From contig NZ_FNOR01000009.1 of assembly GCF_900107095.1 (NCBI RefSeq), forward strand, positions 62,001-126,000: a stretch of DNA of 64,000 nucleotides. The letters are read 5' to 3'. Positions 1 to 64,000 of this stretch are shown piece by piece (positions within the stretch are counted from its first letter, which is position 1; each line of letters begins with the position of its first letter). Made by a program: the position numbers and the translations under genes. Under the pieces are notes generated by a model. It was not told where the DNA came from, searched no databases, and worked only from the letters and a program-made list of their open reading frames with translations. The DNA is from Collimonas sp. OK242 (GTDB taxonomy: Bacteria; Pseudomonadota; Gammaproteobacteria; Burkholderiales; Burkholderiaceae_D).

Positions 1-532
1 GCCTGACGATCTGCCGGATCAGGTCCGGATGGCCGGGCGGCAAATCGTCCAGCACGCCCAGCGGGCCGCCGCTGCGCAGGATGGCGCTGTTGTATTGGCT
101 GATGCGCCGGGCCGGAAACAAGGTCGGATCGGGATACGGCGAGCCGAGCGGAATCGCATCGTTCTGGTGAATCGACTTAAGCGTCGCCAGTACATGGCGG
201 CTGACATCCACTTCGGCCGACACCGGCAGCGGCTGCGATCGGTCCGGCTCAGCTGGCGCAGCCTGTGCCGACGCTGACGCCTGCAATGACGCCGCAGCAT
301 CGCGGCCAAACTGCGCCCGCACAAAATAGCCGGATTGCGGGTGGCTTTCAATCACCCCGCAGCTTTCCAGCAATTCATAAGCGCGCACCACGGTTGTGAT
401 GCTCAAGCCCTGTTGCTGGCTGGCCTGGCGCACCGAACTCAGGCGATCACCGGGACGCAGCACGCCATTCCGCAGCGAAGCCCTGATCTGCTCGGCAAAA
501 CGTTGATAAAGAGGCAGGCGCGTTGTTTTCAA
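1..532 (-). CDS. MocR/GntR-type transcriptional regulator, N-terminal part (runs off the left edge)
   Basis: The first 177 residues of a GntR-family regulator are visible. Residues about 1-75 are a winged helix-turn-helix, seen in LYQRFAEQIRASLRNG, LRPGDRLSSVRQ and TTVVRAYELLES. After an Ala/Pro-rich linker the protein reads PLGSPYPDPTLFP and PPGHPDLIRQI, which fits the aminotransferase-like fold of MocR proteins that bind PLP and a small ligand. The rest lies outside the window. I placed the start at TTG 532 because this frame has no ATG before its upstream in-frame TGA; the nearby ATG belongs to another frame. It is divergent from the MoaD-like gene, so it may control that pair. The family is clear; the start and ligand are uncertain. 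Confidence 0.8.
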   Translation of the reverse strand, partial: MKTTRLPLYQRFAEQIRASLRNGVLRPGDRLSSVRQASQQQGLSITTVVRAYELLESCGVIESHPQSGYFVRAQFGRDAAASLQASASAQAAPAEPDRSQPLPVSAEVDVSRHVLATLKSIHQNDAIPLGSPYPDPTLFPARRISQYNSAILRSGGPLGVLDDLPPGHPDLIRQIVR

Positions 533-700
533 ACCGGACGGTGACAGAGGCCAAGGATGAGTTCATTATAGTGAAAATCAAGAAGGCCCCTTGCTTGCAA
601 GCAGTAGTTATTACACAAACATCGCAAAAATACGCTATCGATCTATAGTGAGTGGCTGCAGCACAGCTTCGACCCGAATTGGACAATGCTGGCAATTTTT

Positions 701-970
701 ATGGCGACATTCATTTTCACACCGCAACTTGCCCGTTTTATCTCAGCGCCGGAAATTCACACCGACGCCCTCACCTTGCGCGCCGGCCTGGAAACAGCAT
801 TCGCGTCCAACCCGCGCTTGCGCGCCTATCTGCTCGATGAACAAGGCTGCCTGCGGCCGAATGTCGCGATTTTCATCGACGGCCATAACGTACGTGACCA
901 CGTGCATCTGAACGCGCCGCTGGCGGCGCACAGCAAGGTCCACGTTCTGCAAGCTCTCTCCGGAGGTTGA
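701..970 (+). CDS. MoaD/ThiS-family small ubiquitin-like protein
   Basis: An 89-residue protein with the beta-grasp pattern of MoaD/ThiS sulfur carriers. It has a hydrophobic first strand (MATFIFTP), a middle helix (LRAGLETAF), the segment VAIFIDGHNVRD and the diagnostic C-terminal Gly-Gly (ALSGG). In the family the last glycine is adenylated and thiocarboxylated, or becomes conjugated. No molybdopterin or thiamine gene is nearby; the partner is the Asp-box propeller protein starting two bases after this stop. An ATG at 686 would add five residues; I prefer 701 because MATFIF matches the usual family N-terminus, although neither start has a strong ribosome site. What it carries sulfur to, or is attached to, is unknown. 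Confidence 0.82.
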   Translation: MATFIFTPQLARFISAPEIHTDALTLRAGLETAFASNPRLRAYLLDEQGCLRPNVAIFIDGHNVRDHVHLNAPLAAHSKVHVLQALSGG

Positions 971-972
971 CC

Positions 973-2061
973 ATGACTGACCGCGCCTGGATCGCTAGCC
1001 GCAAAGGATTGTTTTCATTGCAAAAGCAAGATGGCGGATGGGCCTTGGGCCCGATTGCCTTTCTCGGCGAACCGGTTTCCATGGTGCTGCCTGACCCGCG
1101 CGACGGCGCAGTCTACGCCGCGCTGAACCTCGGCCATTTCGGCGTAAAGCTGCACCGCAACGATGCTGCATCGGAGCGCTGGACTGAAATTGCCGCACCT
1201 GCCTATCCTCTCAAACCCGAAGACTCAAGCGACCCGGTCGACTGGGGCGTGAAATTCATCTGGTCGCTCGCTTGCGGCGGCGCCGACCAGCCCGGCGTCA
1301 TCTGGGCCGGCACCTTGCCGGGCGGCTTGTTCCGTTCCAGCGACCGCGGCGAATCCTGGACGTTGATGCGCTCCTTGTGGGATGCGCCGGAGCGCAGCGA
1401 ATGGTTTGGCGGTGGTTACGACGTACCCGGGATTCACAGCATTTGCGTCGACCCGCGCGACAGCCGCCATGTCCTGGTCGGCATTTCCTGCGGCGGCGCC
1501 TGGGTTACGCATGACGGCGGCGACAGCTGGAGCTTGTGCGCAAAAGGCATGAGCGCCACTTACATGCCGCCGGAGCGCGTCGACGATCAGAATATTCAAG
1601 ACCCGCATCGGATTGTGGGCGCCAGGGATACCCCCGATCTGCTTTGGTGCCAGCACCACAACGGCATCTGGCGCTCCCGCAACTTTGGCGCAGACTGGCA
1701 GGAAGTCAGCCCCGCGCCTTTGTCGAACTTCGGTTTCGCCGTGGCCGTGCATCCGGGCGATGGCAATACCGCCTGGTTTGCCCCGGCGCAGGCTGACCAG
1801 ACCCGCATCCCCGTAGATGCCGCGCTGGCGGTGACGCGCACCACCGACGGCGGAAAATCCTTCACCTCCTTGCGCCACGGCCTGCCCCAGCAGCACTGCT
1901 ACGACCTGATCTATCGCCATGGCCTGGCTGTGGCGGACGACGGCAGCACCCTGTTGATGGCTTCGACCACCGGCAGTGTCTGGCTGTCGCAAAACGGCGG
2001 CGACAGCTGGCAGACCATTTCCAACACCATGCCGCCGGTTTATGCGGTGTGCTTCGGTTAA
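973..2061 (+). CDS. Asp-box (BNR/sialidase-like) beta-propeller protein
   Basis: A 362-residue protein made of repeated Asp-box turns of the form S/T-x-D-x-G-x-x-W: SSDRGESW, THDGGDSW, TTDGGKSF and SQNGGDSW, plus the degenerate SRNFGADW. This predicts a beta-propeller like those of sialidases and photosystem II assembly factors. No signal peptide is seen, so it is probably cytoplasmic. The full set of sialidase catalytic residues (Arg triad, Tyr/Glu) is not evident, so the common label exo-alpha-sialidase should be read as a fold label. ATG 973 follows GGAGG at 962-966. It sits directly behind the MoaD-like gene, suggesting translational coupling and a joint role. Confidence 0.85.
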   Translation: MTDRAWIASRKGLFSLQKQDGGWALGPIAFLGEPVSMVLPDPRDGAVYAALNLGHFGVKLHRNDAASERWTEIAAPAYPLKPEDSSDPVDWGVKFIWSLACGGADQPGVIWAGTLPGGLFRSSDRGESWTLMRSLWDAPERSEWFGGGYDVPGIHSICVDPRDSRHVLVGISCGGAWVTHDGGDSWSLCAKGMSATYMPPERVDDQNIQDPHRIVGARDTPDLLWCQHHNGIWRSRNFGADWQEVSPAPLSNFGFAVAVHPGDGNTAWFAPAQADQTRIPVDAALAVTRTTDGGKSFTSLRHGLPQQHCYDLIYRHGLAVADDGSTLLMASTTGSVWLSQNGGDSWQTISNTMPPVYAVCFG

Positions 2062-2300
2062 TCAGCCCTGTTATTTCTTGTCGCGGCAACGCGTGGGCAC
2101 AATGGGTGCGATGGGCCCACCCTGCTTCTTTCCTATTCATGCCATTTCGATATTGATACAACAACAAAACATATCGATAGAGCAAAAATATATTGGACGC
2201 AGGCGCTGCCAGCCGCGATACTCTCGGGCCATCCGGTTTACGCGCCTGTCCCGGGCTTGCCACGCTCTCGCAAGACACATACTTATTCCCTGACTACTCT

Positions 2301-3578
2301 ATGAACATTTTCTCTTTCTGGTTCCGCATCCCCTTTTGGCAACGTGTGCTGGGCGGCTTCGTGCTCGGCGCGCTGGCCGGCTGGCTGCTAGGCGCACCCG
2401 CCGAAACCTGGTTCGGCCCGCTCGGCAAGCTATATGTCACGCTGATCAAGATGATCGCCGTGCCGCTGGTTTTCTTTGCCGTCACCAACAGCATTTCTAG
2501 TTTGCACGGCATGAAAAGCGTTGCCGCATTGGGCGGCAAGACCTTCTTGTGGTTTGCCATTACGGCGGTGCTGGCGGTTGGCGTTGGCTTGCTGGTCGCG
2601 AACTTCACCAATCCGGGCCGGAACCTGGGCCAGCTCGCAATTGCTGCCGATTACACCGTGCATGAAGTGCCGACGCCGATCCAGGTGCTGCTGGACGTAG
2701 TGCCGTCGAATCCCTTCAAGGCGCTGTCCGACGGCAAGATCCTGCAAGTGATTTTCTTCGCCGGACTGCTCGGCATGGCGTTGGTGAAATTGGGCGACAA
2801 GGTGAAACAGGTACGCGAACTGATGGGTGAAGCCAGCAGCGCCATGATCCAGATCACCCGCTTTGTGCTGGAAATGACTCCGCTCGGCACCTTTGGCTTG
2901 ATCGCTGCGCTGGTTGGATCTTACGGTTTCGAGCGCCTGCTGCCGCTGGGGAATTTCGTGTTGACGCTGTACCTGGCGTGCGCGCTGCACATCGTGGTGG
3001 TGTACGGCGGCCTGCTGCTGAGCCATCGCCTCAATCCGATGCGTTTTTTCCGCGGCGCCTTTCCCGCCATGCAGGTGGCATTCACCAGCTCATCGAGTTT
3101 TGCCTCGATGCCTATCGCCTTGCGCAGCGTGGTGCATAACCTCGGCGTGAAACAGGAATATGCGGCGTTTGCCGTACCGCTCGGCGCCAGCATCAAAATG
3201 GACGGCTGCGGCGCCATCTATCCGGCGATTGCTTCGATTTTCGTGGCTCAGTATTTCGGCCTGCAGCTGGATCTGTCGCAGTACTTCATCATCATGCTGG
3301 CCTCGGTGCTCGGCTCGTTCGGCACCGCCGGCGTACCCGGCACTGCAATCGTGATGGTGACCCTGGTGCTCAGCTCCGCCGGCCTGCCGCTGGAAGGCAT
3401 CGGCTACCTGGTCGCCATCGACCGCATTCTCGACATGATGCGCACCATGACCAATGTCACCGGACAAATGCTGGTGCCGGTGCTGGTGGCCAAGGAAGAA
3501 GGTTTGCTGGATCTGGACATTTATAACGCCGCCAACAGCGACGTCGGGCTGGACCAGAACAGCAACGCGGCGGCCTGA
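2301..3578 (+). CDS. dicarboxylate/amino acid:cation symporter (DAACS, DctA/GltP family)
   Basis: A 425-residue inner-membrane carrier of the DAACS family, which takes up C4-dicarboxylates or glutamate/aspartate with protons or sodium. Hallmarks: many hydrophobic segments from the N-terminus, the serine-rich re-entrant loop FTSSSSFASMPIAL (about residues 258-271), KMDGCGAIYPAIASIF in TM7 and FGTAGVPGTAIVM in the second hairpin, and the C-terminal DRILDMMRTMTNVTGQ substrate-binding helix. The Asp/Arg positions there favour an acidic substrate, but glutamate and dicarboxylates cannot be told apart by eye. ATG 2301 begins the hydrophobic N-terminus; the longer upstream frame is not protein-like. 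It stands alone. Confidence 0.9.
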   Translation: MNIFSFWFRIPFWQRVLGGFVLGALAGWLLGAPAETWFGPLGKLYVTLIKMIAVPLVFFAVTNSISSLHGMKSVAALGGKTFLWFAITAVLAVGVGLLVANFTNPGRNLGQLAIAADYTVHEVPTPIQVLLDVVPSNPFKALSDGKILQVIFFAGLLGMALVKLGDKVKQVRELMGEASSAMIQITRFVLEMTPLGTFGLIAALVGSYGFERLLPLGNFVLTLYLACALHIVVVYGGLLLSHRLNPMRFFRGAFPAMQVAFTSSSSFASMPIALRSVVHNLGVKQEYAAFAVPLGASIKMDGCGAIYPAIASIFVAQYFGLQLDLSQYFIIMLASVLGSFGTAGVPGTAIVMVTLVLSSAGLPLEGIGYLVAIDRILDMMRTMTNVTGQMLVPVLVAKEEGLLDLDIYNAANSDVGLDQNSNAAA

Positions 3579-3623
3579 TCCACATGCTGCCGTGCCGCGT
3601 GTTGACGCAGCACGGCAGCGGCA

Positions 3624-4127
3624 TCACGGTTCGCCGTCCCAATAATCGAGGTCGTTCGACCTGCGCTGCACCACATCGAAAACACGTTCGCCGCCGGCAG
3701 ACGCCATCGCCAGAAACTTGCCGGAATCCGGATATTCGCACACCTCCGGCTGTTCCCTGGTGCTGATTGAAAGATACTTCAACGGCTGATCCGACGTATT
3801 CACTATCTGGTGCGGGTATTCCGGACCAGGTGGAATGAAGACCACGTCGCCGCTGCGCAGCGGCAGCATTTCGCCCGCCACTCGCAGCGTGCCGCTGCCC
3901 TCCAGGATAATAAACATCTCCTCCTGCGCGTAGTGGAAGTGATACGGGCACGACCTCTTGCCGGGCGCGACAGTATCTATGCTGGCGCCCAGCTTCTGTG
4001 CCGCAGTGCCCGGCGCCAGGCGCGCGCCGATTGAATCGTATAAAGGCTCGCGCAAGTCGTGCGTGCCCGGTACGGTGTTGAAGTTGCGAATCAAACGGCG
4101 GCTCAAACTCTCTGCGTTCTCATTCAT
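3624..4127 (-). CDS. cupin-domain protein
   Basis: A 167-residue single-domain cupin. The metal-site motifs are CPYHFHYAQEEMFIILEG (His-x-His with downstream Glu) and the second motif PPGPEYPHQIVN, followed by strands. About 50 residues precede the barrel and a short acidic tail, DLDYWDGEP, ends the protein. Such cupins bind a divalent metal and can be dioxygenases, isomerases or small-molecule sensors; nothing here selects one. The start at 4127 has GGAG upstream on the minus strand. It is divergent from the rpiR-type regulator of the peptide operon, with about 300 bases between, so shared control is possible. Confidence 0.8.
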   Translation of the reverse strand: MNENAESLSRRLIRNFNTVPGTHDLREPLYDSIGARLAPGTAAQKLGASIDTVAPGKRSCPYHFHYAQEEMFIILEGSGTLRVAGEMLPLRSGDVVFIPPGPEYPHQIVNTSDQPLKYLSISTREQPEVCEYPDSGKFLAMASAGGERVFDVVQRRSNDLDYWDGEP

Positions 4128-4425
4128 TTTTTCTCCGAAAATTGACGACTCCAGGGACTGGATCCTGAGCCTGCACAGCAGAATACACGCAAGCACGCCC
4201 GGCTGTAATTCCCAGCGGAAATTCATGTGCACCGTCGCGGACAATCACCAGACAGAAATGGTGCAAAGCCGCATTTCCGCGCCACTTACTCGTCACTTAT
4301 GCACCACTTCCGCACGCATGCGATGACACAAACCACACATCTCAAAAAAGAAAATAAATTTCCTTTACTTGAAATGAAAATGAAAATATATTTACACAAA
4401 TTATAAAAAACAATCCAAGGGGCAG
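4128..4425. promoter_or_regulatory. divergent intergenic region between the cupin gene and the RpiR regulator
   Basis: About 300 bases without a gene. The right part (about 4335-4410) is strongly A+T-rich and holds direct repeats of GAAAATGA and an inverted TTTC/GAAA pair with eight bases between. It probably carries both promoters and the operator for the RpiR-type regulator. I could not fix a single -35/-10 pair. Confidence 0.4.
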
Positions 4426-5388
4426 ATGGTGCAACATTCCGCAATCACAGCATGGCAACGCGAAAGTGCAGTCGCGGCACGCATAGGTAAAGCCTATCCG
4501 GGGTTGTCGAAAGCACACCGCAAGGCGGCCGATTACGTGCTGGCGAATGTATTCCACACCGCCACCATGACCATCGACGAACTGGCCGACGCAGTCGGCG
4601 TTTCGCTGGCGACGGCCAACCGTTTCGCGCATGCACTTGGATTCGACGGTTATCCGGCATTCCGGGCAGCCCTGGTGCTGGACTTCGCGTCGTCGCTGGC
4701 GCCGGTCGAAAAGCTGCGCGACCAAGTGCTGCGCCCCGCCAGCAGCGCGGAAATCATGGCCGCAGCGCTGATGGCAGACATGCAGAACCTGGAAGCCACG
4801 CAACGCGCATTGTCGCCGGCGCATTGCGACCAGGCGGTCAGCATGATTCTGAACGCCGACCGGATATTCATACTCGGCTTCGGCGCCAGTGCTTTTCTGG
4901 CCGGTCTCATGGCGCATGCATTGGAACCCTATTGCCGTACGGTGATGCCGGTGGCCGGGCCCGGCGGGGCATCGCAAGTCAGCCGCCAGTTCTTTAAACT
5001 CGATCAGCGCGACCTGGTGATTGCGATGGCTTTTCCACGCTATGTCACCGATACCGTCACGCTGTCAGGCCGCGCCAAGGAACGCTCGGCGCAATTGCTG
5101 GCGCTTACCGACGCACCAACCTCGCCGCTGGTGCCGCTGGCGGACGTGACTTTGTACGCACAGACCGAACGCCTGCTGTCGCCAACCTCGGATGCCGCAG
5201 CGCTGGCCTTGATCCAGGCGGTATGCGACGCCGTCGCCCACCGCGCCAACCGCTCGGTGCATGCGGCATCAAAAATGACTGAAGCCGTGCTGCCATGGCT
5301 GCATCACCCGGACGGACACCGCCAACCAGTCACGCCTAACAAGGCCGGCAAGACAGCAACCAAAAAACCTGCAGCGAAAGTGAAATAA
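4426..5388 (+). CDS. MurR/RpiR-family transcriptional regulator (HTH plus SIS domain)
   Basis: A 320-residue regulator. Residues about 15-90 form the RpiR helix-turn-helix (ADYVLANVFHTATMTIDELA, then VSLATANRFAHALGFDGYPAFR). Residues about 140-270 form a SIS sugar-phosphate-binding fold (IFILGFGASAFLAGLMAHAL, LVIAMAFPRY). The C-terminal 50 residues end in a Lys/Ala-rich tail. RpiR proteins bind phosphorylated sugars or related ligands through SIS. The stop is one base before the peptidase start, so it is the first gene of the peptide transport operon and probably its regulator; by analogy with MurR, a muropeptide or amino-sugar ligand is a guess. GGGGCAG precedes ATG 4426. Confidence 0.9.
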   Translation: MVQHSAITAWQRESAVAARIGKAYPGLSKAHRKAADYVLANVFHTATMTIDELADAVGVSLATANRFAHALGFDGYPAFRAALVLDFASSLAPVEKLRDQVLRPASSAEIMAAALMADMQNLEATQRALSPAHCDQAVSMILNADRIFILGFGASAFLAGLMAHALEPYCRTVMPVAGPGGASQVSRQFFKLDQRDLVIAMAFPRYVTDTVTLSGRAKERSAQLLALTDAPTSPLVPLADVTLYAQTERLLSPTSDAAALALIQAVCDAVAHRANRSVHAASKMTEAVLPWLHHPDGHRQPVTPNKAGKTATKKPAAKVK

Positions 5389-5389
5389 C

Positions 5390-6376
5390 GTGAATAACAC
5401 TGTGACCAAGCCCGCCAATATTGCCGCTATCGCCATCCACGGTGGCGCCGGCACCATCTTGCGTAGCGCCATGAACACCGCACAGGAACAGGCCTACCAC
5501 GACGCCCTGAACGAGATCCTCGGCGCCGGCCAGAAAATCCTGGCGGACGGCGGCAGCGCGCTGGATGCCGTCGCGTGCGCCGTCAGCATGCTGGAAGATT
5601 GCCCTCTGTTCAACGCCGGCAAAGGTGCGGTCTACACGCATGCCGGCACGCACGAGCTGGACGCCGCGATCATGGACGGCGCCACGCTGGACGCCGGCGC
5701 CGTCGCCATGGTCGAACATGTGCGCAATCCGATACTGGCAGCACGTGCAGTAATGGAAAATAGCGAACACATCATGCTGGTTGGTGCAGGCGCCGAAGCA
5801 TTTGTCGCCCAGCATGGCGTCGAGCTGGTCGAGCCGGAGTACTTTCATACCGAAGCCCGCCACGCCCAATGGCTGCGGGCACGCGATAAGGAGGGCATGC
5901 TGTTGCTGGATCACGACGCCACCAGCCAGGCCGCTGAAATCGCCCCCATCGATCCGGATGACAAATTCGGCACGGTCGGTGCGGTCGCCATCGATATGCA
6001 CGGCAACCTGGCGGCAGCCACCTCGACCGGCGGCATTACCAATAAGCGCGTGGGCCGGGTCGGCGACTCGCCCTTGATCGGCGCCGGCTGCTACGCCAAC
6101 AATCGCACCGTCGCCGTTTCCGCCACCGGCACCGGCGAAGCATTCATGCGCACGGTAGCGGCTTACGATATTTCGGCGCGCATGGAGTATGCGGGCCAAT
6201 CGCTGAAAGAGGCCGCCGAACAGGTGGTGATGGATCTGCTGCCGCGCTATAAAGGCCGCGGCGGCCTGATCGCCATCGATGCCCAGGGCAACGTGGTGCT
6301 GCCGTTCAATACCGAAGGCATGTATCGCGGCTTCGCCAAGGTTGGCGAAACAGCGGTGACCGCAATCTACAAATGA
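5390..6376 (+). CDS. iaaA: isoaspartyl peptidase / L-asparaginase (Ntn hydrolase)
   Basis: A 328-residue plant-type asparaginase precursor. AIHGGAGT near the N-terminus and LEDCPLFNAGKGAVYT are family signatures. The autocleavage and nucleophile Thr is in DDKFGTVGAVAID (about residue 198), followed by TSTGGITNKRVGRVGDSP and IGAGCYANN. Cleavage before Thr yields alpha and beta subunits; the enzyme hydrolyses isoaspartyl dipeptides and L-asparagine in the cytoplasm. It starts with GTG one base after the regulator's stop, so translation is probably coupled. Its place before gsiA matches the iaaA-gsiABCD order known from enterobacteria. Confidence 0.95.
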   Translation: MNNTVTKPANIAAIAIHGGAGTILRSAMNTAQEQAYHDALNEILGAGQKILADGGSALDAVACAVSMLEDCPLFNAGKGAVYTHAGTHELDAAIMDGATLDAGAVAMVEHVRNPILAARAVMENSEHIMLVGAGAEAFVAQHGVELVEPEYFHTEARHAQWLRARDKEGMLLLDHDATSQAAEIAPIDPDDKFGTVGAVAIDMHGNLAAATSTGGITNKRVGRVGDSPLIGAGCYANNRTVAVSATGTGEAFMRTVAAYDISARMEYAGQSLKEAAEQVVMDLLPRYKGRGGLIAIDAQGNVVLPFNTEGMYRGFAKVGETAVTAIYK

Positions 6377-6437
6377 CGCGACAGACGATGCAAAAGATGA
6401 TGCCGCAATTGATACGTAAGATGCAGAAAGCGATCCT

Positions 6438-8300
<1,863 letters not shown>

Positions 8301-8387
8301 GCGTTCGTTTTAATTGTTCGTTTCAAGCGTTTTTTTGCTTTGTTTATTTGTCTACCTTCAACGATCTTTGAACCAGGGGAGTAACAC

Positions 8388-9941
8388 ATGCGCACTACTC
8401 GATATTTCGGCAAGGTACTGGCTGGCACCGCCGTCGCACTGACGGCCCAGTTTGCAGTGGGCCAGGCTTTTGCCGCCAAGGACGTCACGCTGGCAGTGGC
8501 TTCGACTTTTACCACGCTCGACCCTTACGACAGCAACGACACGCTGTCGCAGGCCGCCATCAAGTCCTTCTATCAAGGCTTGTTCGGTTTCGACAAGGAT
8601 TTGAAACTGGTCAATGTGCTGGCGGAAGGCTATGAAGTCAGCAAAGACGGCCTGCTCTACACCATCCGTCTGCGCAAGGGCGTCAAATTCCAGGACGGCA
8701 CCGACTTCAAGGCGGATGCGGTGAAGATGGTGCTGGAACGCGTCATCAATCCGGACAACAAGCTCAAGCGTTTCAATTTGTTCAACCGCATTTCCAAGGT
8801 CGACATCGTCAACGACTACGAAGTCAAGATCACCTTGAAAGAGCCGTTCTCGCCTTTCATCAATACCCTGGCGCACTCTTCCGCAGCGATGATTTCACCG
8901 ACCGCGCTCAAGAAGTGGGGCAACAAGGATATCGCTTTCCATCCGGTCGGCACCGGGCCGTTCAAGTTCGAAGAATGGAAGCAGACCGATTACCTGAAGG
9001 TCAGCAAATTCGACGGCTACTGGAAGAAGGGCTATCCGAAGGTCGACAGCATCACCTGGAAGCCGGTGGTCGACAACAATACCCGCAGCGCCATCATGCA
9101 AACAGGCGAAGCGCAATTCGCCTATCCGCTGCCGTATGAGCAAGCCGAGCTGCTGAAATCCAAGCCTAATCTGGACCTGATTTCGTCGGCGTCCATCGTG
9201 CAACGTTACATCTCGATGAATACGCTGCAAAAACCTTTCGACAATCCGAAGGTACGGCAAGCGATCAACTACGCAATCAACAAGGAAGCATTGGTCAAGG
9301 TAGCTTTCACCGGCTACGCCATGCCACAAGATGGCGTGCTGCCGCAAGGCGTGGATTACGCCTTGAAGACAGGGCCTTGGCCGTACGATCCGAAGAAGGC
9401 CAAGCAATTGCTGGCTGAAGCCGGTTACCCGAATGGCTTCGAAACCGAATTGTGGTCTGCCTATAACCACACTACCGCGCAGAAGATCATCCAGTTCGTG
9501 CAGCAACAGCTGGCGCAGGTCGGCATCAAAGCCAAGGTCATGGCGCTGGAAGCCGGCCAGCGGGTAGAGAAAGTCGAGAGCGCGCCGGTTGCCGCCAACG
9601 CGCCGGTACGGATGTACTACACCGGCTGGTCGTCCTCGACCGGTGAAGCCGATTGGGGCCTGCGTCCTCTGCTGGCGTCGGAATCGTTCCCGCCCAAGCT
9701 GTTCAACACGGCTTATTACAAGAACGACAAAGTCGACGCCGATATCGCCAAGGCGCTGACCACCACCGACCGCATGGAAAAGACTGCGCTCTACAAAGAT
9801 GCGCAAACTGAAATCTGGAAAGATGCACCGTGGGCTTTCCTGGTGACCGAAAAACTGTTGTATGCACGCAGCAAGAACCTGAAGGGTGTCTATGTGATGC
9901 CTGACGGTTCTTTCAATTTCGATGAAATTGAGTTGAAATAA
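8388..9941 (+). CDS. gsiB: periplasmic peptide/glutathione-binding protein (GsiB type, SBP family 5)
   Basis: A 517-residue solute-binding protein. The signal peptide runs to about residue 30 and ends [10 protein letters not shown]. The mature part has family-5 landmarks: [29 protein letters not shown] (about residues 86-99), [13 protein letters not shown], and the C-terminal [11 protein letters not shown]. It should capture peptides in the periplasm and hand them to GsiCD. GGGGAG lies seven bases upstream of ATG. An 87-base gap separates it from gsiA and a hairpin-rich 186-base gap separates it from gsiC, an arrangement that often allows higher expression of the binding protein. Confidence 0.94.
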
Positions 9942-10005
9942 TTGCGGGACAGAGTTTAAGAGCCACCGTAGCGTGGCGAATTACTCTGTCCTCAACTGAC
10001 CAGAT
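9941..10005 (+). repeat. dispersed hairpin repeat, copy 1 (between gsiB and gsiC)
   Basis: The outer arms GGACAGAGT (9947-9955) and ACTCTGTCC (9983-9991) are perfectly complementary and enclose a second stem, GCCAC (9962-9966) with GTGGC (9973-9977). The 65 bases match copy 2 at 17781-17845 with two substitutions. Diverged copies lie at 36449 and 39183. Confidence 0.9.
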
Positions 10006-10016
10006 AAAACGGTTAA

Positions 10017-10067
10017 TTTGCAAAGAAAAGCTTTTGCAAACCTACTCAAACCAGGCACAGACCTGGT
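10017..10067 (+). repeat. two further stem-loops in the gsiB-gsiC gap
   Basis: TTTGCAAAG at 10017-10025 pairs with CTTTTGCAAA at 10031-10040, and ACCAGG at 10050-10055 pairs with CCTGGT at 10062-10067. With the repeat just upstream, three hairpins lie between gsiB and gsiC. They may protect the gsiB end of the transcript and lower gsiCD expression. No T-run follows, so they are not standard terminators. Confidence 0.6.
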
Positions 10068-10127
10068 GAGACACATAATCCCGGGCCTGACCTGTCACCG
10101 CAGTCCAGCCAACTACCAGAGCACGCC

Positions 10128-11048
10128 ATGTTTCCTTATGTACTAAAACGCCTGCTGGGCCTGATACCAACCTTGCTGATCGTGGCGGTCATGGTATTTT
10201 TGTTTGTCCACTTGCTGCCGGGCGATCCGGCGCGGCTGGTGGCCGGACCTGAAGCCGATTCGCAGACGGTCGAACTGATCCGCAAGGATCTCGGCCTGGA
10301 TAAGCCGATGCACCAGCAATTCATCCACTATTTCAGCAAGGCCCTGCGCGGCGACTTTGGCAACTCCCTGCGCACCAAGCGTCCGGTCAGCACCGAGATC
10401 GCCGAACGTTTCTGGCCCACCTTTTGGCTCACCGTCACCAGCATGGTGTGGGCGGTGCTGTTCGGCCTGGTGATCGGTATCGTTTCCGCGGTATGGCGTA
10501 ACGAGTGGCCGGACCGCCTCGGCATGACGCTGGCGGTATCGGGAATTTCTTTTCCTTCGTTTGCGCTGGGCATGCTGCTGATGCAACTGTTCTCGGTCAA
10601 GCTCGGCTGGCTGCCCGCCATAGGCGCCGACGGCTGGCGTAATTACATCTTGCCGTCGCTGGCCCTGGGCGCCGCGGTGGCTGCCGTGATGGCGCGCTTT
10701 ACCCGTTCTTCCTTCGTCGAAGTCTTGCAGGAAGATTTCGTCCGGACCGCACGCGCCAAAGGCCTGTCGGAAACCATCGTGGTGCTCAAGCATTGCCTGC
10801 GCAATTCCCTGATTCCCGTGGTCACCATGATGGGACTGCAGTTCGGCTTCCTGCTGGGCGGCTCGATCGTGGTGGAAATAGTGTTCAACTGGCCCGGTAT
10901 GGGACGGTTGCTGATCGACGCTGTCGAAATGCGCGATTACCCGATCATCCAGGCCGAGATCCTGTTGTTCTCGCTGGAATTTATTTTCATCAATCTGGTG
11001 GTTGACGTGCTGTATGCCGTCATCAACCCTAGCATCCGTTACAAGTGA
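10128..11048 (+). CDS. gsiC: peptide/glutathione ABC transporter permease (GsiC type)
   Basis: A 306-residue DppB/GsiC-type permease. It has an N-terminal membrane segment ([19 protein letters not shown]) followed by [12 protein letters not shown], and a core of five further segments. The EAA coupling motif lies around [20 protein letters not shown] (about residues 204-223), which contacts GsiA. It ends [13 protein letters not shown] as in the family. It forms the channel with GsiD in the inner membrane. The stop lies just upstream of the gsiD start. Confidence 0.94.
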
Positions 11049-11056
11049 GGCCGCCT

Positions 11057-11962
11057 GTGTCTACTCCATTCAATCCTGTGGCCGCGGTTGCTGCCGCGCC
11101 GCTGCCGAATACGATCCGCACACCCTGGAGCGAATTCTGGCGCAAGTTCAAGAAACAGCATCTGGCGGTCGTGGCCGGCTGTTTCGTGTTGTTCCTGATC
11201 GTCGTGGCGATTGCCGCGCCTTGGCTGACGCCTTACGACGCCGAGAACTATTTTGATTACGACGCCTTGAATGCAGGGCCGTCGCTCGCGCACTGGTTCG
11301 GCGTCGATTCCTTGGGCCGCGATATTTTCAGCCGGATCCTGATGGGCACCCGCATTTCCCTCACCGCCGGTTTTTCATCGGTGGCGGTGGGCGCGGTGAT
11401 CGGCACCCTGGCCGGCTTGATTGCAGGTTATTACGAAGGCTGGGCCGAACGCATCATCATGCGCATTTGCGACGTGCTGTTTGCATTTCCCGGCATCTTG
11501 CTGGCGATCGGCATTGTGGCGATTCTCGGCAGCGGCATGACGAACGTGGTCTTCGCCGTAGCGATTTTCAGCATCCCGACTTTTGCCCGGCTGGTGCGCG
11601 GCAACACGCTGGCGCTGAAACACCTGACCTTCATCGAAGCGGTGCGCAGCATCGGCGCCAGCGATAGCACCATCATCCTGCGCCATATTTTTCCCGGCAC
11701 GGTATCAGCGGTAGTGGTGTATTTCACCATGCGCATCGGCACTTCCATCATCACTGCCGCCAGTCTGTCCTTCCTTGGCATGGGTGCCCAACCGCCGATG
11801 CCGGAATGGGGGGCGATGCTGCATGAAGCGCGTTCCGACATGATGACGGCGCCGCATATTGCGATTTTCCCCAGCCTGGCGATTTTCCTGACGGTGCTGG
11901 CATTCAACCTGCTGGGGGACGGCCTGCGCGACGCCCTCGATCCCAAGATCGACCGCCGCTGA
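11057..11962 (+). CDS. gsiD: peptide/glutathione ABC transporter permease (GsiD type)
   Basis: A 301-residue DppC-type permease. It has a cytoplasmic N-terminal arm with [18 protein letters not shown], a first membrane segment, then the family loop [15 protein letters not shown], four to five core segments and the EAA motif near [20 protein letters not shown]. The C-terminus [13 protein letters not shown] is diagnostic. I chose GTG 11057 because GAGG lies six bases upstream; GTG 11045, overlapping the gsiC stop, is the alternative and would add four residues. It works as a heterodimer with GsiC. Confidence 0.92.
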
Positions 11963-12996
11963 TGCTTGCCCTTCCACATATCGGCCGGCTGCCTGCCGGC
12001 CCCCTGAACGCCATCAGCGACGTCGCCGGCGTCACGGTCGGCCACGCCACATTGGCGCAGGGCGCGCTGCAAACCGGCGTGACGGTGATTCGCCCGCATC
12101 AAGGCGATCCGTTTCGCGACAAGGTGCCGGCAGCGGCAACGGTGTTCAACGGCTTCGGCAAAAGCATCGGACTGGTGCAGGTGCAGGAGTTGGGACTGCT
12201 TGAAACGCCGATTGCGCTGACCAATACCTTATCGGTCGGCAGCGTGGCGACGGCCCAGATTATTTCCGCGATCCAGGCCAACCCGGAGATCGGACGCAGC
12301 GACCCCACGGTCAACCCGCTGGTATTCGAATGCAATGACGGTTATCTGAACGATATCCAGGCGATGGCGATCAGCGCCGCGCATTATCAACAGGCGCTGG
12401 CCAATGCCGCGCCTGAGTTTGCCCAAGGCGCGGTCGGCGCGGGGCGCGGCATGTCATGTTTTGACCTCAAGGGCGGCATCGGCTCGGCTTCACGCCATGC
12501 AACCATCGGCGACCTGCAATATTGCGTTGGCGCGCTGGTACTGGCCAACTTCGGCAAACTGGCGGCGCTGACGCTGGCGGGCAAGCATGTCGGCGATGAA
12601 CTGATCCGGCTGCGACAATCGACTGCCGAATCCCCCGAGATGGGATCGATCATCATGATTATTGCGACCGATGCCCCGCTGGATGCGCGACAGCTGGGAC
12701 GACTGGCAACCCGTTGCGGCGTGGGCCTGGGCCGTACCGGGTCGATCTACGGCCATGGCAGCGGCGACCTGGCCCTGGCTTTTTCGACGGCGCAGACGGT
12801 GCCGTATCGCGCCGGCAGCGTGCTACGACGATCCTTTTCCTTGTACGATAACTTGCTGGATCCGCTGTTTGAAGCAGTCGCCGATAGTACCGAGCAGGCT
12901 ATCGTCAATGCACTGTTTGCGGCCGAAACCGTGGCCGGACGCGATGGCCGTCAACGCCAGTCTTTGCGTGAAGCGGCGGCCGGCCTTCTGCCTTAG
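11962..12996 (+). CDS. P1 family (S58, DmpA-type) aminopeptidase
   Basis: A 344-residue member of the DmpA/BapA family of self-cleaving Ntn-like hydrolases. It opens PAGPLNAISDVAGVTVGHAT as in DmpA, carries NTLSVGSVATAQI and FECNDGYLND, and has the autocleavage Gly-Ser in EMGSIIMIIATDAPL (about residue 229), then RCGVGLGRTGS. Family members release N-terminal D- or L-amino acids or beta-amino acids from small peptides. Its ATG overlaps the gsiD stop by one base (TGATG), so it belongs to the transport operon and should process imported peptides. Exact specificity cannot be read from sequence. Confidence 0.9.
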   Translation: MLALPHIGRLPAGPLNAISDVAGVTVGHATLAQGALQTGVTVIRPHQGDPFRDKVPAAATVFNGFGKSIGLVQVQELGLLETPIALTNTLSVGSVATAQIISAIQANPEIGRSDPTVNPLVFECNDGYLNDIQAMAISAAHYQQALANAAPEFAQGAVGAGRGMSCFDLKGGIGSASRHATIGDLQYCVGALVLANFGKLAALTLAGKHVGDELIRLRQSTAESPEMGSIIMIIATDAPLDARQLGRLATRCGVGLGRTGSIYGHGSGDLALAFSTAQTVPYRAGSVLRRSFSLYDNLLDPLFEAVADSTEQAIVNALFAAETVAGRDGRQRQSLREAAAGLLP

Positions 12997-13016
12997 TCTC
13001 TTATAAATAAACGACA

Positions 13017-13835
13017 ATGAAAATCCTTATTTCTGTTGATATCGAAGGCGTCGCCGGTGTCTTCCATCCGGAACAAACCCGCGCCGGCAATCCCGAATAC
13101 GAACGCGCGCGGCGCCTGATGACAGCCGAAGCCAATGCCGTCATCGAAGGTGCGCTGGCTGGCGGTGCGACCGAGATCGTGGTGAACGACTCGCATGGCG
13201 GTTTCCGCAACCTGTTGCCGGACTTGCTGCATCCTGCTGCCAACGCCATTCTCGGCAAGCCGCGCCTGCTAGGCATGATGAGCGGCGTCGACAGCGGCGT
13301 CGCCGGCGTGATGATGGTCGGCTACCATGGCCGCTCGCAAAGCCGCGGCATCCTGGCGCACACCATCAACAGTTTTGCTTTCTCCCGCGTCTGGCTCAAC
13401 GATCAGGAACTAGGCGAAGCGGGCATCTACGGCGCCCTCGCCGGTGAATTCGGCGTACCGGTGATTTTCGGCAGCGGCGACGATGTTTTCGTGGCCGAGA
13501 ACCAGCCGCTGTTTCCGCACGCCACGCTGGTCAGCATCAAGACCGCGGATGGCGCCAACAGCGGAACATCGCTGTCGCCGCAAAGCGCTTTGGCTATGTT
13601 GAGTGAGGGTGCCAAGGCTGCGCTCGGAAAAATTGCAGCCTGCCGTCCCTTTGTCCTGCCGCCGAGCGTCACATGCAAGCTGCAAACCGCCAGCCCGGCG
13701 TTAGCCGACCTGTTCTGTCAATTACCGATGCTGGAACGTATCGACGGCGTCAACCTCACATTTTCTGCGCCGTCCGTCCAATACGCAGTGCGGATACTGA
13801 ACAGCTTGTCGGCCATGTCTTTCATGCTTCGGTAG
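13017..13835 (+). CDS. dppA: M55 family D-aminopeptidase (DppA type)
   Basis: A 272-residue zinc aminopeptidase. The signature S-x-D-x-E-G is SVDIEG at residues 6-11. VNDSHGG (about 59-65) and MMVGYHGRS (about 100-108) supply further metal ligands. The C-terminal half has the GDDVFVAEN core. DppA of Bacillus cleaves N-terminal D-Ala from D-Ala-D-Ala. Here it follows the DmpA-type gene by 20 bases, so the operon carries three peptidases suited to unusual peptide bonds. Codon use matches its neighbours. Confidence 0.92.
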   Translation: MKILISVDIEGVAGVFHPEQTRAGNPEYERARRLMTAEANAVIEGALAGGATEIVVNDSHGGFRNLLPDLLHPAANAILGKPRLLGMMSGVDSGVAGVMMVGYHGRSQSRGILAHTINSFAFSRVWLNDQELGEAGIYGALAGEFGVPVIFGSGDDVFVAENQPLFPHATLVSIKTADGANSGTSLSPQSALAMLSEGAKAALGKIAACRPFVLPPSVTCKLQTASPALADLFCQLPMLERIDGVNLTFSAPSVQYAVRILNSLSAMSFMLR

Positions 13836-13925
13836 CGGCGTAAGCAAAGCGCGGAGAACGGGCTTGCTATTCAAGAAGGTATCTGACCCTATTTAACTGC
13901 AAACCGTAGAACCAGACGCCAACGA

Positions 13926-14033
13926 AGTGTTTTATCCTTATTCTGGCCTTTCGATACCCGGGAAGAGGCGGCCGTCACCGAATTTCAGGACTGGCTGGGC
14001 GCAATCCGGTCTGATGCAACAACAGAAGAATAG
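13926..14033 (+). pseudogene. remnant resembling the C-terminus of a LysR-family regulator
   Basis: An open stretch of 35 codons ending in TAG at 14031 reads FWPFDTREEAAVTEFQDWLG, which resembles the last helix and strand of GcvA-like LysR regulators (hydrophobic-P-x(n)-F-x-x-W-L). No start codon or upstream LysR domain is present in the preceding 90 bases, so if the match is real it is a decayed gene end. The call rests on eye matching of a short segment. Confidence 0.35.
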
Positions 14034-14039
14034 AAACCG

Positions 14040-14891
14040 ATGCCAACGATCACCACGCTGACGCTATACCCGATCAAATCCTGCGCCGGGATAGATCTGC
14101 CGGCAGCTACCGTCACCGCCACCGGCCTCAGCCATCAGCATGTGCATGACCGCGAATGGATGGTGGTAGACAGCGCCGGCCAGTTTCTATCGCAGCGCAG
14201 CCACGCCGTGATGGCGTTGATCGTGCCGCTTCTGCAAGCCGATGCGATGACCGTGCATGCGCCGGATATGCCGCCGCTTGAGATTGCGACTGCGGCCTTG
14301 CCTGCCGGATCGTTGCCGACCATGACAGTGCAGATCTGGGACGACAGCGTCACCGCGCACGATTGCGGCGGCCAAGCTGCCGACTGGTTCTCGCGTGTCA
14401 TCGGCCTGCCCTGCCGGCTGGTGCGCTTTGATCCCGCATGCAAGCGCCTGGCCAGTAAAAAATGGACCGGTGACAGCGACGCGCCAACCCGTTTTTCGGA
14501 CGGCTTTCCAATGCTGTTGATATCGCAGGAATCGCTCGACGATTTGAATCGAAAATTGCAGGCGCAGGGCCGCGCGGCCTTGCCGATGAACCGTTTCCGC
14601 CCCAACATCGTGATCGATGGGGTAGCAGCGTTTGAGGAGGATTTTCTGGCGACCATCAGGGCGGGGGCAGCATGTTTGCAACCGGTCAAGCCATGTGCGC
14701 GCTGCCCGGTGCCGTCTATCGATCAGGCCACCGCTGAACACGGCCCCGATCCCATGGATATCCTGATGACTTACCGCGCCAATCCGCGTGTCGATGGCGG
14801 CGTCACTTTCGGCATCAATACGATATTGCTGGAAGGAGATGGCGAAATCCTGCGCACCGGGCAGGAAATCGAGGTGGAACTGGCGTTCTAG
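14040..14891 (+). CDS. MOSC-domain protein (YcbX-like, with N-terminal beta-barrel)
   Basis: A 283-residue protein with a MOSC N-terminal barrel (residues 1-120; LTLYPIKSCAGID and REWMVVD are typical) and a MOSC domain (about 130-280). The latter contains the putative Moco-ligand cysteine in VKPCARCPVPSIDQ, plus RFRPNIVIDG and FPMLLISQESLDDLN. Relatives such as YcbX and mARC reduce N-hydroxylated compounds using sulfurated molybdenum cofactor. YcbX adds a 2Fe-2S ferredoxin domain that is absent here, so an external electron donor would be needed; the convergent ferredoxin gene ends seven bases away, but it is a housekeeping 4Fe-4S type and the link is only positional. Confidence 0.88.
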   Translation: MPTITTLTLYPIKSCAGIDLPAATVTATGLSHQHVHDREWMVVDSAGQFLSQRSHAVMALIVPLLQADAMTVHAPDMPPLEIATAALPAGSLPTMTVQIWDDSVTAHDCGGQAADWFSRVIGLPCRLVRFDPACKRLASKKWTGDSDAPTRFSDGFPMLLISQESLDDLNRKLQAQGRAALPMNRFRPNIVIDGVAAFEEDFLATIRAGAACLQPVKPCARCPVPSIDQATAEHGPDPMDILMTYRANPRVDGGVTFGINTILLEGDGEILRTGQEIEVELAF

Positions 14892-14898
14892 GGAGTTA

Positions 14899-15189
<291 letters not shown>

Positions 15190-15204
15190 TTAAATCAAGT
15201 TGCC

Positions 15205-15224
15205 GCGGGATCGAATGATCCCGC
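15205..15224 (-). terminator. hairpin between coaD and the ferredoxin gene
   Basis: GCGGGATC and GATCCCGC form a perfect eight-base stem with a four-base loop. No clear T-run follows on the minus strand, so it may be a processing or attenuating structure rather than a full terminator. Confidence 0.4.
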
Positions 15225-15279
15225 CTTACTGCCTTGCCGTTATTTTAATCCCGCTGGAGATTCGCCGCAGCGTAGCCCC

Positions 15280-15789
<510 letters not shown>

Positions 15790-15818
15790 TCAGATCGCGC
15801 ATTATGCCTGAATTTGCA

Positions 15819-16490
15819 TCAGCCAGAATGCCCTTGCCTTTTCAGCAAGTGGTAAAACACTATACCAGCCTTATCAGCCCGCAGCAGTTGCCAGCCGGCC
15901 AGCCAGGGCGGTAAAGCGTCCTCCTGCAACGCGAATTCGGACTCCAGGTACAGCAAACCATGCTCGGCCAGCAAACCCTGGCATTGCGGCAGCACCTTTT
16001 CCAGCCAGCCCTGCTGATACGGCGGATCGAGGAAAATCAGATCGAAGCGCGCAGAATCTGCAACGGCCTCAGTGCCAGCCTGAGCGCTAACCTTACTTAA
16101 CCAGGTTGCCGCATCGCTGCGCAAAATCCGCACCTGGCTGGCATCCAGCTTGGTTTTGGTAACTTCCAGCTGGCGTGCGGCCGGTGTGTTGTGCTCAATC
16201 ATCGTCACTTCCAGTGCGCCGCGGCTGGCGGCTTCAAACCCTAGCGCGCCGGTGCCGGCAAACAGGTCGAGGCAGCGGACCGCGCTCCAGTTGCCATCAA
16301 GCAAGTGTGTCAGCCAGTTGAACAAGGTTTCACGCACCCTATCCGGCGTCGGCCGCAGGCCTTCGCTATCCAATACCGCCAACGGCGTACGTTTCCAGGC
16401 GCCGCCAATGATTCTTACCTGGCGCACCAATGGCGGCTTGATGGCATGCACCGGTGTCTTCGGTGCTTTTTTGTTGCTTGGTTTTTTCAT
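15819..16490 (-). CDS. rsmD: 16S rRNA (guanine(966)-N(2))-methyltransferase
   Basis: A 223-residue methyltransferase that modifies G966 in the 30S subunit. It has RIIGGAWKRTPL and LRPTPDRVRETLFNWL at the N-terminus, the SAM-binding LDLFAGTGALGFEAASRGA and the catalytic FLDPPY motif. A Lys-rich extension precedes the core. ATG 16490 gives MKKPSNKK; a longer frame upstream is not protein-like. It is divergent from ftsY, a conserved arrangement. Confidence 0.96.
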   Translation of the reverse strand: MKKPSNKKAPKTPVHAIKPPLVRQVRIIGGAWKRTPLAVLDSEGLRPTPDRVRETLFNWLTHLLDGNWSAVRCLDLFAGTGALGFEAASRGALEVTMIEHNTPAARQLEVTKTKLDASQVRILRSDAATWLSKVSAQAGTEAVADSARFDLIFLDPPYQQGWLEKVLPQCQGLLAEHGLLYLESEFALQEDALPPWLAGWQLLRADKAGIVFYHLLKRQGHSG

Positions 16491-16703
16491 TAAGTTTAAT
16501 AAAAATGGGGAAATTTGCTGGAATTCCGTCAATTCGGCGAGATTCTGAGGCCAGCCATGCCGGTAACTGCCATGATCGACGGGACTATCCCTAATTCGGC
16601 AGGCTGCGCTCTGATAGAATGCCGGAGATTGTACCTCTTGTGCAGCCTGCTTCGACAAGCTACTGCAACGCCCTATTTCACCGCCTTACAGATCAGGCCT
16701 CAG

Positions 16704-17777
16704 ATGTTTAGTTTCTTCAAGAAAAAACCGAAACCCGAAGTTGCGCCCTTGCCAGAATCTTCTGCGCCAACGGAATTAGTGCAGATAGACAGATTGGAAA
16801 CAGCGGCAGAGAGCGCCGCGCCAGCCGTTGAAGCCGAAGCTGCGGCCGAAATCATCCCGGCGCCGGTGGCCGCTGAACAAAAGCGCTCCTGGTTATCACG
16901 GTTGAAAACCGGGCTGTCGAAAACCTCGTCCAACCTGAGCATCTTGTTCGTCGGCGCCAAGATCGACGACGATTTGTACGAGGAGCTGGAGTCGGCGCTG
17001 CTGGTCTCCGACGCCGGCGTCGAAGCTACCCACTTCCTGCTCAACGCCCTGAAAAAGAAGGTCAAGGAAGACAAGCTGACCGAAGCGGCCCAGGTCAAGG
17101 CGGCATTGCGCAGCTTGCTGATCGATTTGCTCAGCCCCCTGCAAAAACCGCTGGTGCTGGATCAGCACCAGCCGCTGGTGATGATGATCGCCGGCGTCAA
17201 CGGCGCCGGCAAGACCACCACCATCGGCAAGCTGGCCAAACATCTGCAAGCCCATAGACAATCGGTATTGCTGGCTGCCGGCGATACGTTCCGCGCTGCT
17301 GCGCGCGAACAATTGACGATTTGGGGCGAACGCAATAACGTCACGGTAATCTCGCAGGAATCCGGCGATCCGGCTGCGGTGGCGTTCGACGCCGTGCATT
17401 CGGCGCAGGCGCGCGGCACCAATGTAGTCATGGTCGATACCGCCGGCCGCCTGCCGACGCAATTGCATCTGATGGACGAGCTGAAGAAGATCAAGCGCGT
17501 CATCGGCAAAGGCATGGCCACCGCACCACATGAAATATTGCTGGTCATCGACGGCAACACCGGCCAGAACGCACTGGCGCAAGTCAAGGCTTTCGACGAC
17601 GCGCTGGGGCTTACCGGCCTGGTGATCACCAAGCTGGACGGCACCGCCAAGGGCGGCGTGCTGGCGGCTATCGCCACCACGCGTGCGATCCCGGTATATT
17701 TCATCGGCGTCGGCGAACAGATCGAAGACTTGCAACCGTTTGATGCCGCCGAATTTGTGGATGCACTGCTAAATTGA
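16704..17777 (+). CDS. ftsY: signal recognition particle receptor
   Basis: A 357-residue SRP GTPase. It has a short acidic, Ala/Glu-rich A domain (about residues 10-55), the N-domain helices (about 60-150) and the G domain with GVNGAGKTTTIGKLA (about 165), DTFRAAAREQL, VDTAGR, TKLDGTAKGG and IGVGEQIEDLQPF at the end. It docks ribosome-SRP complexes to SecYEG at the inner membrane. ATG 16704 starts MFSFFKKK, the usual amphipathic start. It is followed by a hairpin repeat and then ftsE. Confidence 0.97.
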   Translation: MFSFFKKKPKPEVAPLPESSAPTELVQIDRLETAAESAAPAVEAEAAAEIIPAPVAAEQKRSWLSRLKTGLSKTSSNLSILFVGAKIDDDLYEELESALLVSDAGVEATHFLLNALKKKVKEDKLTEAAQVKAALRSLLIDLLSPLQKPLVLDQHQPLVMMIAGVNGAGKTTTIGKLAKHLQAHRQSVLLAAGDTFRAAAREQLTIWGERNNVTVISQESGDPAAVAFDAVHSAQARGTNVVMVDTAGRLPTQLHLMDELKKIKRVIGKGMATAPHEILLVIDGNTGQNALAQVKAFDDALGLTGLVITKLDGTAKGGVLAAIATTRAIPVYFIGVGEQIEDLQPFDAAEFVDALLN

Positions 17778-17780
17778 TTA

Positions 17781-17845
17781 ATTGCGGGACAGAGTTTAAG
17801 AGCCACCGCAGCGTGGCGAATTACTCTGTCCCCAACTGACCAGAT
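17781..17845 (+). repeat. dispersed hairpin repeat, copy 2 (between ftsY and ftsE)
   Basis: The arms GGACAGAGT and ACTCTGTCC enclose GCCAC/GTGGC, as in copy 1. It is in the same orientation as the flanking genes and starts four bases after the ftsY stop. Two substitutions separate it from copy 1 over 65 bases, one in the inner loop and one just outside the outer stem. Confidence 0.9.
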
Positions 17846-17938
17846 CAAGAGTATCAAGCAACGTAGGGCCTCGCAAAACAAGCGAGAAATTACAGTTTTC
17901 CATGCATTTCCATTCAACCAGCCTAGCCGTCTACCGCA

Positions 17939-18634
17939 ATGATTGAATTCAACCAGGTCTCCAAAAAATATGCGCGTGACGTGGTCGCGCTGCGCGATAT
18001 CACTTTGACGGTTAACAAGGGCGACCTGATTTTCCTGGCCGGCCCTTCCGGCGCCGGCAAAACCACGCTGCTCAACCTGATTGCAGCAATTGAGCGCCCT
18101 AGCAGCGGGACCTTGACTGTCAGCGGCGCCAATGTCGGCAAATTGAAATCTTCCGGCCTGCCTTATCTGCGGCGCAACCTCGGATTGATCCTGCAACAGC
18201 AAAAACTGCTGCAGGACCGCACCGTGCTGGCCAACGTCATGCTGCCGCTGCTGGTTACCGGCGCCACCCGCGCCGAAGCGGAAAAGCGGGCCCGGGCGGC
18301 ACTCGATAAAGTCGGCCTGCTGGACAAGGGGGCGACCGATCCGAAAGCCCTGTCAGGCGGCGAGCAGCAGCGTGTGTCTATCGCCCGTGCGATTGTCAAT
18401 CGGCCGCAAATCATCCTGGCCGACGAACCGACCGCCAATCTCGATCGCGACAACGCCAACAAAGTCCTGGATGCGCTCAGGTCGTTTCATGCGGTCGGCG
18501 TGACTTGCCTGATTTCCACCCATGACGAGCAATTCCTGAACAGCGCCAACCGCGTGGTGTTCCTGGATCAGGGGCAGATTGTCGACCACTGGCAGAATTC
18601 TGCCGTACGCAGCAACAGCGGAGGTGCAGCATGA
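17939..18634 (+). CDS. ftsE: cell division ATP-binding protein FtsE
   Basis: A 231-residue ABC ATPase that pairs with FtsX to control peptidoglycan hydrolases at the septum. It has Walker A AGPSGAGKTTLLNLI (about residues 36-50), signature LSGGEQQRVSIARA, Walker B IILADEPTANLD and the switch His in CLISTHDEQFL. The start MIEFNQVSKKYA is typical. Its stop overlaps the ftsX start (ATGA). Family length is about 220. Confidence 0.96.
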   Translation: MIEFNQVSKKYARDVVALRDITLTVNKGDLIFLAGPSGAGKTTLLNLIAAIERPSSGTLTVSGANVGKLKSSGLPYLRRNLGLILQQQKLLQDRTVLANVMLPLLVTGATRAEAEKRARAALDKVGLLDKGATDPKALSGGEQQRVSIARAIVNRPQIILADEPTANLDRDNANKVLDALRSFHAVGVTCLISTHDEQFLNSANRVVFLDQGQIVDHWQNSAVRSNSGGAA

Positions 18635-19557
18635 AGAGCTGGCTGCGACAACATCTGTTTGCCATCAGCGACGCCTTCACCCATCTGTTCAAGGCGCCCG
18701 GCGGCTTTGCGCTGAACGTGCTGGTGGTGGCGATTGCGCTGGCGCTGCCGTTTGGCGGCCTGACCCTGATAGAAAACGTGCGCCCGGTCTCCGAACAACT
18801 GGCGGTAGAACCGGAAATCAGCATCTTCATGGCGCTGGATGCGGCACGCGACAAGACCACCGCACTGGCCAAGCCTATTGCTTCGATTCTGCAGCAACAC
18901 CGCAGCTCGGCCAAAGTACTGTTCATTCCGCGCGAAGACGCCCTGATCAGCCTGAAAAACAAGACCGGCATGGATGACGCCCTGACTACCCTCGGCCAGA
19001 ATCCTTTGCCGGATGCCTATGTGTTGAAGCTGGCCGGTTTCCACGACGCGCCGGACGCCGGACGCATCGACACCATTGCCGCTGATCTTAAAGCCTTGCC
19101 CGGCGTCGATACCGTGCAAGTCGACTCGGAGTGGGTCAAGCGGCTGGCGGCGCTGTTGGGAATCTTGCGCCTGGTGCTGCTGTTCCTGGCGGGCACGCTG
19201 GCGGTGGTGGTGGTGGCCGTGGTGTTCAATACCGTGCGCCTGCAAGTGCTGACCCAACGCGAAGAAATCGCCGTCGCCAAGCTGGTCGGCGCTACCGACG
19301 CGTTCATCCACCGGCCGTTTTATTACACCGGCGCACTGCTCGGCCTGTGCGCCGGCGGCCTGGCCTTGGCTGCGGTGGCGCTTGGTTTGCAACCGCTGAA
19401 CCAGGCGATTGCCGAATTCGCCCGTTTGTACGCATCCGAGTTCCGCTTGTTGCCGCTGAACTGGCTGGCTAGCCTGGTGCTGCTGGCGATCAGCGCCGGC
19501 CTCGGGCTGGTCGGCGCATTGCTGTCGGTACGGCGACACCTGGCGCGGCTCGCCTGA
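18631..19557 (+). CDS. ftsX: cell division protein FtsX (permease-like)
   Basis: A 308-residue membrane protein with four hydrophobic segments: one near residues 27-50, followed by a periplasmic domain of about 120 residues, then three toward the C-terminus (LVLLFLAGTLAVVVVAVVFN, YYTGALLGLCAGGLALAAVA, NWLASLVLLAISAGLGLVGA). The sequence RLQVLTQREEIAVAKLVGAT is the FtsX core motif. It transmits FtsE ATP hydrolysis to periplasmic murein hydrolase activators. Translation is coupled to ftsE. Confidence 0.96.
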   Translation: MKSWLRQHLFAISDAFTHLFKAPGGFALNVLVVAIALALPFGGLTLIENVRPVSEQLAVEPEISIFMALDAARDKTTALAKPIASILQQHRSSAKVLFIPREDALISLKNKTGMDDALTTLGQNPLPDAYVLKLAGFHDAPDAGRIDTIAADLKALPGVDTVQVDSEWVKRLAALLGILRLVLLFLAGTLAVVVVAVVFNTVRLQVLTQREEIAVAKLVGATDAFIHRPFYYTGALLGLCAGGLALAAVALGLQPLNQAIAEFARLYASEFRLLPLNWLASLVLLAISAGLGLVGALLSVRRHLARLA

Positions 19558-19571
19558 ATCCCGGTAGCCAC

Positions 19572-20408
19572 ATGTTTCACCATCCGTCCGAATTCGTCAC
19601 CTTCAAGACCAGCCCGCATCTGCCGGGCGTGGAATTGTATTCGGCACGGCTGGTCGATCACGCATTTGCGCCGCATGTACACGACGCGTATTCGCTGGGG
19701 GCGATTGAAACCGGGGTCGAACGTTTCCGCCACAAGGGTTCCCAGCATCTGGCCCCGGCAGGTACGCTGGTGCTGTTGAATCCCGACGAACTGCACGACG
19801 GCCATGCCGAGATCGCCGCCGGCTGGACTTACCAGATGCTGTATATCGAGCCGCAGCTGTTGCGCGAACTGAGCGGCAGCGAGGCTTATTTTCCGGCTGC
19901 GACGGCCCACGACCCGGCACTCGCCGCCAGTTTCCAATTGCTGTTCAAGCGCATGTGGCAGGCGCCGGACGACCTTGCTTTTGTATCGCATTTCACGGTA
20001 TTGATCGACCAGGTAATCCGACGCTATGGCAAGAATCTGCGGCCGACGCCCACACTGACGGCCGGCCAGCCGCGCCGCATGCTGGCAATGCGGCGCGTAC
20101 TCGATTGCATCGAGGCGAATCTGGATCAGACTTTGCACATCGACACTTTGGCGGCCGAGGCCGGCATGTCGGTATTTCATTTTGTGCGGGCGTTTTCGGC
20201 CCTGTTTCACGCCACCCCGCATCAATACCTGCAAGCGCGCCGGACTGCCCGCGCCAAGACCTTGCTGGCCCAGCGCAGCACGCCTACCGACGCCGCCGCG
20301 GCCGTCGGACTGGCCGATCAAAGTCACCTGACGCGCTGGTTCAAACGCGCTTACGGCGTTACGCCGGCGCAGTATCAACAGCAAATTGGTACAAGACCGC
20401 TAAGCTGA
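19572..20408 (+). CDS. AraC-family transcriptional regulator
   Basis: A 278-residue regulator with an N-terminal cupin-like AraC_binding domain (residues about 15-150; HVHDAYSLGAIETGVERF and LLNPDELHDGHA are typical) and a C-terminal double helix-turn-helix (about 175-275; IDTLAAEAGMSVFHFVRAF, ATPHQYLQARR, AAAVGLADQSHLTRWFKR). The last segment matches the AraC signature. The exporter gene follows 94 bases downstream on the same strand and is a plausible target; the ligand is unknown. Confidence 0.93.
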   Translation: MFHHPSEFVTFKTSPHLPGVELYSARLVDHAFAPHVHDAYSLGAIETGVERFRHKGSQHLAPAGTLVLLNPDELHDGHAEIAAGWTYQMLYIEPQLLRELSGSEAYFPAATAHDPALAASFQLLFKRMWQAPDDLAFVSHFTVLIDQVIRRYGKNLRPTPTLTAGQPRRMLAMRRVLDCIEANLDQTLHIDTLAAEAGMSVFHFVRAFSALFHATPHQYLQARRTARAKTLLAQRSTPTDAAAAVGLADQSHLTRWFKRAYGVTPAQYQQQIGTRPLS

Positions 20409-20502
20409 AGACGGGCATGATGAGTAAATTGCGATTACTCGTCCTTGACCTCGACCTTCACTTTTCCATGCCATCTCTTCAATTAATTGCAGGACCCGTG
20501 CC

Positions 20503-21462
20503 ATGCTGATCGGCCTGCTATGCGCCTTGGGCGCTGGCCTGATGTGGGGGCTGGTGTTCATCGCGCCGCTGCTGTTGCCCGACTACCCCGGCCTGATGCT
20601 GTCGTTCGGCCGTTATGCGGCGTTTGGCCTGATCGCGCTGGTGCCGGCTGTGCTTGACCGCAAGCGCATAGTCGCGCTGACCCGGGCCGACTGGCGCGTT
20701 GCCCTGAAACTCTCGCTGATCGGCAACTTGTTGTATTACGCTGCGCTGGCGACCGCGATCCAGCTGGCCGATGCGCCGCTGCCGACGATGCTGATCGGCA
20801 CCCTGCCGGTGGTGATTTCGGCATTCTCCAACTGGTCGCCGGGACACGCGGCGGAAAGCGTTGCCTGGCGCCGCCTGGCGCCGTCGCTGCTGATCATCCT
20901 GATCGGCATCCTGTGTGTGAACAGCGCCGAACTGACGCATATGCGGCTGGCGGGCAGCAACAACACGCGCTCGGTTTCCGACTATGTCCTGGGCTGCCTG
21001 ATTGCAGCGGCCGCGGTCGGCGCCTGGACCTGGTATCCGATTGTCAATGCCCGCTACCTGCGCGCCAATCCGCATATCAGTTCCTCTACCTGGGCTACCG
21101 CGCAAGGTTTGGCAACCTTGCCGCTGGCGCTGATCGGATTGTTCGGCTATGGCGCCTACCTGAAACTGTCGGGCGGCTCCTATGCTTTCCCGTTCGGCCC
21201 GCGGCCGCCGCAATTTATCGGCGTGATGCTGGTCATCGGCCTGTGCGCTTCCTGGATCGGCATCCTGCTCTGGAACAAGGCTAGCCAGCATTTGCCGACC
21301 GCGCTGCTGGCGCAGCTGATTGTGTTCGAAACCTTGTCGGCCCTGCTGTATGCCTTCATTTTCCGCGATGCGCTCCCGGGCGTGCTGGTCATGGCCGGAA
21401 TAGCGCTGCTATGCCTGGGCATAGTTTTCGGTGTGCGCACCTTTCAGCATCAGATACCATAG
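20503..21462 (+). CDS. EamA/DMT-superfamily transporter
   Basis: A 319-residue protein of about ten hydrophobic segments in two EamA-like halves, starting LLCALGAGLMWGLVFIAPLL. The second half contains LIVFETLSALLYAFIF, typical of drug/metabolite exporters. Substrates in this superfamily range from amino acids to cofactors and cannot be deduced here. The AraC regulator upstream on the same strand may control it. Its 3' end lies ahead of the lipoprotein gene start. Confidence 0.9.
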   Translation: MLIGLLCALGAGLMWGLVFIAPLLLPDYPGLMLSFGRYAAFGLIALVPAVLDRKRIVALTRADWRVALKLSLIGNLLYYAALATAIQLADAPLPTMLIGTLPVVISAFSNWSPGHAAESVAWRRLAPSLLIILIGILCVNSAELTHMRLAGSNNTRSVSDYVLGCLIAAAAVGAWTWYPIVNARYLRANPHISSSTWATAQGLATLPLALIGLFGYGAYLKLSGGSYAFPFGPRPPQFIGVMLVIGLCASWIGILLWNKASQHLPTALLAQLIVFETLSALLYAFIFRDALPGVLVMAGIALLCLGIVFGVRTFQHQIP

Positions 21463-21499
21463 GGGCTGTTCCCATTTTCGCAGCCAGCTGCGCTATCTC

Positions 21500-22054
21500 G
21501 TGAAATCTGCCCGCTTGCAATCCGCTCGTTTGTTTACCCGCTCATTGTCCGTATGCGCCCTGCTGGCGCTGCTGGCCTGCTCACCCAAGTTCAACTGGCG
21601 CGAAGTCCATAGCAAAGACGCTCCTTACAGCGTATTGCTGCCCGCCAAACCGTCGACATTTTCCCGTCCTATCGATCTCGACGGCGTACCGGTTACGATG
21701 ACCATGACCGCCGCCAAGGTGGACGACACGGTATTCGCAGTCGGCAGCGCCACCGTGCCCGATGCCGCCAGGGCGCAAGCGGCGTTGATCGCGATGAAAA
21801 CCGCGCTGGTGAAAAATATCAACGGCACAGTCAAGGCGGAGAAAACCAACGCAGCCGCCAACAATGCACAGGGCCTGTCAGCCAGTATCGACGTGGAAGC
21901 GGTCGGCGCCACGCCCGGCGGCAAGCCGGAAGTCTTGTTCGGGCATTTTGTCAGCAAGGACAAGGAAATCTATCAGGTCATCGTGATGGGGCCGGAAACC
22001 GCCGTTTCACGGGAAAATGCGGAGACTTTCATTGCTTCGTTCAAGCATAATTGA
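21500..22054 (+). CDS. predicted lipoprotein of unknown function
   Basis: About 184 residues. After a basic N-terminus comes a hydrophobic stretch ending in the lipobox LLACS, so the mature protein should be lipid-anchored at Cys. The exported part begins KFNWREVHSKDAPYSVLLPAKP and reads as a small alpha/beta domain ending ENAETFIASFKHN, a pattern shared by many short beta-proteobacterial hypothetical proteins. I chose GTG 21500 as the start nearest the signal sequence; ATG-type starts further upstream overlap the DMT gene. The function is not known to me. Confidence 0.7.
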   Translation: MKSARLQSARLFTRSLSVCALLALLACSPKFNWREVHSKDAPYSVLLPAKPSTFSRPIDLDGVPVTMTMTAAKVDDTVFAVGSATVPDAARAQAALIAMKTALVKNINGTVKAEKTNAAANNAQGLSASIDVEAVGATPGGKPEVLFGHFVSKDKEIYQVIVMGPETAVSRENAETFIASFKHN

Positions 22055-22176
22055 CATTGAGAATCCCGGGTGCCTTGCCAACGCTGCAACCGGCAGTGAC
22101 AGCAGTGGCGAGCACCTAAACAAAGGGGTATTCTGTACAATGTCTTTTTTCATCAAAAACAATATTCTGAGGTTCT

Positions 22177-22521
22177 ATGTTAGTTACATTCAAATCCAAG
22201 GCATCGGCCGAAGTCACCATGTTCGAAAACGACGCAAAGCGCATCCTCGACCTGTTGCATAAAGACGTGAAAATCGGCGTGATCACCGCCGCAGAAGGTA
22301 CTGCAGCGATTGCCCTGCTGGAAGCGGAAACATCGGAAAGCCGGGCCCACCCGATATCCGACACCGTGCAGCACGACATCACCGCCCATCACAACGAAGC
22401 CGGCGACGACAGCGGTCACGAGCCAGTGCAGACAGTCAATTTCGCCAACAAGATTTACCCCTTGCTGGAAATGCTGCGCGAAGCGCACAAGCACAATAAC
22501 GACGTACTCTGGGGCGTCTGA
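22177..22521 (+). CDS. DUF1840-family protein
   Basis: A 114-residue soluble protein. The N-terminal half (MLVTFKSKASAEVTMFE, AKRILDLLHKDVKIGVITA) is the DUF1840 signature. A His/Asp-rich linker (about residues 65-85) follows, then NFANKIYPLLEMLREAHKHN. The family is confined mostly to beta-proteobacteria and has no assigned role. GAGG precedes the ATG. Its stop overlaps the start of the hydrolase gene (TGATG), so the two are co-translated. Confidence 0.88.
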   Translation: MLVTFKSKASAEVTMFENDAKRILDLLHKDVKIGVITAAEGTAAIALLEAETSESRAHPISDTVQHDITAHHNEAGDDSGHEPVQTVNFANKIYPLLEMLREAHKHNNDVLWGV

Positions 22522-23420
22522 TGACCTGCGGTCTTGAGCAACAGCTTACGACCGAAGACGGCATTGCTCTCTCCGTCACCGACTGGCTGCCTGATCCCGG
22601 AGTACCGGTGACAGGCACTATCCTTTTGATGCACGGGCTGGGTGAGCATGCCGGACGTTATGCCCATGTAGTACGCTTTTTCAATCGCTGCGGCCTGCTG
22701 GTGCGCAGCTACGATCACCGCGGCCACGGCCGCTCCGGCGGTCCTCGCGGCGACGTACCGGACGGCACCGCCTTATTGCGTGATGCCAAGCTGGTGCTGG
22801 ACGATCTCAGCCGCCAGCAGCAGCTGCGCTATCCGGAACTGGCAAACGGCGCCCCCTTGTTATTCGGCCATAGCATGGGCGGCTTGTTCGCTGCTCGCTT
22901 TGCGGTAGCTGGAATGTCGCCCTTGCGCGGCCTGATTTTATCTTCGCCGGGCTTGGCTTTGCGCTTAAGCCGGGTCCAATTGGGCTTGCTCAAGATGATG
23001 TCGGTGCTTGCTCCCGGCCTGGCGCTTCCCAACGGCCTGGATGTCAATCTCCTGTCGCACGACCCCGCAGTTGCCCAAGCCTACGGCGGCGATCCGCTGG
23101 TGCATAACAAGATCAGCGCGCGCTTGCTGAACAGTATGCTGCTTGCAGGTAAATTCGCCTTGGGCCAGGCGCACACCCTTTCAATACCGACGCTAATGGT
23201 GATTGCCGGCGACGACCGCATCATAGATCCCGACGGCAGCCGCCGTTTTTTTGCCGCCTTGCCACCTGCGATTGCCACGCTGCGCGACTACCACGGCATA
23301 TATCACGAAATTTTCAATGAAATCGGCGCCGAGCAGGTTTTTGCGGACGTCCGCCGCTGGCTCGATGCTCTGCATTTGCCGCAAGCGCTGGCAGCATCAG
23401 CCCCTGCTTTGGCGAACTGA
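22521..23420 (+). CDS. alpha/beta hydrolase, lysophospholipase/monoacylglycerol-lipase type
   Basis: A 299-residue serine hydrolase. It has the oxyanion region LLMHGLGEHAGRYAHV (about residues 36-51), SYDHRGHGRSGGPRGD, the nucleophile elbow GHSMGG (about 115-120), Asp in VIAGDDRIIDPDGS (about 234) and His in DYHGIYHEIFNE. This pattern is that of Hydrolase_4 monoglyceride lipases and PldB-like proteins, acting on lysolipids or monoacylglycerols. No signal peptide is seen. Confidence 0.9.
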   Translation: MTCGLEQQLTTEDGIALSVTDWLPDPGVPVTGTILLMHGLGEHAGRYAHVVRFFNRCGLLVRSYDHRGHGRSGGPRGDVPDGTALLRDAKLVLDDLSRQQQLRYPELANGAPLLFGHSMGGLFAARFAVAGMSPLRGLILSSPGLALRLSRVQLGLLKMMSVLAPGLALPNGLDVNLLSHDPAVAQAYGGDPLVHNKISARLLNSMLLAGKFALGQAHTLSIPTLMVIAGDDRIIDPDGSRRFFAALPPAIATLRDYHGIYHEIFNEIGAEQVFADVRRWLDALHLPQALAASAPALAN

Positions 23421-23618
23421 CATCGTTTCATCTTAGTCGAAAATTGCTTATTCGATATTGAATGTCTTTATCCGGCTGGTCCGCTACGGCAAACAAATAT
23501 TGCCGTCAAGAAATGCTGGATATTTCACCTTTCCCGCCACAATCGCGACCTAACTGTAGGTGAGCGACCATATCCCCGCTACAATCGCATTGTTACCATC
23601 CTGCCTTGCTGCATCGTC

Positions 23619-24257
23619 ATGACTACCTTCGGCATAAATGATTTCGGCCTGTTCCTGATGGCTGTCTTGCTACTGAACGCCACTCCCGGCCCGGATACCG
23701 CTTATATTGTCGGCCGCAGCGTGGCGCAGGGACGCCGCGCCGGATTATTGTCAGCGCTAGGCATTACGGCCGGCTGCTGCATCCACGCAAGCTTGTCGGC
23801 CTTTGGCCTGACGGCGCTGCTGGCTGCCTCCGCCACTGCTTTTATGGCGGTCAAGCTGGCGGGCGGCGCTTACCTGATTTATCTCGGCATCAAGATGTTG
23901 CTCAGCAAGAAAGCCAGCGTAGACGAGAAGTTACCGCAACTCGACCTGCGTTCGCACAAGACCATCTTTGTGCAGGCCCTGATCACCAATGTGCTCAATC
24001 CCAAGGTGATTTTGTTTTTCCTGTCGTTCTTTCCACAGTTCGTGCGCCATGATTCGCCGCATAAGATCGCTGCATTTTTGCTGCTGGGCGCGGCGTTTTC
24101 CGTCGTCACGCTATGCTGGAACAGCGGCACCGCCATGCTGGCCGGAACGCTGACCCGGCACGCCGGCAACAATCCGCAGATCAAGCATTGGCTGGAACGC
24201 ACAGTCGGCGCCGCGTTTATTGCCTTGGGCATAAAACTGGCTTTGACCAAGAACTAA
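23619..24257 (+). CDS. LysE/RhtB-family amino acid exporter
   Basis: A 212-residue inner-membrane protein with six hydrophobic segments. Family marks are LLNATPGPDTAYIVGRSVAQGRRAGL (shown here as ATPGPDTAYIVGRS), LGITAGCCIHA, LKLAGGAYLIYLGIKML-like KLAGGAYLIYLGIKML and NVLNPKVILFFLSFFPQF. RhtB relatives export threonine, homoserine or other amino acids. It stands alone with about 200 bases upstream; rsmB follows 41 bases downstream. Confidence 0.92.
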   Translation: MTTFGINDFGLFLMAVLLLNATPGPDTAYIVGRSVAQGRRAGLLSALGITAGCCIHASLSAFGLTALLAASATAFMAVKLAGGAYLIYLGIKMLLSKKASVDEKLPQLDLRSHKTIFVQALITNVLNPKVILFFLSFFPQFVRHDSPHKIAAFLLLGAAFSVVTLCWNSGTAMLAGTLTRHAGNNPQIKHWLERTVGAAFIALGIKLALTKN

Positions 24258-24298
24258 TTTTTTATAACCATCATCCGCAGAATCGACCTGAACCGCTT

Positions 24299-25609
24299 GT
24301 GACTTATTCGCCCCTCAAAAAAGACTCTCTCGCCTTTAGCCTGTTAGGCGCGGCCCAAGCCATTGCATTAGTACGCGACGGTGCGGCGCTGCCGCAGGCG
24401 CTGACCCAGGTATTTGCGCAATCGGCCGCGCCGGCGCCGACGCGCGGCGCGATTCAAGACATCGCTTATCGCACCATGCGCGGCATCGGCCGCGCTGAAA
24501 CCCTGCTGGCCAACCTGGCGAGCCGTCCGCCGGAACCGACCTTGCTGCATTGCCTGCTGTGCGCCGCCTTATGTCTGCTGGCCGATGTCGACGATCCTGC
24601 GTACGAAAATTTCACGGTGGTCGATCAAGCCGTCACTGCAGTGTCTTCCGATCCGCAGATGGCCCATGCCAAGGGCATGGTGAATGCAGTGCTGCGGCGC
24701 TTCCTGCGCGAGCGCCAGGCTTTGGTCGCGATTGCCGTAAAAACGCCGTTCGGCTTGTGGAACTATCCGGTCTGGTGGATCGACCGCATGAAAGCCGCCT
24801 ATCCGCAGCAATGGCAAGCCATCCTCACTGCCGGCAATACGGCGCCGCCGCTAACCTTGCGCGTCAATCGCCGTAAAACCTCGGTTGCAGCCTATCTGGA
24901 GACATTGGCAAGCCACTCTATAACGGCGCGGCAAATCGGCCCTGATGCGATACGCCTGGATAGCGCGCTGCCGGTGGCTCAGATTCCCGGTTTCGAAGAG
25001 GGCCTGGCGTCGGTGCAGGACGCCGCCGCGCAACTGGCAGCCCCGCTGCTCGACCTGCAGGACGGCATGCGGGTGCTGGACGCCTGCGCCGCACCTGGCG
25101 GCAAAACCGGTCATATCCTGGAGTGCGCCGATGTCGAACTGACTGCGCTGGACAACAACCCGAAACGCTTGCAACGTATCACCCAGAATTTGCAGCGCCT
25201 GCAACTGCAAGCCAAACTGCAACTGGGCGATGCCAGCCTGGGCAGCCAAGGCAACGACTGGTGGGACGGCGTGCCCTTCGACCGGATCCTGGCCGATGTG
25301 CCCTGTACCGCTTCCGGCATCGTGCGCCGCCATCCCGATATACGCTGGTTGCGACGCAAGACCGATACCGAGCAACTTGCAACACTTTCCGCAAAGATTC
25401 TGGACAATCTTTGGCAGATGCTACGCCCGGATGGTAAATTGTTACTCGTAACATGTTCCGTATGGCCGCAAGAATCAGAGGCCCAGGCAGTCGCTTTTGC
25501 CGAGCGGAACAATGCACGCAGACTACCCGCGCCCGGACAATTGCTGCCAACCGCCGATGGGGAACGCGATCATGACGGCTTGTTTTATGCACTGTTCCAG
25601 AAATGCTGA
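24299..25609 (+). CDS. rsmB: 16S rRNA (cytosine(967)-C(5))-methyltransferase
   Basis: A 436-residue RNA m5C methyltransferase. The N-terminal NusB-like domain (about residues 15-140) includes RGAIQDIAYRTMRG and AKGMVNAVLRRFLRE. The catalytic domain has VLDACAAPGGKTGHILE (about 260-276), ALDNNPKRLQRI, the active-site DVPCTASGIVRRHPDIRW (about 338) and LLLVTCSVWPQESEAQ. The two cysteines are in PCTASG and VTCS. The start is GTG 24299; the longer upstream frame overlaps the LysE gene. It heads the group rsmB-DUF4390-ntrY-ntrX, an order common in beta-proteobacteria. Confidence 0.94.
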   Translation: MTYSPLKKDSLAFSLLGAAQAIALVRDGAALPQALTQVFAQSAAPAPTRGAIQDIAYRTMRGIGRAETLLANLASRPPEPTLLHCLLCAALCLLADVDDPAYENFTVVDQAVTAVSSDPQMAHAKGMVNAVLRRFLRERQALVAIAVKTPFGLWNYPVWWIDRMKAAYPQQWQAILTAGNTAPPLTLRVNRRKTSVAAYLETLASHSITARQIGPDAIRLDSALPVAQIPGFEEGLASVQDAAAQLAAPLLDLQDGMRVLDACAAPGGKTGHILECADVELTALDNNPKRLQRITQNLQRLQLQAKLQLGDASLGSQGNDWWDGVPFDRILADVPCTASGIVRRHPDIRWLRRKTDTEQLATLSAKILDNLWQMLRPDGKLLLVTCSVWPQESEAQAVAFAERNNARRLPAPGQLLPTADGERDHDGLFYALFQKC

Positions 25610-25675
25610 CACGCGTAGTGTTACACCCGCAGTGCTGACGCACTCCGCAATAACTTTTTAACATAACCGAAACCA

Positions 25676-26254
25676 GTGACACGACCATTGCTTCAATTCA
25701 TTAGATACTGGCTGCTGGCCCTGCTGCTGGCATTGTCTTTTAGCCCTGCGTCCAGCTCTGCAGCAGATGGCGTTGAATTGAGTCAGGCCCATATCGAAGC
25801 CGGCGACGACGGCTACAGGTTGTCGGCAACGTTTTCATTCGATCTCAATCGCGGCCTGGAAGACGTGGTCAATCGCGGCGTCACTCTGTATTTCACGACC
25901 GATGTCGAACTGACCCGGCCGCGTTGGTACTGGTTCGACGAAAAGGCCATCACTGCAACCCAGACCATCCGCTTGCAATACAACGTCATCACGCGGCGTT
26001 ATAACGTCGCCATCAACGGCAGTCTGCAACAGAGTTTCAACACGCTGGACGACGCCCTGTCCCTGATCCGCCGGCCAAGCCGCTGGCTGATCGCCGACAA
26101 GAGCGCGCTCAAGAGCGGCGAGGTGTACCGGGTCGCGGTGCGCATGGGCCTCGATCTGGGATTATTGTCCAAACCGTTTCAAGTCAACGCCCTCAACAAT
26201 AGCGACTGGCGCTTTTCTTCCGATTGGAAGAGTTTCAACTACAAGGTGGAATAG
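25676..26254 (+). CDS. DUF4390-family exported protein
   Basis: A 192-residue protein with a signal peptide ending about residue 29 (FSPASSSAADG). The mature part includes LSATFSFDLNRGLEDVVNRG, FTTDVELTRPRWYWFDE and TIRLQYNVITRRYNVAING, all typical of DUF4390. It is nearly always found just upstream of ntrY in beta-proteobacteria, and here the gap is two bases. It is presumably periplasmic; a sensory or assembly role with NtrY is inferred from position only. GTG start. Confidence 0.87.
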   Translation: MTRPLLQFIRYWLLALLLALSFSPASSSAADGVELSQAHIEAGDDGYRLSATFSFDLNRGLEDVVNRGVTLYFTTDVELTRPRWYWFDEKAITATQTIRLQYNVITRRYNVAINGSLQQSFNTLDDALSLIRRPSRWLIADKSALKSGEVYRVAVRMGLDLGLLSKPFQVNALNNSDWRFSSDWKSFNYKVE

Positions 26255-26256
26255 TC

Positions 26257-28554
26257 GTGTCGCGCGCACTACGCTATTTGCTGGTGGTCGGCGGCGCCAT
26301 CGTCAGCATCCTGCTATTCCTGCTTTCTTCAGCATCGGCCAATTCAGATTTTTTCGATAAGCACTATTCATGGCTGCTAGGCATGAATGCGCTGGTGGCG
26401 GTAGCCCTGTTTTTGCTGGTCTGCCTGCTGCTCGGGCGCTTGTATAACCGTTACAAGCGCGGCAAATTCGGTTCCCGGCTGACGGCCAAGCTGGTGTTCA
26501 TGTTTGCGCTGATCGGGATCTTGCCGGGCGTCGTGATTTATCTGGTCTCGGTGCAATTCGTGTCGCGCTCGATCGAATCCTGGTTTGACGTCCACGTTGA
26601 ATCGGCATTGCAGTCCGGCCTGAACCTGAGCCATGCTGCGCTTGAATCATCGCTTGGCGACCTCAGCGCCCGGGCGCGCACACTGGCGGCGGAATGGTCG
26701 GATCTCTCCAATTCGGCACAGGCAACCCAGCTGGGGCGGCTCAGCGAGCAGAACCTGGAAGCCTCTATCGTCACCGCCAATGGCCAGGTGATCGCCTCTG
26801 TCGGCGGCCACCTGGGAACATTGGTGCCCAATTTGCCATCGCCTGCCATGTTGCAGCAGGCCCGCTTGCCGCGCGGCTTTTCCGCCATAGAAAGCGATCA
26901 GGACAACCCCACCGGCAACAGTGCCGCCTCCACTAGCGGCAATGAGAGCACCGACCTGCGCCTGCATGTGGTGGTGGAAATCCCCGCGCCGCTGAAGAGT
27001 TCCACCTTGCAAAACGAAACGCATTTTTTGCAAATGATACAACCGGTGCCCGCCTACCTGGCGACCAATGCCGAAGCGCTCGGCTCTGCCTATAGCGAAT
27101 ATCAGGAACGCTCGCTGGGCCGCTCCGGCTTGCGCAAGATCTATCTGGTGACGTTGACGCTGACCTTGCTGTTGGCGGTGTTCGGCGCCATCGCCAGCGC
27201 CTTCCTGATTGCAACCGACCTGGCCAAGCCCTTGTTATTGCTGGCCGAGGGCACCAAAGCCGTGGCCGAGGGCAATCTGTCGCCGCGGCCGATTGTCGCC
27301 ACTTCGGACGAACTGGGCACCCTGACCCAATCGTTCAACCTGATGACGCGTCAGTTGTACGATGCCCGCGCCGCGGTTGAAAAAAATCGCAGCGAACTGG
27401 AAAACGCCAAGGCCTATCTGGAATCGGTATTGGCGAATATGTCGGCCGGCGTGATGGTGCTGGACGGCGATTTCCGCCTGGTCACCAGCAACCAGTCGGT
27501 AGCGCGTATCCTGCAATACGATTTTTCACCGCATATCGGCCAGCCGCTCACCATCATCGACGGCCTGGCGCATTTCGCGGAAGTCATCGTCAACGCCTTT
27601 TCTGAACAGAATGCGCAATTCGCCACCGGCAAGATCGGCCCCGAGCTGCTGCACTGGCAACAGCAGATCGAGATTCCGCGCCGGGTCGACAGCGGCGAAA
27701 ACAACGATAGCGATGACATCACCTTGCTGGCGCGCGGCTCGCGCCTGCCGGTCGAGAACCGCACCGGCTATGTGGTGGTGTTCGACGATATTTCCGACGT
27801 CATCTCCGGCCAGCGCTCGATTGCCTGGGGCGAAGTGGCGCGCCGCCTGGCGCATGAAATCAAGAACCCGCTGACGCCGATCCAGCTCTCGGCCGAGCGC
27901 CTGCAGATGAAACTGGAAGACAAGCTGATGACCCACGATGCTGCCATCCTGAAGAAAAGCACCGACACCATCGTCAACCAGGTGGCCGCCATGAAGCGCA
28001 TGGTGGACGATTTCCGCGATTACGCCAAGACACCGCCGGCGGTACTGAGCGAGCTCGATTTGAACGTGCTGGTGGCGGAAATCCTGCATCTCTATTTGGC
28101 CGGCGATGAACGCGATATGATTCATGCATCGCTGGCAGAGGATTTACCCAAGATCATGGGCGACGCCACGCAGCTGCGGCAGGTAATCCACAATCTTTTG
28201 CAAAATGCTCAGGATGCCGTCATGGATAGAAGCGGCGACCCCATGCCGCCGCGTATCGACCTGGTCACCGAACGTGTCAGCTACCGGAGTTCGGACGGCT
28301 TGTCGCGCACCGCGGTGCGGCTTTCGATTACCGATAACGGCTCGGGATTTTCGCCCAAGATACTGGCCAGGGCGTTCGAACCGTACGTCACTTCCAAGCC
28401 GCGCGGCACCGGCCTGGGCTTGCCGATGGTGAAAAAAATCATCGACGAACACGGCGGACGCATCGATCTGCAGAACCGAAGCGACACAAAGGGCGCAAAA
28501 ATCCTGATTTTGCTGTTAAAGTTAGCGTCAAGTCATGATTCAGCCATAATTTGA
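26257..28554 (+). CDS. ntrY: NtrY-type sensor histidine kinase
   Basis: A 765-residue inner-membrane kinase. The order is two N-terminal membrane segments (about residues 5-60), a third (about 85-105), a periplasmic region with low-complexity Ser/Asn (about 215-235), a further segment near 295-315, HAMP (about 320-370), PAS (about 385-490), HisKA with the phospho-acceptor in RRLAHEIKNPLTPIQL (about 533), N box HNLLQNAQDAV (about 645) and G box GTGLGLPMVKKI (about 717). NtrY kinases sense nitrogen or redox state. GTG 26257 was chosen since it begins the hydrophobic start, two bases after DUF4390. Confidence 0.93.
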   Translation: MSRALRYLLVVGGAIVSILLFLLSSASANSDFFDKHYSWLLGMNALVAVALFLLVCLLLGRLYNRYKRGKFGSRLTAKLVFMFALIGILPGVVIYLVSVQFVSRSIESWFDVHVESALQSGLNLSHAALESSLGDLSARARTLAAEWSDLSNSAQATQLGRLSEQNLEASIVTANGQVIASVGGHLGTLVPNLPSPAMLQQARLPRGFSAIESDQDNPTGNSAASTSGNESTDLRLHVVVEIPAPLKSSTLQNETHFLQMIQPVPAYLATNAEALGSAYSEYQERSLGRSGLRKIYLVTLTLTLLLAVFGAIASAFLIATDLAKPLLLLAEGTKAVAEGNLSPRPIVATSDELGTLTQSFNLMTRQLYDARAAVEKNRSELENAKAYLESVLANMSAGVMVLDGDFRLVTSNQSVARILQYDFSPHIGQPLTIIDGLAHFAEVIVNAFSEQNAQFATGKIGPELLHWQQQIEIPRRVDSGENNDSDDITLLARGSRLPVENRTGYVVVFDDISDVISGQRSIAWGEVARRLAHEIKNPLTPIQLSAERLQMKLEDKLMTHDAAILKKSTDTIVNQVAAMKRMVDDFRDYAKTPPAVLSELDLNVLVAEILHLYLAGDERDMIHASLAEDLPKIMGDATQLRQVIHNLLQNAQDAVMDRSGDPMPPRIDLVTERVSYRSSDGLSRTAVRLSITDNGSGFSPKILARAFEPYVTSKPRGTGLGLPMVKKIIDEHGGRIDLQNRSDTKGAKILILLLKLASSHDSAII

Positions 28555-28592
28555 TACATAACATCTGCAAATTGTCAGTTGAGTGATATAGC

Positions 28593-28682
28593 ATGTATCC
28601 GATGTATCCGGACGCGGAAATAAGACAACGAGACATCAACAATTTAATGGACTATCTGAACGGTTCACACAGTGGGATTTGA
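28593..28682 (+). CDS. possible 29-residue small ORF in the ntrY-ntrX gap
   Basis: Between ntrY and ntrX a short frame starts MYPMYPDAEIRQRD and ends HSGI, in the same frame as ntrX with one stop between. There is no good ribosome site. It could be a leader peptide or a chance frame; I give it low weight. Confidence 0.2.
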   Translation: MYPMYPDAEIRQRDINNLMDYLNGSHSGI

Positions 28683-28709
28683 TGCAACAGGAAATGGGAA
28701 GGCAACCGC

Positions 28710-29432
28710 ATGGCTAACATCCTAGTCGTTGACGACGAAATGGGAATTCGGGAATTGCTCTCGGAAATTTTAGGTGACGAGGGACATGTAGTAACCGCCG
28801 CGGAAAATGCACAACAGGCTCGCGAATTTCGTCAGGGCGGCGTGCCCGATCTGGTGCTGCTCGATATCTGGATGCCTGACACCGACGGCGTTACGCTCCT
28901 CAAGGAATGGCAGCGTGACGGCTTGCTGACCATGCCTGTCATCATGATGTCTGGTCACGCCACTATCGACACCGCGGTAGAAGCGACCCGCATCGGCGCC
29001 CTGAATTTCCTGGAAAAACCGATTGCCTTGCAAAAGCTGTTGAAAGCAGTTCAACAGGGCTTGTCGCAAGGACCCAAGACTGCCCGGGCGCCAACCCTGT
29101 ATCCGCAGCCGGTAAGCGCTTCGAATGAATTGAATGATGTGGTTGCAGCCGGCGGCAGCTTTAGCAACCCGACATCTTCTGAAACAACGCACGTTACTGC
29201 CATGCCATCGGTTGCGGTGGCATCCGAGAGTTTGTTTTCATCATCGTTCGGCCTGCCCCTGCGCGAGGCACGCGACGCTTTCGAGCGCGCCTACTTCGAA
29301 TACCACCTGATCCGCGAAAGCGGCAGCATGACCAGGGTGGCGGAGAAAACCGGGCTGGAGCGCACCCATCTGTATCGCAAGCTCAAACAGCTCGGCGTTG
29401 ATCCGGGAAAATTGTCGAAAAAAGGCGGATAG
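28710..29432 (+). CDS. NtrX-like response regulator: receiver plus Fis-type HTH, no AAA+ domain
   Basis: A 240-residue regulator. The receiver domain (1-120) has DDE at residues 8-10, the phospho-acceptor Asp in LVLLDIWMPDTDG (about residue 53), the Ser switch in MMSGHATIDTA and Lys in LEKPIAL. A Ser/Thr-rich linker of about 60 residues follows. The C-terminal Fis-like helix-turn-helix (about 185-235) reads LREARDAFERAYFEYHLI and VAEKTGLERTHLYRKLKQLG. Canonical NtrX has a sigma54-interacting AAA+ domain of about 230 residues between these parts; it is absent here, giving a PrrA/RegA-like layout. It should therefore act at sigma70 promoters. GGGAAGG precedes the ATG. Confidence 0.9.
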   Translation: MANILVVDDEMGIRELLSEILGDEGHVVTAAENAQQAREFRQGGVPDLVLLDIWMPDTDGVTLLKEWQRDGLLTMPVIMMSGHATIDTAVEATRIGALNFLEKPIALQKLLKAVQQGLSQGPKTARAPTLYPQPVSASNELNDVVAAGGSFSNPTSSETTHVTAMPSVAVASESLFSSSFGLPLREARDAFERAYFEYHLIRESGSMTRVAEKTGLERTHLYRKLKQLGVDPGKLSKKGG

Positions 29433-29461
29433 CGGGCAGATAGAGACCCGATAGAAAGCGT

Positions 29462-29842
29462 ATGACCCTCACCACTCTGGTTAGCGGCGGTTCAGCCAAT
29501 TTGCGCGAGGCCGCCATCAACCTCGCCATAAAGCAAGATCTGGCACGTAGTGGCCAGTACTTCGGCACGGCACTCATACTGGAAGGCCTGGCCGACGGTA
29601 AGCCGGCCGAATTACCACACGAACTCGCGCATGCTCTCGATATTAAACGGATCGCACCCGGCTGCTTTTGCTGTATTGGCAACCTGACTCTGCGTGTCAC
29701 CTTGAACCGCCTGCTGCGCAAACCGCCGGCACGGCTGTATATCAGCATCGCCGATAGCACGCATCTGGCGCAGCTACGTGATTTCCTGTCCGACGCCCCA
29801 TACGACGCTTTCCTCGAGATGACCCCGGACCTTGTCGTCTGA
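29462..29842 (+). CDS. short G3E GTPase-like (CobW-related) protein with a degenerate P-loop
   Basis: A 126-residue protein. TTLVSGGSANLREAAINLAI lies where CobW/G3E proteins have the GxxGxGKT loop, but the Lys-Thr is missing. CFCCIGNLTLRVTLNRLLR corresponds to the metal-binding CxCC region, and ARLYISIADS to the following strand. The C-terminal half of normal G3E proteins is absent. It probably cannot hydrolyse GTP but may still bind a metal. It begins 29 bases after the NtrX-like gene and may be cotranscribed. The relationship is by eye and moderately sure; the function is unknown. Confidence 0.6.
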   Translation: MTLTTLVSGGSANLREAAINLAIKQDLARSGQYFGTALILEGLADGKPAELPHELAHALDIKRIAPGCFCCIGNLTLRVTLNRLLRKPPARLYISIADSTHLAQLRDFLSDAPYDAFLEMTPDLVV

Positions 29843-29989
29843 CAATTGCCGACTTATTTCCATCGTATCGTGCGGCTATGCAGCATTTTTTTGCGCAAGG
29901 ACGCAACTTTCCACGGATTTATGCGCTCTAATTAGGCGCTTCGAACAATCAAAAAAATAATATCGATAGCAACAGCCTATATACACTCT

Positions 29990-30017
29990 TTAACAAATCC
30001 TATTAGCACTCAATAAT
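29990..30017 (+). promoter_or_regulatory. candidate sigma70 promoter of rpoH
   Basis: TTAACA (29990-29995) and AATAAT (30012-30017) are separated by 16 bases. The -10 element lies inside the CIRCE operator spacer, so HrcA bound there would block RNA polymerase. This is the best match in the 257-base gap. Confidence 0.5.
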
Positions 30018-30029
30018 AGAGAGTGCTAA
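30003..30029. promoter_or_regulatory. CIRCE operator (HrcA-binding site) upstream of rpoH
   Basis: TTAGCACTC, nine bases, then GAGTGCTAA: a perfect match to the CIRCE consensus with the standard nine-base spacing. CIRCE is bound by the heat-shock repressor HrcA, usually before groESL and dnaK. Here it lies 71 bases before the rpoH start codon and overlaps the likely promoter. Confidence 0.95.
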
Positions 30030-30099
30030 TATATCCAAGTCAAACGTCTGATCGTTGATCTACCGGCAGTGTTAACTGACCGGACAGCAAGGAGAAAGA

Positions 30100-30999
30100 A
30101 TGAAGAATCCATCAGTCAACACAGCTCTAATGCCTACCGACACCAATGCCTTGGCGCTCGGCTTTTCTGGCACGCTGGGGAATATCGATGCGTATATCTC
30201 GGCAGTCAATCGTCTGCCGATGTTGACACATGATCAAGAAATTTCACTGGCGCAACAATTGCGCGACAAAAACGACCTCGGCGCTGCTCAAAAGCTGGTG
30301 CTGTCGCATTTGCGCCTGGTGGTGTCGATCGCGCGCGGCTATCTCGGCTACGGCTTGCCGCATGCCGACCTGATCCAGGAAGGCAATATCGGCCTGATGA
30401 AGGCAGTCAAACGTTTTGATCCGGACCAAGGCGTACGGCTGGTGTCATATGCAATGCATTGGATCAAGGCCGAAATGCATGAATACATTCTGAAAAACTG
30501 GCGTTTGGTGAAAGTAGCCACCACCAAAGCACAGCGCAAACTGTTTTTCAACCTGCGCAGCCACAAAGAAGGTCTGGACGCCATGACGCCGAGCCAGGTG
30601 GATGCCTTGGCCAAGACCCTCAACGTCAAGCGTGAAGAAGTGATCGAGATGGAAACGCGCCTGACCGGCCGTGACATCGCGCTGGAAGCGCCGACTGACG
30701 ACGATGACGATAAATTTGCACCGATCGCCTATCTGTCGACCGAAGCGCAAGAACCCAGCAAAGTGCTGGAAGCGCAACGCTATGACCGCATGCAGTCGGA
30801 AGGGCTGGAATCGGCCTTGAGCAAGCTGGATGTTCGTTCACGCCGTATCGTGGAAGCACGCTGGCTGGCCAACGATGACGGTTCCGGCGCCACCTTGCAT
30901 GAACTGGCGGATGAGTTTGGCGTGTCCGCGGAACGGATACGGCAAATTGAAGCGGTTGCACTGAAGAAGATGAAGGGTTCGCTGGCAGCGTTTGCCTGA
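30100..30999 (+). CDS. rpoH: RNA polymerase heat-shock sigma factor (sigma-32)
   Basis: A 299-residue sigma-70 family factor. Region 2 has AQKLVLSHLRLVVSIARGY, DLIQEGNIGLMKAVKRFDPD and RLVSYAMHWIKAEMHEYIL. The RpoH box is seen as QRKLFFNLRSHK (about residues 146-157). Region 4 has TLHELADEFGVSAERIRQIE (about 265-284). It directs transcription of heat-shock chaperone and protease genes. AAGGAG lies five bases before the ATG. The long upstream region carries a CIRCE operator, so in this organism rpoH itself appears to be under HrcA control; an RNA thermometer in the leader is possible. Confidence 0.97.
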   Translation: MKNPSVNTALMPTDTNALALGFSGTLGNIDAYISAVNRLPMLTHDQEISLAQQLRDKNDLGAAQKLVLSHLRLVVSIARGYLGYGLPHADLIQEGNIGLMKAVKRFDPDQGVRLVSYAMHWIKAEMHEYILKNWRLVKVATTKAQRKLFFNLRSHKEGLDAMTPSQVDALAKTLNVKREEVIEMETRLTGRDIALEAPTDDDDDKFAPIAYLSTEAQEPSKVLEAQRYDRMQSEGLESALSKLDVRSRRIVEARWLANDDGSGATLHELADEFGVSAERIRQIEAVALKKMKGSLAAFA

Positions 31000-31028
31000 C
31001 GATCCAGTTAAATCCGATTGCAAATAGG

Positions 31029-31053
31029 AAAAGGCAGCCTTGGCTGCCTTTTT
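31029..31053 (+). terminator. rho-independent terminator after rpoH
   Basis: AAGGCAGCC and GGCTGCCTT form a nine-base stem with a two-base apparent loop (opening to four or more in RNA), with A residues before and TTTTT after. It sits about 30 bases after the rpoH stop and may also serve the convergent sco gene. Confidence 0.85.
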
Positions 31054-31091
31054 CATTGCGCGCCGTTAAGATCGGGCGCCGCCTTCGCTGA

Positions 31092-31736
31092 TCACTTCAA
31101 CAACAATTTCAAATCATGGGCGATCGGGTCAGCCCCCTGGCCGTGACGTATGAACAGGCGGATATGGCCTTCCGGATCAAATACATAGCTGCCGGCGGTA
31201 TGGTCCATGGTGTAGCTGCCTGGCGTCTTGCCAGGCACTTTTTGATAAAACACGCGGAATTCCTTGGCCACCTTGTCGGTCGCCGCCTGGTCGCCATACA
31301 GGCCGACGAAATTTGGATCGAACGCCGGCACATATTTGGACAGCAACTCCTGCGTATCGCGCTCCGGATCAACCGTAATGAACAATACCTGCACCTTGCT
31401 TGCCAGCGGCCCGAGTTCCTTCATGACATCGGCCATCTCAACCATGGTGGTCGGACAAACGTCAGGACATTGGGTGTAGCCGAAAAACACTAGTACTGCC
31501 TTGCCCTTGTAATCAGCCAGTGTGCGCGGCTTGCCGGTATGGTCTGTCAGGGCAAAATCGCGGGCGTAGCCGAGCCCGGTGACGTCGGTGTTGATGAAAG
31601 CGCTGTTAGCCGGCGACAGTGTCATCTCCCGGCTGCCGCCTGCCGTGCCGCTACCTGCTTTATCACCACAGGCCGACAACGACAGCGCCATCAGCAGGCC
31701 CGCGAAAATGGAGGCGACAGGAGTCACACGCTTCAT
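31092..31736 (-). CDS. SCO1/SenC-family copper chaperone for cytochrome oxidase
   Basis: A 214-residue lipoprotein-like protein. The signal segment ends LSLSACGDKA, a lipobox. The thioredoxin-like SCO domain carries the copper ligands in GYTQCPDVCPTTM and the distal His in YTMDHTAGSYVFDP. It delivers copper to the CuA site of subunit II from the periplasmic side of the membrane. The start ATG 31736 was chosen because the upstream extension reads as the wrong frame of ctaB. It is the last gene of the oxidase assembly group. Confidence 0.94.
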   Translation of the reverse strand: MKRVTPVASIFAGLLMALSLSACGDKAGSGTAGGSREMTLSPANSAFINTDVTGLGYARDFALTDHTGKPRTLADYKGKAVLVFFGYTQCPDVCPTTMVEMADVMKELGPLASKVQVLFITVDPERDTQELLSKYVPAFDPNFVGLYGDQAATDKVAKEFRVFYQKVPGKTPGSYTMDHTAGSYVFDPEGHIRLFIRHGQGADPIAHDLKLLLK

Positions 31737-31744
31737 GTTTGCTT

Positions 31745-32629
31745 TCAAAATTTGAGATAGTGATCGACCAGCAGAGCGGCGAACAACAACGACAGATAGA
31801 CGATTGAATAAGCGAAAGTCTTGCGCGCAATCAAATCGGTGTAATGCCGATAAATCTGCCATGCGTACCAGAGGAAGATCAGGCCCAGCACTGTCGCGCT
31901 GGCCAGGTAAATCAGGCCGCTCATGCCGACCGCAAACGGCAGCATGGTGGTGGCCACCAAGGCAATCGTATACAGCAGGATCTGGAACTGGGTGAACTTC
32001 ATGCCATGCGTGATGGGCAACATCGGCAAACCGGATTTGGCGTAGTCGTCGCGCCGATACATGGCCAGCGCCCAGAAATGCGGCGGGGTCCAGACAAAGA
32101 TGATCATCACCAGCAGCCAGGCCTGCATCGGCACGTCGTTGGCAATCGCAGCCCAGCCCAGGGCTGGCGGCATGGCGCCGGCCAGGCCGCCGATGACGAT
32201 ATTTTGCGGCGTCGCCGGCTTCAGGATGATGGTGTAGATAATTGCGTAGCCGACAAACGTGGCGAAAGTCAGCCACATGGTCAGCGGATTGACGAAGTTG
32301 TACAGCACCCACATGCCGAGCCCGCCTATCACGCCGGAAAATACCAGGGTCTGGGGCACCGTGATTTCGCCGCGCGCCATAGGCCGCCGTGCCGTGCGCG
32401 CCATGCGCGAATCGATTTCACGCTCGACCAGGCAGTTGACGGCAAAAGCCGCGCCGGCCAGCAGCCAGATGCCGATGGTGGCGGAAATCAGGCGCTGCCA
32501 TTCGGGCAAGCCCGGAGTGGACAGGAACATGCCGATCACCGCGCAAAATACCGCCAGCTGCGTAACGCGCGGCTTGGTCAGCGCCCAGTACTGGGCAATT
32601 CGATTAGGTGGTACGGTCAATGCGGTCAT
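31745..32629 (-). CDS. ctaB: protoheme IX farnesyltransferase (heme O synthase)
   Basis: A 294-residue UbiA-family prenyltransferase (also called cyoE) with about nine membrane segments. The catalytic loop has [20 protein letters not shown] (about residues 65-84), with the second Asp-rich loop [19 protein letters not shown] (about 190-208). It adds farnesyl to heme b to make heme O, the substrate of CtaA. Its start overlaps the ctaA stop by four bases. It opens with the family's [17 protein letters not shown]. Confidence 0.96.
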
Positions 32630-33792
32630 GGTTGCGGGTTGAGGCGATCAGCAATTGGATGGCTTGGCGCCCCCAAAACCGGGGATACGCGTAAAGCAAG
32701 TCTAGCCTTGTAGTTTAACATGACCAGCAACAGCAGCAGCAGCGCTGCCCCACCGTTGTGCGCCACGGCAATCGCCAGCGGCCAGTTCAGAAAAATAGTA
32801 GACAAGCCGGTAATCAATTGCAAGCCGACAATAATCAGCAGCCAGCGGCCGGTTTTTTGCAAGCCCTGGGTGCGTAAGGCTTTGCAGGCCAGCCAGACGA
32901 CGAAGGCGATCACTACGAAAGCGAAGCTGCGGTGGGTCCAGTGTATCGCCGTCAATGCCTGGAACGACAGGAACTCGCCGTCGGCGGTCATGCCCAGATG
33001 ACGCCATAAGGTAAAACCATTGGCGAAATCCATCTGCGGCACCAGTGCGCCATGGCAACTAGGGAAATCGGTACAGGCAAGCGCGGCATAGTTAGTACTT
33101 ACCCATCCACCCAGGGCGATCTGCAGCACCAATAACAACATGCCGATCAAGGCCGGCTTCACCAAGGCGGCGGCGCTGGCGGCCACCGGTGCATGCGCGC
33201 TTTGACGCGCGCCGAGCCAGGTCAGCATCGCCAGCAAGGTCAGGCCAAGCAACAGATGCGTAGTCACGATCACGGGCTGCAGTTTTTGCGTCACGGTCCA
33301 GGCGCCGAAAGCGCCTTGCAGACAGACGAATAAAAACAGCACAGTTGGAAACCATGGCGAAAACTTGCTTTCCTGCTTATTTTTCCCAGTCGCAGAATTC
33401 CCGGCCTTGAGCCACCGCACCCAGGCGATCACCATCAAGGCAATGATCAGCACGCCGACGCCCATCGCGAAATAACGATGGGTCATTTCGATCCAGGCCT
33501 TCATCACCGTCACAGGGCCATCCGGCAGCGCTGCCTGGGCCGCGCTGATATGCGCATGCGCCTGCAGCGGGTTGGAATGTCCGTAGCACCCCGGCCAGTC
33601 AGGGCAACCGAGGCCGGAATCGGTGAGCCGGGTGAAGGCGCCGAACATGATCAGGTCAAACGTGAGGAACAGCGTCACCCATACCAGCTTGCGATATTTA
33701 TTGGCGTCGCTGGAAACCCAGACCACGCAGAACGCCAGCAAGGCAACCAGCAATCCCATGCTGCCGAGCTGAACTAGCATTGGCGTTGTCAT
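32626..33792 (-). CDS. ctaA: heme A synthase (COX15/CtaA)
   Basis: A 388-residue membrane protein with eight predicted helices. Conserved features are [21 protein letters not shown] (given here as [16 protein letters not shown], about residues 53-68), the heme-ligand His in [31 protein letters not shown] with a second Cys pair, and [11 protein letters not shown]. It converts heme O to heme A for the aa3 oxidase. It is translationally coupled to ctaB. Confidence 0.95.
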
Positions 33793-33796
33793 CGGC

Positions 33797-34453
33797 TCAT
33801 CCTATCGCCGAAGCCCGCAGCAGCTTGGACAGGTCTTTTTTGACCAGGCTTGGATCTGCATCCTTGGGGAAACGCATCATCAGATGGCCGAGCGGATCGA
33901 TCAGATAGATATGATCGGCGGCGCTGGTATTGGCCTCGGTCGGCAACCAGGCTTTCAGCAAATCCGGCTTCACCCGCAGCAGCCTGGTGCCGTCGTATTC
34001 ACGCATAACCATGGTTGGCAGTGGCTGGTCATCGGTAATCAGCCAGACGCGCTCAATCCGCTCCATTTCCTTGCCTTGCATCAGGCGCAGCTGACGCATT
34101 TCGAACAGCTTGTCCTGGCAAGCTTTCTGACAGTCGCCGCCATCAACTTGCACCATCAGCCATTTACCTTTGTAGGCATCCAGGGCGAGCGGCTTGCCGT
34201 CCAGCGCGGTGCTGCCCAGCTCTGGCACGGGATAATCGCGCGGATCGAGCAGCGCGCCATAATTATTGCGGCTCTGCGGCTTGATGACGTAGTACGTGAA
34301 ATAGGAGGCAATCATGGGCGCTGCGCATATCGCAATCACCGCGAACAATTTCCAGCGGCCGCTCTGGCGCTGCTTATTTTCAGCCTGATTGCCGACCATA
34401 TTATTATCAGCCAGGACGTTGAGCGGCTGGCTTGCTGGTGTTTTCTGATCCAC
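33797..34453 (-). CDS. SCO-like membrane-anchored protein of the oxidase assembly cluster
   Basis: A 218-residue protein with one membrane segment (WKLFAVIAICAAPMIASYFTY starts near residue 34; shown as LFAVIAICAAPMIASYF) and a periplasmic thioredoxin-like domain. Where SCO proteins have CxxxC this one has GGDCQKACQDKLFEM, so two cysteines with a three-residue spacing are kept. The C-terminal half reads HIYLIDPLGHLMMRFP, also SCO-like. A role in copper or thiol handling for oxidase assembly is likely but not proven. The GTG start at 34453 has AGGA upstream and makes a 47-base overlap with surf1; ATG 34399 would avoid it but has no ribosome site. Confidence 0.8.
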   Translation of the reverse strand: MDQKTPASQPLNVLADNNMVGNQAENKQRQSGRWKLFAVIAICAAPMIASYFTYYVIKPQSRNNYGALLDPRDYPVPELGSTALDGKPLALDAYKGKWLMVQVDGGDCQKACQDKLFEMRQLRLMQGKEMERIERVWLITDDQPLPTMVMREYDGTRLLRVKPDLLKAWLPTEANTSAADHIYLIDPLGHLMMRFPKDADPSLVKKDLSKLLRASAIG

Positions 34454-35165
34454 GTCTAAATCCTGTCACAACAAAAAAAATGAACGCCATCACGGCCAGC
34501 GCATACCATTGGAATGCGTAGCCGCGGTGCTTTTCGATACCGAGCGAAGGCCGCGGCCAATCGCGCAGCAGATGGTCTTCGGTGTTGCTGGTTTGCTCGA
34601 TTACGAACGGCTGCAGCTTCAACTTGCTGGCCGCTGCAAATTCGTTTATTCCCAGATTTTGCATAATTGCCTGAGGCTGCGGCGGGGCCGCATCGCCCAG
34701 CTGCAAAACATGGCCGAAATCGCGCCTGACCAGCCCTTCTATCTCAATCATGCCGGCCGGCGTCGGGTAGGACGGCAACTTGCTGCGATCCGCCGGATCG
34801 CGCGGCAACCAGCCGCGTGCTACCAGTATGTAACTATCACCCATCGTGTCCGACGCCGCAAGTTTGAACGGCATCAGCACATAAAACCCGGCGACGCCGT
34901 TCAAGGGACGATTGTCGAGATAGACCGGCCAGCCGGCAATAAATTCACCGCGCAACGCCATGTGTCTATATTCAAGTTGATCGATATCCTGCAATCCGTC
35001 GCCGAATTTGACAGTAGCATCGGCTTCGCGTTGCAGCAACTTGGTTTCGATCGCCTGCTTTTGATCGCCGCGCCGCGTTTGCCATTGTGCCAACGCTATG
35101 CCCAGCACCACCAGCAATACAGTCACTACAAACGGAATCAAGCGAAAACGGAATCTGATTGGCAT
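34407..35165 (-). CDS. SURF1-family cytochrome oxidase assembly protein
   Basis: A 252-residue protein with an N-terminal membrane segment (FVVTVLLVVLGIALAQWQ) and a C-terminal one (YALAVMAFIFFVVTGFRR). Between them are the SURF1 marks YRHMALRGEF, YLDNRPLNGVAGFYVLMPF and LVARGWLPRDPADR. SURF1 helps insert heme A into subunit I. It is divergent from the twin-helix DUF2909 gene, as is usual in beta-proteobacteria. Confidence 0.93.
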   Translation of the reverse strand: MPIRFRFRLIPFVVTVLLVVLGIALAQWQTRRGDQKQAIETKLLQREADATVKFGDGLQDIDQLEYRHMALRGEFIAGWPVYLDNRPLNGVAGFYVLMPFKLAASDTMGDSYILVARGWLPRDPADRSKLPSYPTPAGMIEIEGLVRRDFGHVLQLGDAAPPQPQAIMQNLGINEFAAASKLKLQPFVIEQTSNTEDHLLRDWPRPSLGIEKHRGYAFQWYALAVMAFIFFVVTGFRRGSENTSKPAAQRPG

Positions 35166-35204
35166 TACAATACCGCCTTAGTCTCTATTTTCCTGGCCCA
35201 TAAA

Positions 35205-35405
35205 ATGAAAATCGTCGTTGCCATTGCTTTCATCCTGATCATCGGCAGCCTGTTCTCGGCACTGCTTTTCCTGATGCGCGACAAAGGTAAAAGCAACCGT
35301 ACGGTACAGGCTTTGACCATGCGTGTCGGCTTTTCGGTCGCCCTGTTCATCCTGCTGCTGGTCTTGTACAAATTCGGGTATATTCAGCCGACCGGACTGC
35401 ACTAA
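35205..35405 (+). CDS. DUF2909-family twin-transmembrane protein
   Basis: A 66-residue membrane protein with two helices (VAIAFILIIGSLFSALLFLM and VGFSVALFILLLVLYKFGY) joined by a basic loop, RDKGKSNRTVQALTMR. This is the DUF2909 pattern. It starts 39 bases from the divergent surf1 start and stands alone on the plus strand inside the oxidase cluster, so a role in oxidase assembly is suggested by location. A bidirectional terminator follows. Confidence 0.9.
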   Translation: MKIVVAIAFILIIGSLFSALLFLMRDKGKSNRTVQALTMRVGFSVALFILLLVLYKFGYIQPTGLH

Positions 35406-35464
35406 GCATCGCATCGTTGCTGTAGCGCATTATTTCCGGAACTCTCCTTAGGATCCGCAGTAAA

Positions 35465-35490
35465 AAAGGCCGCACCGAGGTGCGGCCTTT
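35465..35490. terminator. hairpin terminator between DUF2909 and ctaE (convergent)
   Basis: AAAGGCCGCAC and GTGCGGCCTTT form an 11-base perfect stem around CGAG. A-tract before and T-tract after make it able to act from either side; it is placed between two convergent genes. Confidence 0.88.
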
Positions 35491-35549
35491 CGTTTACACG
35501 CTTGATTAATTTAATGCGCTTAATCGATCCGTCTAATCCGCTTTTACTA

Positions 35550-36410
35550 TTACAGCCAGTACACCACGACGTACAAGCCAAGCCAGACCACGTCCACAAA
35601 GTGCCAGTACCAGGCCGCGCCTTCAAATGCGAAATGGTGTTCCGGGGTGAAATGCCCCTTCAGTACGCGGTACAGCACTACCGATAGCATGATGGCGCCG
35701 ATGGTCACATGGAAGCCGTGGAAACCGGTCAGCAGGAAGAATGTGGAACCGTAGACGCCGGAACTCAGTTTAAGATTGAAATCGCTATACGCTTCAATGT
35801 ATTCGGCAGCCTGGAAACCCATGAAGGTGGCGCCCAGCACAATCGTTGCGAACAGCCAGAATGCAGTCTTGGCGCGATGGCCGGAACGCAAGGCGTGATG
35901 CGAAATCGTCAACGTGACGCCCGATGTCAGCAGCAGAGCGGTATTGATAGTCGGGATCGGGAATGGTCCCATGGTGCTGAAGGATTCGATCGTACCGGCC
36001 GGGCCGGCATTGCCCCAATGGGCGGCAAAGTCTGGCCACAACAGTTTGTTGTCGAGGTCGCCCAGCCACGGCATGGAAATGCTGCGTGCGTAAAACAAGG
36101 CGCCAAAGAACGCGGCGAAAAACATCACTTCGGAAAAAATGAACCAGCTCATGCTCCAGCGATACGAGGTATCGATGCGGGCACTGTACAAGCCGCCTTC
36201 GGATTCACGGATGGCGTCGCCGAACCATTTGAATAGCACGACCAGGAAAGACAGGATGCCGATCACGCACAGCTCCGGACCCCACACAACGCTATTGACC
36301 CACGCTGCGGCGCCAGCCATCGTCGCCAATAGCGATGCACCTCCCAACACTGGCCACCTGGATGGGCCAGGGACGAAATAGTAAGGTGCACTACCTTGTT
36401 GAGAACTCAT
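35550..36410 (-). CDS. ctaE: cytochrome c oxidase subunit III
   Basis: A 286-residue membrane protein with seven predicted helices. Typical segments are YYFVPGPSRWPVLGG at the start, the YRWSMSWFIFSEVMFFAAFFGALF helix (here WFIFSEVMFFAAFFGALF), LLLTSGVTLTISHHAL, GFQAAEYIEAY and FLLTGFHGFHVTIGAIML, ending in WHFVDVVWLGLYVVVYW. It stabilises the oxidase core. GGGAG lies six bases before ATG 36410, so the upstream ATGs were not used. Confidence 0.96.
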   Translation of the reverse strand: MSSQQGSAPYYFVPGPSRWPVLGGASLLATMAGAAAWVNSVVWGPELCVIGILSFLVVLFKWFGDAIRESEGGLYSARIDTSYRWSMSWFIFSEVMFFAAFFGALFYARSISMPWLGDLDNKLLWPDFAAHWGNAGPAGTIESFSTMGPFPIPTINTALLLTSGVTLTISHHALRSGHRAKTAFWLFATIVLGATFMGFQAAEYIEAYSDFNLKLSSGVYGSTFFLLTGFHGFHVTIGAIMLSVVLYRVLKGHFTPEHHFAFEGAAWYWHFVDVVWLGLYVVVYWL

Positions 36411-36448
36411 TTCCATCTCCCGATACAAATTTAATTAGTTATTTCATT

Positions 36449-36516
36449 ATTTGCGGGACAGAGCGTAAGTGGCGCCTGGATAAAATTTCGCGCCGAATTA
36501 CTCCATCCTCAACCGA
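36449..36516 (+). repeat. dispersed hairpin repeat, diverged copy 3 (upstream of ctaE)
   Basis: GCGGGACAGAG and GAATTAC are kept, but the inner stem is now GGCGC (36471-36475) with GCGCC (36490-36494) instead of GCCAC/GTGGC, so pairing is preserved by a different sequence. The outer stem is weaker (CTCCATCC in place of CTCTGTCC). It lies between DUF2970 and ctaE, opposite in orientation to them. Confidence 0.75.
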
Positions 36517-36536
36517 GTAAAAATATTTTGCTGCAC

Positions 36537-36752
36537 TTATTTAGCGACAACCAGTTTCACAATCGTGATCAGGATCGCAATAAAAATCAAGGCGCCGAGT
36601 ATGCCGGCTATCACTACATGCACCGGATTCAAACCGGCTGCATCGCTTTCGTAATCTTTCCGCTTACGGACCCCGAAGAACGACCAGAATACGGCCTTCA
36701 TGGTGGCGCCGAATGAGGCTTTGCGACGACTTGCTTCCTTCAGATCCGACAT
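36537..36752 (-). CDS. DUF2970-family small membrane protein
   Basis: A 71-residue protein with a basic N-terminal half (SFGATMKAVFWSFFGVRKRKDYE) and one membrane helix near the C-terminus (VIAGILGALIFIAILITIVK). These match DUF2970, which is commonly encoded between ctaG and ctaE in beta-proteobacteria. The N-terminal segment AVFWSFFGVRKR is the conserved part. An oxidase-related role is inferred from position. ATG 36752 gives the family start MSDLKEA. Confidence 0.88.
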   Translation of the reverse strand: MSDLKEASRRKASFGATMKAVFWSFFGVRKRKDYESDAAGLNPVHVVIAGILGALIFIAILITIVKLVVAK

Positions 36753-36802
36753 TTGATACCCCAAGTTGCTCTGCCAGGTTACCCGGATTCAGGCCGGCTT
36801 AT

Positions 36803-37387
36803 TCAGGTCGGCTTATCCGGCTGCCCCGTAATTTCAAAAAACGTATACGACAGCGTGATTACCTTCACATCTTTAGGTATAGCAGGATCTATGTAAAACA
36901 CCACCGGCATTTCCTTGGCCTGGTTCGGCCCAAGAGTTTGCTGGGTGAAACAGAAACACTCGACTTTCTTGAAGAAAGCCGCTGCCTGCTGCGGTGCATA
37001 ACTCGGAATCGCCTGTGCATCCATCTTGCGCGATTGTTTGTTCACCACTTCATATACCACCTGCGTCATTTCACCCGGATGCACCTGCAGGCTGCTGACT
37101 GTCGGCCGGAAGCGCCACGGGCCTTGCGAATTACCGTCGAATTCAACAGTAATCGTCCGGTTCTTGTCGACCTGGGTATTGGTCGGCGCTTCCACCGTTG
37201 CATCTTTCGGCGTCAGGTAATTGACGCCGGTAATTTCGCAAATCTTTTTATACACCGGCACCAGGCCATAACCGAAGCCGAACATCATCACCGCAATCAC
37301 CGTCAGCTTGCCGAGCATCTGCCAATTCAGTTTTCTCGATTCGGCCTTGGCGCTTCCATTTGCACCCTTGTCTGCAGGATTGGCCAT
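36803..37387 (-). CDS. ctaG: cytochrome c oxidase assembly protein CtaG/Cox11
   Basis: A 194-residue copper chaperone. After a membrane anchor (LGKLTVIAVMMFGFGYGLVPVY) the periplasmic domain has YKKICEITGVN, WRFRPTVSSLQVHPGE and the copper-binding CFCFTQQTL (about residues 140-148), then EMPVVFYIDP. It inserts copper into the CuB site of subunit I. Its ATG follows the stop of the 35-residue gene directly. Confidence 0.95.
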   Translation of the reverse strand: MANPADKGANGSAKAESRKLNWQMLGKLTVIAVMMFGFGYGLVPVYKKICEITGVNYLTPKDATVEAPTNTQVDKNRTITVEFDGNSQGPWRFRPTVSSLQVHPGEMTQVVYEVVNKQSRKMDAQAIPSYAPQQAAAFFKKVECFCFTQQTLGPNQAKEMPVVFYIDPAIPKDVKVITLSYTFFEITGQPDKPT

Positions 37388-37495
37388 CTACTTGAACCAC
37401 AACATCTTGACGAAGATCGCGATGAAGAAGCTCAAGGCAAGCAGACCTACCAGCAATCCGGTACGTACGTTATTAGGCTTTTTCGGGTTACTCAT
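37388..37495 (-). CDS. 35-residue cytochrome oxidase small assembly protein
   Basis: A very short gene between ctaD and ctaG. It starts MSNPKKPNNVRTG and continues with one membrane helix (LLVGLLALSFFIAIFVKML) ending WFK. Its stop is immediately before the ctaG start codon. Such proteins are present at this position across Burkholderiales and are called cytochrome oxidase small assembly proteins; the exact job is not known. The hydrophobic helix, basic start and tight spacing argue that it is translated. Confidence 0.85.
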   Translation of the reverse strand: MSNPKKPNNVRTGLLVGLLALSFFIAIFVKMLWFK

Positions 37496-37558
37496 TTTGC
37501 TCAATCGCACAGAATTGGCGGGCCTGGACTGGCTCTTGCCGGCCACCCGCCGCTGCCA

Positions 37559-39160
37559 TCATTTAAAGACCGGTGGCGTTTCAAAAGTATGGAAAGGTGC
37601 CGGGCTGGGAACAGTCCATTCCAGGCCCTCGGCGCCATCCCAAGGCTTGTCGACGGCCTTCTTGCCACCCTTGATCGATGGAATGATCACAAAGAACAGG
37701 AAGTAGACCTGGGTCAGGCCGAAGCCCAAGGCGCCGATCGAAGCCAGCATGTTGAAGTCGGTGAACTGCGCCGGATAATCGGCGTAGCGGCGCGGCATAC
37801 CGGCCAGGCCGAGGAAGTGCATCGGGAAGAACGTCACGTTAAACCAGACCAGCGAATTCCAGAAATGGATCTTGCCGCGGGTTTCGTTGTACATGAAGCC
37901 AGTCCACTTTGGACTCCAGTAGTAGTAGCCGGCGAACAGGGCGAACAGGGAACCGGCCACCAGCACGTAGTGGAAATGCGCCACCACATAGTAGGTATCC
38001 TGCATCTGGATGTCGATCGGGGTTACCGCCAGGATCAAGCCGGTGAAGCCGCCCATGGTGAACACGAAAATGAAGCCGATCGCGAACAGCATCGGGGTTT
38101 CGAAAGTCATCGAACCGCGCCACATGGTAGCGATCCAGTTGAAAATCTTGACGCCGGTCGGCACCGCGATCAGCATGGTTGCGTACATGAAGAACAGCTG
38201 CGCAGTCACCGGCATGCCGGTGGTGAACATGTGGTGAGCCCAGACGATGAACGACAGGATCGCGATTGAGGCAGTGGCGTACACCATCGACGCATAACCG
38301 AACAATTGCTTGCGGGCGAACGCCGGGATGATCTGCGACACGATGCCGAACGCCGGCAGAATCATGATGTACACCTCTGGATGACCGAAGAACCAGAAGA
38401 TGTGCTGATACATCACCGGATCGCCGCCGCCGGCAGCGTTAAAGAAAGAGGTGCCGAAATGACGGTCGGTCAGCGTCATGGTGATCGCGCCAGCCAGAAC
38501 AGGCATCACGGCGATCAGCAGGTAAGCGGTAATCAGCCAGGTCCAGCAGAACATCGGCATCTTCATCAGCGTCATGCCAGGCGCGCGCATGTTGAGGATG
38601 GTGGTGATGATGTTGATAGAACCCATGATCGACGATGCACCCATGATATGGACGGCGAAAATCGCCATGTCCATACCAGGCCCCATTTGCGTCGACAGCG
38701 GCGCGTACAGCGTCCAGCCGGCAGCGGTTGCGCCGCCAGGAACCAGGAAGGAAGTCGCCAGCAGCAAGGCGGCCGGCGGCATCAGCCAGAACGAGAAATT
38801 GTTCATCCGCGCAAAGGCCATGTCGGAGGCGCCGATTTGCAGCGGGATCATCCAGTTGGCGAAGCCGACGAAAGCCGGCATGATCGCGCCGAACACCATG
38901 ATCAAACCGTGCATGGTGGTCAGCTGATTGAAGAATTCCGGCTTGAAGAATTGCAGGCCGGGCTGGAACAGCTCGGCGCGGATCAGCAATGCCAGCACGC
39001 CGCCGGACAGCAGCATGGTGAAAGAGAACCACAGGTACAGGGTACCGATGTCCTTGTGATTGGTTGCAAACAACCAGCGCCGCCAGCCGTGTGGATGGTC
39101 ATGGTGCGCGTGGTCGTCGTGAGAATGATCGTGTGCGTGATCGACTGCGGTAGTGCTCAT
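37559..39160 (-). CDS. ctaD: cytochrome c oxidase subunit I (aa3 type)
   Basis: A 533-residue heme-copper oxidase core with 12 membrane helices. The heme ligands and CuB site are in [32 protein letters not shown] (His and crosslinked Tyr), WAHHMFTTG and [19 protein letters not shown]- and D-channel residues appear conserved. The N-terminus is unusually His/Asp-rich ([17 protein letters not shown], about residues 8-24), before the normal [18 protein letters not shown]. It reduces oxygen to water while pumping protons. Confidence 0.97.
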
Positions 39161-39182
39161 CTCAATCTCCTGATTCAGTGGA

Positions 39183-39233
39183 GGACAGAGTAATTCGTCA
39201 CAAGCTTCGCTTGCCGACTCTTAAACTCTGCCC
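39183..39233 (-). repeat. dispersed hairpin repeat, diverged copy 4 (between ctaC and ctaD)
   Basis: Read on the minus strand it has CAGAGTTTAAGAG at its start and CGAATTACTCTGTCC at its end, matching copies 1 and 2. The inner stem is CAAGC/GCTTG around GAA, flanked by GTC/GAC, again a different but paired sequence. It is oriented with the ctaC-ctaD transcript. Confidence 0.85.
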
Positions 39234-39243
39234 CCAAAAGTTT

Positions 39244-40416
39244 TTATTTACGCGCAGCCAGCACTTCAGCTGGTTGGACAATATTTTCCTGGGCTTTGTT
39301 GGACCAGTTGTTACGGGTGTAGGTAATCACCGCAGCAATTTCGGTATCCGACAACACGGCTTTCCAGGCTGGCATTTGCATGCTGCCGGTGATCTTGCCG
39401 TTCAACACGACATTGATCTGTTCGGCACGCGGACCGTTGACGACCGGGTCGCCATCGAGCGGCGGGAAGGCGCCGGGCACGCCCTTGCCGGTAGCCTGGT
39501 GGCAAACTGCGCAATTGGCTGTATAGACCTTTTCGCCGCGTTGTTTCAACTCGTCGATAGTCCAGGTCTTGGTCGGATCGTCTGCCTGGGCAGCCATTTC
39601 CTTTTTCTTGCCGTCGACCCAGGCTTTGTAATCGGCCTCGCTCAGGACCTCGACAACGATCGGCATGAAGGCGTGGTCTTTACCGCACAGTTCAACGCAT
39701 TGGCCGCGGTAAGTACCGACCTTCTCAGCCTTGAACCAGGTATCGCGGACAAATCCGGGAATCGCATCTTGCTTGAGGCCGAATGCAGGAACGCCCCAGG
39801 AGTGGATCACGTCGTTGGCCGTGGTAATGATGCGAACCTTCTTGTTGACCGGAACCACCATCGGATTGTCGACTTCGATCAGATAATTGTCGTTCTTGAC
39901 CTTGGTCGTATCGACGATTTGTTCGTGCGGCGTCGACAGGTTGGACAGGAAGGAAATCCCGGAGCCATCGCCGTTGAGGTAGTCGTAGCCCCATTTCCAC
40001 TGCATGCCGGTGACCTTGATCGTGATGTCGGCATTGGAAGTGTCCTTCATCGCCACCACCGTTTTGGTCGCAGGCAGGGCCATGCCGATAACGATGAGGA
40101 AAGGAATCACGGTCCAGGCGATTTCGACGCCTGTGCTTTCGTGGAAACTGGCCGATTTGTGGCCGAGCGATTTGCGATGCTTGAGAATGGAGTAGAACAT
40201 CACCCCGAAAACCGCCAGGAAGATCACCAGGCAAATGATCAGCATCAAGTTATGCAGATCATAGATTTGCTGAGCAATCTGCGTTATCGGCGGTTGAAAG
40301 TTCATTTCCAGTACCGCTGGACCACCCGGGCTATCGACCACCGCCCAAGACGGCATTGCTGCCGACAAGAGCAACGCACCGAGCATCAACGATATAAGGC
40401 GCTTCGCATATTCCAT
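39244..40416 (-). CDS. ctaC: cytochrome c oxidase subunit II with fused cytochrome c domain
   Basis: A 390-residue protein. The signal peptide ends about residue 25 (AAMPSWAVV). Two membrane helices follow (about 50-75 and 95-115), then the CuA domain with HSWGVPAFGLKQDAIPG and CVELCGKDHAFMPIVV (both Cys, His, Met ligands). The C-terminal domain carries a covalent heme site CAVCHQ (about residue 315) and a Met ligand near MQMPAW. The fusion marks a caa3-like subunit that takes electrons directly from cytochrome c. It is preceded by DUF2244. Confidence 0.96.
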   Translation of the reverse strand: MEYAKRLISLMLGALLLSAAMPSWAVVDSPGGPAVLEMNFQPPITQIAQQIYDLHNLMLIICLVIFLAVFGVMFYSILKHRKSLGHKSASFHESTGVEIAWTVIPFLIVIGMALPATKTVVAMKDTSNADITIKVTGMQWKWGYDYLNGDGSGISFLSNLSTPHEQIVDTTKVKNDNYLIEVDNPMVVPVNKKVRIITTANDVIHSWGVPAFGLKQDAIPGFVRDTWFKAEKVGTYRGQCVELCGKDHAFMPIVVEVLSEADYKAWVDGKKKEMAAQADDPTKTWTIDELKQRGEKVYTANCAVCHQATGKGVPGAFPPLDGDPVVNGPRAEQINVVLNGKITGSMQMPAWKAVLSDTEIAAVITYTRNNWSNKAQENIVQPAEVLAARK

Positions 40417-40448
40417 GATTTCCTCAAAAGCCCAAAATTATAATTATG

Positions 40449-40904
40449 TCAAGCACAAGCCTTTTGGCTGCGCTGTAGCTCCTGTCGCAGCTCCAGAACA
40501 AACTCGCGCCGCTTCCATTCCGTCAAAAACTGACCTACCTCAACCCTGGTGCCAAGCGCCTCGATACCGATGAGGCCCTTGTTCGTCTCTTGCACCGCAA
40601 TCCGGATTGAACGCAAATCCAGCTTGAATTGTCGAATTTCCTGCGCCTGTATCAATTCCACAAGCAGATAATCGTCCAGCATCGCTATGTGCTCGCGGTC
40701 CGTGGCATGTCGCGCATAGATCAGGAATGCGATAGCTACCGCAGACATTTCCAATACCGCAAACAGCAATACGAACCAGGCGCCGCGCAAGGTAAAGCCG
40801 ATTGCCACGGCAAACGACGTGGCACAGAGGATTGCATAGAAAAAACCAAGTTGGCGCGGCGCGATTGCGCAGTTACGCCTCAAGTCCCATTCTCGCTTAA
40901 TCAT
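40449..40904 (-). CDS. DUF2244-family membrane protein
   Basis: A 151-residue protein with two membrane helices (GFFYAILCATSFAVAIGFTL and WFVLLFAVLEMSAVAIAFLIY) followed by a cytoplasmic domain of about 90 residues with LRSIRIAVQETNKGLIGIEA and WKRREFVLELRQEL. This is DUF2244, often next to the oxidase operon in alpha- and beta-proteobacteria. It heads the minus-strand operon, 32 bases before ctaC. The function is unknown. Confidence 0.85.
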   Translation of the reverse strand: MIKREWDLRRNCAIAPRQLGFFYAILCATSFAVAIGFTLRGAWFVLLFAVLEMSAVAIAFLIYARHATDREHIAMLDDYLLVELIQAQEIRQFKLDLRSIRIAVQETNKGLIGIEALGTRVEVGQFLTEWKRREFVLELRQELQRSQKACA

Positions 40905-41318
40905 GATGCACTATCGACACCTGGCAAGTTGCCTACACGCACAAGCTAAAACCTTCGAAGTATAAGGGGTAACCGAAGATGTTATCAAGGAGAATCAAGT
41001 ACGCCATACTAGCCCCGCGCCTACCCGCGCAACCGCGCTTTTCCCCTTATACGACGCCGATTTGCCCTCTGGAGTACCGGCGCGTTATCGCTCACCCTAT
41101 ATGTTTCATATAAGAAATTTATCATACTAAAATGGGATCAAACTGACAGAAATGTAGCGAATTGACAATGCACATCGAACTCCACCATCCAGCCCCGCCC
41201 TCGCCCGACAAGGCTTTTCCATCGACCAACAAAAATCAATTGGGGTCAGAGTCGATTTATTTCCACCAACCCGCCGACATTTTCAGATTGGTTTTTCAAG
41301 CGCTCAAAGAGACAGCCA
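40905..41318. other. 414-base gap upstream of the cytochrome oxidase operon
   Basis: No convincing gene. It holds the minus-strand promoter at 40959-40988, a perfect palindrome TATATG-TTT-CATATA at 41098-41112, and a segment TTGGGGTCAGAGTCGATT (from 41240) that resembles a dispersed motif. A plus-strand frame at 41162 has no ribosome site and runs into the convergent DsrE-like gene. Confidence 0.5.
40959..40988 (-). promoter_or_regulatory. candidate sigma70 promoter of the DUF2244-ctaC operon
   Basis: On the minus strand TTGATA (40988-40983) and TATACT (40964-40959) are 18 bases apart, about 55 bases upstream of the DUF2244 start. It is a good match to the sigma70 consensus and correctly oriented. 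Confidence 0.55.
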
Positions 41319-41777
41319 TCAGGGCCTCAAATAGGCATAGCCTTGCGACTGCAAATCAGCGAGCAACACAACTGCGCCTTTGTCGGCAACCGTAAAACCC
41401 GGCAGCAGCTCTTTTAACGATATATTCTGCGCTTTCATCGTATTGATGCAGGCACTCATCTCCAGCCCCGTTTTTTCCAGCTGGGCGACATGCTGGCTGA
41501 ATTCCGGGCTTGCCAGCGCGGTGTGAAACGCCTTGAGCGCCGAGCCATGTATGACCAGATTGATTTTCACCTTGTCCGGCCCGCCCATGCCATCGAAATG
41601 ACTCTGGATATTGCCGAGCACGAAATTGACCCTGTCAAGTTCGCTCAGGTGATAGGCCACCTTGGCTTTGTCCACGCCCGCAGCATTTGCCGCATTTGCA
41701 CGTGACGCGGTTCCGGCAAGGACTGCCGCCGCACCGATTGATGAAAACATTGTCCACAGAATGTTGCGTCGCTGCAT
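41319..41777 (-). CDS. DsrE/DsrF-like exported protein
   Basis: A 152-residue protein with an N-terminal basic region and signal peptide (MQRRNILWTMFSSIGAAAVL, cleavage likely near ANAANA, residue 31). The mature part has the DsrE pattern: KVAYHLSELDRVNFVLGNI, KINLVIHGSALKAF and a single Cys in LEMSACINTMKA, ending in TVADKGAVVLLADLQSQGYAYLRP-like KGAVVLLADLQSQGYAYL. DsrE relatives handle sulfur; the Cys would be the acceptor. It sits about 100 bases after the hydrolase gene on the same strand but is not clearly part of that operon. Confidence 0.82.
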   Translation of the reverse strand: MQRRNILWTMFSSIGAAAVLAGTASRANAANAAGVDKAKVAYHLSELDRVNFVLGNIQSHFDGMGGPDKVKINLVIHGSALKAFHTALASPEFSQHVAQLEKTGLEMSACINTMKAQNISLKELLPGFTVADKGAVVLLADLQSQGYAYLRP

Positions 41778-41875
41778 ATTGGCTCTCGGCTGGAAAAATA
41801 AGCAAACAGGATGGAGTCGAAGGATAGAGTCGATTTATCCTGGACGTATTCACGCATCAGTATCGCGCATCAACA

Positions 41876-43060
41876 TTACACCAGATCGGCCAAGGGGTGA
41901 TTTTTCTCCGGCCACGGGTTATCGAAAAAGCCGTTGCCCCAATCGTCGGTGACAGCTGCCAAAGTTGCGGGTTGCCAGCGCGGCCGGCGATCCTTGTCGA
42001 TAATCAGCGCCCGGATGCCCTCGGCGAAATCTGCACGGGCGGCGCAATGCAGGGAAACCACGTATTCCAGCCGAAACACTTCCGCCAGCGACATGTGCCG
42101 CGCCCGCTTTTGCAAGGCATGCGACAGCCAGGCAGATGCCGGACTGCCGGCTAGCAGCGTCGCGATTCCTTTTTGCAGCCAGGGATCTTCCGTTTTCAAT
42201 TCAACGATATTGTGCACAACCTCGGCCAGGGTCGGCGCACTGCACAGCTGGTTAATCAACTCAAAATGCTGATGCAACGGTGTCGGCCCCGCCACCCACG
42301 TCTGAGCGTCTTGGCGCTCGGCATTTTGCAATACTCTGCTTAACAGGACGTCGTCCTGCCGGCCATCCCAAGGCTGGCTTAATAATGCCGCAAGCACCGG
42401 CTGTTTTTGCGCATGGTTGATTCGATGGTCGGCCAGCCGGGCAAAGATGGCGTCGGCAGCACCGATCGAGGCGCCGCTCAAAGCCAGGAACAAACCGATC
42501 TGGCCCGGCATGCGGTTCAGGAACCAGGTGCCGCCGACATCCGGATACAGGCCGATCGTGATCTCGGGCATGGCTAGCCGTGATTTCTCGGTCACCACGC
42601 GATGGCTGGCGCCTGCCATCAAACCAATCCCGCCGCCCATCACGATGCCATGCCCCCAGGCCAGAATCGGCTTAGGATAGGTATGGATCAGATAGTCCAG
42701 CCGGTATTCGCGTTCGAAAAAATCGCAGGCGTAGGGATTGCTCCGGATATCCTCTTGCCGGCCGGCCGCATGCTGATCCAGCATGGTGCGGTACAGGCCT
42801 TGCAAATCGCCGCCGGCGCAAAAGGCCTTGTCGCCGGCCGCCTGCAACACCACCATCGCCAGTTGCGGATCGGCGGCCCATGCGCGCAATTGCTGATCCA
42901 GCAAATCCACCATCTCCAGCGATATCGCATTCAGCGTCTTTTCGACATTCAACGTGGCGATGCCGATGCGCTTGCCGTTATCGGTCGTCAGTTCTTCAAA
43001 CAAGGCCGGCGCTGCAGCTGCGGTTAAATTCATTTCTGCCATCTTTGCTTCTGCTTTCAT
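41876..43060 (-). CDS. 3-hydroxyisobutyryl-CoA hydrolase (enoyl-CoA hydratase/isomerase superfamily)
   Basis: A 394-residue crotonase-fold protein of the HIBYL-CoA hydrolase subgroup. It has KAFCAGGDLQGLY (oxyanion), GHGIVMGGGIGLMAGASHRV, MPEITIGLYPDVGGTWFLNR (catalytic Glu and Asp of this group) and a long C-terminal region, LEYVVSLHCAARADFAEGIRALIIDKDRRPRW (in part). It frees 3-hydroxyisobutyrate from its CoA ester in valine breakdown. It overlaps the upstream enoyl-CoA hydratase gene by four bases. Confidence 0.9.
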   Translation of the reverse strand: MKAEAKMAEMNLTAAAAPALFEELTTDNGKRIGIATLNVEKTLNAISLEMVDLLDQQLRAWAADPQLAMVVLQAAGDKAFCAGGDLQGLYRTMLDQHAAGRQEDIRSNPYACDFFEREYRLDYLIHTYPKPILAWGHGIVMGGGIGLMAGASHRVVTEKSRLAMPEITIGLYPDVGGTWFLNRMPGQIGLFLALSGASIGAADAIFARLADHRINHAQKQPVLAALLSQPWDGRQDDVLLSRVLQNAERQDAQTWVAGPTPLHQHFELINQLCSAPTLAEVVHNIVELKTEDPWLQKGIATLLAGSPASAWLSHALQKRARHMSLAEVFRLEYVVSLHCAARADFAEGIRALIIDKDRRPRWQPATLAAVTDDWGNGFFDNPWPEKNHPLADLV

Positions 43061-43851
43061 TGGTTGCTCCAGACCGCGGGACGTTTTTGCAAGAAGGCGT
43101 TCACGCCCTCTGTTTGATCCTGAGTGTCAAACAGATCGAGGAACAATTCGCGCTCCACCGGCAGCAAGCTCGCCAAAGGATTGCTGCGTGCGCCTTGAAT
43201 CAATTTCTTGCAGGCGGTGACGCTGGACGGACTTTGCTTGGCGACTTGTTCGGCCAGCGCCAGGGCGCGTTGCCTGGCTTCGCCTTTTTTAACCAACTCC
43301 TCGACCAGACCGATGCGTAATGCCGTTTCGGCATTGACCCGTTCACCGCACAAGATCATGCGCTTGGCCCAGCCTTCGCCAACCAGCCACGGCAGATTCT
43401 GGGTGCCGCCGGCGCAAGGCAACAAACCCACCGCGGCCTCCGGCAAGGCCATCTGCGCGTGCTCCTCGGCGATGCGCAGATCGCAGGCCAGCGCGCACTC
43501 CAGGCCGCCACCCATGGCATAACCATTGATGGCGGCGATGGAGACGCCGCGGAAGCTGGACAAGGTTTCGAAGGCCTCGCCAAAACGACGTGCCATTTCG
43601 CGCGCCATGACCTTGTCGCCATCGGCGAACAGTTTCAGGTCGGCGCCGGCGCAAAAGAATTTTTCGCCGGCGCCGGTCAGCACCAGGCTATAGATATTTT
43701 TATCCTGGTTCAGCGTCTGCACCAGCCGCGTCAAATCGCGCAAGGCAGCGCCGGTCCAGGTATTGGCCGGCGGGTTGGCCATCGTGACAACAGCGGTGTG
43801 GCCGATGATTTCCAGCCGCAGGTTGGTGTAAGTGCCGGTAGCATTGTTCAT
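43057..43851 (-). CDS. enoyl-CoA hydratase (likely methacrylyl-CoA hydratase)
   Basis: A 264-residue crotonase. It has FFCAGADLKLFADGD (oxyanion hole), INGYAMGGGLECALACDLRIA and ALPEAAVGLLPCAGGTQNLP with one of the two usual catalytic glutamates, and ends near FLQKRPAVW. Its position between an acyl-CoA dehydrogenase and a HIBYL-CoA hydrolase points to hydration of methacrylyl-CoA. It overlaps both neighbours by four bases (ATGA), so the three genes are co-translated. Substrate is inferred from context. Confidence 0.9.
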   Translation of the reverse strand: MNNATGTYTNLRLEIIGHTAVVTMANPPANTWTGAALRDLTRLVQTLNQDKNIYSLVLTGAGEKFFCAGADLKLFADGDKVMAREMARRFGEAFETLSSFRGVSIAAINGYAMGGGLECALACDLRIAEEHAQMALPEAAVGLLPCAGGTQNLPWLVGEGWAKRMILCGERVNAETALRIGLVEELVKKGEARQRALALAEQVAKQSPSSVTACKKLIQGARSNPLASLLPVERELFLDLFDTQDQTEGVNAFLQKRPAVWSNQ

Positions 43852-45008
43852 CGGATGTCCTCATTGGATGCATTGCTCAACAACTGGCGGGCGATGATCA
43901 CCCGCATGATTTCATTGGTGCCTTCCAGGATCTGATGTACGCGGACATCGCGGAAATGGCGTTCCAGCGGAAATTCGCGGATGTAACCATAGCCGCCGTG
44001 GATTTGCAGCGCTTCGTTACAGATCTGGAAACCGATGTCGGTGGCGAACCGTTTCGCCATCGCGCAGTAGGTCGTCGCATTCGGATCTTTGGCATCCAGC
44101 TTGCAGGCTGCCAGGCGCACCATCTGGCGCGCGGCAACCAGCTCGGTCTGCATATCGGCCAACTTGAATTGCAGCGCCTGGAAATCCGACAGCGGCCGGT
44201 TGAATTGCCGCCTCTGGCCCATATACGCATGTGCCGCATCCAGCGCCGCCTGGGCAGTGCCGACCGAACAGGTGGCGATATTAATACGGCCGCCGTCCAG
44301 GCCGCGCATGGCCAGGCGGAAGCCTTCGCCTTCTTGCCCCAGCAGGTGATCGGCAGGAATCCGCACATCGTCGAAACTGATGGTGCGCGTCGGCTGGCTA
44401 TTCCAACCCATCTTTTCTTCCTTGCGGCCGTAGCTGATGCCTGGCGTATCAGCCGGCACCACGAATGCCGACACCCCATGTGCGCCGCCGGCGCCGGTGC
44501 GCGCCATCAAGACCAGGACATCGGTAGCGCCGGCGCCGGAAATGAACGCCTTGGAACCGTTGATTACGTACTCGCCGTTAACCAGTTGCGCAGTGGTTTT
44601 CAAGGATGCGGCATCCGAGCCCGAGCCCGGCTCGGTCAGGCAGTAGGAGCCGAGCTTTTGACCGCTCGCCAGTTTCTCGCACCAGCCTGCGCGTACTGCC
44701 GGCGTGGCCCAGTTGGCAATCATCCAGCTCACCATATTGTGTATCGTCAGATAGGCCGTGGTCGAAGTGCAGCCGCGCGCCAGCTCCTCGAATACGATGG
44801 TGGCGTCCAGCCGCGACAAACCCAGGCCGCCCACTTCTTCCGGCGTATACAAACCACAGAAACCCAACTCGCCAGCTTTGGCGATGACATCGGTAGGGAA
44901 GATGCCTTCGGCATCCCATTTGGCGGCATGCGGCGCCAGCTCTCCGGCGGCAAAATCACGCGCGGTCTGCTGAAATGCGCGCTGATCTTCTGATAATTCG
45001 AAATCCAT
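43848..45008 (-). CDS. acyl-CoA dehydrogenase (likely isobutyryl-CoA dehydrogenase)
   Basis: A 386-residue FAD enzyme. It starts MDFELSEDQRAFQQTARDFA, has YCLTEPGSGSDAASLKT and WITNG-equivalent VINGSKAFISGAG for FAD/substrate binding, GFRLAMRGLDGGRINIA, and the catalytic Glu region LQIHGGYGYIREFPLERHFRD with ILEGTNEIMR. ATG 45008 was chosen; an upstream in-frame start would add an unlikely 17 residues. As first gene of the cluster with a hydratase and HIBYL-CoA hydrolase it should oxidise isobutyryl-CoA from valine. A TGACGTT-type operator lies about 80 bases upstream. Confidence 0.9.
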   Translation of the reverse strand: MDFELSEDQRAFQQTARDFAAGELAPHAAKWDAEGIFPTDVIAKAGELGFCGLYTPEEVGGLGLSRLDATIVFEELARGCTSTTAYLTIHNMVSWMIANWATPAVRAGWCEKLASGQKLGSYCLTEPGSGSDAASLKTTAQLVNGEYVINGSKAFISGAGATDVLVLMARTGAGGAHGVSAFVVPADTPGISYGRKEEKMGWNSQPTRTISFDDVRIPADHLLGQEGEGFRLAMRGLDGGRINIATCSVGTAQAALDAAHAYMGQRRQFNRPLSDFQALQFKLADMQTELVAARQMVRLAACKLDAKDPNATTYCAMAKRFATDIGFQICNEALQIHGGYGYIREFPLERHFRDVRVHQILEGTNEIMRVIIARQLLSNASNEDIR

Positions 45009-45085
45009 GGTGGTCTGTCTCCAATGCTGATGGGTAGTTTGTATTACTGCTGTCGGCAATATCTATCTCCGCAGAATAGCAATAA

Positions 45086-45106
45086 TTGACGTTAACGTAA
45101 ACGTCA
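45086..45106. promoter_or_regulatory. inverted repeat TGACGTT/AACGTCA upstream of the isobutyryl-CoA cluster
   Basis: TGACGTT and AACGTCA are separated by six bases that themselves read AACGTA. From memory this resembles operators of the MerR-type regulator LiuR, which controls branched-chain amino acid breakdown in proteobacteria. It lies 78-98 bases before the acyl-CoA dehydrogenase start. No liuR gene is in the window. Confidence 0.55.
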
Positions 45107-45122
45107 CCCAATCCATTTGGAC

Positions 45123-45153
45123 AAAAAAAGCAACGTCAATTGAATGACGTTGC
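45123..45153 (-). terminator. rho-independent terminator of the fasciclin gene
   Basis: GCAACGTCA and TGACGTTGC form a nine-base stem. On the minus strand it is followed by seven T residues. It lies about 70 bases after the fasciclin stop. Confidence 0.85.
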
Positions 45154-45223
45154 CCTGACTCACTCCCGCTGGACTGCATGTCGCCACCGGCACCACCGCT
45201 TGCGCGGCCGATATTGGCTGATA

Positions 45224-45778
45224 TTATTTAGGCAGCAACACGGTATCAATCACATTGATCACGCCATTCGACTGATTCACGTCATAGGTGCTGATATTGG
45301 CAACATGGCCGCCGTCGTCCGTGACGGCAATATTGCGTGGACCATTTTGCGTAAAGGTCAACATGCCGCCACTGGCGGTTGGCAATTCGGCTTTGCCATG
45401 ACCTTGCTTGATGGCGTTTTCAAGCTTGGCATAGCCATATCGGCCCGGCACCACGTGGTAAGTCAGGATTTTGGTCAGGGTTGCCTTGTTTTCCGGCTTG
45501 ACCAAGGTTTCCACCGTGCCAGGCGGCAGTTTGGCGAAGGCGGCATTGGTTGGAGCAAATACGGTGAATGGGCCCTTGCCTTTCAGCGTTTCCACCAGGC
45601 CGGCGGCCTTCACTGCGGCTACCAGGGTGGTGTGATCTGCTGAATTGACAGCGTTGTCGACAATGTCCTTGCTGGGATACATGTTTTGTCCGCCGACCAT
45701 CACGGTATCTTCTGCATAGGCCGCGCTGGCGGCGATCAGAGCAGCGGATAAAGTTAAAGCGTAGCTGAGTTTGCGCAT
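45224..45778 (-). CDS. secreted fasciclin-domain protein
   Basis: A 184-residue protein with a signal peptide ending about residue 22 (AASAAYAED). One FAS1 domain covers most of the mature part: TLVAAVKAAGLVETLKGKGP, FTVFAPTNAAFAKLPPGTVE (H1 box), LTKILTYHVVPGRYGYA and the end NGVINVIDTVLLPK (H2 box). FAS1 proteins mediate adhesion or bind small ligands outside the cell. It is monocistronic, with its own terminator. Confidence 0.94.
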   Translation of the reverse strand: MRKLSYALTLSAALIAASAAYAEDTVMVGGQNMYPSKDIVDNAVNSADHTTLVAAVKAAGLVETLKGKGPFTVFAPTNAAFAKLPPGTVETLVKPENKATLTKILTYHVVPGRYGYAKLENAIKQGHGKAELPTASGGMLTFTQNGPRNIAVTDDGGHVANISTYDVNQSNGVINVIDTVLLPK

Positions 45779-45971
45779 GATAATTCCTTGAAAGAGTCAA
45801 TTTTCGGAGCCTGCACAGTCATATACGCGACTGACCGAAAACTGGATTCAAGCGATACGACATCACGCAAAAGATGGAATGCGATGGGGTGGTAATGGGC
45901 TGGCGAAGCAGCATTCGCCGGTTGCAACCGTACAAATGCAGAAAAAACTGCAGACAACTCGCCGAAAGAAA

Positions 45972-46295
45972 ATGAAGTAAGCCGATAGGCCGGATTCTGT
46001 TACGACGCTCAAGCTTGCGCCCTCGCGTTATGACAACCATTCCTCTAGGCGCTGGATTACTCCAGCGCTCAAGCTTCCTACCCGCACGCTCCGCGAGCAA
46101 CATCAACGCGTGCCTATTTGGAATTGCTCCGAGTGGAGGTTACCGCGTTTCACCGTAACTTAATACGCTCGTCTCTGTGGCCCTATTCCTCGCCTCACGG
46201 CGGACGGCCGTTAACCGTCACCCTGCTCTATGGAGTCCGGACCTTCCTCCCGCCGACGCATTGCAACGTCGGCCAGCGGCTGTCTGGCTTACTTC
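45972..46295 (-). ncRNA. rnpB: RNase P RNA (bacterial class A)
   Basis: On the minus strand the RNA opens GAAGTAAGCCAGACAGCCGC and closes with CAGAATCCGGCCTATCGGCT followed by TACTTC, so its ends pair as helix P1. The universal core motifs are present: GGAGGAAGGTCCGGACTCCA, ATAGAGCAGGGTG, and near the 3' part CAAATAGGCA and GTAGGAAGCTTGAGC. The length of about 320 is at the short end for class A. It matures the 5' ends of tRNA precursors with RnpA. A -10 box TAGAAT lies seven to eight bases upstream. Confidence 0.95.
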
Positions 46296-46302
46296 AGGCG
46301 GC

Positions 46303-46308
46303 ATTCTA
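46303..46308 (-). promoter_or_regulatory. -10 element of the rnpB promoter
   Basis: TAGAAT on the minus strand, at the expected distance from the RNA 5' end at about 46295. No strong -35 hexamer was found at 16-18 bases. Confidence 0.5.
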
Positions 46309-46501
46309 CCGCAATGAGGGCCTCAACTCGCGGTTTTTCATTGCGGCCGAGGGCTTAGGCCGGATGATGCCAAAACAGCATGAGACAGAACACCCGCGCA
46401 TACGTATAGTATTTGAAGCTTTTTTGCACTGCAAAATCACGACACCGGCCGCATCGGCTACATCGGCAAGCAACATCGTTTTCCGCAACAGGACAGAACA
46501 A

Positions 46502-47770
46502 ATGCACATTTGCGTATTAGGTGCTGGCGTCATCGGCGTCACTTCCGCCTATCGGCTGCTGGAAGCAGGCCACCAAGTCACCCTGGTCGACGCTGCGGCG
46601 CTGCCAGGCAGCGAGACCAGCCTGGGCAACGGCGCACAACTGAGTTATTCGTATGTCGCGCCGCTGGCCGATCCATCGGTCTGGAGCCATTGGCCGGAAT
46701 ACTTGTTCGGCGCGGACTCGCCGCTGACCTTGCGGCCGAAAATGGATCCCGCACAATGGCGCTGGCTGCTCAAATTCCTGGCCGCCTGCAATACCAAACG
46801 CGTCAGGCAAACCACTGTCGATCTGTTGCGGCTGGCGTTCTTCAGCCGCGAACAATTGCAGCAACTGACGCAAGCCGTCCCGCTAGACTTCCAGTATCGC
46901 AGCGCCGGCAAGCTGGTGATGTACGGCGATGCCAAAGGTCTGGACAGCGCCCGCAAGCAAATTGCGTTTCAGGCCGAGCATGGCTGCCAGCAGCAAATCA
47001 TCGACGCCGCGCGCTGCGTGGAAATTGAACCGGCGCTGGCTAACGCCAAGCGCGACTGGGCCGGCGGCGTGTACACCGCGAGCGAGGAAGCGGGCGATTG
47101 CGCACTGTTTTGCCGGCAGCTGGTAGGCGCCATGTCGCAACAGTCCGGCTTCCGCTTCGCGCATTCGCAACGTATCCATCAACTGGAAATGCGCAACGGC
47201 GCCTTGACCGCGGTGCATGCCGGCCAGGAACAAATCGACGCCGATGCTTTCGTCCTGGCGCTAGGTTCAGCCAGCGCCGATTTTGCACGGCGCGCCGGCT
47301 TTTCATTGCCGCTCTACCCGCTCAAAGGCTACAGCATCACGGTGCCCTTAATCGATAGCGCCAATCAGGCTGCCGCGCCGCAGGTATCCATCACCGATCT
47401 CGCCAAGAAAATCGTTTACGCAAGGCTGGGCGAGCGCCTGCGGGTTGCCGGACGAGTAGAATTGGTCGGCATGGATCGCAGCATACCGGCCGCAGCCATC
47501 GATGAATTGAAGCGCGGCGTCAGTGAATTGTTCCCCGGTTGCGGCGATCTGTCCGACAGCGCCAGCTTGTCGCCATGGAGCGGATTCCGCCCCGCCACGC
47601 CAAGCGGCGTGCCGCTGATTGGCGCGACTCCGGTCAAGAACCTGTATCTGAATGTCGGCCATGGCAGCCTCGGATGGACCCTGGCCCATGGCAGCGCAAC
47701 CCTGTTGACGCAATTGATTGCAGGCCGGGCCACCGCCATCGACGCCAGCCCTTTTTCATTTAGCGCTTAG
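46502..47770 (+). CDS. dadA: FAD-dependent D-amino acid dehydrogenase (DadA type)
   Basis: A 422-residue flavoenzyme. The Rossmann fingerprint is VLGAGVIGVTSAYRLLEAGH (residues 5-24), followed by SLGNGAQLSYSYVAPLADP as in DadA, the C-terminal FAD contact SGFRPATPSGVPLIG and NVGHGSLGWTLAHGSA. It oxidises D-amino acids to keto (imino) acids and feeds electrons to the respiratory chain at the inner membrane. The start MHICVLGAG is the natural one; the longer open frame upstream overlaps rnpB. An ornithine-cyclodeaminase-like gene follows 36 bases later. Confidence 0.92.
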   Translation: MHICVLGAGVIGVTSAYRLLEAGHQVTLVDAAALPGSETSLGNGAQLSYSYVAPLADPSVWSHWPEYLFGADSPLTLRPKMDPAQWRWLLKFLAACNTKRVRQTTVDLLRLAFFSREQLQQLTQAVPLDFQYRSAGKLVMYGDAKGLDSARKQIAFQAEHGCQQQIIDAARCVEIEPALANAKRDWAGGVYTASEEAGDCALFCRQLVGAMSQQSGFRFAHSQRIHQLEMRNGALTAVHAGQEQIDADAFVLALGSASADFARRAGFSLPLYPLKGYSITVPLIDSANQAAAPQVSITDLAKKIVYARLGERLRVAGRVELVGMDRSIPAAAIDELKRGVSELFPGCGDLSDSASLSPWSGFRPATPSGVPLIGATPVKNLYLNVGHGSLGWTLAHGSATLLTQLIAGRATAIDASPFSFSA

Positions 47771-47806
47771 CAACGGAAACTCGCGAAAACCCAAAGGAAT
47801 GAAACC

Positions 47807-48724
47807 ATGAAACTCATCACCAACCAGCAAGTCGCCGAGCTGATCAATACCGGCGACGCCATAGCCGCCATGCGCCAAGCCTTCGCCGGCATAGGACAGG
47901 GCGCGCAACAGGCTAGAATCCGCACCAGCGCCGGCCCCGTCATGATGTCCAGCATGGGCGCATTGCTGCCTGCCGCCGGCATCGCCGGTTACAAGATCTA
48001 CACCACGATCAACGGCAAATTCCATTTTGTCACCGTGCTGTTTTCTACCGAAGATGGACGCCCGCTGGCGGCGATTGAATCCGACACCATGACCGGCTTG
48101 CGTACCGCCGCTGCTACCGCAGTCGCCGCCGATCACCTGGCCCGCCAGGATGCTGCCACGCTGGCGGTAATCGGCACCGGGGTCCAGGCGCATGCACATG
48201 TGCCGGCTTTGCTGGAGGTGCGCAAATTCAAGGAAATCCTGATTGCGGGCCGCAGCGGCCAACAGCAGTTTGCAGAACAGATCACGCAGCAAACCGGGAT
48301 TCCGGCGCGCGCCGTCAGTATCGATGAGGCAGCTCAGGACGGCGATGTCGTGGTCACGGTAACGCGTTCGGCCGAACCGCTGTTTTCCGGCGATTTGCTG
48401 AAAGCGGGCGCTTTCGTGGCGGCGGTCGGCGCCAGCAAAGGCAATCTGCGTGAACTCGACGATCGCGCGATTGCCCGCGCCAACGCCCTGGTCGTTGAAT
48501 GGAAACCGCAGGCACAGCAGGAAGCCGGCGATCTACTGCTGTGCCAGCCTGGCACTTTCGCCTGGGAACAAGTATGGGAACTGGGGCAAATTATCGATGG
48601 CAGCAGCACTTACCAACGCCAGCCAAACGATCTGGTGATCTACAAGGCGATTGGCGTCGGCCTCGAAGATATCGCTCTGTCCGGCCTGGTCTACCGCCGC
48701 GCCTGCGAACGTTTCGGCTGGTAA
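47807..48724 (+). CDS. ornithine cyclodeaminase / mu-crystallin family protein
   Basis: A 305-residue NAD(P)-binding protein. It has GYKIYTTINGKFHFVTVLFS, LAAIESDTMTGLRTAAATAV (substrate/NAD region) and the Rossmann GTGVQAHAHVPALLEV (about residues 125-140), DGDVVVTVTRSAEPLF and IYKAIGVGLEDIALSGLVYRR-like KAIGVGLEDIALSGLVY at the end. The family includes ornithine cyclodeaminases, alanine dehydrogenases and cyclic-imine reductases (piperideine/pyrroline-2-carboxylate). After a D-amino acid dehydrogenase, a reductase of the resulting imine is the more coherent reading, but unproven. Confidence 0.88.
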   Translation: MKLITNQQVAELINTGDAIAAMRQAFAGIGQGAQQARIRTSAGPVMMSSMGALLPAAGIAGYKIYTTINGKFHFVTVLFSTEDGRPLAAIESDTMTGLRTAAATAVAADHLARQDAATLAVIGTGVQAHAHVPALLEVRKFKEILIAGRSGQQQFAEQITQQTGIPARAVSIDEAAQDGDVVVTVTRSAEPLFSGDLLKAGAFVAAVGASKGNLRELDDRAIARANALVVEWKPQAQQEAGDLLLCQPGTFAWEQVWELGQIIDGSSTYQRQPNDLVIYKAIGVGLEDIALSGLVYRRACERFGW

Positions 48725-48825
48725 GCCTGCTTCCTGTTCCTTCCCCATTATGCGCGGCATTGCTTGCCGCCGCCATGCCGTCAGTCTAGAATCGGGCCAC
48801 CGATGACTACTGACGACATGCGCAC

Positions 48826-49497
48826 ATGGAATTCCACTTACTGAGCTTCCTGAAGACCGTGCTGTTCGTGCTGGCGGCGTTGCTGCCGATCATGAACCCG
48901 CCCGGCGGCGCGCCGATTTTCCACGCGTTGACCATCACCGCATCCGACGCCACCCGCAACGCACTGGCGCGCGGAGTAGCCATCAATTCCTTCCTGCTGC
49001 TGATGGGAGGCATGTTCATCGGCACCCACGTACTGGCTTTTTTCGGCCTGTCGCTGCCCGTGGTGAAAGTTGCCGGTGGCCTGCTGGTGGTGGCCACCGC
49101 CTGGAAGATGCTGAACTCCGATGAAATGCCTATGGCAGAGGCCGTGCCTGAATCGCTCTGGACTGAGGCGCTCGCCTCCAAGAAAGCTTTTTATCCGCTG
49201 GCGTTCCCACTCACCGTCGGCCCCGGTTCGATCTCGGTCGCCATCACCCTGGGCGCCGGCGTACGCGTGCCGAACGTGCCGCTGCCGCTGTCCCTGATCG
49301 CAGCCGTCGCCGGCCTCGCCATAGCGGCATTGATCGTCTATCTCTGCAACCGTTTTGCGGGCGTGTTGATACGCCTGCTGGGCGACACCGGCACCACTGT
49401 GATGCAGCGCATGACTTCGTTCATCTTGCTCTGCATAGGCGTGCAAATCCTGTGGGACGGGGTCAGCGGCCTCCTGCTGTTGTGGCAAGCACATTAA
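48826..49497 (+). CDS. MarC-family integral membrane protein
   Basis: A 223-residue protein with six hydrophobic segments. MarC marks are VLAALLPIMNPPGGAPIF (family: NPxG), LALFG-like VLAFFGLSLPVVKVAGGLLV, FPLTVGPGSISVAITLGAG and RMTSFILLCIGVQILWDG. Despite the name, MarC proteins are not shown to give multiple antibiotic resistance; their substrate is unknown. It stands about 100 bases after the cyclodeaminase-like gene. Confidence 0.92.
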   Translation: MEFHLLSFLKTVLFVLAALLPIMNPPGGAPIFHALTITASDATRNALARGVAINSFLLLMGGMFIGTHVLAFFGLSLPVVKVAGGLLVVATAWKMLNSDEMPMAEAVPESLWTEALASKKAFYPLAFPLTVGPGSISVAITLGAGVRVPNVPLPLSLIAAVAGLAIAALIVYLCNRFAGVLIRLLGDTGTTVMQRMTSFILLCIGVQILWDGVSGLLLLWQAH

Positions 49498-49566
49498 TTC
49501 ATTTTTACGCCCTGCGGAATTCTAGTGATAAGATTATTGCCTTACCAACCCATTAAGGAGCACACG

Positions 49567-49716
49567 ATGCTGAAGAAGATAATGGTAATTGCGGCAATGT
49601 TTGGCGTGCTGGGCGCACTATCAGCTTGCAATACGGTTGCCGGCATGGGCCAGGACGTAAAAACCGGCGGCGAAAAGGTAAAAGACGCGGCTCAGGACGT
49701 GCAACAGAAAATGTAA
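49567..49716 (+). CDS. entericidin A/B-family small lipoprotein
   Basis: A 49-residue lipoprotein. The signal (MLKKIMVIAAMFGVLGAL) ends in the lipobox LSAC at about residue 21, followed by NTVAGMGQDVKTGGEKVKDA, the entericidin pattern of Gly/Lys/Asp with an amphipathic helix. AAGGAG precedes ATG and a strong terminator follows. Entericidins act in stress or cell-lysis control in enterobacteria; here the role is unproven and no antidote partner is next to it. Confidence 0.93.
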   Translation: MLKKIMVIAAMFGVLGALSACNTVAGMGQDVKTGGEKVKDAAQDVQQKM

Positions 49717-49750
49717 TTTGCCGTAGCTTTCGCAGGATTCCTCTGACAAT

Positions 49751-49779
49751 AAAAAACCCGACCTGGCGTCGGGTTTTTT
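49751..49779. terminator. terminator after the entericidin gene (convergent)
   Basis: AAAAAACCCGAC and GTCGGGTTTTTT form a 12-base stem with a five-base loop. It lies between two convergent genes and could act from either side. Confidence 0.9.
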
Positions 49780-49813
49780 ATTCACGCTGCCAAAGCCCAG
49801 CCACAACCTTGCA

Positions 49814-50578
49814 TCAGGTAAATTTACTGAAATCCGGCTTTCGTTTTTCGAAAAAAGCCATGAATGCCTCTGCCGCTTCCGGCGCAGTCAACATCGCGCC
49901 GAAATGCGCGATCTCCTGCTTCATGCGCGCTTCCACTGCTGCGGTCTGGCCGCCTTTCATCAGGCTCTTGGTGATGCGGATCGAGGCCGCAGGCAGAGCC
50001 ACCAGCTTGGCCACCTGCGCCTGCGCAAACGCCAGCAGTTCTTGCGCCGGCAAGACCTTGTTGACCAGGCCCATGGCGGCGGCTTCGTCCGCAGTGAAGG
50101 CTTCGCCCAGCAGCAGTTTTTCAGCAGCGCGCTGATAACCGGCGATCTGCGGCAGGATCAGGCTGGAGGCGGCTTCCGGGCACAAGCCCAGCTGCGTGAA
50201 CGGCATCGAGAAACGGGCGTTGTCGGCTGCGTAGACCAGGTCGCAATGCATCAGCAAGGTGGTGCCGATGCCCACCGCGGCGCCGGCAACTGCCGCTACC
50301 ATCGGCTTGCTGGCATGGCTGATCTGCCACAGGAACTGGAACACCGGGCTGTCGCTGCCGGTCGACCGGTTTTTCATGAAATCTTCGAGGTCGTTGCCGG
50401 CGCTGAAGATCTGCGGTTTGCCGACGAACAGGATGGCGCGTACAGCGCTGTCTGTCTCTGCGTCTTTCAAGGCGTCGACCATGGTCTGGTACATGGCTGC
50501 GGTGATCGCATTCTTTTTTTCGAGACGGTTGAATTCAATCGTCAGGATGCCATTCTCTTTACTAGTCAATATATCCAT
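49814..50578 (-). CDS. enoyl-CoA hydratase/isomerase family protein
   Basis: A 254-residue crotonase. It has the oxyanion segment IFSAGNDLEDFMKN, VAAVAGAAVGIGTTLLMHCD and FTQLGLCPEAASSLILP, and ends FFEKRKPDFSKFT. AGNDL in place of AGGDL and the LCPEAASS loop are typical of the delta3/delta2 isomerase-like or YdbS/PaaG-like clade. It is the last gene of the beta-oxidation operon, separated from the thiolase by a terminator and the inverted-repeat element, so it may have its own promoter. Confidence 0.9.
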   Translation of the reverse strand: MDILTSKENGILTIEFNRLEKKNAITAAMYQTMVDALKDAETDSAVRAILFVGKPQIFSAGNDLEDFMKNRSTGSDSPVFQFLWQISHASKPMVAAVAGAAVGIGTTLLMHCDLVYAADNARFSMPFTQLGLCPEAASSLILPQIAGYQRAAEKLLLGEAFTADEAAAMGLVNKVLPAQELLAFAQAQVAKLVALPAASIRITKSLMKGGQTAAVEARMKQEIAHFGAMLTAPEAAEAFMAFFEKRKPDFSKFT

Positions 50579-50637
50579 CTGCTACTCCAGTCAATAACGC
50601 ACAGTGCACCTAAAAATAAAAATCGCCAAGCCCTAGC

Positions 50638-50743
50638 CTTCGAATTCATATGAGGTGCGAGAACAAGGCGCATGTGCCGCAGGCAGTACGCCAGTACGGC
50701 AAGGCCATGCAACGCAGTTATCGCGCCTCATATGAATTCGAAG
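50638..50743. repeat. 106-base inverted-repeat element
   Basis: The arms CTTCGAATTCATATGAGG (from 50638) and CCTCATATGAATTCGAAG (ending 50743) are exact complements; the match extends inward to 27 bases with two differences. The inner part has further pairing (GCATG/CATGC, TGCCG/CGGCA and two GTAC). It lies downstream of the thiolase terminator. It looks like a dispersed non-coding repeat. Confidence 0.85.
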
Positions 50744-50745
50744 AC

Positions 50746-50780
50746 AAAAAAGCCGCACGGCGGTGGCTGTACGGCTTTTT
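50746..50780 (-). terminator. rho-independent terminator after the thiolase gene
   Basis: AAAAAGCCGCAC and GTACGGCTTTTT form a 12-base stem with one mismatch. On the minus strand it is followed by a T-rich end. It lies 44 bases after the thiolase stop. Confidence 0.8.
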
Positions 50781-50823
50781 CGTTTCTGACGATTGCTTAT
50801 GACAATCTGCTTGATTCAAACAA

Positions 50824-52020
50824 TTACATGCGCTCGAAAATACCTGCAGCGCCCATGCCCGCACCAACGCACATGGTGACCATGCCGTACTTCTGGTTGC
50901 GACGGCGCATACCGTGGATTGTGGTGGCGGCGCGGATCGCGCCGGTTGCGCCCAGCGGGTGGCCGAGGGCGATGGCGCCGCCCAGCGGGTTGACCTTGGA
51001 TGGATCCAGACCGAGATCCTGAATCACTGCCAGCGCTTGCGCTGCGAATGCTTCATTCAGCTCGATCCAGTCCAGCTGGTCCTGGGTCAGGCCGGCGGCG
51101 CGCAGCGCTGCCGGAATCGCTTCCTTCGGGCCGATGCCCATGATTTCCGGCGGTACGCCGCGTACTGCGAACGAGACGAAGCGTGCCAGCGGGGTCAGGT
51201 TGAATTCCTTGAGGATTTTTTCGCTGACCAGGATCAGGGCGCCGGCGCCGTCCGACATTTGCGAGCTGTTGCCTGCGGTGACGGTGCCTTTGGCAGCGAA
51301 CACTGCTTTCAGCTTGCCCAGCGTTTCCATGCTCGACTCGGCGCGCGCGCCTTCGTCGCGGTCGACGGTGCGGGTCTTCAGGTCGATCTGGCCGGTGGCC
51401 AGGTTGGCGATACGCTCGATGATTTCGACCGAGGTGGTTTCGTCATTGAATTCGCCAGCCTGTTGGCCGGCGATGGCGCGGCGGTGCGACTCCACCGAGA
51501 AGGCGTCTTGCGCTTCGCGCGAGACTTTCCATTGCTGGGCGACTTTTTCTGCCGTCAGACCCATGCCGTAGGCCATGCCGACGTTTTCATCCTTGAACGC
51601 GTTCATGTTGACCGAAGGATGGAAACCCATCATCGGCACCATCGACATCGATTCGGCGCCGCCGGCGATCATGACGTCCGCCTCGCCGACGCGGATGCGG
51701 TCGGCAGCCATGGCGATCGCGGTGATGCCGGATGCGCAGTAGCGGTTGACGGTGACGCCGCCTATGGTATTCGGCAGGCCGGCCAGCAACACGGCGTTAC
51801 GCGCCATGTTCAGGCCTTGCGCGCCTTCAGGGAAAGAACAGCCGATGATGGCGTCCTGGACCAGTTTAGGGTCGAGGCCCGGCACTTGCGCCATGGCGGA
51901 TTGCATGACGCGCACCAGCAGGTCGTCCGGACGGGTGTTCTTGAACATGCCGCGCGGCGCCTTGCCGATCGGGGTACGGGTCGCCGAGACGATATACGCT
52001 TCTTGAAGTTGTTTGCTCAT
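50824..52020 (-). CDS. acetyl-CoA C-acyltransferase (3-ketoacyl-CoA thiolase)
   Basis: A 398-residue thiolase. The acyl-accepting Cys is in VNRYCASGITAIAMAADRI (about residue 92), and the catalytic His and second Cys are in GGAIALGHPLGATGAIR and VTMCVGAGMGAAGIFE. It cleaves 3-ketoacyl-CoA in the last step of beta-oxidation and pairs with the bifunctional protein just upstream (14-base gap). The length fits FadA-type thiolases. Confidence 0.95.
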   Translation of the reverse strand: MSKQLQEAYIVSATRTPIGKAPRGMFKNTRPDDLLVRVMQSAMAQVPGLDPKLVQDAIIGCSFPEGAQGLNMARNAVLLAGLPNTIGGVTVNRYCASGITAIAMAADRIRVGEADVMIAGGAESMSMVPMMGFHPSVNMNAFKDENVGMAYGMGLTAEKVAQQWKVSREAQDAFSVESHRRAIAGQQAGEFNDETTSVEIIERIANLATGQIDLKTRTVDRDEGARAESSMETLGKLKAVFAAKGTVTAGNSSQMSDGAGALILVSEKILKEFNLTPLARFVSFAVRGVPPEIMGIGPKEAIPAALRAAGLTQDQLDWIELNEAFAAQALAVIQDLGLDPSKVNPLGGAIALGHPLGATGAIRAATTIHGMRRRNQKYGMVTMCVGAGMGAAGIFERM

Positions 52021-52034
52021 TTTGATCTTCCTCG

Positions 52035-54422
52035 TTAGTTCCGAACAGGCTTACCGGTCTGCATCATGCCCATGATCCGCTCTTGCGTCTTAGGGTTGTT
52101 CAGCAGTTCGACGAACGCTTTGCGCTCCAGGTCCAGCAACCATTGTTCATTCACGATGCTGCCTTCGTTGACTTCGCCGCCGCAAACGATGTTGGCAATC
52201 ATGTGGCCCAGTTTGTAGTCATGTGCCGAGATGAAGCCGCCGTCGCGCATGTTGACCAGCTGCGCCAGGATGGTGGCAATGCCGTCGCGGCCTACGACCG
52301 GGATCTGCGCCTTCAGCGGCGGACGATAGCCGGCGTCGAACATGGCGCGCGCTTCGACCTTCGCCACGTGCAGCAGCTCGTACGGATTGAATACGATCAC
52401 ATCGGTGGCTTTCAGATAGCCCATGCTCTGCGCTTGCAGGGCCGATTTCGACACATTGGCAGTCGCAGCGTTCATGAAGGAAGTCTTCAGGAATTGCAGG
52501 ATATCGTTGCCCTTGGCGTCGTTGGCGGCACGTACTGCCGCTTCCTTCAAACCGCCGCCGGCAGGGATCAAGCCAACGCCAACTTCAACCAGGCCGATAT
52601 ACGATTCGATTGATGCGACGCGCTTGGCTGTGTGCAGCGCCAACTCGCAGCCGCCGCCCAGCGCCAGACCGGCCACTGCCGCAACCACCGGCACGCTCGC
52701 ATACTTGAGTCCCATGAATGCTTGCTGCAATTCAGCCACCATCGGTTCGATCGCCTTGGCGCCGCCCGACATGAACAACGGCAGCATCGATTGCAGGTCG
52801 GCGCCGGCAGAGAATGCGCCGCCTTCAGCTGCATCCGCGTGCCACAGCACCAGACCCTTGTAATTCTTTTCGGCTTCGGCCACCGCCTTGTTCAAACCGG
52901 CGATGACGCCAGGTCCGATAACGTGCATCTTGGTCTTGAACGACAGGACCAGTACGTCGTCGTTCTGATGCCATGCGCGTACCGCGTCGTCCTCGAATAC
53001 AGTGGTGCCGGCAGTCTTGCCGTCGGCCACGCCTTCACCCAGCAACGGTGCGCGGAACACCTGGCGCTCGTAGACCGGCAAAGTGGACCGGGCGAAATTC
53101 GCCTTCTTCGCTGGCGAGTAGGAACCGTCAGCAGCGTGCACGCCGGTGCGGCCGTCGAAGACCCAGGCTGGCAGCGGTGCATTGCACAGCGCCTTGCCGG
53201 CATCGATATCTTCCTTGACCCAGCCGGCGATCTGCTTCCAGTCGGCGGCTTGCCAGATCTCGAACGGACCGACGCTCCAGCCGAAACCCCAGCGCATGGC
53301 GAAATCGATGTCGCGCGCATTGTCGGCGATAGCTTCCATATGGACGGCGATGTAATGGAAACCGTCACGGAAAATGGCCCACAGGAATTGCGCTTGCGGA
53401 TTGGTCGATTCACGCAGTGTCTTCATGCGTTTGACCGGATCCTTGTCCTTCAGGATACGCGCCACCAGTTCGTCGGCCTTGCCGCCGCCGGTAACGTATT
53501 CGCCCTTGGCGGCGTCGATACGCAGGATGTCCTTGCCAACCTTCTTGTAGAAACCGGCGCCGGTTTTTTGACCCAACGCGCCCTGCTCGACCAGCTTGGC
53601 CAGCAGCGGCGGCGTAGCGTACACGCCGTAGAAAGGATCGTCCTTCAGGGTGTCCTGCATGGTCTTGATGACATGGCCCATGGTGTCCAGGCCAACCACG
53701 TCGGCGGTACGGAAGGTGCCCGACTTGGCGCGGCCCAGCTTGGCGCCGGTCAGATCATCGACGACATCGACCGACAGGCCGAATTTTTCAGCCTGATGAG
53801 CTGTCGACAAGATACCGAACACACCCACGCGGTTAGCGATGAAGTTAGGCGTGTCTTTAGCGCGGACCACGCCCTTGCCCAGCGTTGTCGCCAGGAAGCC
53901 TTCCAGCTGATCGAGGATCTCCGGCTTGGTGCTCGCGGTCGGGATCAGTTCCACCAGGTGCATGTAGCGCGGCGGGTTGAAGAAGTGCACGCCGCAGAAG
54001 CGGGCTTTCAATTCAGCGTCGAAACCTTCCGACAAAGCGGTGATCGACAGGCCGGAAGTATTGGAAGCGAAAATCGCGTTAGGCGCAATATGCGGCGCGA
54101 CTTTCTTGTACAGGTCATGCTTCCAGTCCATGCGCTCGGCGATCGCTTCGATGATCAGATCGCAACCGGCGAGTACGTCCAGGTTGTCTTCGTAGTTGGC
54201 GACTTCGATCAGCGTTGCATCATCCTTGTTGCCAAGCGGCGCCGGGCTGAGTTTCTTCAGGTTTTCGATAGCGCGCAGAACGATGCCGTTCTTCGGACCT
54301 TCCTTGGCTGGCAAATCGAACAGGACTACCGGCACTTTGGCGTTCAGGCAGTGGGCGGCGATTTGCGCACCCATCACGCCGGCGCCGAGTACGGCGACTT
54401 TTTTAACGATGAAATTGGACAC
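52035..54422 (-). CDS. bifunctional 3-hydroxyacyl-CoA dehydrogenase / enoyl-CoA hydratase
   Basis: A 795-residue fatty acid oxidation protein. The dehydrogenase comes first: NAD motif VLGAGVMGAQIAAHCLN (residues 10-26), CDLIIEAIAERMDWK and the catalytic His region CGVHFFNPPRYMHLVELI. The crotonase part is C-terminal (about 490-700) with GGAFSAGADLQSM and GLALGGGCELALH. This order is the reverse of E. coli FadB and is typical of the beta-proteobacterial type. It makes 3-ketoacyl-CoA for the thiolase. Confidence 0.95.
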   Translation of the reverse strand: MSNFIVKKVAVLGAGVMGAQIAAHCLNAKVPVVLFDLPAKEGPKNGIVLRAIENLKKLSPAPLGNKDDATLIEVANYEDNLDVLAGCDLIIEAIAERMDWKHDLYKKVAPHIAPNAIFASNTSGLSITALSEGFDAELKARFCGVHFFNPPRYMHLVELIPTASTKPEILDQLEGFLATTLGKGVVRAKDTPNFIANRVGVFGILSTAHQAEKFGLSVDVVDDLTGAKLGRAKSGTFRTADVVGLDTMGHVIKTMQDTLKDDPFYGVYATPPLLAKLVEQGALGQKTGAGFYKKVGKDILRIDAAKGEYVTGGGKADELVARILKDKDPVKRMKTLRESTNPQAQFLWAIFRDGFHYIAVHMEAIADNARDIDFAMRWGFGWSVGPFEIWQAADWKQIAGWVKEDIDAGKALCNAPLPAWVFDGRTGVHAADGSYSPAKKANFARSTLPVYERQVFRAPLLGEGVADGKTAGTTVFEDDAVRAWHQNDDVLVLSFKTKMHVIGPGVIAGLNKAVAEAEKNYKGLVLWHADAAEGGAFSAGADLQSMLPLFMSGGAKAIEPMVAELQQAFMGLKYASVPVVAAVAGLALGGGCELALHTAKRVASIESYIGLVEVGVGLIPAGGGLKEAAVRAANDAKGNDILQFLKTSFMNAATANVSKSALQAQSMGYLKATDVIVFNPYELLHVAKVEARAMFDAGYRPPLKAQIPVVGRDGIATILAQLVNMRDGGFISAHDYKLGHMIANIVCGGEVNEGSIVNEQWLLDLERKAFVELLNNPKTQERIMGMMQTGKPVRN

Positions 54423-54506
54423 TTGTATCTCCTTGGTCAGTCTGTTGGGAGGGTGGGCATGTTTAGCTTCAACTCAGTTGCAACGCATGTCCGCCCTACG
54501 GCTAAA

Positions 54507-56297
54507 TTAGAACAAATCCGCATCCAATGCCATCAAGCTGGCCGAACCGGAACGCGCCTGACGAATCAGCATTGCGGTTTCCGGCAGCAGGCGGGCAAAA
54601 TAGAAGCGTGCAGTGGCCAGCTTGGAAACGTAGAACTTGTCGCCCGAGTCTTGCTTGGCGAGTGCGATCTTTGCCATTTGCGCAAAGAAGTAGGCGTAGA
54701 CCAGATGGCCGACTACGCGCAGGTAAGGAACCGCCGCGGCGCCGGCTTCGTCAGGATTCTGGAAAGCCTTCATGCCGATTTCCATGGTCAGCTTGCTGAC
54801 CTTGTCGCCCAGGTCCGCCAGCGGTGTGATGAATTCCGACATGGCTTCGTCGGCGCCGTTCTCTTCGATGAAAGCCTGTACCTTGGCGCCGAATTTCTTC
54901 AGCTTGGCGCCGTTATCCATCAGCACCTTACGGCCCAGCAAATCCAGCGACTGGATGGTGTTGGTGCCTTCGTAAATCATGTTGATACGGGCATCGCGCA
55001 CATATTGCTCCATGCCCCATTCGGCGATGAAACCATGGCCGCCGTAGACCTGCATGCACTCTGACGTGGCCGTCCAGGCGTTGTCGGTGATGAAAGCCTT
55101 GACCACCGGCGTCAACAGGGCTACTTCATCGGCCGCATCCTTGCGCACTGCTTCGTCCGGGTGATTCAGTTCCTTGTCCAGCTGCAGCGCGACATACGAA
55201 CAGAACGCGCGCGCGCCTTCAGCATACGCTTTTGCGGTCAACAGCATGCGGCGCACATCAGGATGAACGATGATAGGGTCAGCTGGCTTGTCCGGCGCCT
55301 TGATGCCCGACAGGCTGCGCATCTGGATACGGTCTTTGGCATAAACCAGTGCGTTTTGATAAGCGATTTCTGTCAAGCCGAGACCCTGCATGCCGACGCC
55401 GAGACGGGCTGCGTTCATGAACACGAACATCGCGTTCAGGCCTTTATGCGCGCCGCCGATGATCCAGCCGGTGGCGCCGTCCAGATTCATCTGGCAGGTC
55501 GAATTGCCGTGGATGCCCATTTTTTCTTCGATCGCGCCGCAGGTGATCGGATTGCGCGCACCCAGCGAGCCATCTGCATTCGGCAGGAATTTCGGCACCA
55601 GGAACAGGGAAATGCCTTTCGAGCCTTCAGGCGCGCCTGGCAAACGTGCCAGCACCAGATGCAAGATGTTGGCGGACATGTCGTGTTCGCCGGCCGAGAT
55701 GAAGATCTTGCTGCCGGTGATCTTGTAGGAGCCGTCGTCTTGCGGCTCGGCCTTCGAGCGCAGCATGCCGAGATCGGTGCCGCAATGAGCTTCGGTCAGG
55801 CACATGGTGCCGGTCCATTCGCCGGACACCAGTTTAGGCAGGTACAGCGCTTGCTGTTCTGGCGTACCGTGCGCGTGCAGGCATTCGTAGGCGCCGTGCG
55901 ACAAGCCCGGGTACATGGTCCAGGCCTGGTTCGACGAATTCATCATTTCATAGAATGAATTGTTCATCACCAGCGGCAAGCCTTGGCCGCCGAATTCCGG
56001 ATCGCATGACAATGAAGGCCAGCCGGCTTCCACGTATTGCTTGTAAGCTTCCTTGAAGCCCTTGGGCGTGGTCACGGCATGCGTGGCCTTGTCGTGATGA
56101 CAGCCTTCGCGATCGCCGGAGTGGTTCAGCGGGAACAGGACTTCGGAAGTGAACTTGCCGCCTTCTTCCAGCACTTGATTGATGATATCGGCATCGATAT
56201 CAGCATGCTTTGGCAATTGTTTCAGTTCATCTTCTACATGCAGCAACTCGTGCATGACGAATTGCATATCCCGCAGTGGCGCGACGTATTGACCCAT
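54507..56297 (-). CDS. acyl-CoA dehydrogenase with C-terminal extension (FadE-like)
   Basis: A 596-residue FAD acyl-CoA dehydrogenase. It starts with a DUF-type N-terminal segment (MGQYVAPLRDMQFVMHELL) and has MCLTEAHCGTDLGMLRSKA, ISAGEHDM, CQMNLDGATGWIIGG and the catalytic region MQVYGGHGFIAEWGMEQYVRDARINMIYEGTN (in part). About 120 residues at the C-terminus form the long-chain-type extension. It performs the first oxidation step for medium- or long-chain acyl-CoA. It is the second gene after the TetR regulator. Confidence 0.94.
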   Translation of the reverse strand: MGQYVAPLRDMQFVMHELLHVEDELKQLPKHADIDADIINQVLEEGGKFTSEVLFPLNHSGDREGCHHDKATHAVTTPKGFKEAYKQYVEAGWPSLSCDPEFGGQGLPLVMNNSFYEMMNSSNQAWTMYPGLSHGAYECLHAHGTPEQQALYLPKLVSGEWTGTMCLTEAHCGTDLGMLRSKAEPQDDGSYKITGSKIFISAGEHDMSANILHLVLARLPGAPEGSKGISLFLVPKFLPNADGSLGARNPITCGAIEEKMGIHGNSTCQMNLDGATGWIIGGAHKGLNAMFVFMNAARLGVGMQGLGLTEIAYQNALVYAKDRIQMRSLSGIKAPDKPADPIIVHPDVRRMLLTAKAYAEGARAFCSYVALQLDKELNHPDEAVRKDAADEVALLTPVVKAFITDNAWTATSECMQVYGGHGFIAEWGMEQYVRDARINMIYEGTNTIQSLDLLGRKVLMDNGAKLKKFGAKVQAFIEENGADEAMSEFITPLADLGDKVSKLTMEIGMKAFQNPDEAGAAAVPYLRVVGHLVYAYFFAQMAKIALAKQDSGDKFYVSKLATARFYFARLLPETAMLIRQARSGSASLMALDADLF

Positions 56298-56323
56298 GGT
56301 GCTCTCCTGATGATTGGATTTAT

Positions 56324-57022
56324 CTAGTGTGCAGCTGTCGTTTTGGCAGCGATTTTTTGATTCGTTTGTGAGGATTTCCTGGCAGCCGAAGCCGGGAGTG
56401 ATTTCGGATCGCGGTAACTGTCGATCAGGCGATCAAAGCCCTTTTGAGCACGTTCCACGCTGCCGGCTTTTTTCAGGAAACGCGCATCGTGATGCAAGCC
56501 CAGGATCAGGCCGTACATCTCGTAGACCAACTGGTCGGCGTCGGTATCGGCACGCAGGTGGCCGGCTTCGATTGCCTGCAATGTGCAACGATGCAAGGCT
56601 TGCTGCCAGGTACGCACCATGGTGACCAATTGTTCGCGGATTTCACCGGGACGGTCGTCGTACTCGACCGCGCCGCTGATATAGATGCAACCGGAGGCAA
56701 TTTCAATCGTCACCTGCCTGATCCAGCGTGCAAACATGCCTTCCAGGCGCGGCAGGCCGCGTGCTTCCTTGATGCTTGGATAGAATACTTCCTGCTCGAA
56801 CTGGCGATGGTAAAGTTTCACCACTTCGATCTGCAGATCTTCGCGCGAGCCGAAATGGGCGAACACGCCGGACTTGCTCATGTTCATTTTTTCGGCCAGC
56901 AAGCCGATCGTCAGACCCTCAAGGCCGTCGCGGCTCGCCAGCGTGATGGCGACGTCGAGAATCGCTGCGCGCGTCATTTCGCCTTTGCGCATGAATTTCG
57001 GCGGCATGTCAGTATGTGCCAC
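56324..57022 (-). CDS. TetR/AcrR-family regulator of the beta-oxidation operon
   Basis: A 232-residue regulator. The N-terminal helix-turn-helix (about residues 14-62) reads TRAAILDVAITLASRDGLEGLTIGLLAEKMNMSKSGVFAHFG (in part) and is typical of TetR. The C-terminal domain probably binds acyl-CoA, as in FadR/PsrA regulators that control fatty acid use. It is the first gene of the minus-strand operon, 27 bases before the acyl-CoA dehydrogenase, and a palindrome lies 74-99 bases upstream of it. The Lys/Ala-rich tail ends in TTAAH. Confidence 0.92.
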   Translation of the reverse strand: MAHTDMPPKFMRKGEMTRAAILDVAITLASRDGLEGLTIGLLAEKMNMSKSGVFAHFGSREDLQIEVVKLYHRQFEQEVFYPSIKEARGLPRLEGMFARWIRQVTIEIASGCIYISGAVEYDDRPGEIREQLVTMVRTWQQALHRCTLQAIEAGHLRADTDADQLVYEMYGLILGLHHDARFLKKAGSVERAQKGFDRLIDSYRDPKSLPASAARKSSQTNQKIAAKTTAAH

Positions 57023-57367
57023 GATAGTCCTACCTCTGTCTGGTTAAGTCTGGCCAATAACTCTGGCTAACGAGTCTTAATACAATCGGCGTCGGCTTGC
57101 TTGAAAACGGTTTTCAGCAAGAATGCGAACGCTCGTACTATTATGCACCAGAATCGAAATGTCAAACAGCGACTTAGAGGGGCAGTTCTACCGAGAATCC
57201 CCTCGAAATACGTCGGACGCCTGTTTAGGCAGCACGACGGGGAGAGTTGGCAGCTGCAAACGTTCCGGGCAGCTCCAAGCTAGCCCGAAAATTGCGGGGA
57301 TGCGATGTCAAATTACCACCAAACAGTGATTTCCCAGAAACCTGCCGGACTTGAAAGTAAACGGCTC
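57023..57367. other. 345-base gap upstream of the TetR gene
   Basis: No real gene. It has the palindrome at 57096-57121 and a second part-palindromic CGAACGCTCG nearby (57127-57136). The rest (57140-57367) carries only short, chance frames. Confidence 0.5.
57096..57121. promoter_or_regulatory. near-perfect palindrome, candidate TetR operator
   Basis: CTTGCTTGAAAAC and GTTTTCAGCAAG are complementary except for one extra base. Upstream of a TetR-family gene this is the expected place for self-control. Confidence 0.5.
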
Positions 57368-57754
57368 CTACGATTGCGTCTTGTCCAGCAGACGGCGGTC
57401 ACGCTTGGTCGGCCGCCCTTTGATCTGCATGGTCGGCTCTCGGAAAAACCTCCTGTCTTCCGCCAGCGTCGCGCGCTTCACCACGCTTTGTTCGGTTTCC
57501 CGATAAAGCGTCTGCGCAATCGCCGCCGAGCTGCGGGTATCGCTCAGGAGCAATATCGTCACCTCCCAAACGCTGGCGCCATTGTCAATTGCCAGGATAT
57601 CGCCGATCTTGAGGTTGTGGGCGGGCTTGGTCCGCTCATCGTTCAGCCTGACCTTGCCGTTATCGACGGCATCGCTCGCCAGCGTGCGGGTCTTGAAAAA
57701 CCGCGCCGCCCACAGCCATTTGTCGATACGCACTGCTTCGACTGTTTTACCCAT
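57368..57754 (-). CDS. hslR: RNA-binding S4-domain heat-shock protein Hsp15
   Basis: A 128-residue protein with an S4 RNA-binding domain: VRIDKWLWAARFFKTRTLAS (residues 8-27), DNGKVRLNDERTKPAHNLKIGD. The basic C-terminal part ends with KGRPTKRDRRLLDKTQ. Hsp15 binds free 50S subunits carrying nascent chains and helps recycle stalled ribosomes. It is followed at 41 bases by the Nif3-like gene on the same strand. Confidence 0.93.
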   Translation of the reverse strand: MGKTVEAVRIDKWLWAARFFKTRTLASDAVDNGKVRLNDERTKPAHNLKIGDILAIDNGASVWEVTILLLSDTRSSAAIAQTLYRETEQSVVKRATLAEDRRFFREPTMQIKGRPTKRDRRLLDKTQS

Positions 57755-57794
57755 GATCTGATTTACCTATCTAGCCAATGCCCAACCCATGCAT

Positions 57795-58562
57795 TTACAC
57801 CGGGTTGTCGATATCAATGAATTGATGCTGCAAGCCGAAACGTTCTGCCAGATGGCGCCCCAGGGCTTGCACTCCGTAGCGTTCGGTAGCGTGATGGCCG
57901 GCCGCCAGGTAAGCCACGCCGGTTTCACGCGCCAGATGCACGGTCGGCTCGGAAATCTCGCCGCTGATGTAGACCCCGGCGCCGGCGGCAATCGCATCGC
58001 CCAGTAAATTCTGCGCGGCGCCGGTGCACCAGGCAATCTGCCCCAACCGCTGCGACGGGTCGCCGATCAGGACCGGCGGGCGATGCAGCCGGCTTTCAAT
58101 CAGGTTTGCCAGATCGCCCACGGTACGGACCTGCGGATCGCTCACGCTTCCCAGCCAGCCCAGCATATCGTCGCCGAAGCGGCCGTTCGGCAGCAGATCC
58201 AATTGCTGCGCCAATTGCACATTGTTGCCAAAATCCGGATGGGCGTCGAGCGGCAAATGATAGGCGAACAAATTGATGTCATGCGCCAGCAGCAATTTCA
58301 GACGTTTGTGCTTGGGCCCGATAACGCGCGCATCCTCGCCGCGCCAGAAATAGCCGTGATGCACCAGGATCGCATCTGCGCCATTGGCGACGGCGGCTTC
58401 CAGCAAAGCATAGCTGGCGCTGACGCCGCTCACCAGACGCCTAATTTCAGCCCGTCCTTCCACCTGCAAGCCATTTGGGCAATAATCACGGAACTGTGTA
58501 ATATTTAATGCTTCGGCAAGATATTTTGCGAGTTCATCGCGATTTACCGATTTCTGATTCAT
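57795..58562 (-). CDS. Nif3-like dinuclear metal-centre hexameric protein
   Basis: A 255-residue NIF3/YbgI family protein. Metal ligands are in [15 protein letters not shown] (about residues 63-77), [18 protein letters not shown] and, near the C-terminus, [13 protein letters not shown] with the final Glu. [11 protein letters not shown] is the family start. It forms a toroidal hexamer and binds two metals per subunit; a GTP cyclohydrolase I type 2 label is sometimes given but not established. It is divergent from the DegQ-type protease. Confidence 0.92.
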
Positions 58563-58653
58563 GGTTTTTGCCTCACGATTCCTTACCCCCGATTTCCGGC
58601 TTTTGATTTCCGATTTTTTACTTCCGATTTTTTATTTAACTTAAGACTTCACT

Positions 58654-59820
58654 ATGCGACGTTTCTGGCTGTTATTTGCGCAAACCATCACCGTCGGTTT
58701 AGCGATCTGGTTCATTGTAGCGACCTTGAAGCCGCAATGGATAAACGGCTCTCTGACCAGCTCGCCCTTGCACATCGCCACCTCCAAGGTGCCATTGCAA
58801 GAAGCCGCGCCGGGAACGCCGGCGCCGGGCTCTTATCGCCAGGCCGCGCAACGGGCCATGCCGTCAGTGGTCAATGTTTTCACCAGCAAGGACGCCAAGC
58901 CGGTCAGCCCTGAAGTAATGGAAGATCCGCTGCTCAGGAAGTTCTTCGGCGATCGCGGCGACGATGCGGAGGAGAAGCAGTCCAGTCTCGGCTCAGGCGT
59001 CATCGTCAGTTCGCAGGGTTATATCCTGACCAATAACCATGTCGTCGAAGCCGCCGATGAAATCGAAGTGGCGCTGGCCGATGGCCGCACCGCCACCGCC
59101 AAAGTCGTCGGCACCGATCCGGAAACCGACCTGGCCGTGATCAAGATCGATTTGCCGAACCTGCCTGCGGTCACGCTGGGCCGGGTCGACCAGGCCAGCG
59201 TCGGCGACGTCGTGCTGGCCATCGGCAATCCGTTCGGCGTCGGCCAGACGGTCACCATGGGGATTATTTCGGCGCTGGGCAGAAGCCATCTCGGCATCAA
59301 TCAGTTTGAAAATTTCATCCAGACCGACGCCGCGATCAATCCGGGCAATTCCGGCGGCGCCTTGATCGACACCAACGGCAACCTGATCGGCATCAATACC
59401 GCCATCTATTCACGCACCGGCGGTTCGCTCGGGATCGGTTTTGCGGTGCCGATGACTACGGCAAAATCCGTCATGGAATCGATCATCAATACCGGCCATA
59501 TGGTACGCGGCTTTATTGGCGTCGAACCTCAGGACATCACACCGGAACTGGCGGAAAGCTTCGGCTTGAACAGAAGCACCGGCGCCATCATCGCCGGCGT
59601 GATCAAGAACGGTCCGGGCGACAAGGCCGGCTTGAAACCGGGCGATATCCTGGTAGCGATCGACGGCAAGTCGATCGCCGACAGCAATGACATGACCAAT
59701 CTGATAGCCCAGCTGCAGCCCGGCAGCAAAGCCAAATTGACGGTATTGCGCAAGGCCCGGGAAACCACGGTGGAAGCCGTTATCGGCAAGCGGCCGCCGA
59801 TGAAACGGGCTGCAGAATAA
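58654..59820 (+). CDS. HtrA-family serine protease with one PDZ domain (DegS/DegQ type)
   Basis: A 388-residue periplasmic protease. An N-terminal hydrophobic segment (LLFAQTITVGLAIWFIVATL) has no clear cleavage site, so it is probably an anchor as in DegS. The catalytic triad is His about 129 (TNNHVVEA), Asp about 158 (ETDLAVIKI) and Ser about 233 (GNSGGALI). One PDZ domain follows (about 280-375; GFIGVEPQDITPELAE, GLKPGDILVAIDG). It is next to tatC-tatA and his genes as in many Burkholderiales. Single PDZ plus anchor suggests envelope-stress signalling. Confidence 0.93.
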   Translation: MRRFWLLFAQTITVGLAIWFIVATLKPQWINGSLTSSPLHIATSKVPLQEAAPGTPAPGSYRQAAQRAMPSVVNVFTSKDAKPVSPEVMEDPLLRKFFGDRGDDAEEKQSSLGSGVIVSSQGYILTNNHVVEAADEIEVALADGRTATAKVVGTDPETDLAVIKIDLPNLPAVTLGRVDQASVGDVVLAIGNPFGVGQTVTMGIISALGRSHLGINQFENFIQTDAAINPGNSGGALIDTNGNLIGINTAIYSRTGGSLGIGFAVPMTTAKSVMESIINTGHMVRGFIGVEPQDITPELAESFGLNRSTGAIIAGVIKNGPGDKAGLKPGDILVAIDGKSIADSNDMTNLIAQLQPGSKAKLTVLRKARETTVEAVIGKRPPMKRAAE

Positions 59821-59882
59821 ATGCGCGACGCTGTCCGCGCTCAATGTCCCACATTCGCACAATCGCACAAAGGAAACCCGTA

Positions 59883-60569
59883 ATGCACGTACGTGATCTG
59901 ACGCAATACCTTGCCGAACTGTCGGAGAATAACAACCGGGCCTGGTTCGTCATGAACAAGCCGCGCTACGATATCTTGCGCGCGGAATTTCTGGAACTGG
60001 TGGTGCGCCTGATCGCCCAGATCAGCAAATTCGATCCGGCGATCGCCGGTTGCAATCCAAAGAAGGCGCTCTTCCGGATTAACCGCGACATGCGCTTCTC
60101 GCACGACAAGAGTCCGTACAAAACCTACTTCTCGGCATCCATCACCGCCAGCGGCCTGAAGAAACCGAGCCAGGGCGGCGGTCCTGCTTATTACTTCCAT
60201 ATCGACGCCGGCGGCACCCTGCTCATCGCCGGCGGCGAATACATGCCGCCGCCAGACCGCTTGCGGGCGATTCGCCGGCAAGTGATCGCCGATGCAAGCG
60301 GCTTTGGCAAACTGCTGAAAAACAAGAAATTGAAGGAGACTTACGGCGATTTGCAGACCGAGGGGCAACTGACGCGTCCGCCCAAAGGCTTTGATGCGGA
60401 CTCGCCGCACATCGAATATATCAAGCTGAAGAATTTCATCGTCTGGAAGGAGCAGGCGCTGAAGAAGATGCTGTCGGATGCGCTGGAGAAAGAGCTGGTG
60501 GCGGGCTTTAAAGACGCCTACCCGCTGGTCGGCTGGTTGCGGCAGATCAAAACCCCGGTCGCCGAATAG
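59883..60569 (+). CDS. DUF2461-family protein
   Basis: A 228-residue cytoplasmic protein. DUF2461 marks are YLAELSENNNRAWFVMNKPRYD, FRINRDMRFSHDKSPYKTYF and AYYFHIDAGGTLLIAGGEYMPP; the C-terminus reads KNFIVWKEQALKKML. The family has no known function. AAAGGAAA precedes ATG 59883; an upstream ATG at 59844 would add 13 residues. It converges with tatC. Confidence 0.9.
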   Translation: MHVRDLTQYLAELSENNNRAWFVMNKPRYDILRAEFLELVVRLIAQISKFDPAIAGCNPKKALFRINRDMRFSHDKSPYKTYFSASITASGLKKPSQGGGPAYYFHIDAGGTLLIAGGEYMPPPDRLRAIRRQVIADASGFGKLLKNKKLKETYGDLQTEGQLTRPPKGFDADSPHIEYIKLKNFIVWKEQALKKMLSDALEKELVAGFKDAYPLVGWLRQIKTPVAE

Positions 60570-60592
60570 GCCCTAACGGCCGCTCCGTGAAT

Positions 60593-61414
60593 TCAGATAG
60601 TCTCTTCCGACTCAGCCGGCGCCTGCGTCGCCTTGACGAACAGCGGCGCCACCAGCAAGCCGATCTCGAACAACAGGCATAAAGGCACAGCCAGCAGCAT
60701 TTGGCTCATGATGTCCGGTGGCGTAACGATTGCCGCCACCACGAAGGCGCCCACAATCACGTAAGGGCGGATCGATTTCAGCTTTTCCACCGAAACCAGG
60801 CCCATGCGCACCAGTACGATGACCACGATAGGGACTTCAAAAGTCATGCCGAAGGCGAGAAACATGGTCATCACAAAGTCGAAGTAACTATCGATATCCG
60901 GCGCCACCGAGACCGATTTCGGCGCGAAATTGTTGATGAAGTGGAAGATCACTCCGAATACCAGGTAATAACAAAACGCGACACCGGTGATGAACAATAC
61001 CGACGACGAAATCACCAGCGGCGCGATCAGCTTCTTTTCATGCGTGTACAAGCCTGGCGCGATAAACGCCCACAGCTGGTACAGCACCCACGGCAAGGCA
61101 ATCACAAAAGCCAGCAGCAAGGTTACCTTGACCGGAATCAGGAACGGCGTGATGACGCCGGTAGCAATCATCTTGCTGCCCACCGGCAAAGCCGCCAGCA
61201 TCGGCGCCGCCAGCAAATCGTAGATATGCGCGGCCCAAGGCATCAGGCACAGGAACACCACGATCACCGCAATCGATGCCTTCATGATGCGATTGCGCAA
61301 TTCCACCAGGTGCGAAATGAACGTCTCTTCGACGCCGCTGGTTTTTTCGAAACCGCTGGTTTTTTCGAAACCGCTGGTTTTCTCGAAACCGCTGGTTTTC
61401 TGTTCTTCAGTCAT
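60593..61414 (-). CDS. tatC: Sec-independent protein translocase TatC
   Basis: A 273-residue inner-membrane protein with six helices. Family marks are FISHLVELRNRIMKA, LWAFIAPGLYTHEKK, PDIDSYFDFVMTMFLAFGMTFEVPI (in part) and VTPPDIMSQMLLAVPL. The N-terminus carries three tandem copies of a six-residue unit (KTSGFE) encoded by 18-base repeats. TatC with TatB binds twin-arginine signals of folded proteins. It is the third gene of tatABC. Confidence 0.96.
   Translation of the reverse strand: MTEEQKTSGFEKTSGFEKTSGFEKTSGVEETFISHLVELRNRIMKASIAVIVVFLCLMPWAAHIYDLLAAPMLAALPVGSKMIATGVITPFLIPVKVTLLLAFVIALPWVLYQLWAFIAPGLYTHEKKLIAPLVISSSVLFITGVAFCYYLVFGVIFHFINNFAPKSVSVAPDIDSYFDFVMTMFLAFGMTFEVPIVVIVLVRMGLVSVEKLKSIRPYVIVGAFVVAAIVTPPDIMSQMLLAVPLCLLFEIGLLVAPLFVKATQAPAESEETI
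61335..61406. repeat. 18-base tandem repeat in the 5' end of tatC
   Basis: Unit CCGCTGGTTTTTTCGAAA at 61335, 61353 and 61371 (third copy with TTC for TTT), with a fourth partial copy from 61389. It encodes KTSGFE repeats in frame, so changes in copy number keep the reading frame. Confidence 0.9.
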
Positions 61415-61514
61415 GGGAGCACGGTGTATTGCAAACAAGCGAATTTGCGGATTTCAAGCTGCGGCCGGCAGTACGAAATGTTGCAGGGCGAAGGTTGCCG
61501 GACGAAGCATGAAA

Positions 61515-62009
61515 TCATGAAAAAAATGAACCGGAAGCCTTGTTTTGGCTGGCCGGGCGATATTTCGCAACACGTGCGGCGCCGGACAAGACACGCGCCT
61601 TCTGGCCGCTTTGTTGTTTGTACCAGGCGGGAATGGCGCTGGTACGCGCCAGCTTTTTCTTGCGAAAACTCCTGGCCTTGATGGCCAGCTGCTCGACGTT
61701 GAAACTGTCCGCGCTACTGGCACTGCCATCGTCCCAGACGTCATGCAGCGACTGCCTGGTATCTGAGACGCTACGGGCGATGCTTTGCTCGATATCGCTG
61801 GCCGCTTCCTGCACGTCTTGCTGCATCTTGCGCAATTCTTCCAGCTCGATCTCGCGGCTGACTTCCGATTTGACTTCATTGATATAACGTTGCGCACGGC
61901 CGAACAGAGAGCCCGCCATGCGAGCTACCGTCGGCAATTTTTCCGGCCCGACGACAACCAGTGCAACGACGCCAATCAGAGCAAGTTTAGTAAGACCAAT
62001 ATCGATCAT
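61515..62009 (-). CDS. tatB: Sec-independent protein translocase TatB
   Basis: A 164-residue protein. It starts MIDIGLTKLALIGVVALVVV with the single membrane helix and the GPEKLPTVAR hinge, then an amphipathic helix (AGSLFGRAQRYINEVKSEV) and an acidic, then basic, C-terminal region. TatB forms the signal-recognition complex with TatC. ATG 62009 gives the normal start; MPLLP upstream is unlikely. It lies between tatA and tatC. Confidence 0.95.
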   Translation of the reverse strand: MIDIGLTKLALIGVVALVVVGPEKLPTVARMAGSLFGRAQRYINEVKSEVSREIELEELRKMQQDVQEAASDIEQSIARSVSDTRQSLHDVWDDGSASSADSFNVEQLAIKARSFRKKKLARTSAIPAWYKQQSGQKARVLSGAARVAKYRPASQNKASGSFFS

Positions 62010-62067
62010 GGGAAGGAGCGGCAAACATCACTCGGGCCGGCTTGAGACAGGTGCCGGCCGCAATGAA

Positions 62068-62277
62068 TCAATTGCCGGACTTGTCCTTTTCTTTAGTTGC
62101 AACGTCAATCGTCGTTTTGTCGGCGGCTTGCTTTTCTTCCTCGCCCTTGACGCCATCCTTGAAACCTTTGACGGCCTTGCCCAGGTCGGAACCCATATTG
62201 CCGATTTTTTTGGTGCCAAACACCAACATGACGATAACCAGCACGATCAACCAGTGCCAAATACTGAACGAACCCAT
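62068..62277 (-). CDS. tatA: Sec-independent protein translocase TatA
   Basis: A 69-residue protein: [20 protein letters not shown] membrane helix, the FGTKKI hinge, the amphipathic helix [20 protein letters not shown], and a charged tail. It makes the Tat pore. The start is ATG 62277, with SD-like GGAGAAAG upstream. Confidence 0.96.
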
Positions 62278-62407
62278 TTCTTTCTCCTTGTCGGACAAAC
62301 GCCCGATCCTGCTAAGTCAACACACCGTTAAACCCTTACCAACCATCTGCAGCGCAACTGCCGCGCATCTGCCACATCCGCTGCCGCTGAACCCGGATTC
62401 GGTCAGC

Positions 62408-62779
62408 TCAGCGCTGGCCACGCCACGGCCTTGGTCCGCCAATGACGTGCATATGCAAATGGTACACCTCTTGGCCGCCGTCTGGCCCGACGTTGAATAT
62501 CGTCTTGTAGCCACCGCTGGCCTCGCCTTGCCCGTCCTGCTGGTAACCGCAGCCCTGCTCTTGCGCCAGGCGCGGCGCCAATAAGGTCATTTTACCCAAC
62601 AAAGCGGCGTGCGCCTCAGTACAATCGGCGAGAGTCGGAATATGCTGCTTGGGCACGATCAGGAAATGGATAGGCGCGGCCGGATGAATGTCATGAAAGG
62701 CGATCAGGTCATCGTCTTCATAGATCGCTTTCGAGGGAATCTGCTTGGCTGCAATTTTGCAAAAAATACAATTTTCCAA
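62408..62779 (-). CDS. hinT: histidine triad (HIT) nucleotide-binding protein (HinT type)
   Basis: A 123-residue protein with CIFCKIAAKQIPSKAIYED (residues 4-22), HDIHPAAPIHFLIVPKQHIP and the HIT motif VYHLHMHVIGG (about 107-117). HIT proteins hydrolyse adenosine phosphoramidates. I placed the start at TTG 62779 with GGAGA four bases upstream, which gives the family's MENCIFC; an ATG at 62812 would add 11 residues. It lies between hisE and tatA, as in related genomes. Confidence 0.93.
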   Translation of the reverse strand: MENCIFCKIAAKQIPSKAIYEDDDLIAFHDIHPAAPIHFLIVPKQHIPTLADCTEAHAALLGKMTLLAPRLAQEQGCGYQQDGQGEASGGYKTIFNVGPDGGQEVYHLHMHVIGGPRPWRGQR

Positions 62780-62846
62780 ATTATCTCCGGGTTTTAAACG
62801 ATTCTGGAACAATTCTTGAAAGACTCTTAAGCGATCCTCAAACGAC

Positions 62847-63224
62847 TCAGATCTTGCGCTGATCGGTTTCTTGCTGTTCGCGCGCCGTCAGCTTGCGGCT
62901 GGCTTTCTCTTCGATGCCGGACAAGCCTTCGCGCCGCGCCAGTTCCTGCAGCACGTCCTGTGGCGTCAGATTGAACTGGGCCAGCATGATCATCGAGTGA
63001 AACCACAAATCGGCGCATTCATACAGCACATGGGAAACATCGCCGTCTACCCGCGCATCCTTGGCCGCCATCACTGTTTCGGTAGCTTCCTCGCCGATTT
63101 TTTTCAGAATCGCATCGTCACCCTTGGCGAACAGACGCGCGACGTACGAGGTTTCAGGATCGCCGCCGTTTGCCGGTTTGCGCGATTCGATGACCGCGGC
63201 CAGGCGCTGTAGAGTTTCACTCAT
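62847..63224 (-). CDS. hisE: phosphoribosyl-ATP diphosphatase
   Basis: A 125-residue enzyme of histidine synthesis, hydrolysing PR-ATP to PR-AMP. It has [25 protein letters not shown] (in part), the acidic metal site [12 protein letters not shown] and [16 protein letters not shown]. The length fits. It lies downstream of hisI on the same strand. Confidence 0.95.
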
Positions 63225-63286
63225 GATTGCTTCAGATCCGCTTATCTATAAAAATAAAATCAAAAAATAAAATCTAAAAACGAAAG

Positions 63287-63682
63287 TTACTTGTAAATAT
63301 CGTCCGGTTCTTTCAACACCGGCTCGACCGCTTCCCAGGTATTGCTGCTGCTCTCAAGCTTCTGGAAGAAGCAGGAATGGCGGCCGGTATGGCAGGCAAT
63401 GTCGCCGGCCTGGGTCACTTTCAGCAACACCACGTCTTCATCGCAATCGAGGCGGATTTCATGCACTTTCTGCACATGGCCGGATTCTTCACCCTTGTGC
63501 CACAGTTTCTTGCGCGAGCGGCTCCAGTAAACCGCCTCGCCCAGCGCCACCGTCTTTGCCAGAGCGTCGCGATTCATCCAGGCAAACATCAGCACATCGT
63601 TCGATCCGAGTTCCTGGGCGATCACCGGCACCAGGCCGTGTTCATCCCATCTCACCTTGTTTAACCAACTCACGCCGCTCAT
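63287..63682 (-). CDS. hisI: phosphoribosyl-AMP cyclohydrolase
   Basis: A 131-residue enzyme that opens the purine ring of PR-AMP in histidine synthesis. It has [34 protein letters not shown], and the zinc-binding [12 protein letters not shown] with [10 protein letters not shown] (Cys ligands). Its start overlaps the hisF stop by four bases. Confidence 0.96.
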
Positions 63683-64000
63683 GCTAGCCTCATCGGAATC
63701 TGCTGTGCCGCCATGAACTGCTTGGCTTCCTGCACAGTGTGTTGACCATAGTGGAAAATGCTCGCTGCCAGCACTGCATCGGCGCGGCCGATCTTGATGC
63801 CGTCGGCCAGGTCCTGCAAGCCGCCGACGCCGCCGGAGGCGATCACCGGAATCGTCACGGCATTGGAGACGCTGCTGGTCAGGGCCAGATCGAAACCGAC
63901 CTTGGTGCCGTCGCGGTCCATGCTGGTCAGTAAAATTTCACCCGCGCCCAGTTGCTCCATCTTCTGCGCCCACTCGATTGCATCGAGGCCGGTGGCTTTG
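63679..64000 (-). CDS. hisF: imidazole glycerol phosphate synthase cyclase subunit, C-terminal part (runs off the right edge)
   Basis: About 107 residues of the TIM-barrel HisF are visible: [20 protein letters not shown] (active-site Asp), [19 protein letters not shown] and the end [20 protein letters not shown]. The N-terminal half is outside the window. It makes IGP and AICAR with HisH. Confidence 0.97.

Follow-up and report, generated by a model that had tools for sequence, protein, structure and literature searches.

The window, a stretch of 64,000 nucleotides from Collimonas sp. OK242 (contig NZ_FNOR01000009.1, positions 62,001 to 126,000), carries four copies of a small hairpin. All four copies described in the original prediction were recovered, each with an AATTGC or similar junction followed by a hairpin. 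Their neighbours also agreed with it, namely SBP_bac_5/BPD_transp_1, SRP54 (ftsY)/ABC (ftsE), DUF2970/COX3 and COX2/COX1, which we take to be gsi, fts and cta genes. Copy 1 (9940..10029, + strand) is a full-length unit consisting of the AATTGC junction, a hairpin at 9946-9992 and a 37-nt A-rich tail that terminates in GCAAAGAAAA. Its outer arms are GGGACAGAGT and ACTCTGTCC, its internal loop is TTTAAGA/GAATT and its inner stem is GCCAC/GTGGC; the alignment of many further copies to it starts at about 9937-9941 and stops at about 10028-10031. Copy 2 (17780..17848, + strand), between ftsY and ftsE, is a hairpin with a shorter tail and has the claimed 2 differences from copy 1 across 65 positions. 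Copy 3 (36449..36519, + strand) lies in the DUF2970-COX3 spacer, where both genes are on the minus strand; its inner stem is GGCGC/GCGCC and its outer 3' arm has decayed to CTCCATCC. Copy 4 (39172..39240, - strand), without the long tail, lies immediately 5' of the start of ctaD (COX1) and has the inner stem GTC..CAAGC/GCTTG..GAC. As claimed, CAGAG..TAAG and GAATTACT are retained in all four copies. The inner-stem sequences were also correct, except that the CAAGC/GCTTG given for copy 4 forms just the top of a longer stem starting GTC/GAC. With up to three mismatches, GGGACAGAGTTTAAG matched the window five times (four of these being the copies) against 0.63 expected, and none of 100 shuffles reached five. 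The 3' half alone, GAATTACTCTGTCC, was less striking, with six matches at up to three mismatches against 2.43 expected and three of 100 shuffles reaching six. Folded as RNA on their own strand, copies 1, 2 and 4 had z-scores of -4.1, -5.5 and -4.6, while copy 3, the one with the decayed outer 3' arm, had -0.5 and is not a significant fold.

Further copies, whose absence would have spoken against the predicted family, are present in the genome and its relatives. A pattern search of the source genome (G000) gave 27 matches with at most one mismatch, 13 of them exact, and none with the reversed pattern; three of the 27 (L002, L018 and L020) are truncated or chance matches. The covariance-model search that had been proposed as a check gave 45 matches at E<=0.001 in the same genome (two of them members of a second, related family) and 7-50 matches in each of 15 Collimonas genomes (363 in total), with up to 150 candidates scored per genome. 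A survey of 195 genomes of the family, as delimited by the analysis tool, used stricter filters and scored up to 27 candidates per genome; it found matches in at least 30 genomes and at least 12 of 44 genera including Collimonas, with a patchy spread. Carriage by plasmids or viruses was rejected, as copy 1 had no plasmid match at E<=1e-5 and no viral contig had the exact two-arm pattern. The matches are 60-107 nt long and behave as multi-copy extragenic palindromes with a covarying stem: according to a crude gene finder, which missed ftsE beside copy 2, three of the 45 lie within ORFs, four at edges, and 38 could be classed by intergenic type. A replication-strand bias was seen in 42 of 63 typed matches from six genomes (p 0.011), with the origin assumed at base 1 and orthologous copies included; it is driven by G002 and G004 and was given no weight in the conclusions.

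The typical element is a hairpin of about 47 nt, with stems made up of modules (14-15 nt) and an internal loop that is conserved; some copies add a tail of about 37 nt. Among 165 hairpins, 119 carry CTCTGTCC without mismatch and 107 likewise carry GGGACAGAG. The four nucleotides preceding the foot are TTGC in 91 copies, TTGT in 22 and ATTG in 13, and the hairpin 5' arm usually has C where GGGGWSAS has its first G (TTGC|GGGACAG). Identity with GTAG/CGTC REPs was rejected, as a GTAG, GTGG, GGAG or CGTC tag is missing at the foot in all 165 copies; GT[A/G]G occurs within 8 nt in two. Across 90 sites, information content climbs at -9 and tails off some 27 nt past CAACTGAYTA, and the tail is detectable at just 36 of these sites. 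The AATTGC target was read by eye from few empty alleles (3 of 12 in one site set and 1 of 12 in another), which could also be excision scars.

Base pairing within the hairpin is well kept. Ten of 15 pairs have changed on both sides, against a shuffled mean of 4.0; some changed through G-U, and the signal is weaker with the 25 own-genome copies alone. Unpaired inner stems elsewhere would also have contradicted the original prediction; all five pairs form in 135 of the 165 copies and four of five in a further 24, although the model used to find the copies favours paired ones.

The same spacers were compared in 14 genomes. Window copies 1-4 are present in 1, 2, 4 and 4 of them, and two further sites in 2 and 1, making six sites in all. 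Copy 3 is recognisable in its four genomes and as a remnant in a fifth. At copy 4, an insertion of about 67 nt is seen in four genomes and a plain empty site in the other 10, with no target duplication evident by eye. Of 37 orthologous sites, 22 have copies with different inner stems and 30 have copies of different full type. For these comparisons, the hairpins from genomes other than G000 were the best-scoring 120 of 318 model matches, so the comparisons of interiors lean to well-paired copies. Orthology was assigned by flank BLAST; one cluster merges the neighbours C9:122823, C9:122912, L252, L266 and L270, and 8 of the 115 rows in A2 repeat an element already listed, read a second time or from the opposite strand. 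In 43 orthologous pairs, flank and tail are both at least 80% identical, and 13 of these (not all independent) have an interior below 80%; between C9:126947 in G000 and L245 in G001, the flank is 100%, the tail 92% and the interior 38% identical.

A RAYT-type Y1 transposase gene lies about 20 kb outside the window (C35:146113-146832) and is the sole Y1_Tnp gene in the genome. It is intact at a single locus in 14 of 15 Collimonas genomes, and 21 pairwise comparisons among seven genomes give a median dN/dS of 0.065, which indicates purifying selection. Its product of about 240 aa has an [N/D]HxH motif and, in Collimonas, YIDQNP in place of the mostly seen Y[I/V]E[L/T]NP. It resembles TnpAY1 subclass 2.1 ('TIRYT') judging by length and motifs against the table of PMC6006769, and its NCBIfam REP_Tyr_transpos score of 73.6 bits is below the cut-off of 80. 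The AlphaFold model (mean pLDDT 73.8) matched best in Foldseek to 4er8, a RAYT with a bound REP hairpin (E 4.3e-8, 18% identity), followed by the IS608 and ISDra2 transposases. This match came from the fold search only, as a sequence search against solved structures gave none at E<=0.1. Of 33 gene loci taken, 31 were parsed (14 from Collimonas and 17 from other genera), and gltB adjoins the gene at 30, the remaining one being at a contig end. The parsed loci carry GGG[T/A]C[A/G]GAG / C[T/C]C[T/C]G[T/A]CCC repeats. Two downstream repeats are present at 26 loci, spaced 39 nt (22) or 40 nt (4), and one at the other five. The proximal downstream repeat is exactly CTCTGTCCC, equal to the hairpin 3' arm, at 27 loci, whereas the upstream repeat in Collimonas is GGGTCAGAG, unlike the hairpin GGGACAGAG. 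In G000, the flanks GGGGTCAG (upstream) and CTGTCCCC (downstream) fit GGGGWSAS. Homologues of the gene are present in 191 of the 195 family genomes, against at least 30 with hairpin matches under the stricter filters, and in genomes without hairpin matches (for example G028, G137 and G124) the gene loci bear the same flanking motif; the gene thus does not predict hairpins. Conversely, G021 (73% complete) has a hairpin match and no protein match.

The hairpins are probably small non-autonomous mobile elements of RAYT/IS200 type, with the resident RAYT-type protein as the likely partner. Observed support comes from copy number, covariation, presence and absence at sites, identity of the arm and gene-flank motifs, predicted fold and purifying selection; from sequence comparison and the structure model we infer that the resident protein may transpose the hairpins. 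The element would fold within single-stranded DNA and spread by the chemistry of Y1 (HUH) transposases, which acts on single strands and reads hairpins. Recognition by the protein would involve the GGG[A/T]CAGAGT foot and the TTTAAG/GAATT internal loop, which is conserved; the inner stem would have to pair but could have any sequence, and insertion would take place beside an A/T-rich site, roughly AATTGC. In E. coli REPs, according to PMC8266576, it is the unpaired state of the mid-stem bulge and not its sequence that seems crucial for recognition. Points against the mobile model are the upstream repeat mismatch, the gene occurring without hairpins, the hairpin match without a protein match in G021, the sub-cut-off protein score, the tail at 36 of 90 sites and the small number of empty alleles behind the AATTGC target. 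PMC3733652 likewise saw no evident correlation of genes of this kind with families of repeats. Alternatively, another transposase, possibly one since lost, could move the hairpins, the match to the RAYT flanks reflecting common ancestry of the repeats only. The GGGTCAGAG repeat upstream of the sole Y1_Tnp gene in G000 and the lack of hairpins found in most gene-bearing family genomes would fit such an enzyme, but the exact CTCTGTCCC at 27 of 31 loci does not, and we consider it quite unlikely. A more elaborate version of resident-protein mobility is likewise rather improbable: the subclass 2.1-like RAYT would be a maintained genome editor that inserts hairpins and also swaps interiors at occupied sites, so that the inner stem and 14-nt modules change together while the junctions stay fixed, with the 39-40-nt downstream-repeat spacer as part of the machine.

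Because interiors differ at 22 of 37 orthologous sites, the retention of pairing can be due either to recognition by the transposase or to exchange between copies. Template switching between arms is known as quasipalindrome correction, and this process or gene conversion among dispersed copies could replace the interior as a unit, so that pairing would be kept by mutation or exchange and not by selection. The full-type differences and the 13 of 43 well-matched pairs with diverged interiors are in line with exchange. Over all 149 orthologous pairs, however, the interior is more alike than the tail (median similarity 0.83 against 0.73), and the same inner stem is found in 72 of them against 2092 of 11818 non-orthologous pairs. 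The sampling favoured paired copies, and exchange leaves both the spread to new sites and the conserved unpaired loop unexplained; as an account of the pairing it is somewhat unlikely. Very unlikely is an RNA element that is transcribed between operon genes, stabilises or terminates mRNA and is kept paired by selection on RNA. Three of the four window copies do have significant RNA folds, pair changes through G-U are seen, and 30 of 38 classed copies lie between codirectional genes. The window background for that class is nevertheless 28 of 38 gaps of at least 40 nt, codirectional spacers being simply the commonest kind, and orientation relative to the codirectional genes is 16 same to 14 opposite, all by the crude gene finder. 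For window copies 1-4, moreover, the corresponding spacer has no hairpin in 13, 12, 10 and 10 of 14 genomes. A known Rfam RNA was rejected, as the sole match in the window at gathering scores is RNase P and copy 1 gave nothing up to E=1. There is thus little sign of hairpins acting as RNA switches between operon genes. The original interpretation is accordingly borne out in part: the elements are close in kind to REPs, their arms tying them to a RAYT-type transposase, and the covariation is real, while the proposed tuning of mRNA stability or uncoupling of operon genes finds no support in location and orientation, which show no bias, or in the occupancy of orthologous sites, which is low. Covariation in dispersed bacterial hairpins can stem from mobile DNA instead of RNA function.

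Three known systems come nearest to the Collimonas hairpins. TIRtrons with TIRYT genes (PMC3733652; subclass 2.1 in PMC6006769) share a RAYT-like gene of about 240 aa and inverted repeats near GGGGWSAS. Their TIR repeats are also dispersed, some in dimers, and sometimes self-complementary, as PMC3733652 reports for Stenotrophomonas maltophilia. The Collimonas arms are similarly dispersed over 363 model matches in 15 genomes, and the hairpins add a conserved loop, a covarying inner stem, 14-15-nt modules and interior differences between orthologues. The main text of PMC3733652 does not mention Collimonas, Herminiimonas, Janthinobacterium or Herbaspirillum, and the passages of PMC4690342 considered say nothing about such repeats. 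Literature searches with the arm sequence returned matches whose listed titles concern other topics than bacterial repeats, and among the matches listed for Collimonas or Oxalobacteraceae with RAYT, palindrome or MITE nothing was relevant. Subclass 2.1 RAYT-like genes are common, yet one survey reported no adjoining REP-like sequences (PMC6006769); the gltB-side gene that shares flank repeats with polymorphic hairpins offers a concrete candidate substrate for testing such proteins. GTAG REPs and REPINs with their RAYT (E. coli TnpA-REP) are likewise multi-copy extragenic hairpins with an unpaired stem stretch and the same predicted transposase fold, but the Collimonas hairpins have no foot tag, and it is their arms, not a tetranucleotide tag, that they have in common with the gene flanks. 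With IS200/IS605 elements (IS608, ISDra2) they share the transposase fold and, at copy 4, the lack of an evident target duplication by eye. At 60-107 nt, unlike those elements, they are too short for a tnpA of their own, and the transposase gene stays put beside gltB in the parsed loci.

All four hairpin copies of the original prediction were found where it had placed them in the window (bases 62001-126000 of one contig of a 4.98 Mb genome), at 9940 (+), 17780 (+), 36449 (+) and 39240-39172 (-), and their flanking genes were as named there (gsiB-gsiC, ftsY-ftsE, DUF2970-ctaE and ctaC-ctaD). The sequence GGGACAGAGTTTAAG occurs in the window far above its shuffled frequency, and the 3' half of the pattern alone just mildly above it. 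On their own strand, copies 1, 2 and 4 fold better than shuffles (z of -4.1, -5.5 and -4.6); copy 3, whose outer arm has decayed, does not exceed shuffles (z -0.5). In a scan of named genomes the exact two-arm pattern was found in 18 stretches, 17 from Collimonas (Burkholderiales, Oxalobacteraceae) and one from an Oxalobacteraceae MAG. A covariance model built from 25 own-genome copies gave 45 matches in the own genome, 7-50 per genome across 15 genomes of the genus (363 in sum), and matches in 30 of 195 genomes and 12 of 44 genera of the wider family. The hairpin family is real, not a product of chance. Sampled copies from other genera (eight genomes) kept GGGACAGAG in 8/8 and CTCTGTCC in 6/8, with mostly paired inner stems. 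Two loci of other genera (L195 in G041 and L196 in G039) carry tandem units with just ~19 nt between them, against ~41 nt in two Collimonas dimers.

The family has its own internal-loop and modular-stem anatomy. Outer arms GGGACAGAGT/ACTCTGTCC flank a conserved unpaired TTTAAGA/GAATTA, followed by a 5-bp inner stem. Among 165 hairpins (the 45 own-genome matches and the best 120 of 318 from other genomes), TTTAAGA was present in 100 and GAATTA in 132, and the inner stem was GCCAC/GTGGC in 60, GTCGC/GCGAC in 25, GCCGC/GCGGC in 22, GGCGC/GCGAC (one mismatch) in 11, GCCGC/GTGGC in 8 and GGCGC/GCGCC in 6. All five inner pairs formed in 135 copies, four in 24 and fewer in 6. One or two extra 14-15-nt units lengthen the 3' arm of some copies and the 5' arm of a few. 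At 90 independent sites, conservation begins at -9 upstream of the hairpin, the last 10 nt upstream are 69% A+T vs 47% further out, and a tail resembling GATAAAACGGTTAAATTGCAAAGAAAA is detectable at 36, ending 25-27 nt past CAACTGAYTA in 23 of these. Over 109 distinct rows, both sides changed in 10 of 15 pairs (4.0 in shuffles), with 98 double-change cells (22.5 in shuffles). The 25 own copies alone gave 20 such cells vs 7.3, while their pairs with double changes (3 vs 2.2) and pair types (10 vs 9.8) were not unusual.

The view of the hairpins as fixed operon parts was not borne out, occupancy of the same spacers in 14 genomes being patchy: one genome at site 1, two at site 2, four at site 3 (plus one remnant) and four at site 4, and two and one at two additional own-genome sites. 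In the remaining 10 genomes at site 4, CTCCTAA or similar runs nearly straight into TTACTTACGCG. The site 4 element is found in G007, G008 and G012 and absent from G001, G013 and G014, although the latter three match the window better there; gain, loss or transfer has thus been patchy. Some relatives carry other repeats at site 1 or 3, and these spacers are therefore insertion-prone. Another site (C15:171197) is occupied in G000 and G013, and 3/12 of its empty alleles (G001, G007 and G012) have AATTGC near the position of the hairpin start, as does 1/12 at site 2 (G010). On visual inspection this points to a target that was there before insertion, although scars left by excision would look the same. 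The hairpins are best read as a mobile family. In several relatives that lack the hairpin (L146, L148, L153, L154 and L155), the gsiB-gsiC spacer has another repeat with GCGAACGCGGG-like palindromes.

The own genome has one Y1_Tnp (RAYT) gene, encoding 240 aa with motifs SNHIHLL and YIDQNP (L029:2980-3880, with its downstream repeats; contig C35). In 14 of the 15 genomes of the genus it is intact and holds one position, before gltB, G011 having pieces only. Of the 195 genomes of the family, 191 have homologues (E<=1e-20). From the best-scoring 33 loci, 31 were parsed; gltB adjoins the gene in 30, the other lying at a contig end. Two direct downstream repeats were present in 26 (39 nt apart in 22, 40 nt in 4, the spacer being kept in length and not in sequence) and a single one in 5, and 27 loci have an exact CTCTGTCCC as their proximal repeat. 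Upstream, 13 of 14 Collimonas loci have one or two copies of GGGTCAGAG, the other locus beginning at a contig end. Purifying selection acts on the protein (median dN/dS 0.065, 21 pairs). It matches NCBIfam REP_Tyr_transpos below cut-off, and the structure most like its AlphaFold model (mean pLDDT 73.8) is 4er8, a RAYT in complex with REP. Its length and motifs resemble those that PMC6006769 tabulates for TnpAY1 subclass 2.1. The same paper assigns to that subclass 20 of the 26 TIRYTs in PMC3733652 and states that REP-like sequences near the genes of the subclass were not found. PMC3733652 describes TIR families as moderately abundant in some genomes, including self-complementary ones in S. maltophilia. 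The hairpin family is related to the TIR repeats of RAYT-like genes. The resident RAYT protein probably mobilises the hairpins.

The original prediction had read the kept pairing as a sign of selection on structure, and the positions between probably cotranscribed genes as fitting REP-like tuning of mRNA stability or uncoupling of operon genes. Among 37 sites occupied in at least two sampled genomes, the inner stem differs at 22 and the full type at 30, and both copies have the same inner stem in 72 of 149 orthologous pairs vs 2092 of 11818 non-orthologous ones. Where flank and tail were at least 80% identical, the interior fell below 80% in 13 of 43 orthologous pairs, some sharing a copy. Median identity over the 149 pairs was 0.94 for outer arms, 0.83 for interior and 0.73 for tail; an interior more alike than the tail is expected from a constrained hairpin, or from sampling of good hairpins only. 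Of the 126 changed inner-pair cells, which are non-independent, 56 changed on both sides and pair in either state, 38 changed on one side and kept the pair, and in 32 one or both states are unpaired. The kept pairing fits selection by a transposase that reads hairpins, copy exchange and template-switch correction alike, and selection at the RNA level is unnecessary for it. Own copies that could be classed (38) lie in 30 codirectional, 5 convergent and 3 divergent gaps, near the window background of 28, 4 and 6, and orientation relative to codirectional genes is 16:14. The hairpins may have a role as RNA, but nothing here supports one. The window contains a class A RNase P RNA (Rfam RF00010, 239 bits) at 45970-46295 (-).

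The own genome also has a second family, GGGGTCGGAGTTTTTTTACGAC...GTCGTAAATTACTCTGACCCC, at C17:48772-48837 (-) and C41:2348-2413 (-). It is more palindromic than the main family, and its ends are closer to the RAYT GGGTCAGAG/CTCTGACCC repeats. A different, 179-aa Y1 transposase in L108 (G013) and L109 (G005) is flanked by GTGGGCA...TGCCCAC, and the gsiB-gsiC spacers of G008 and G012 carry GTGGGCAC hairpins similar to these repeats.
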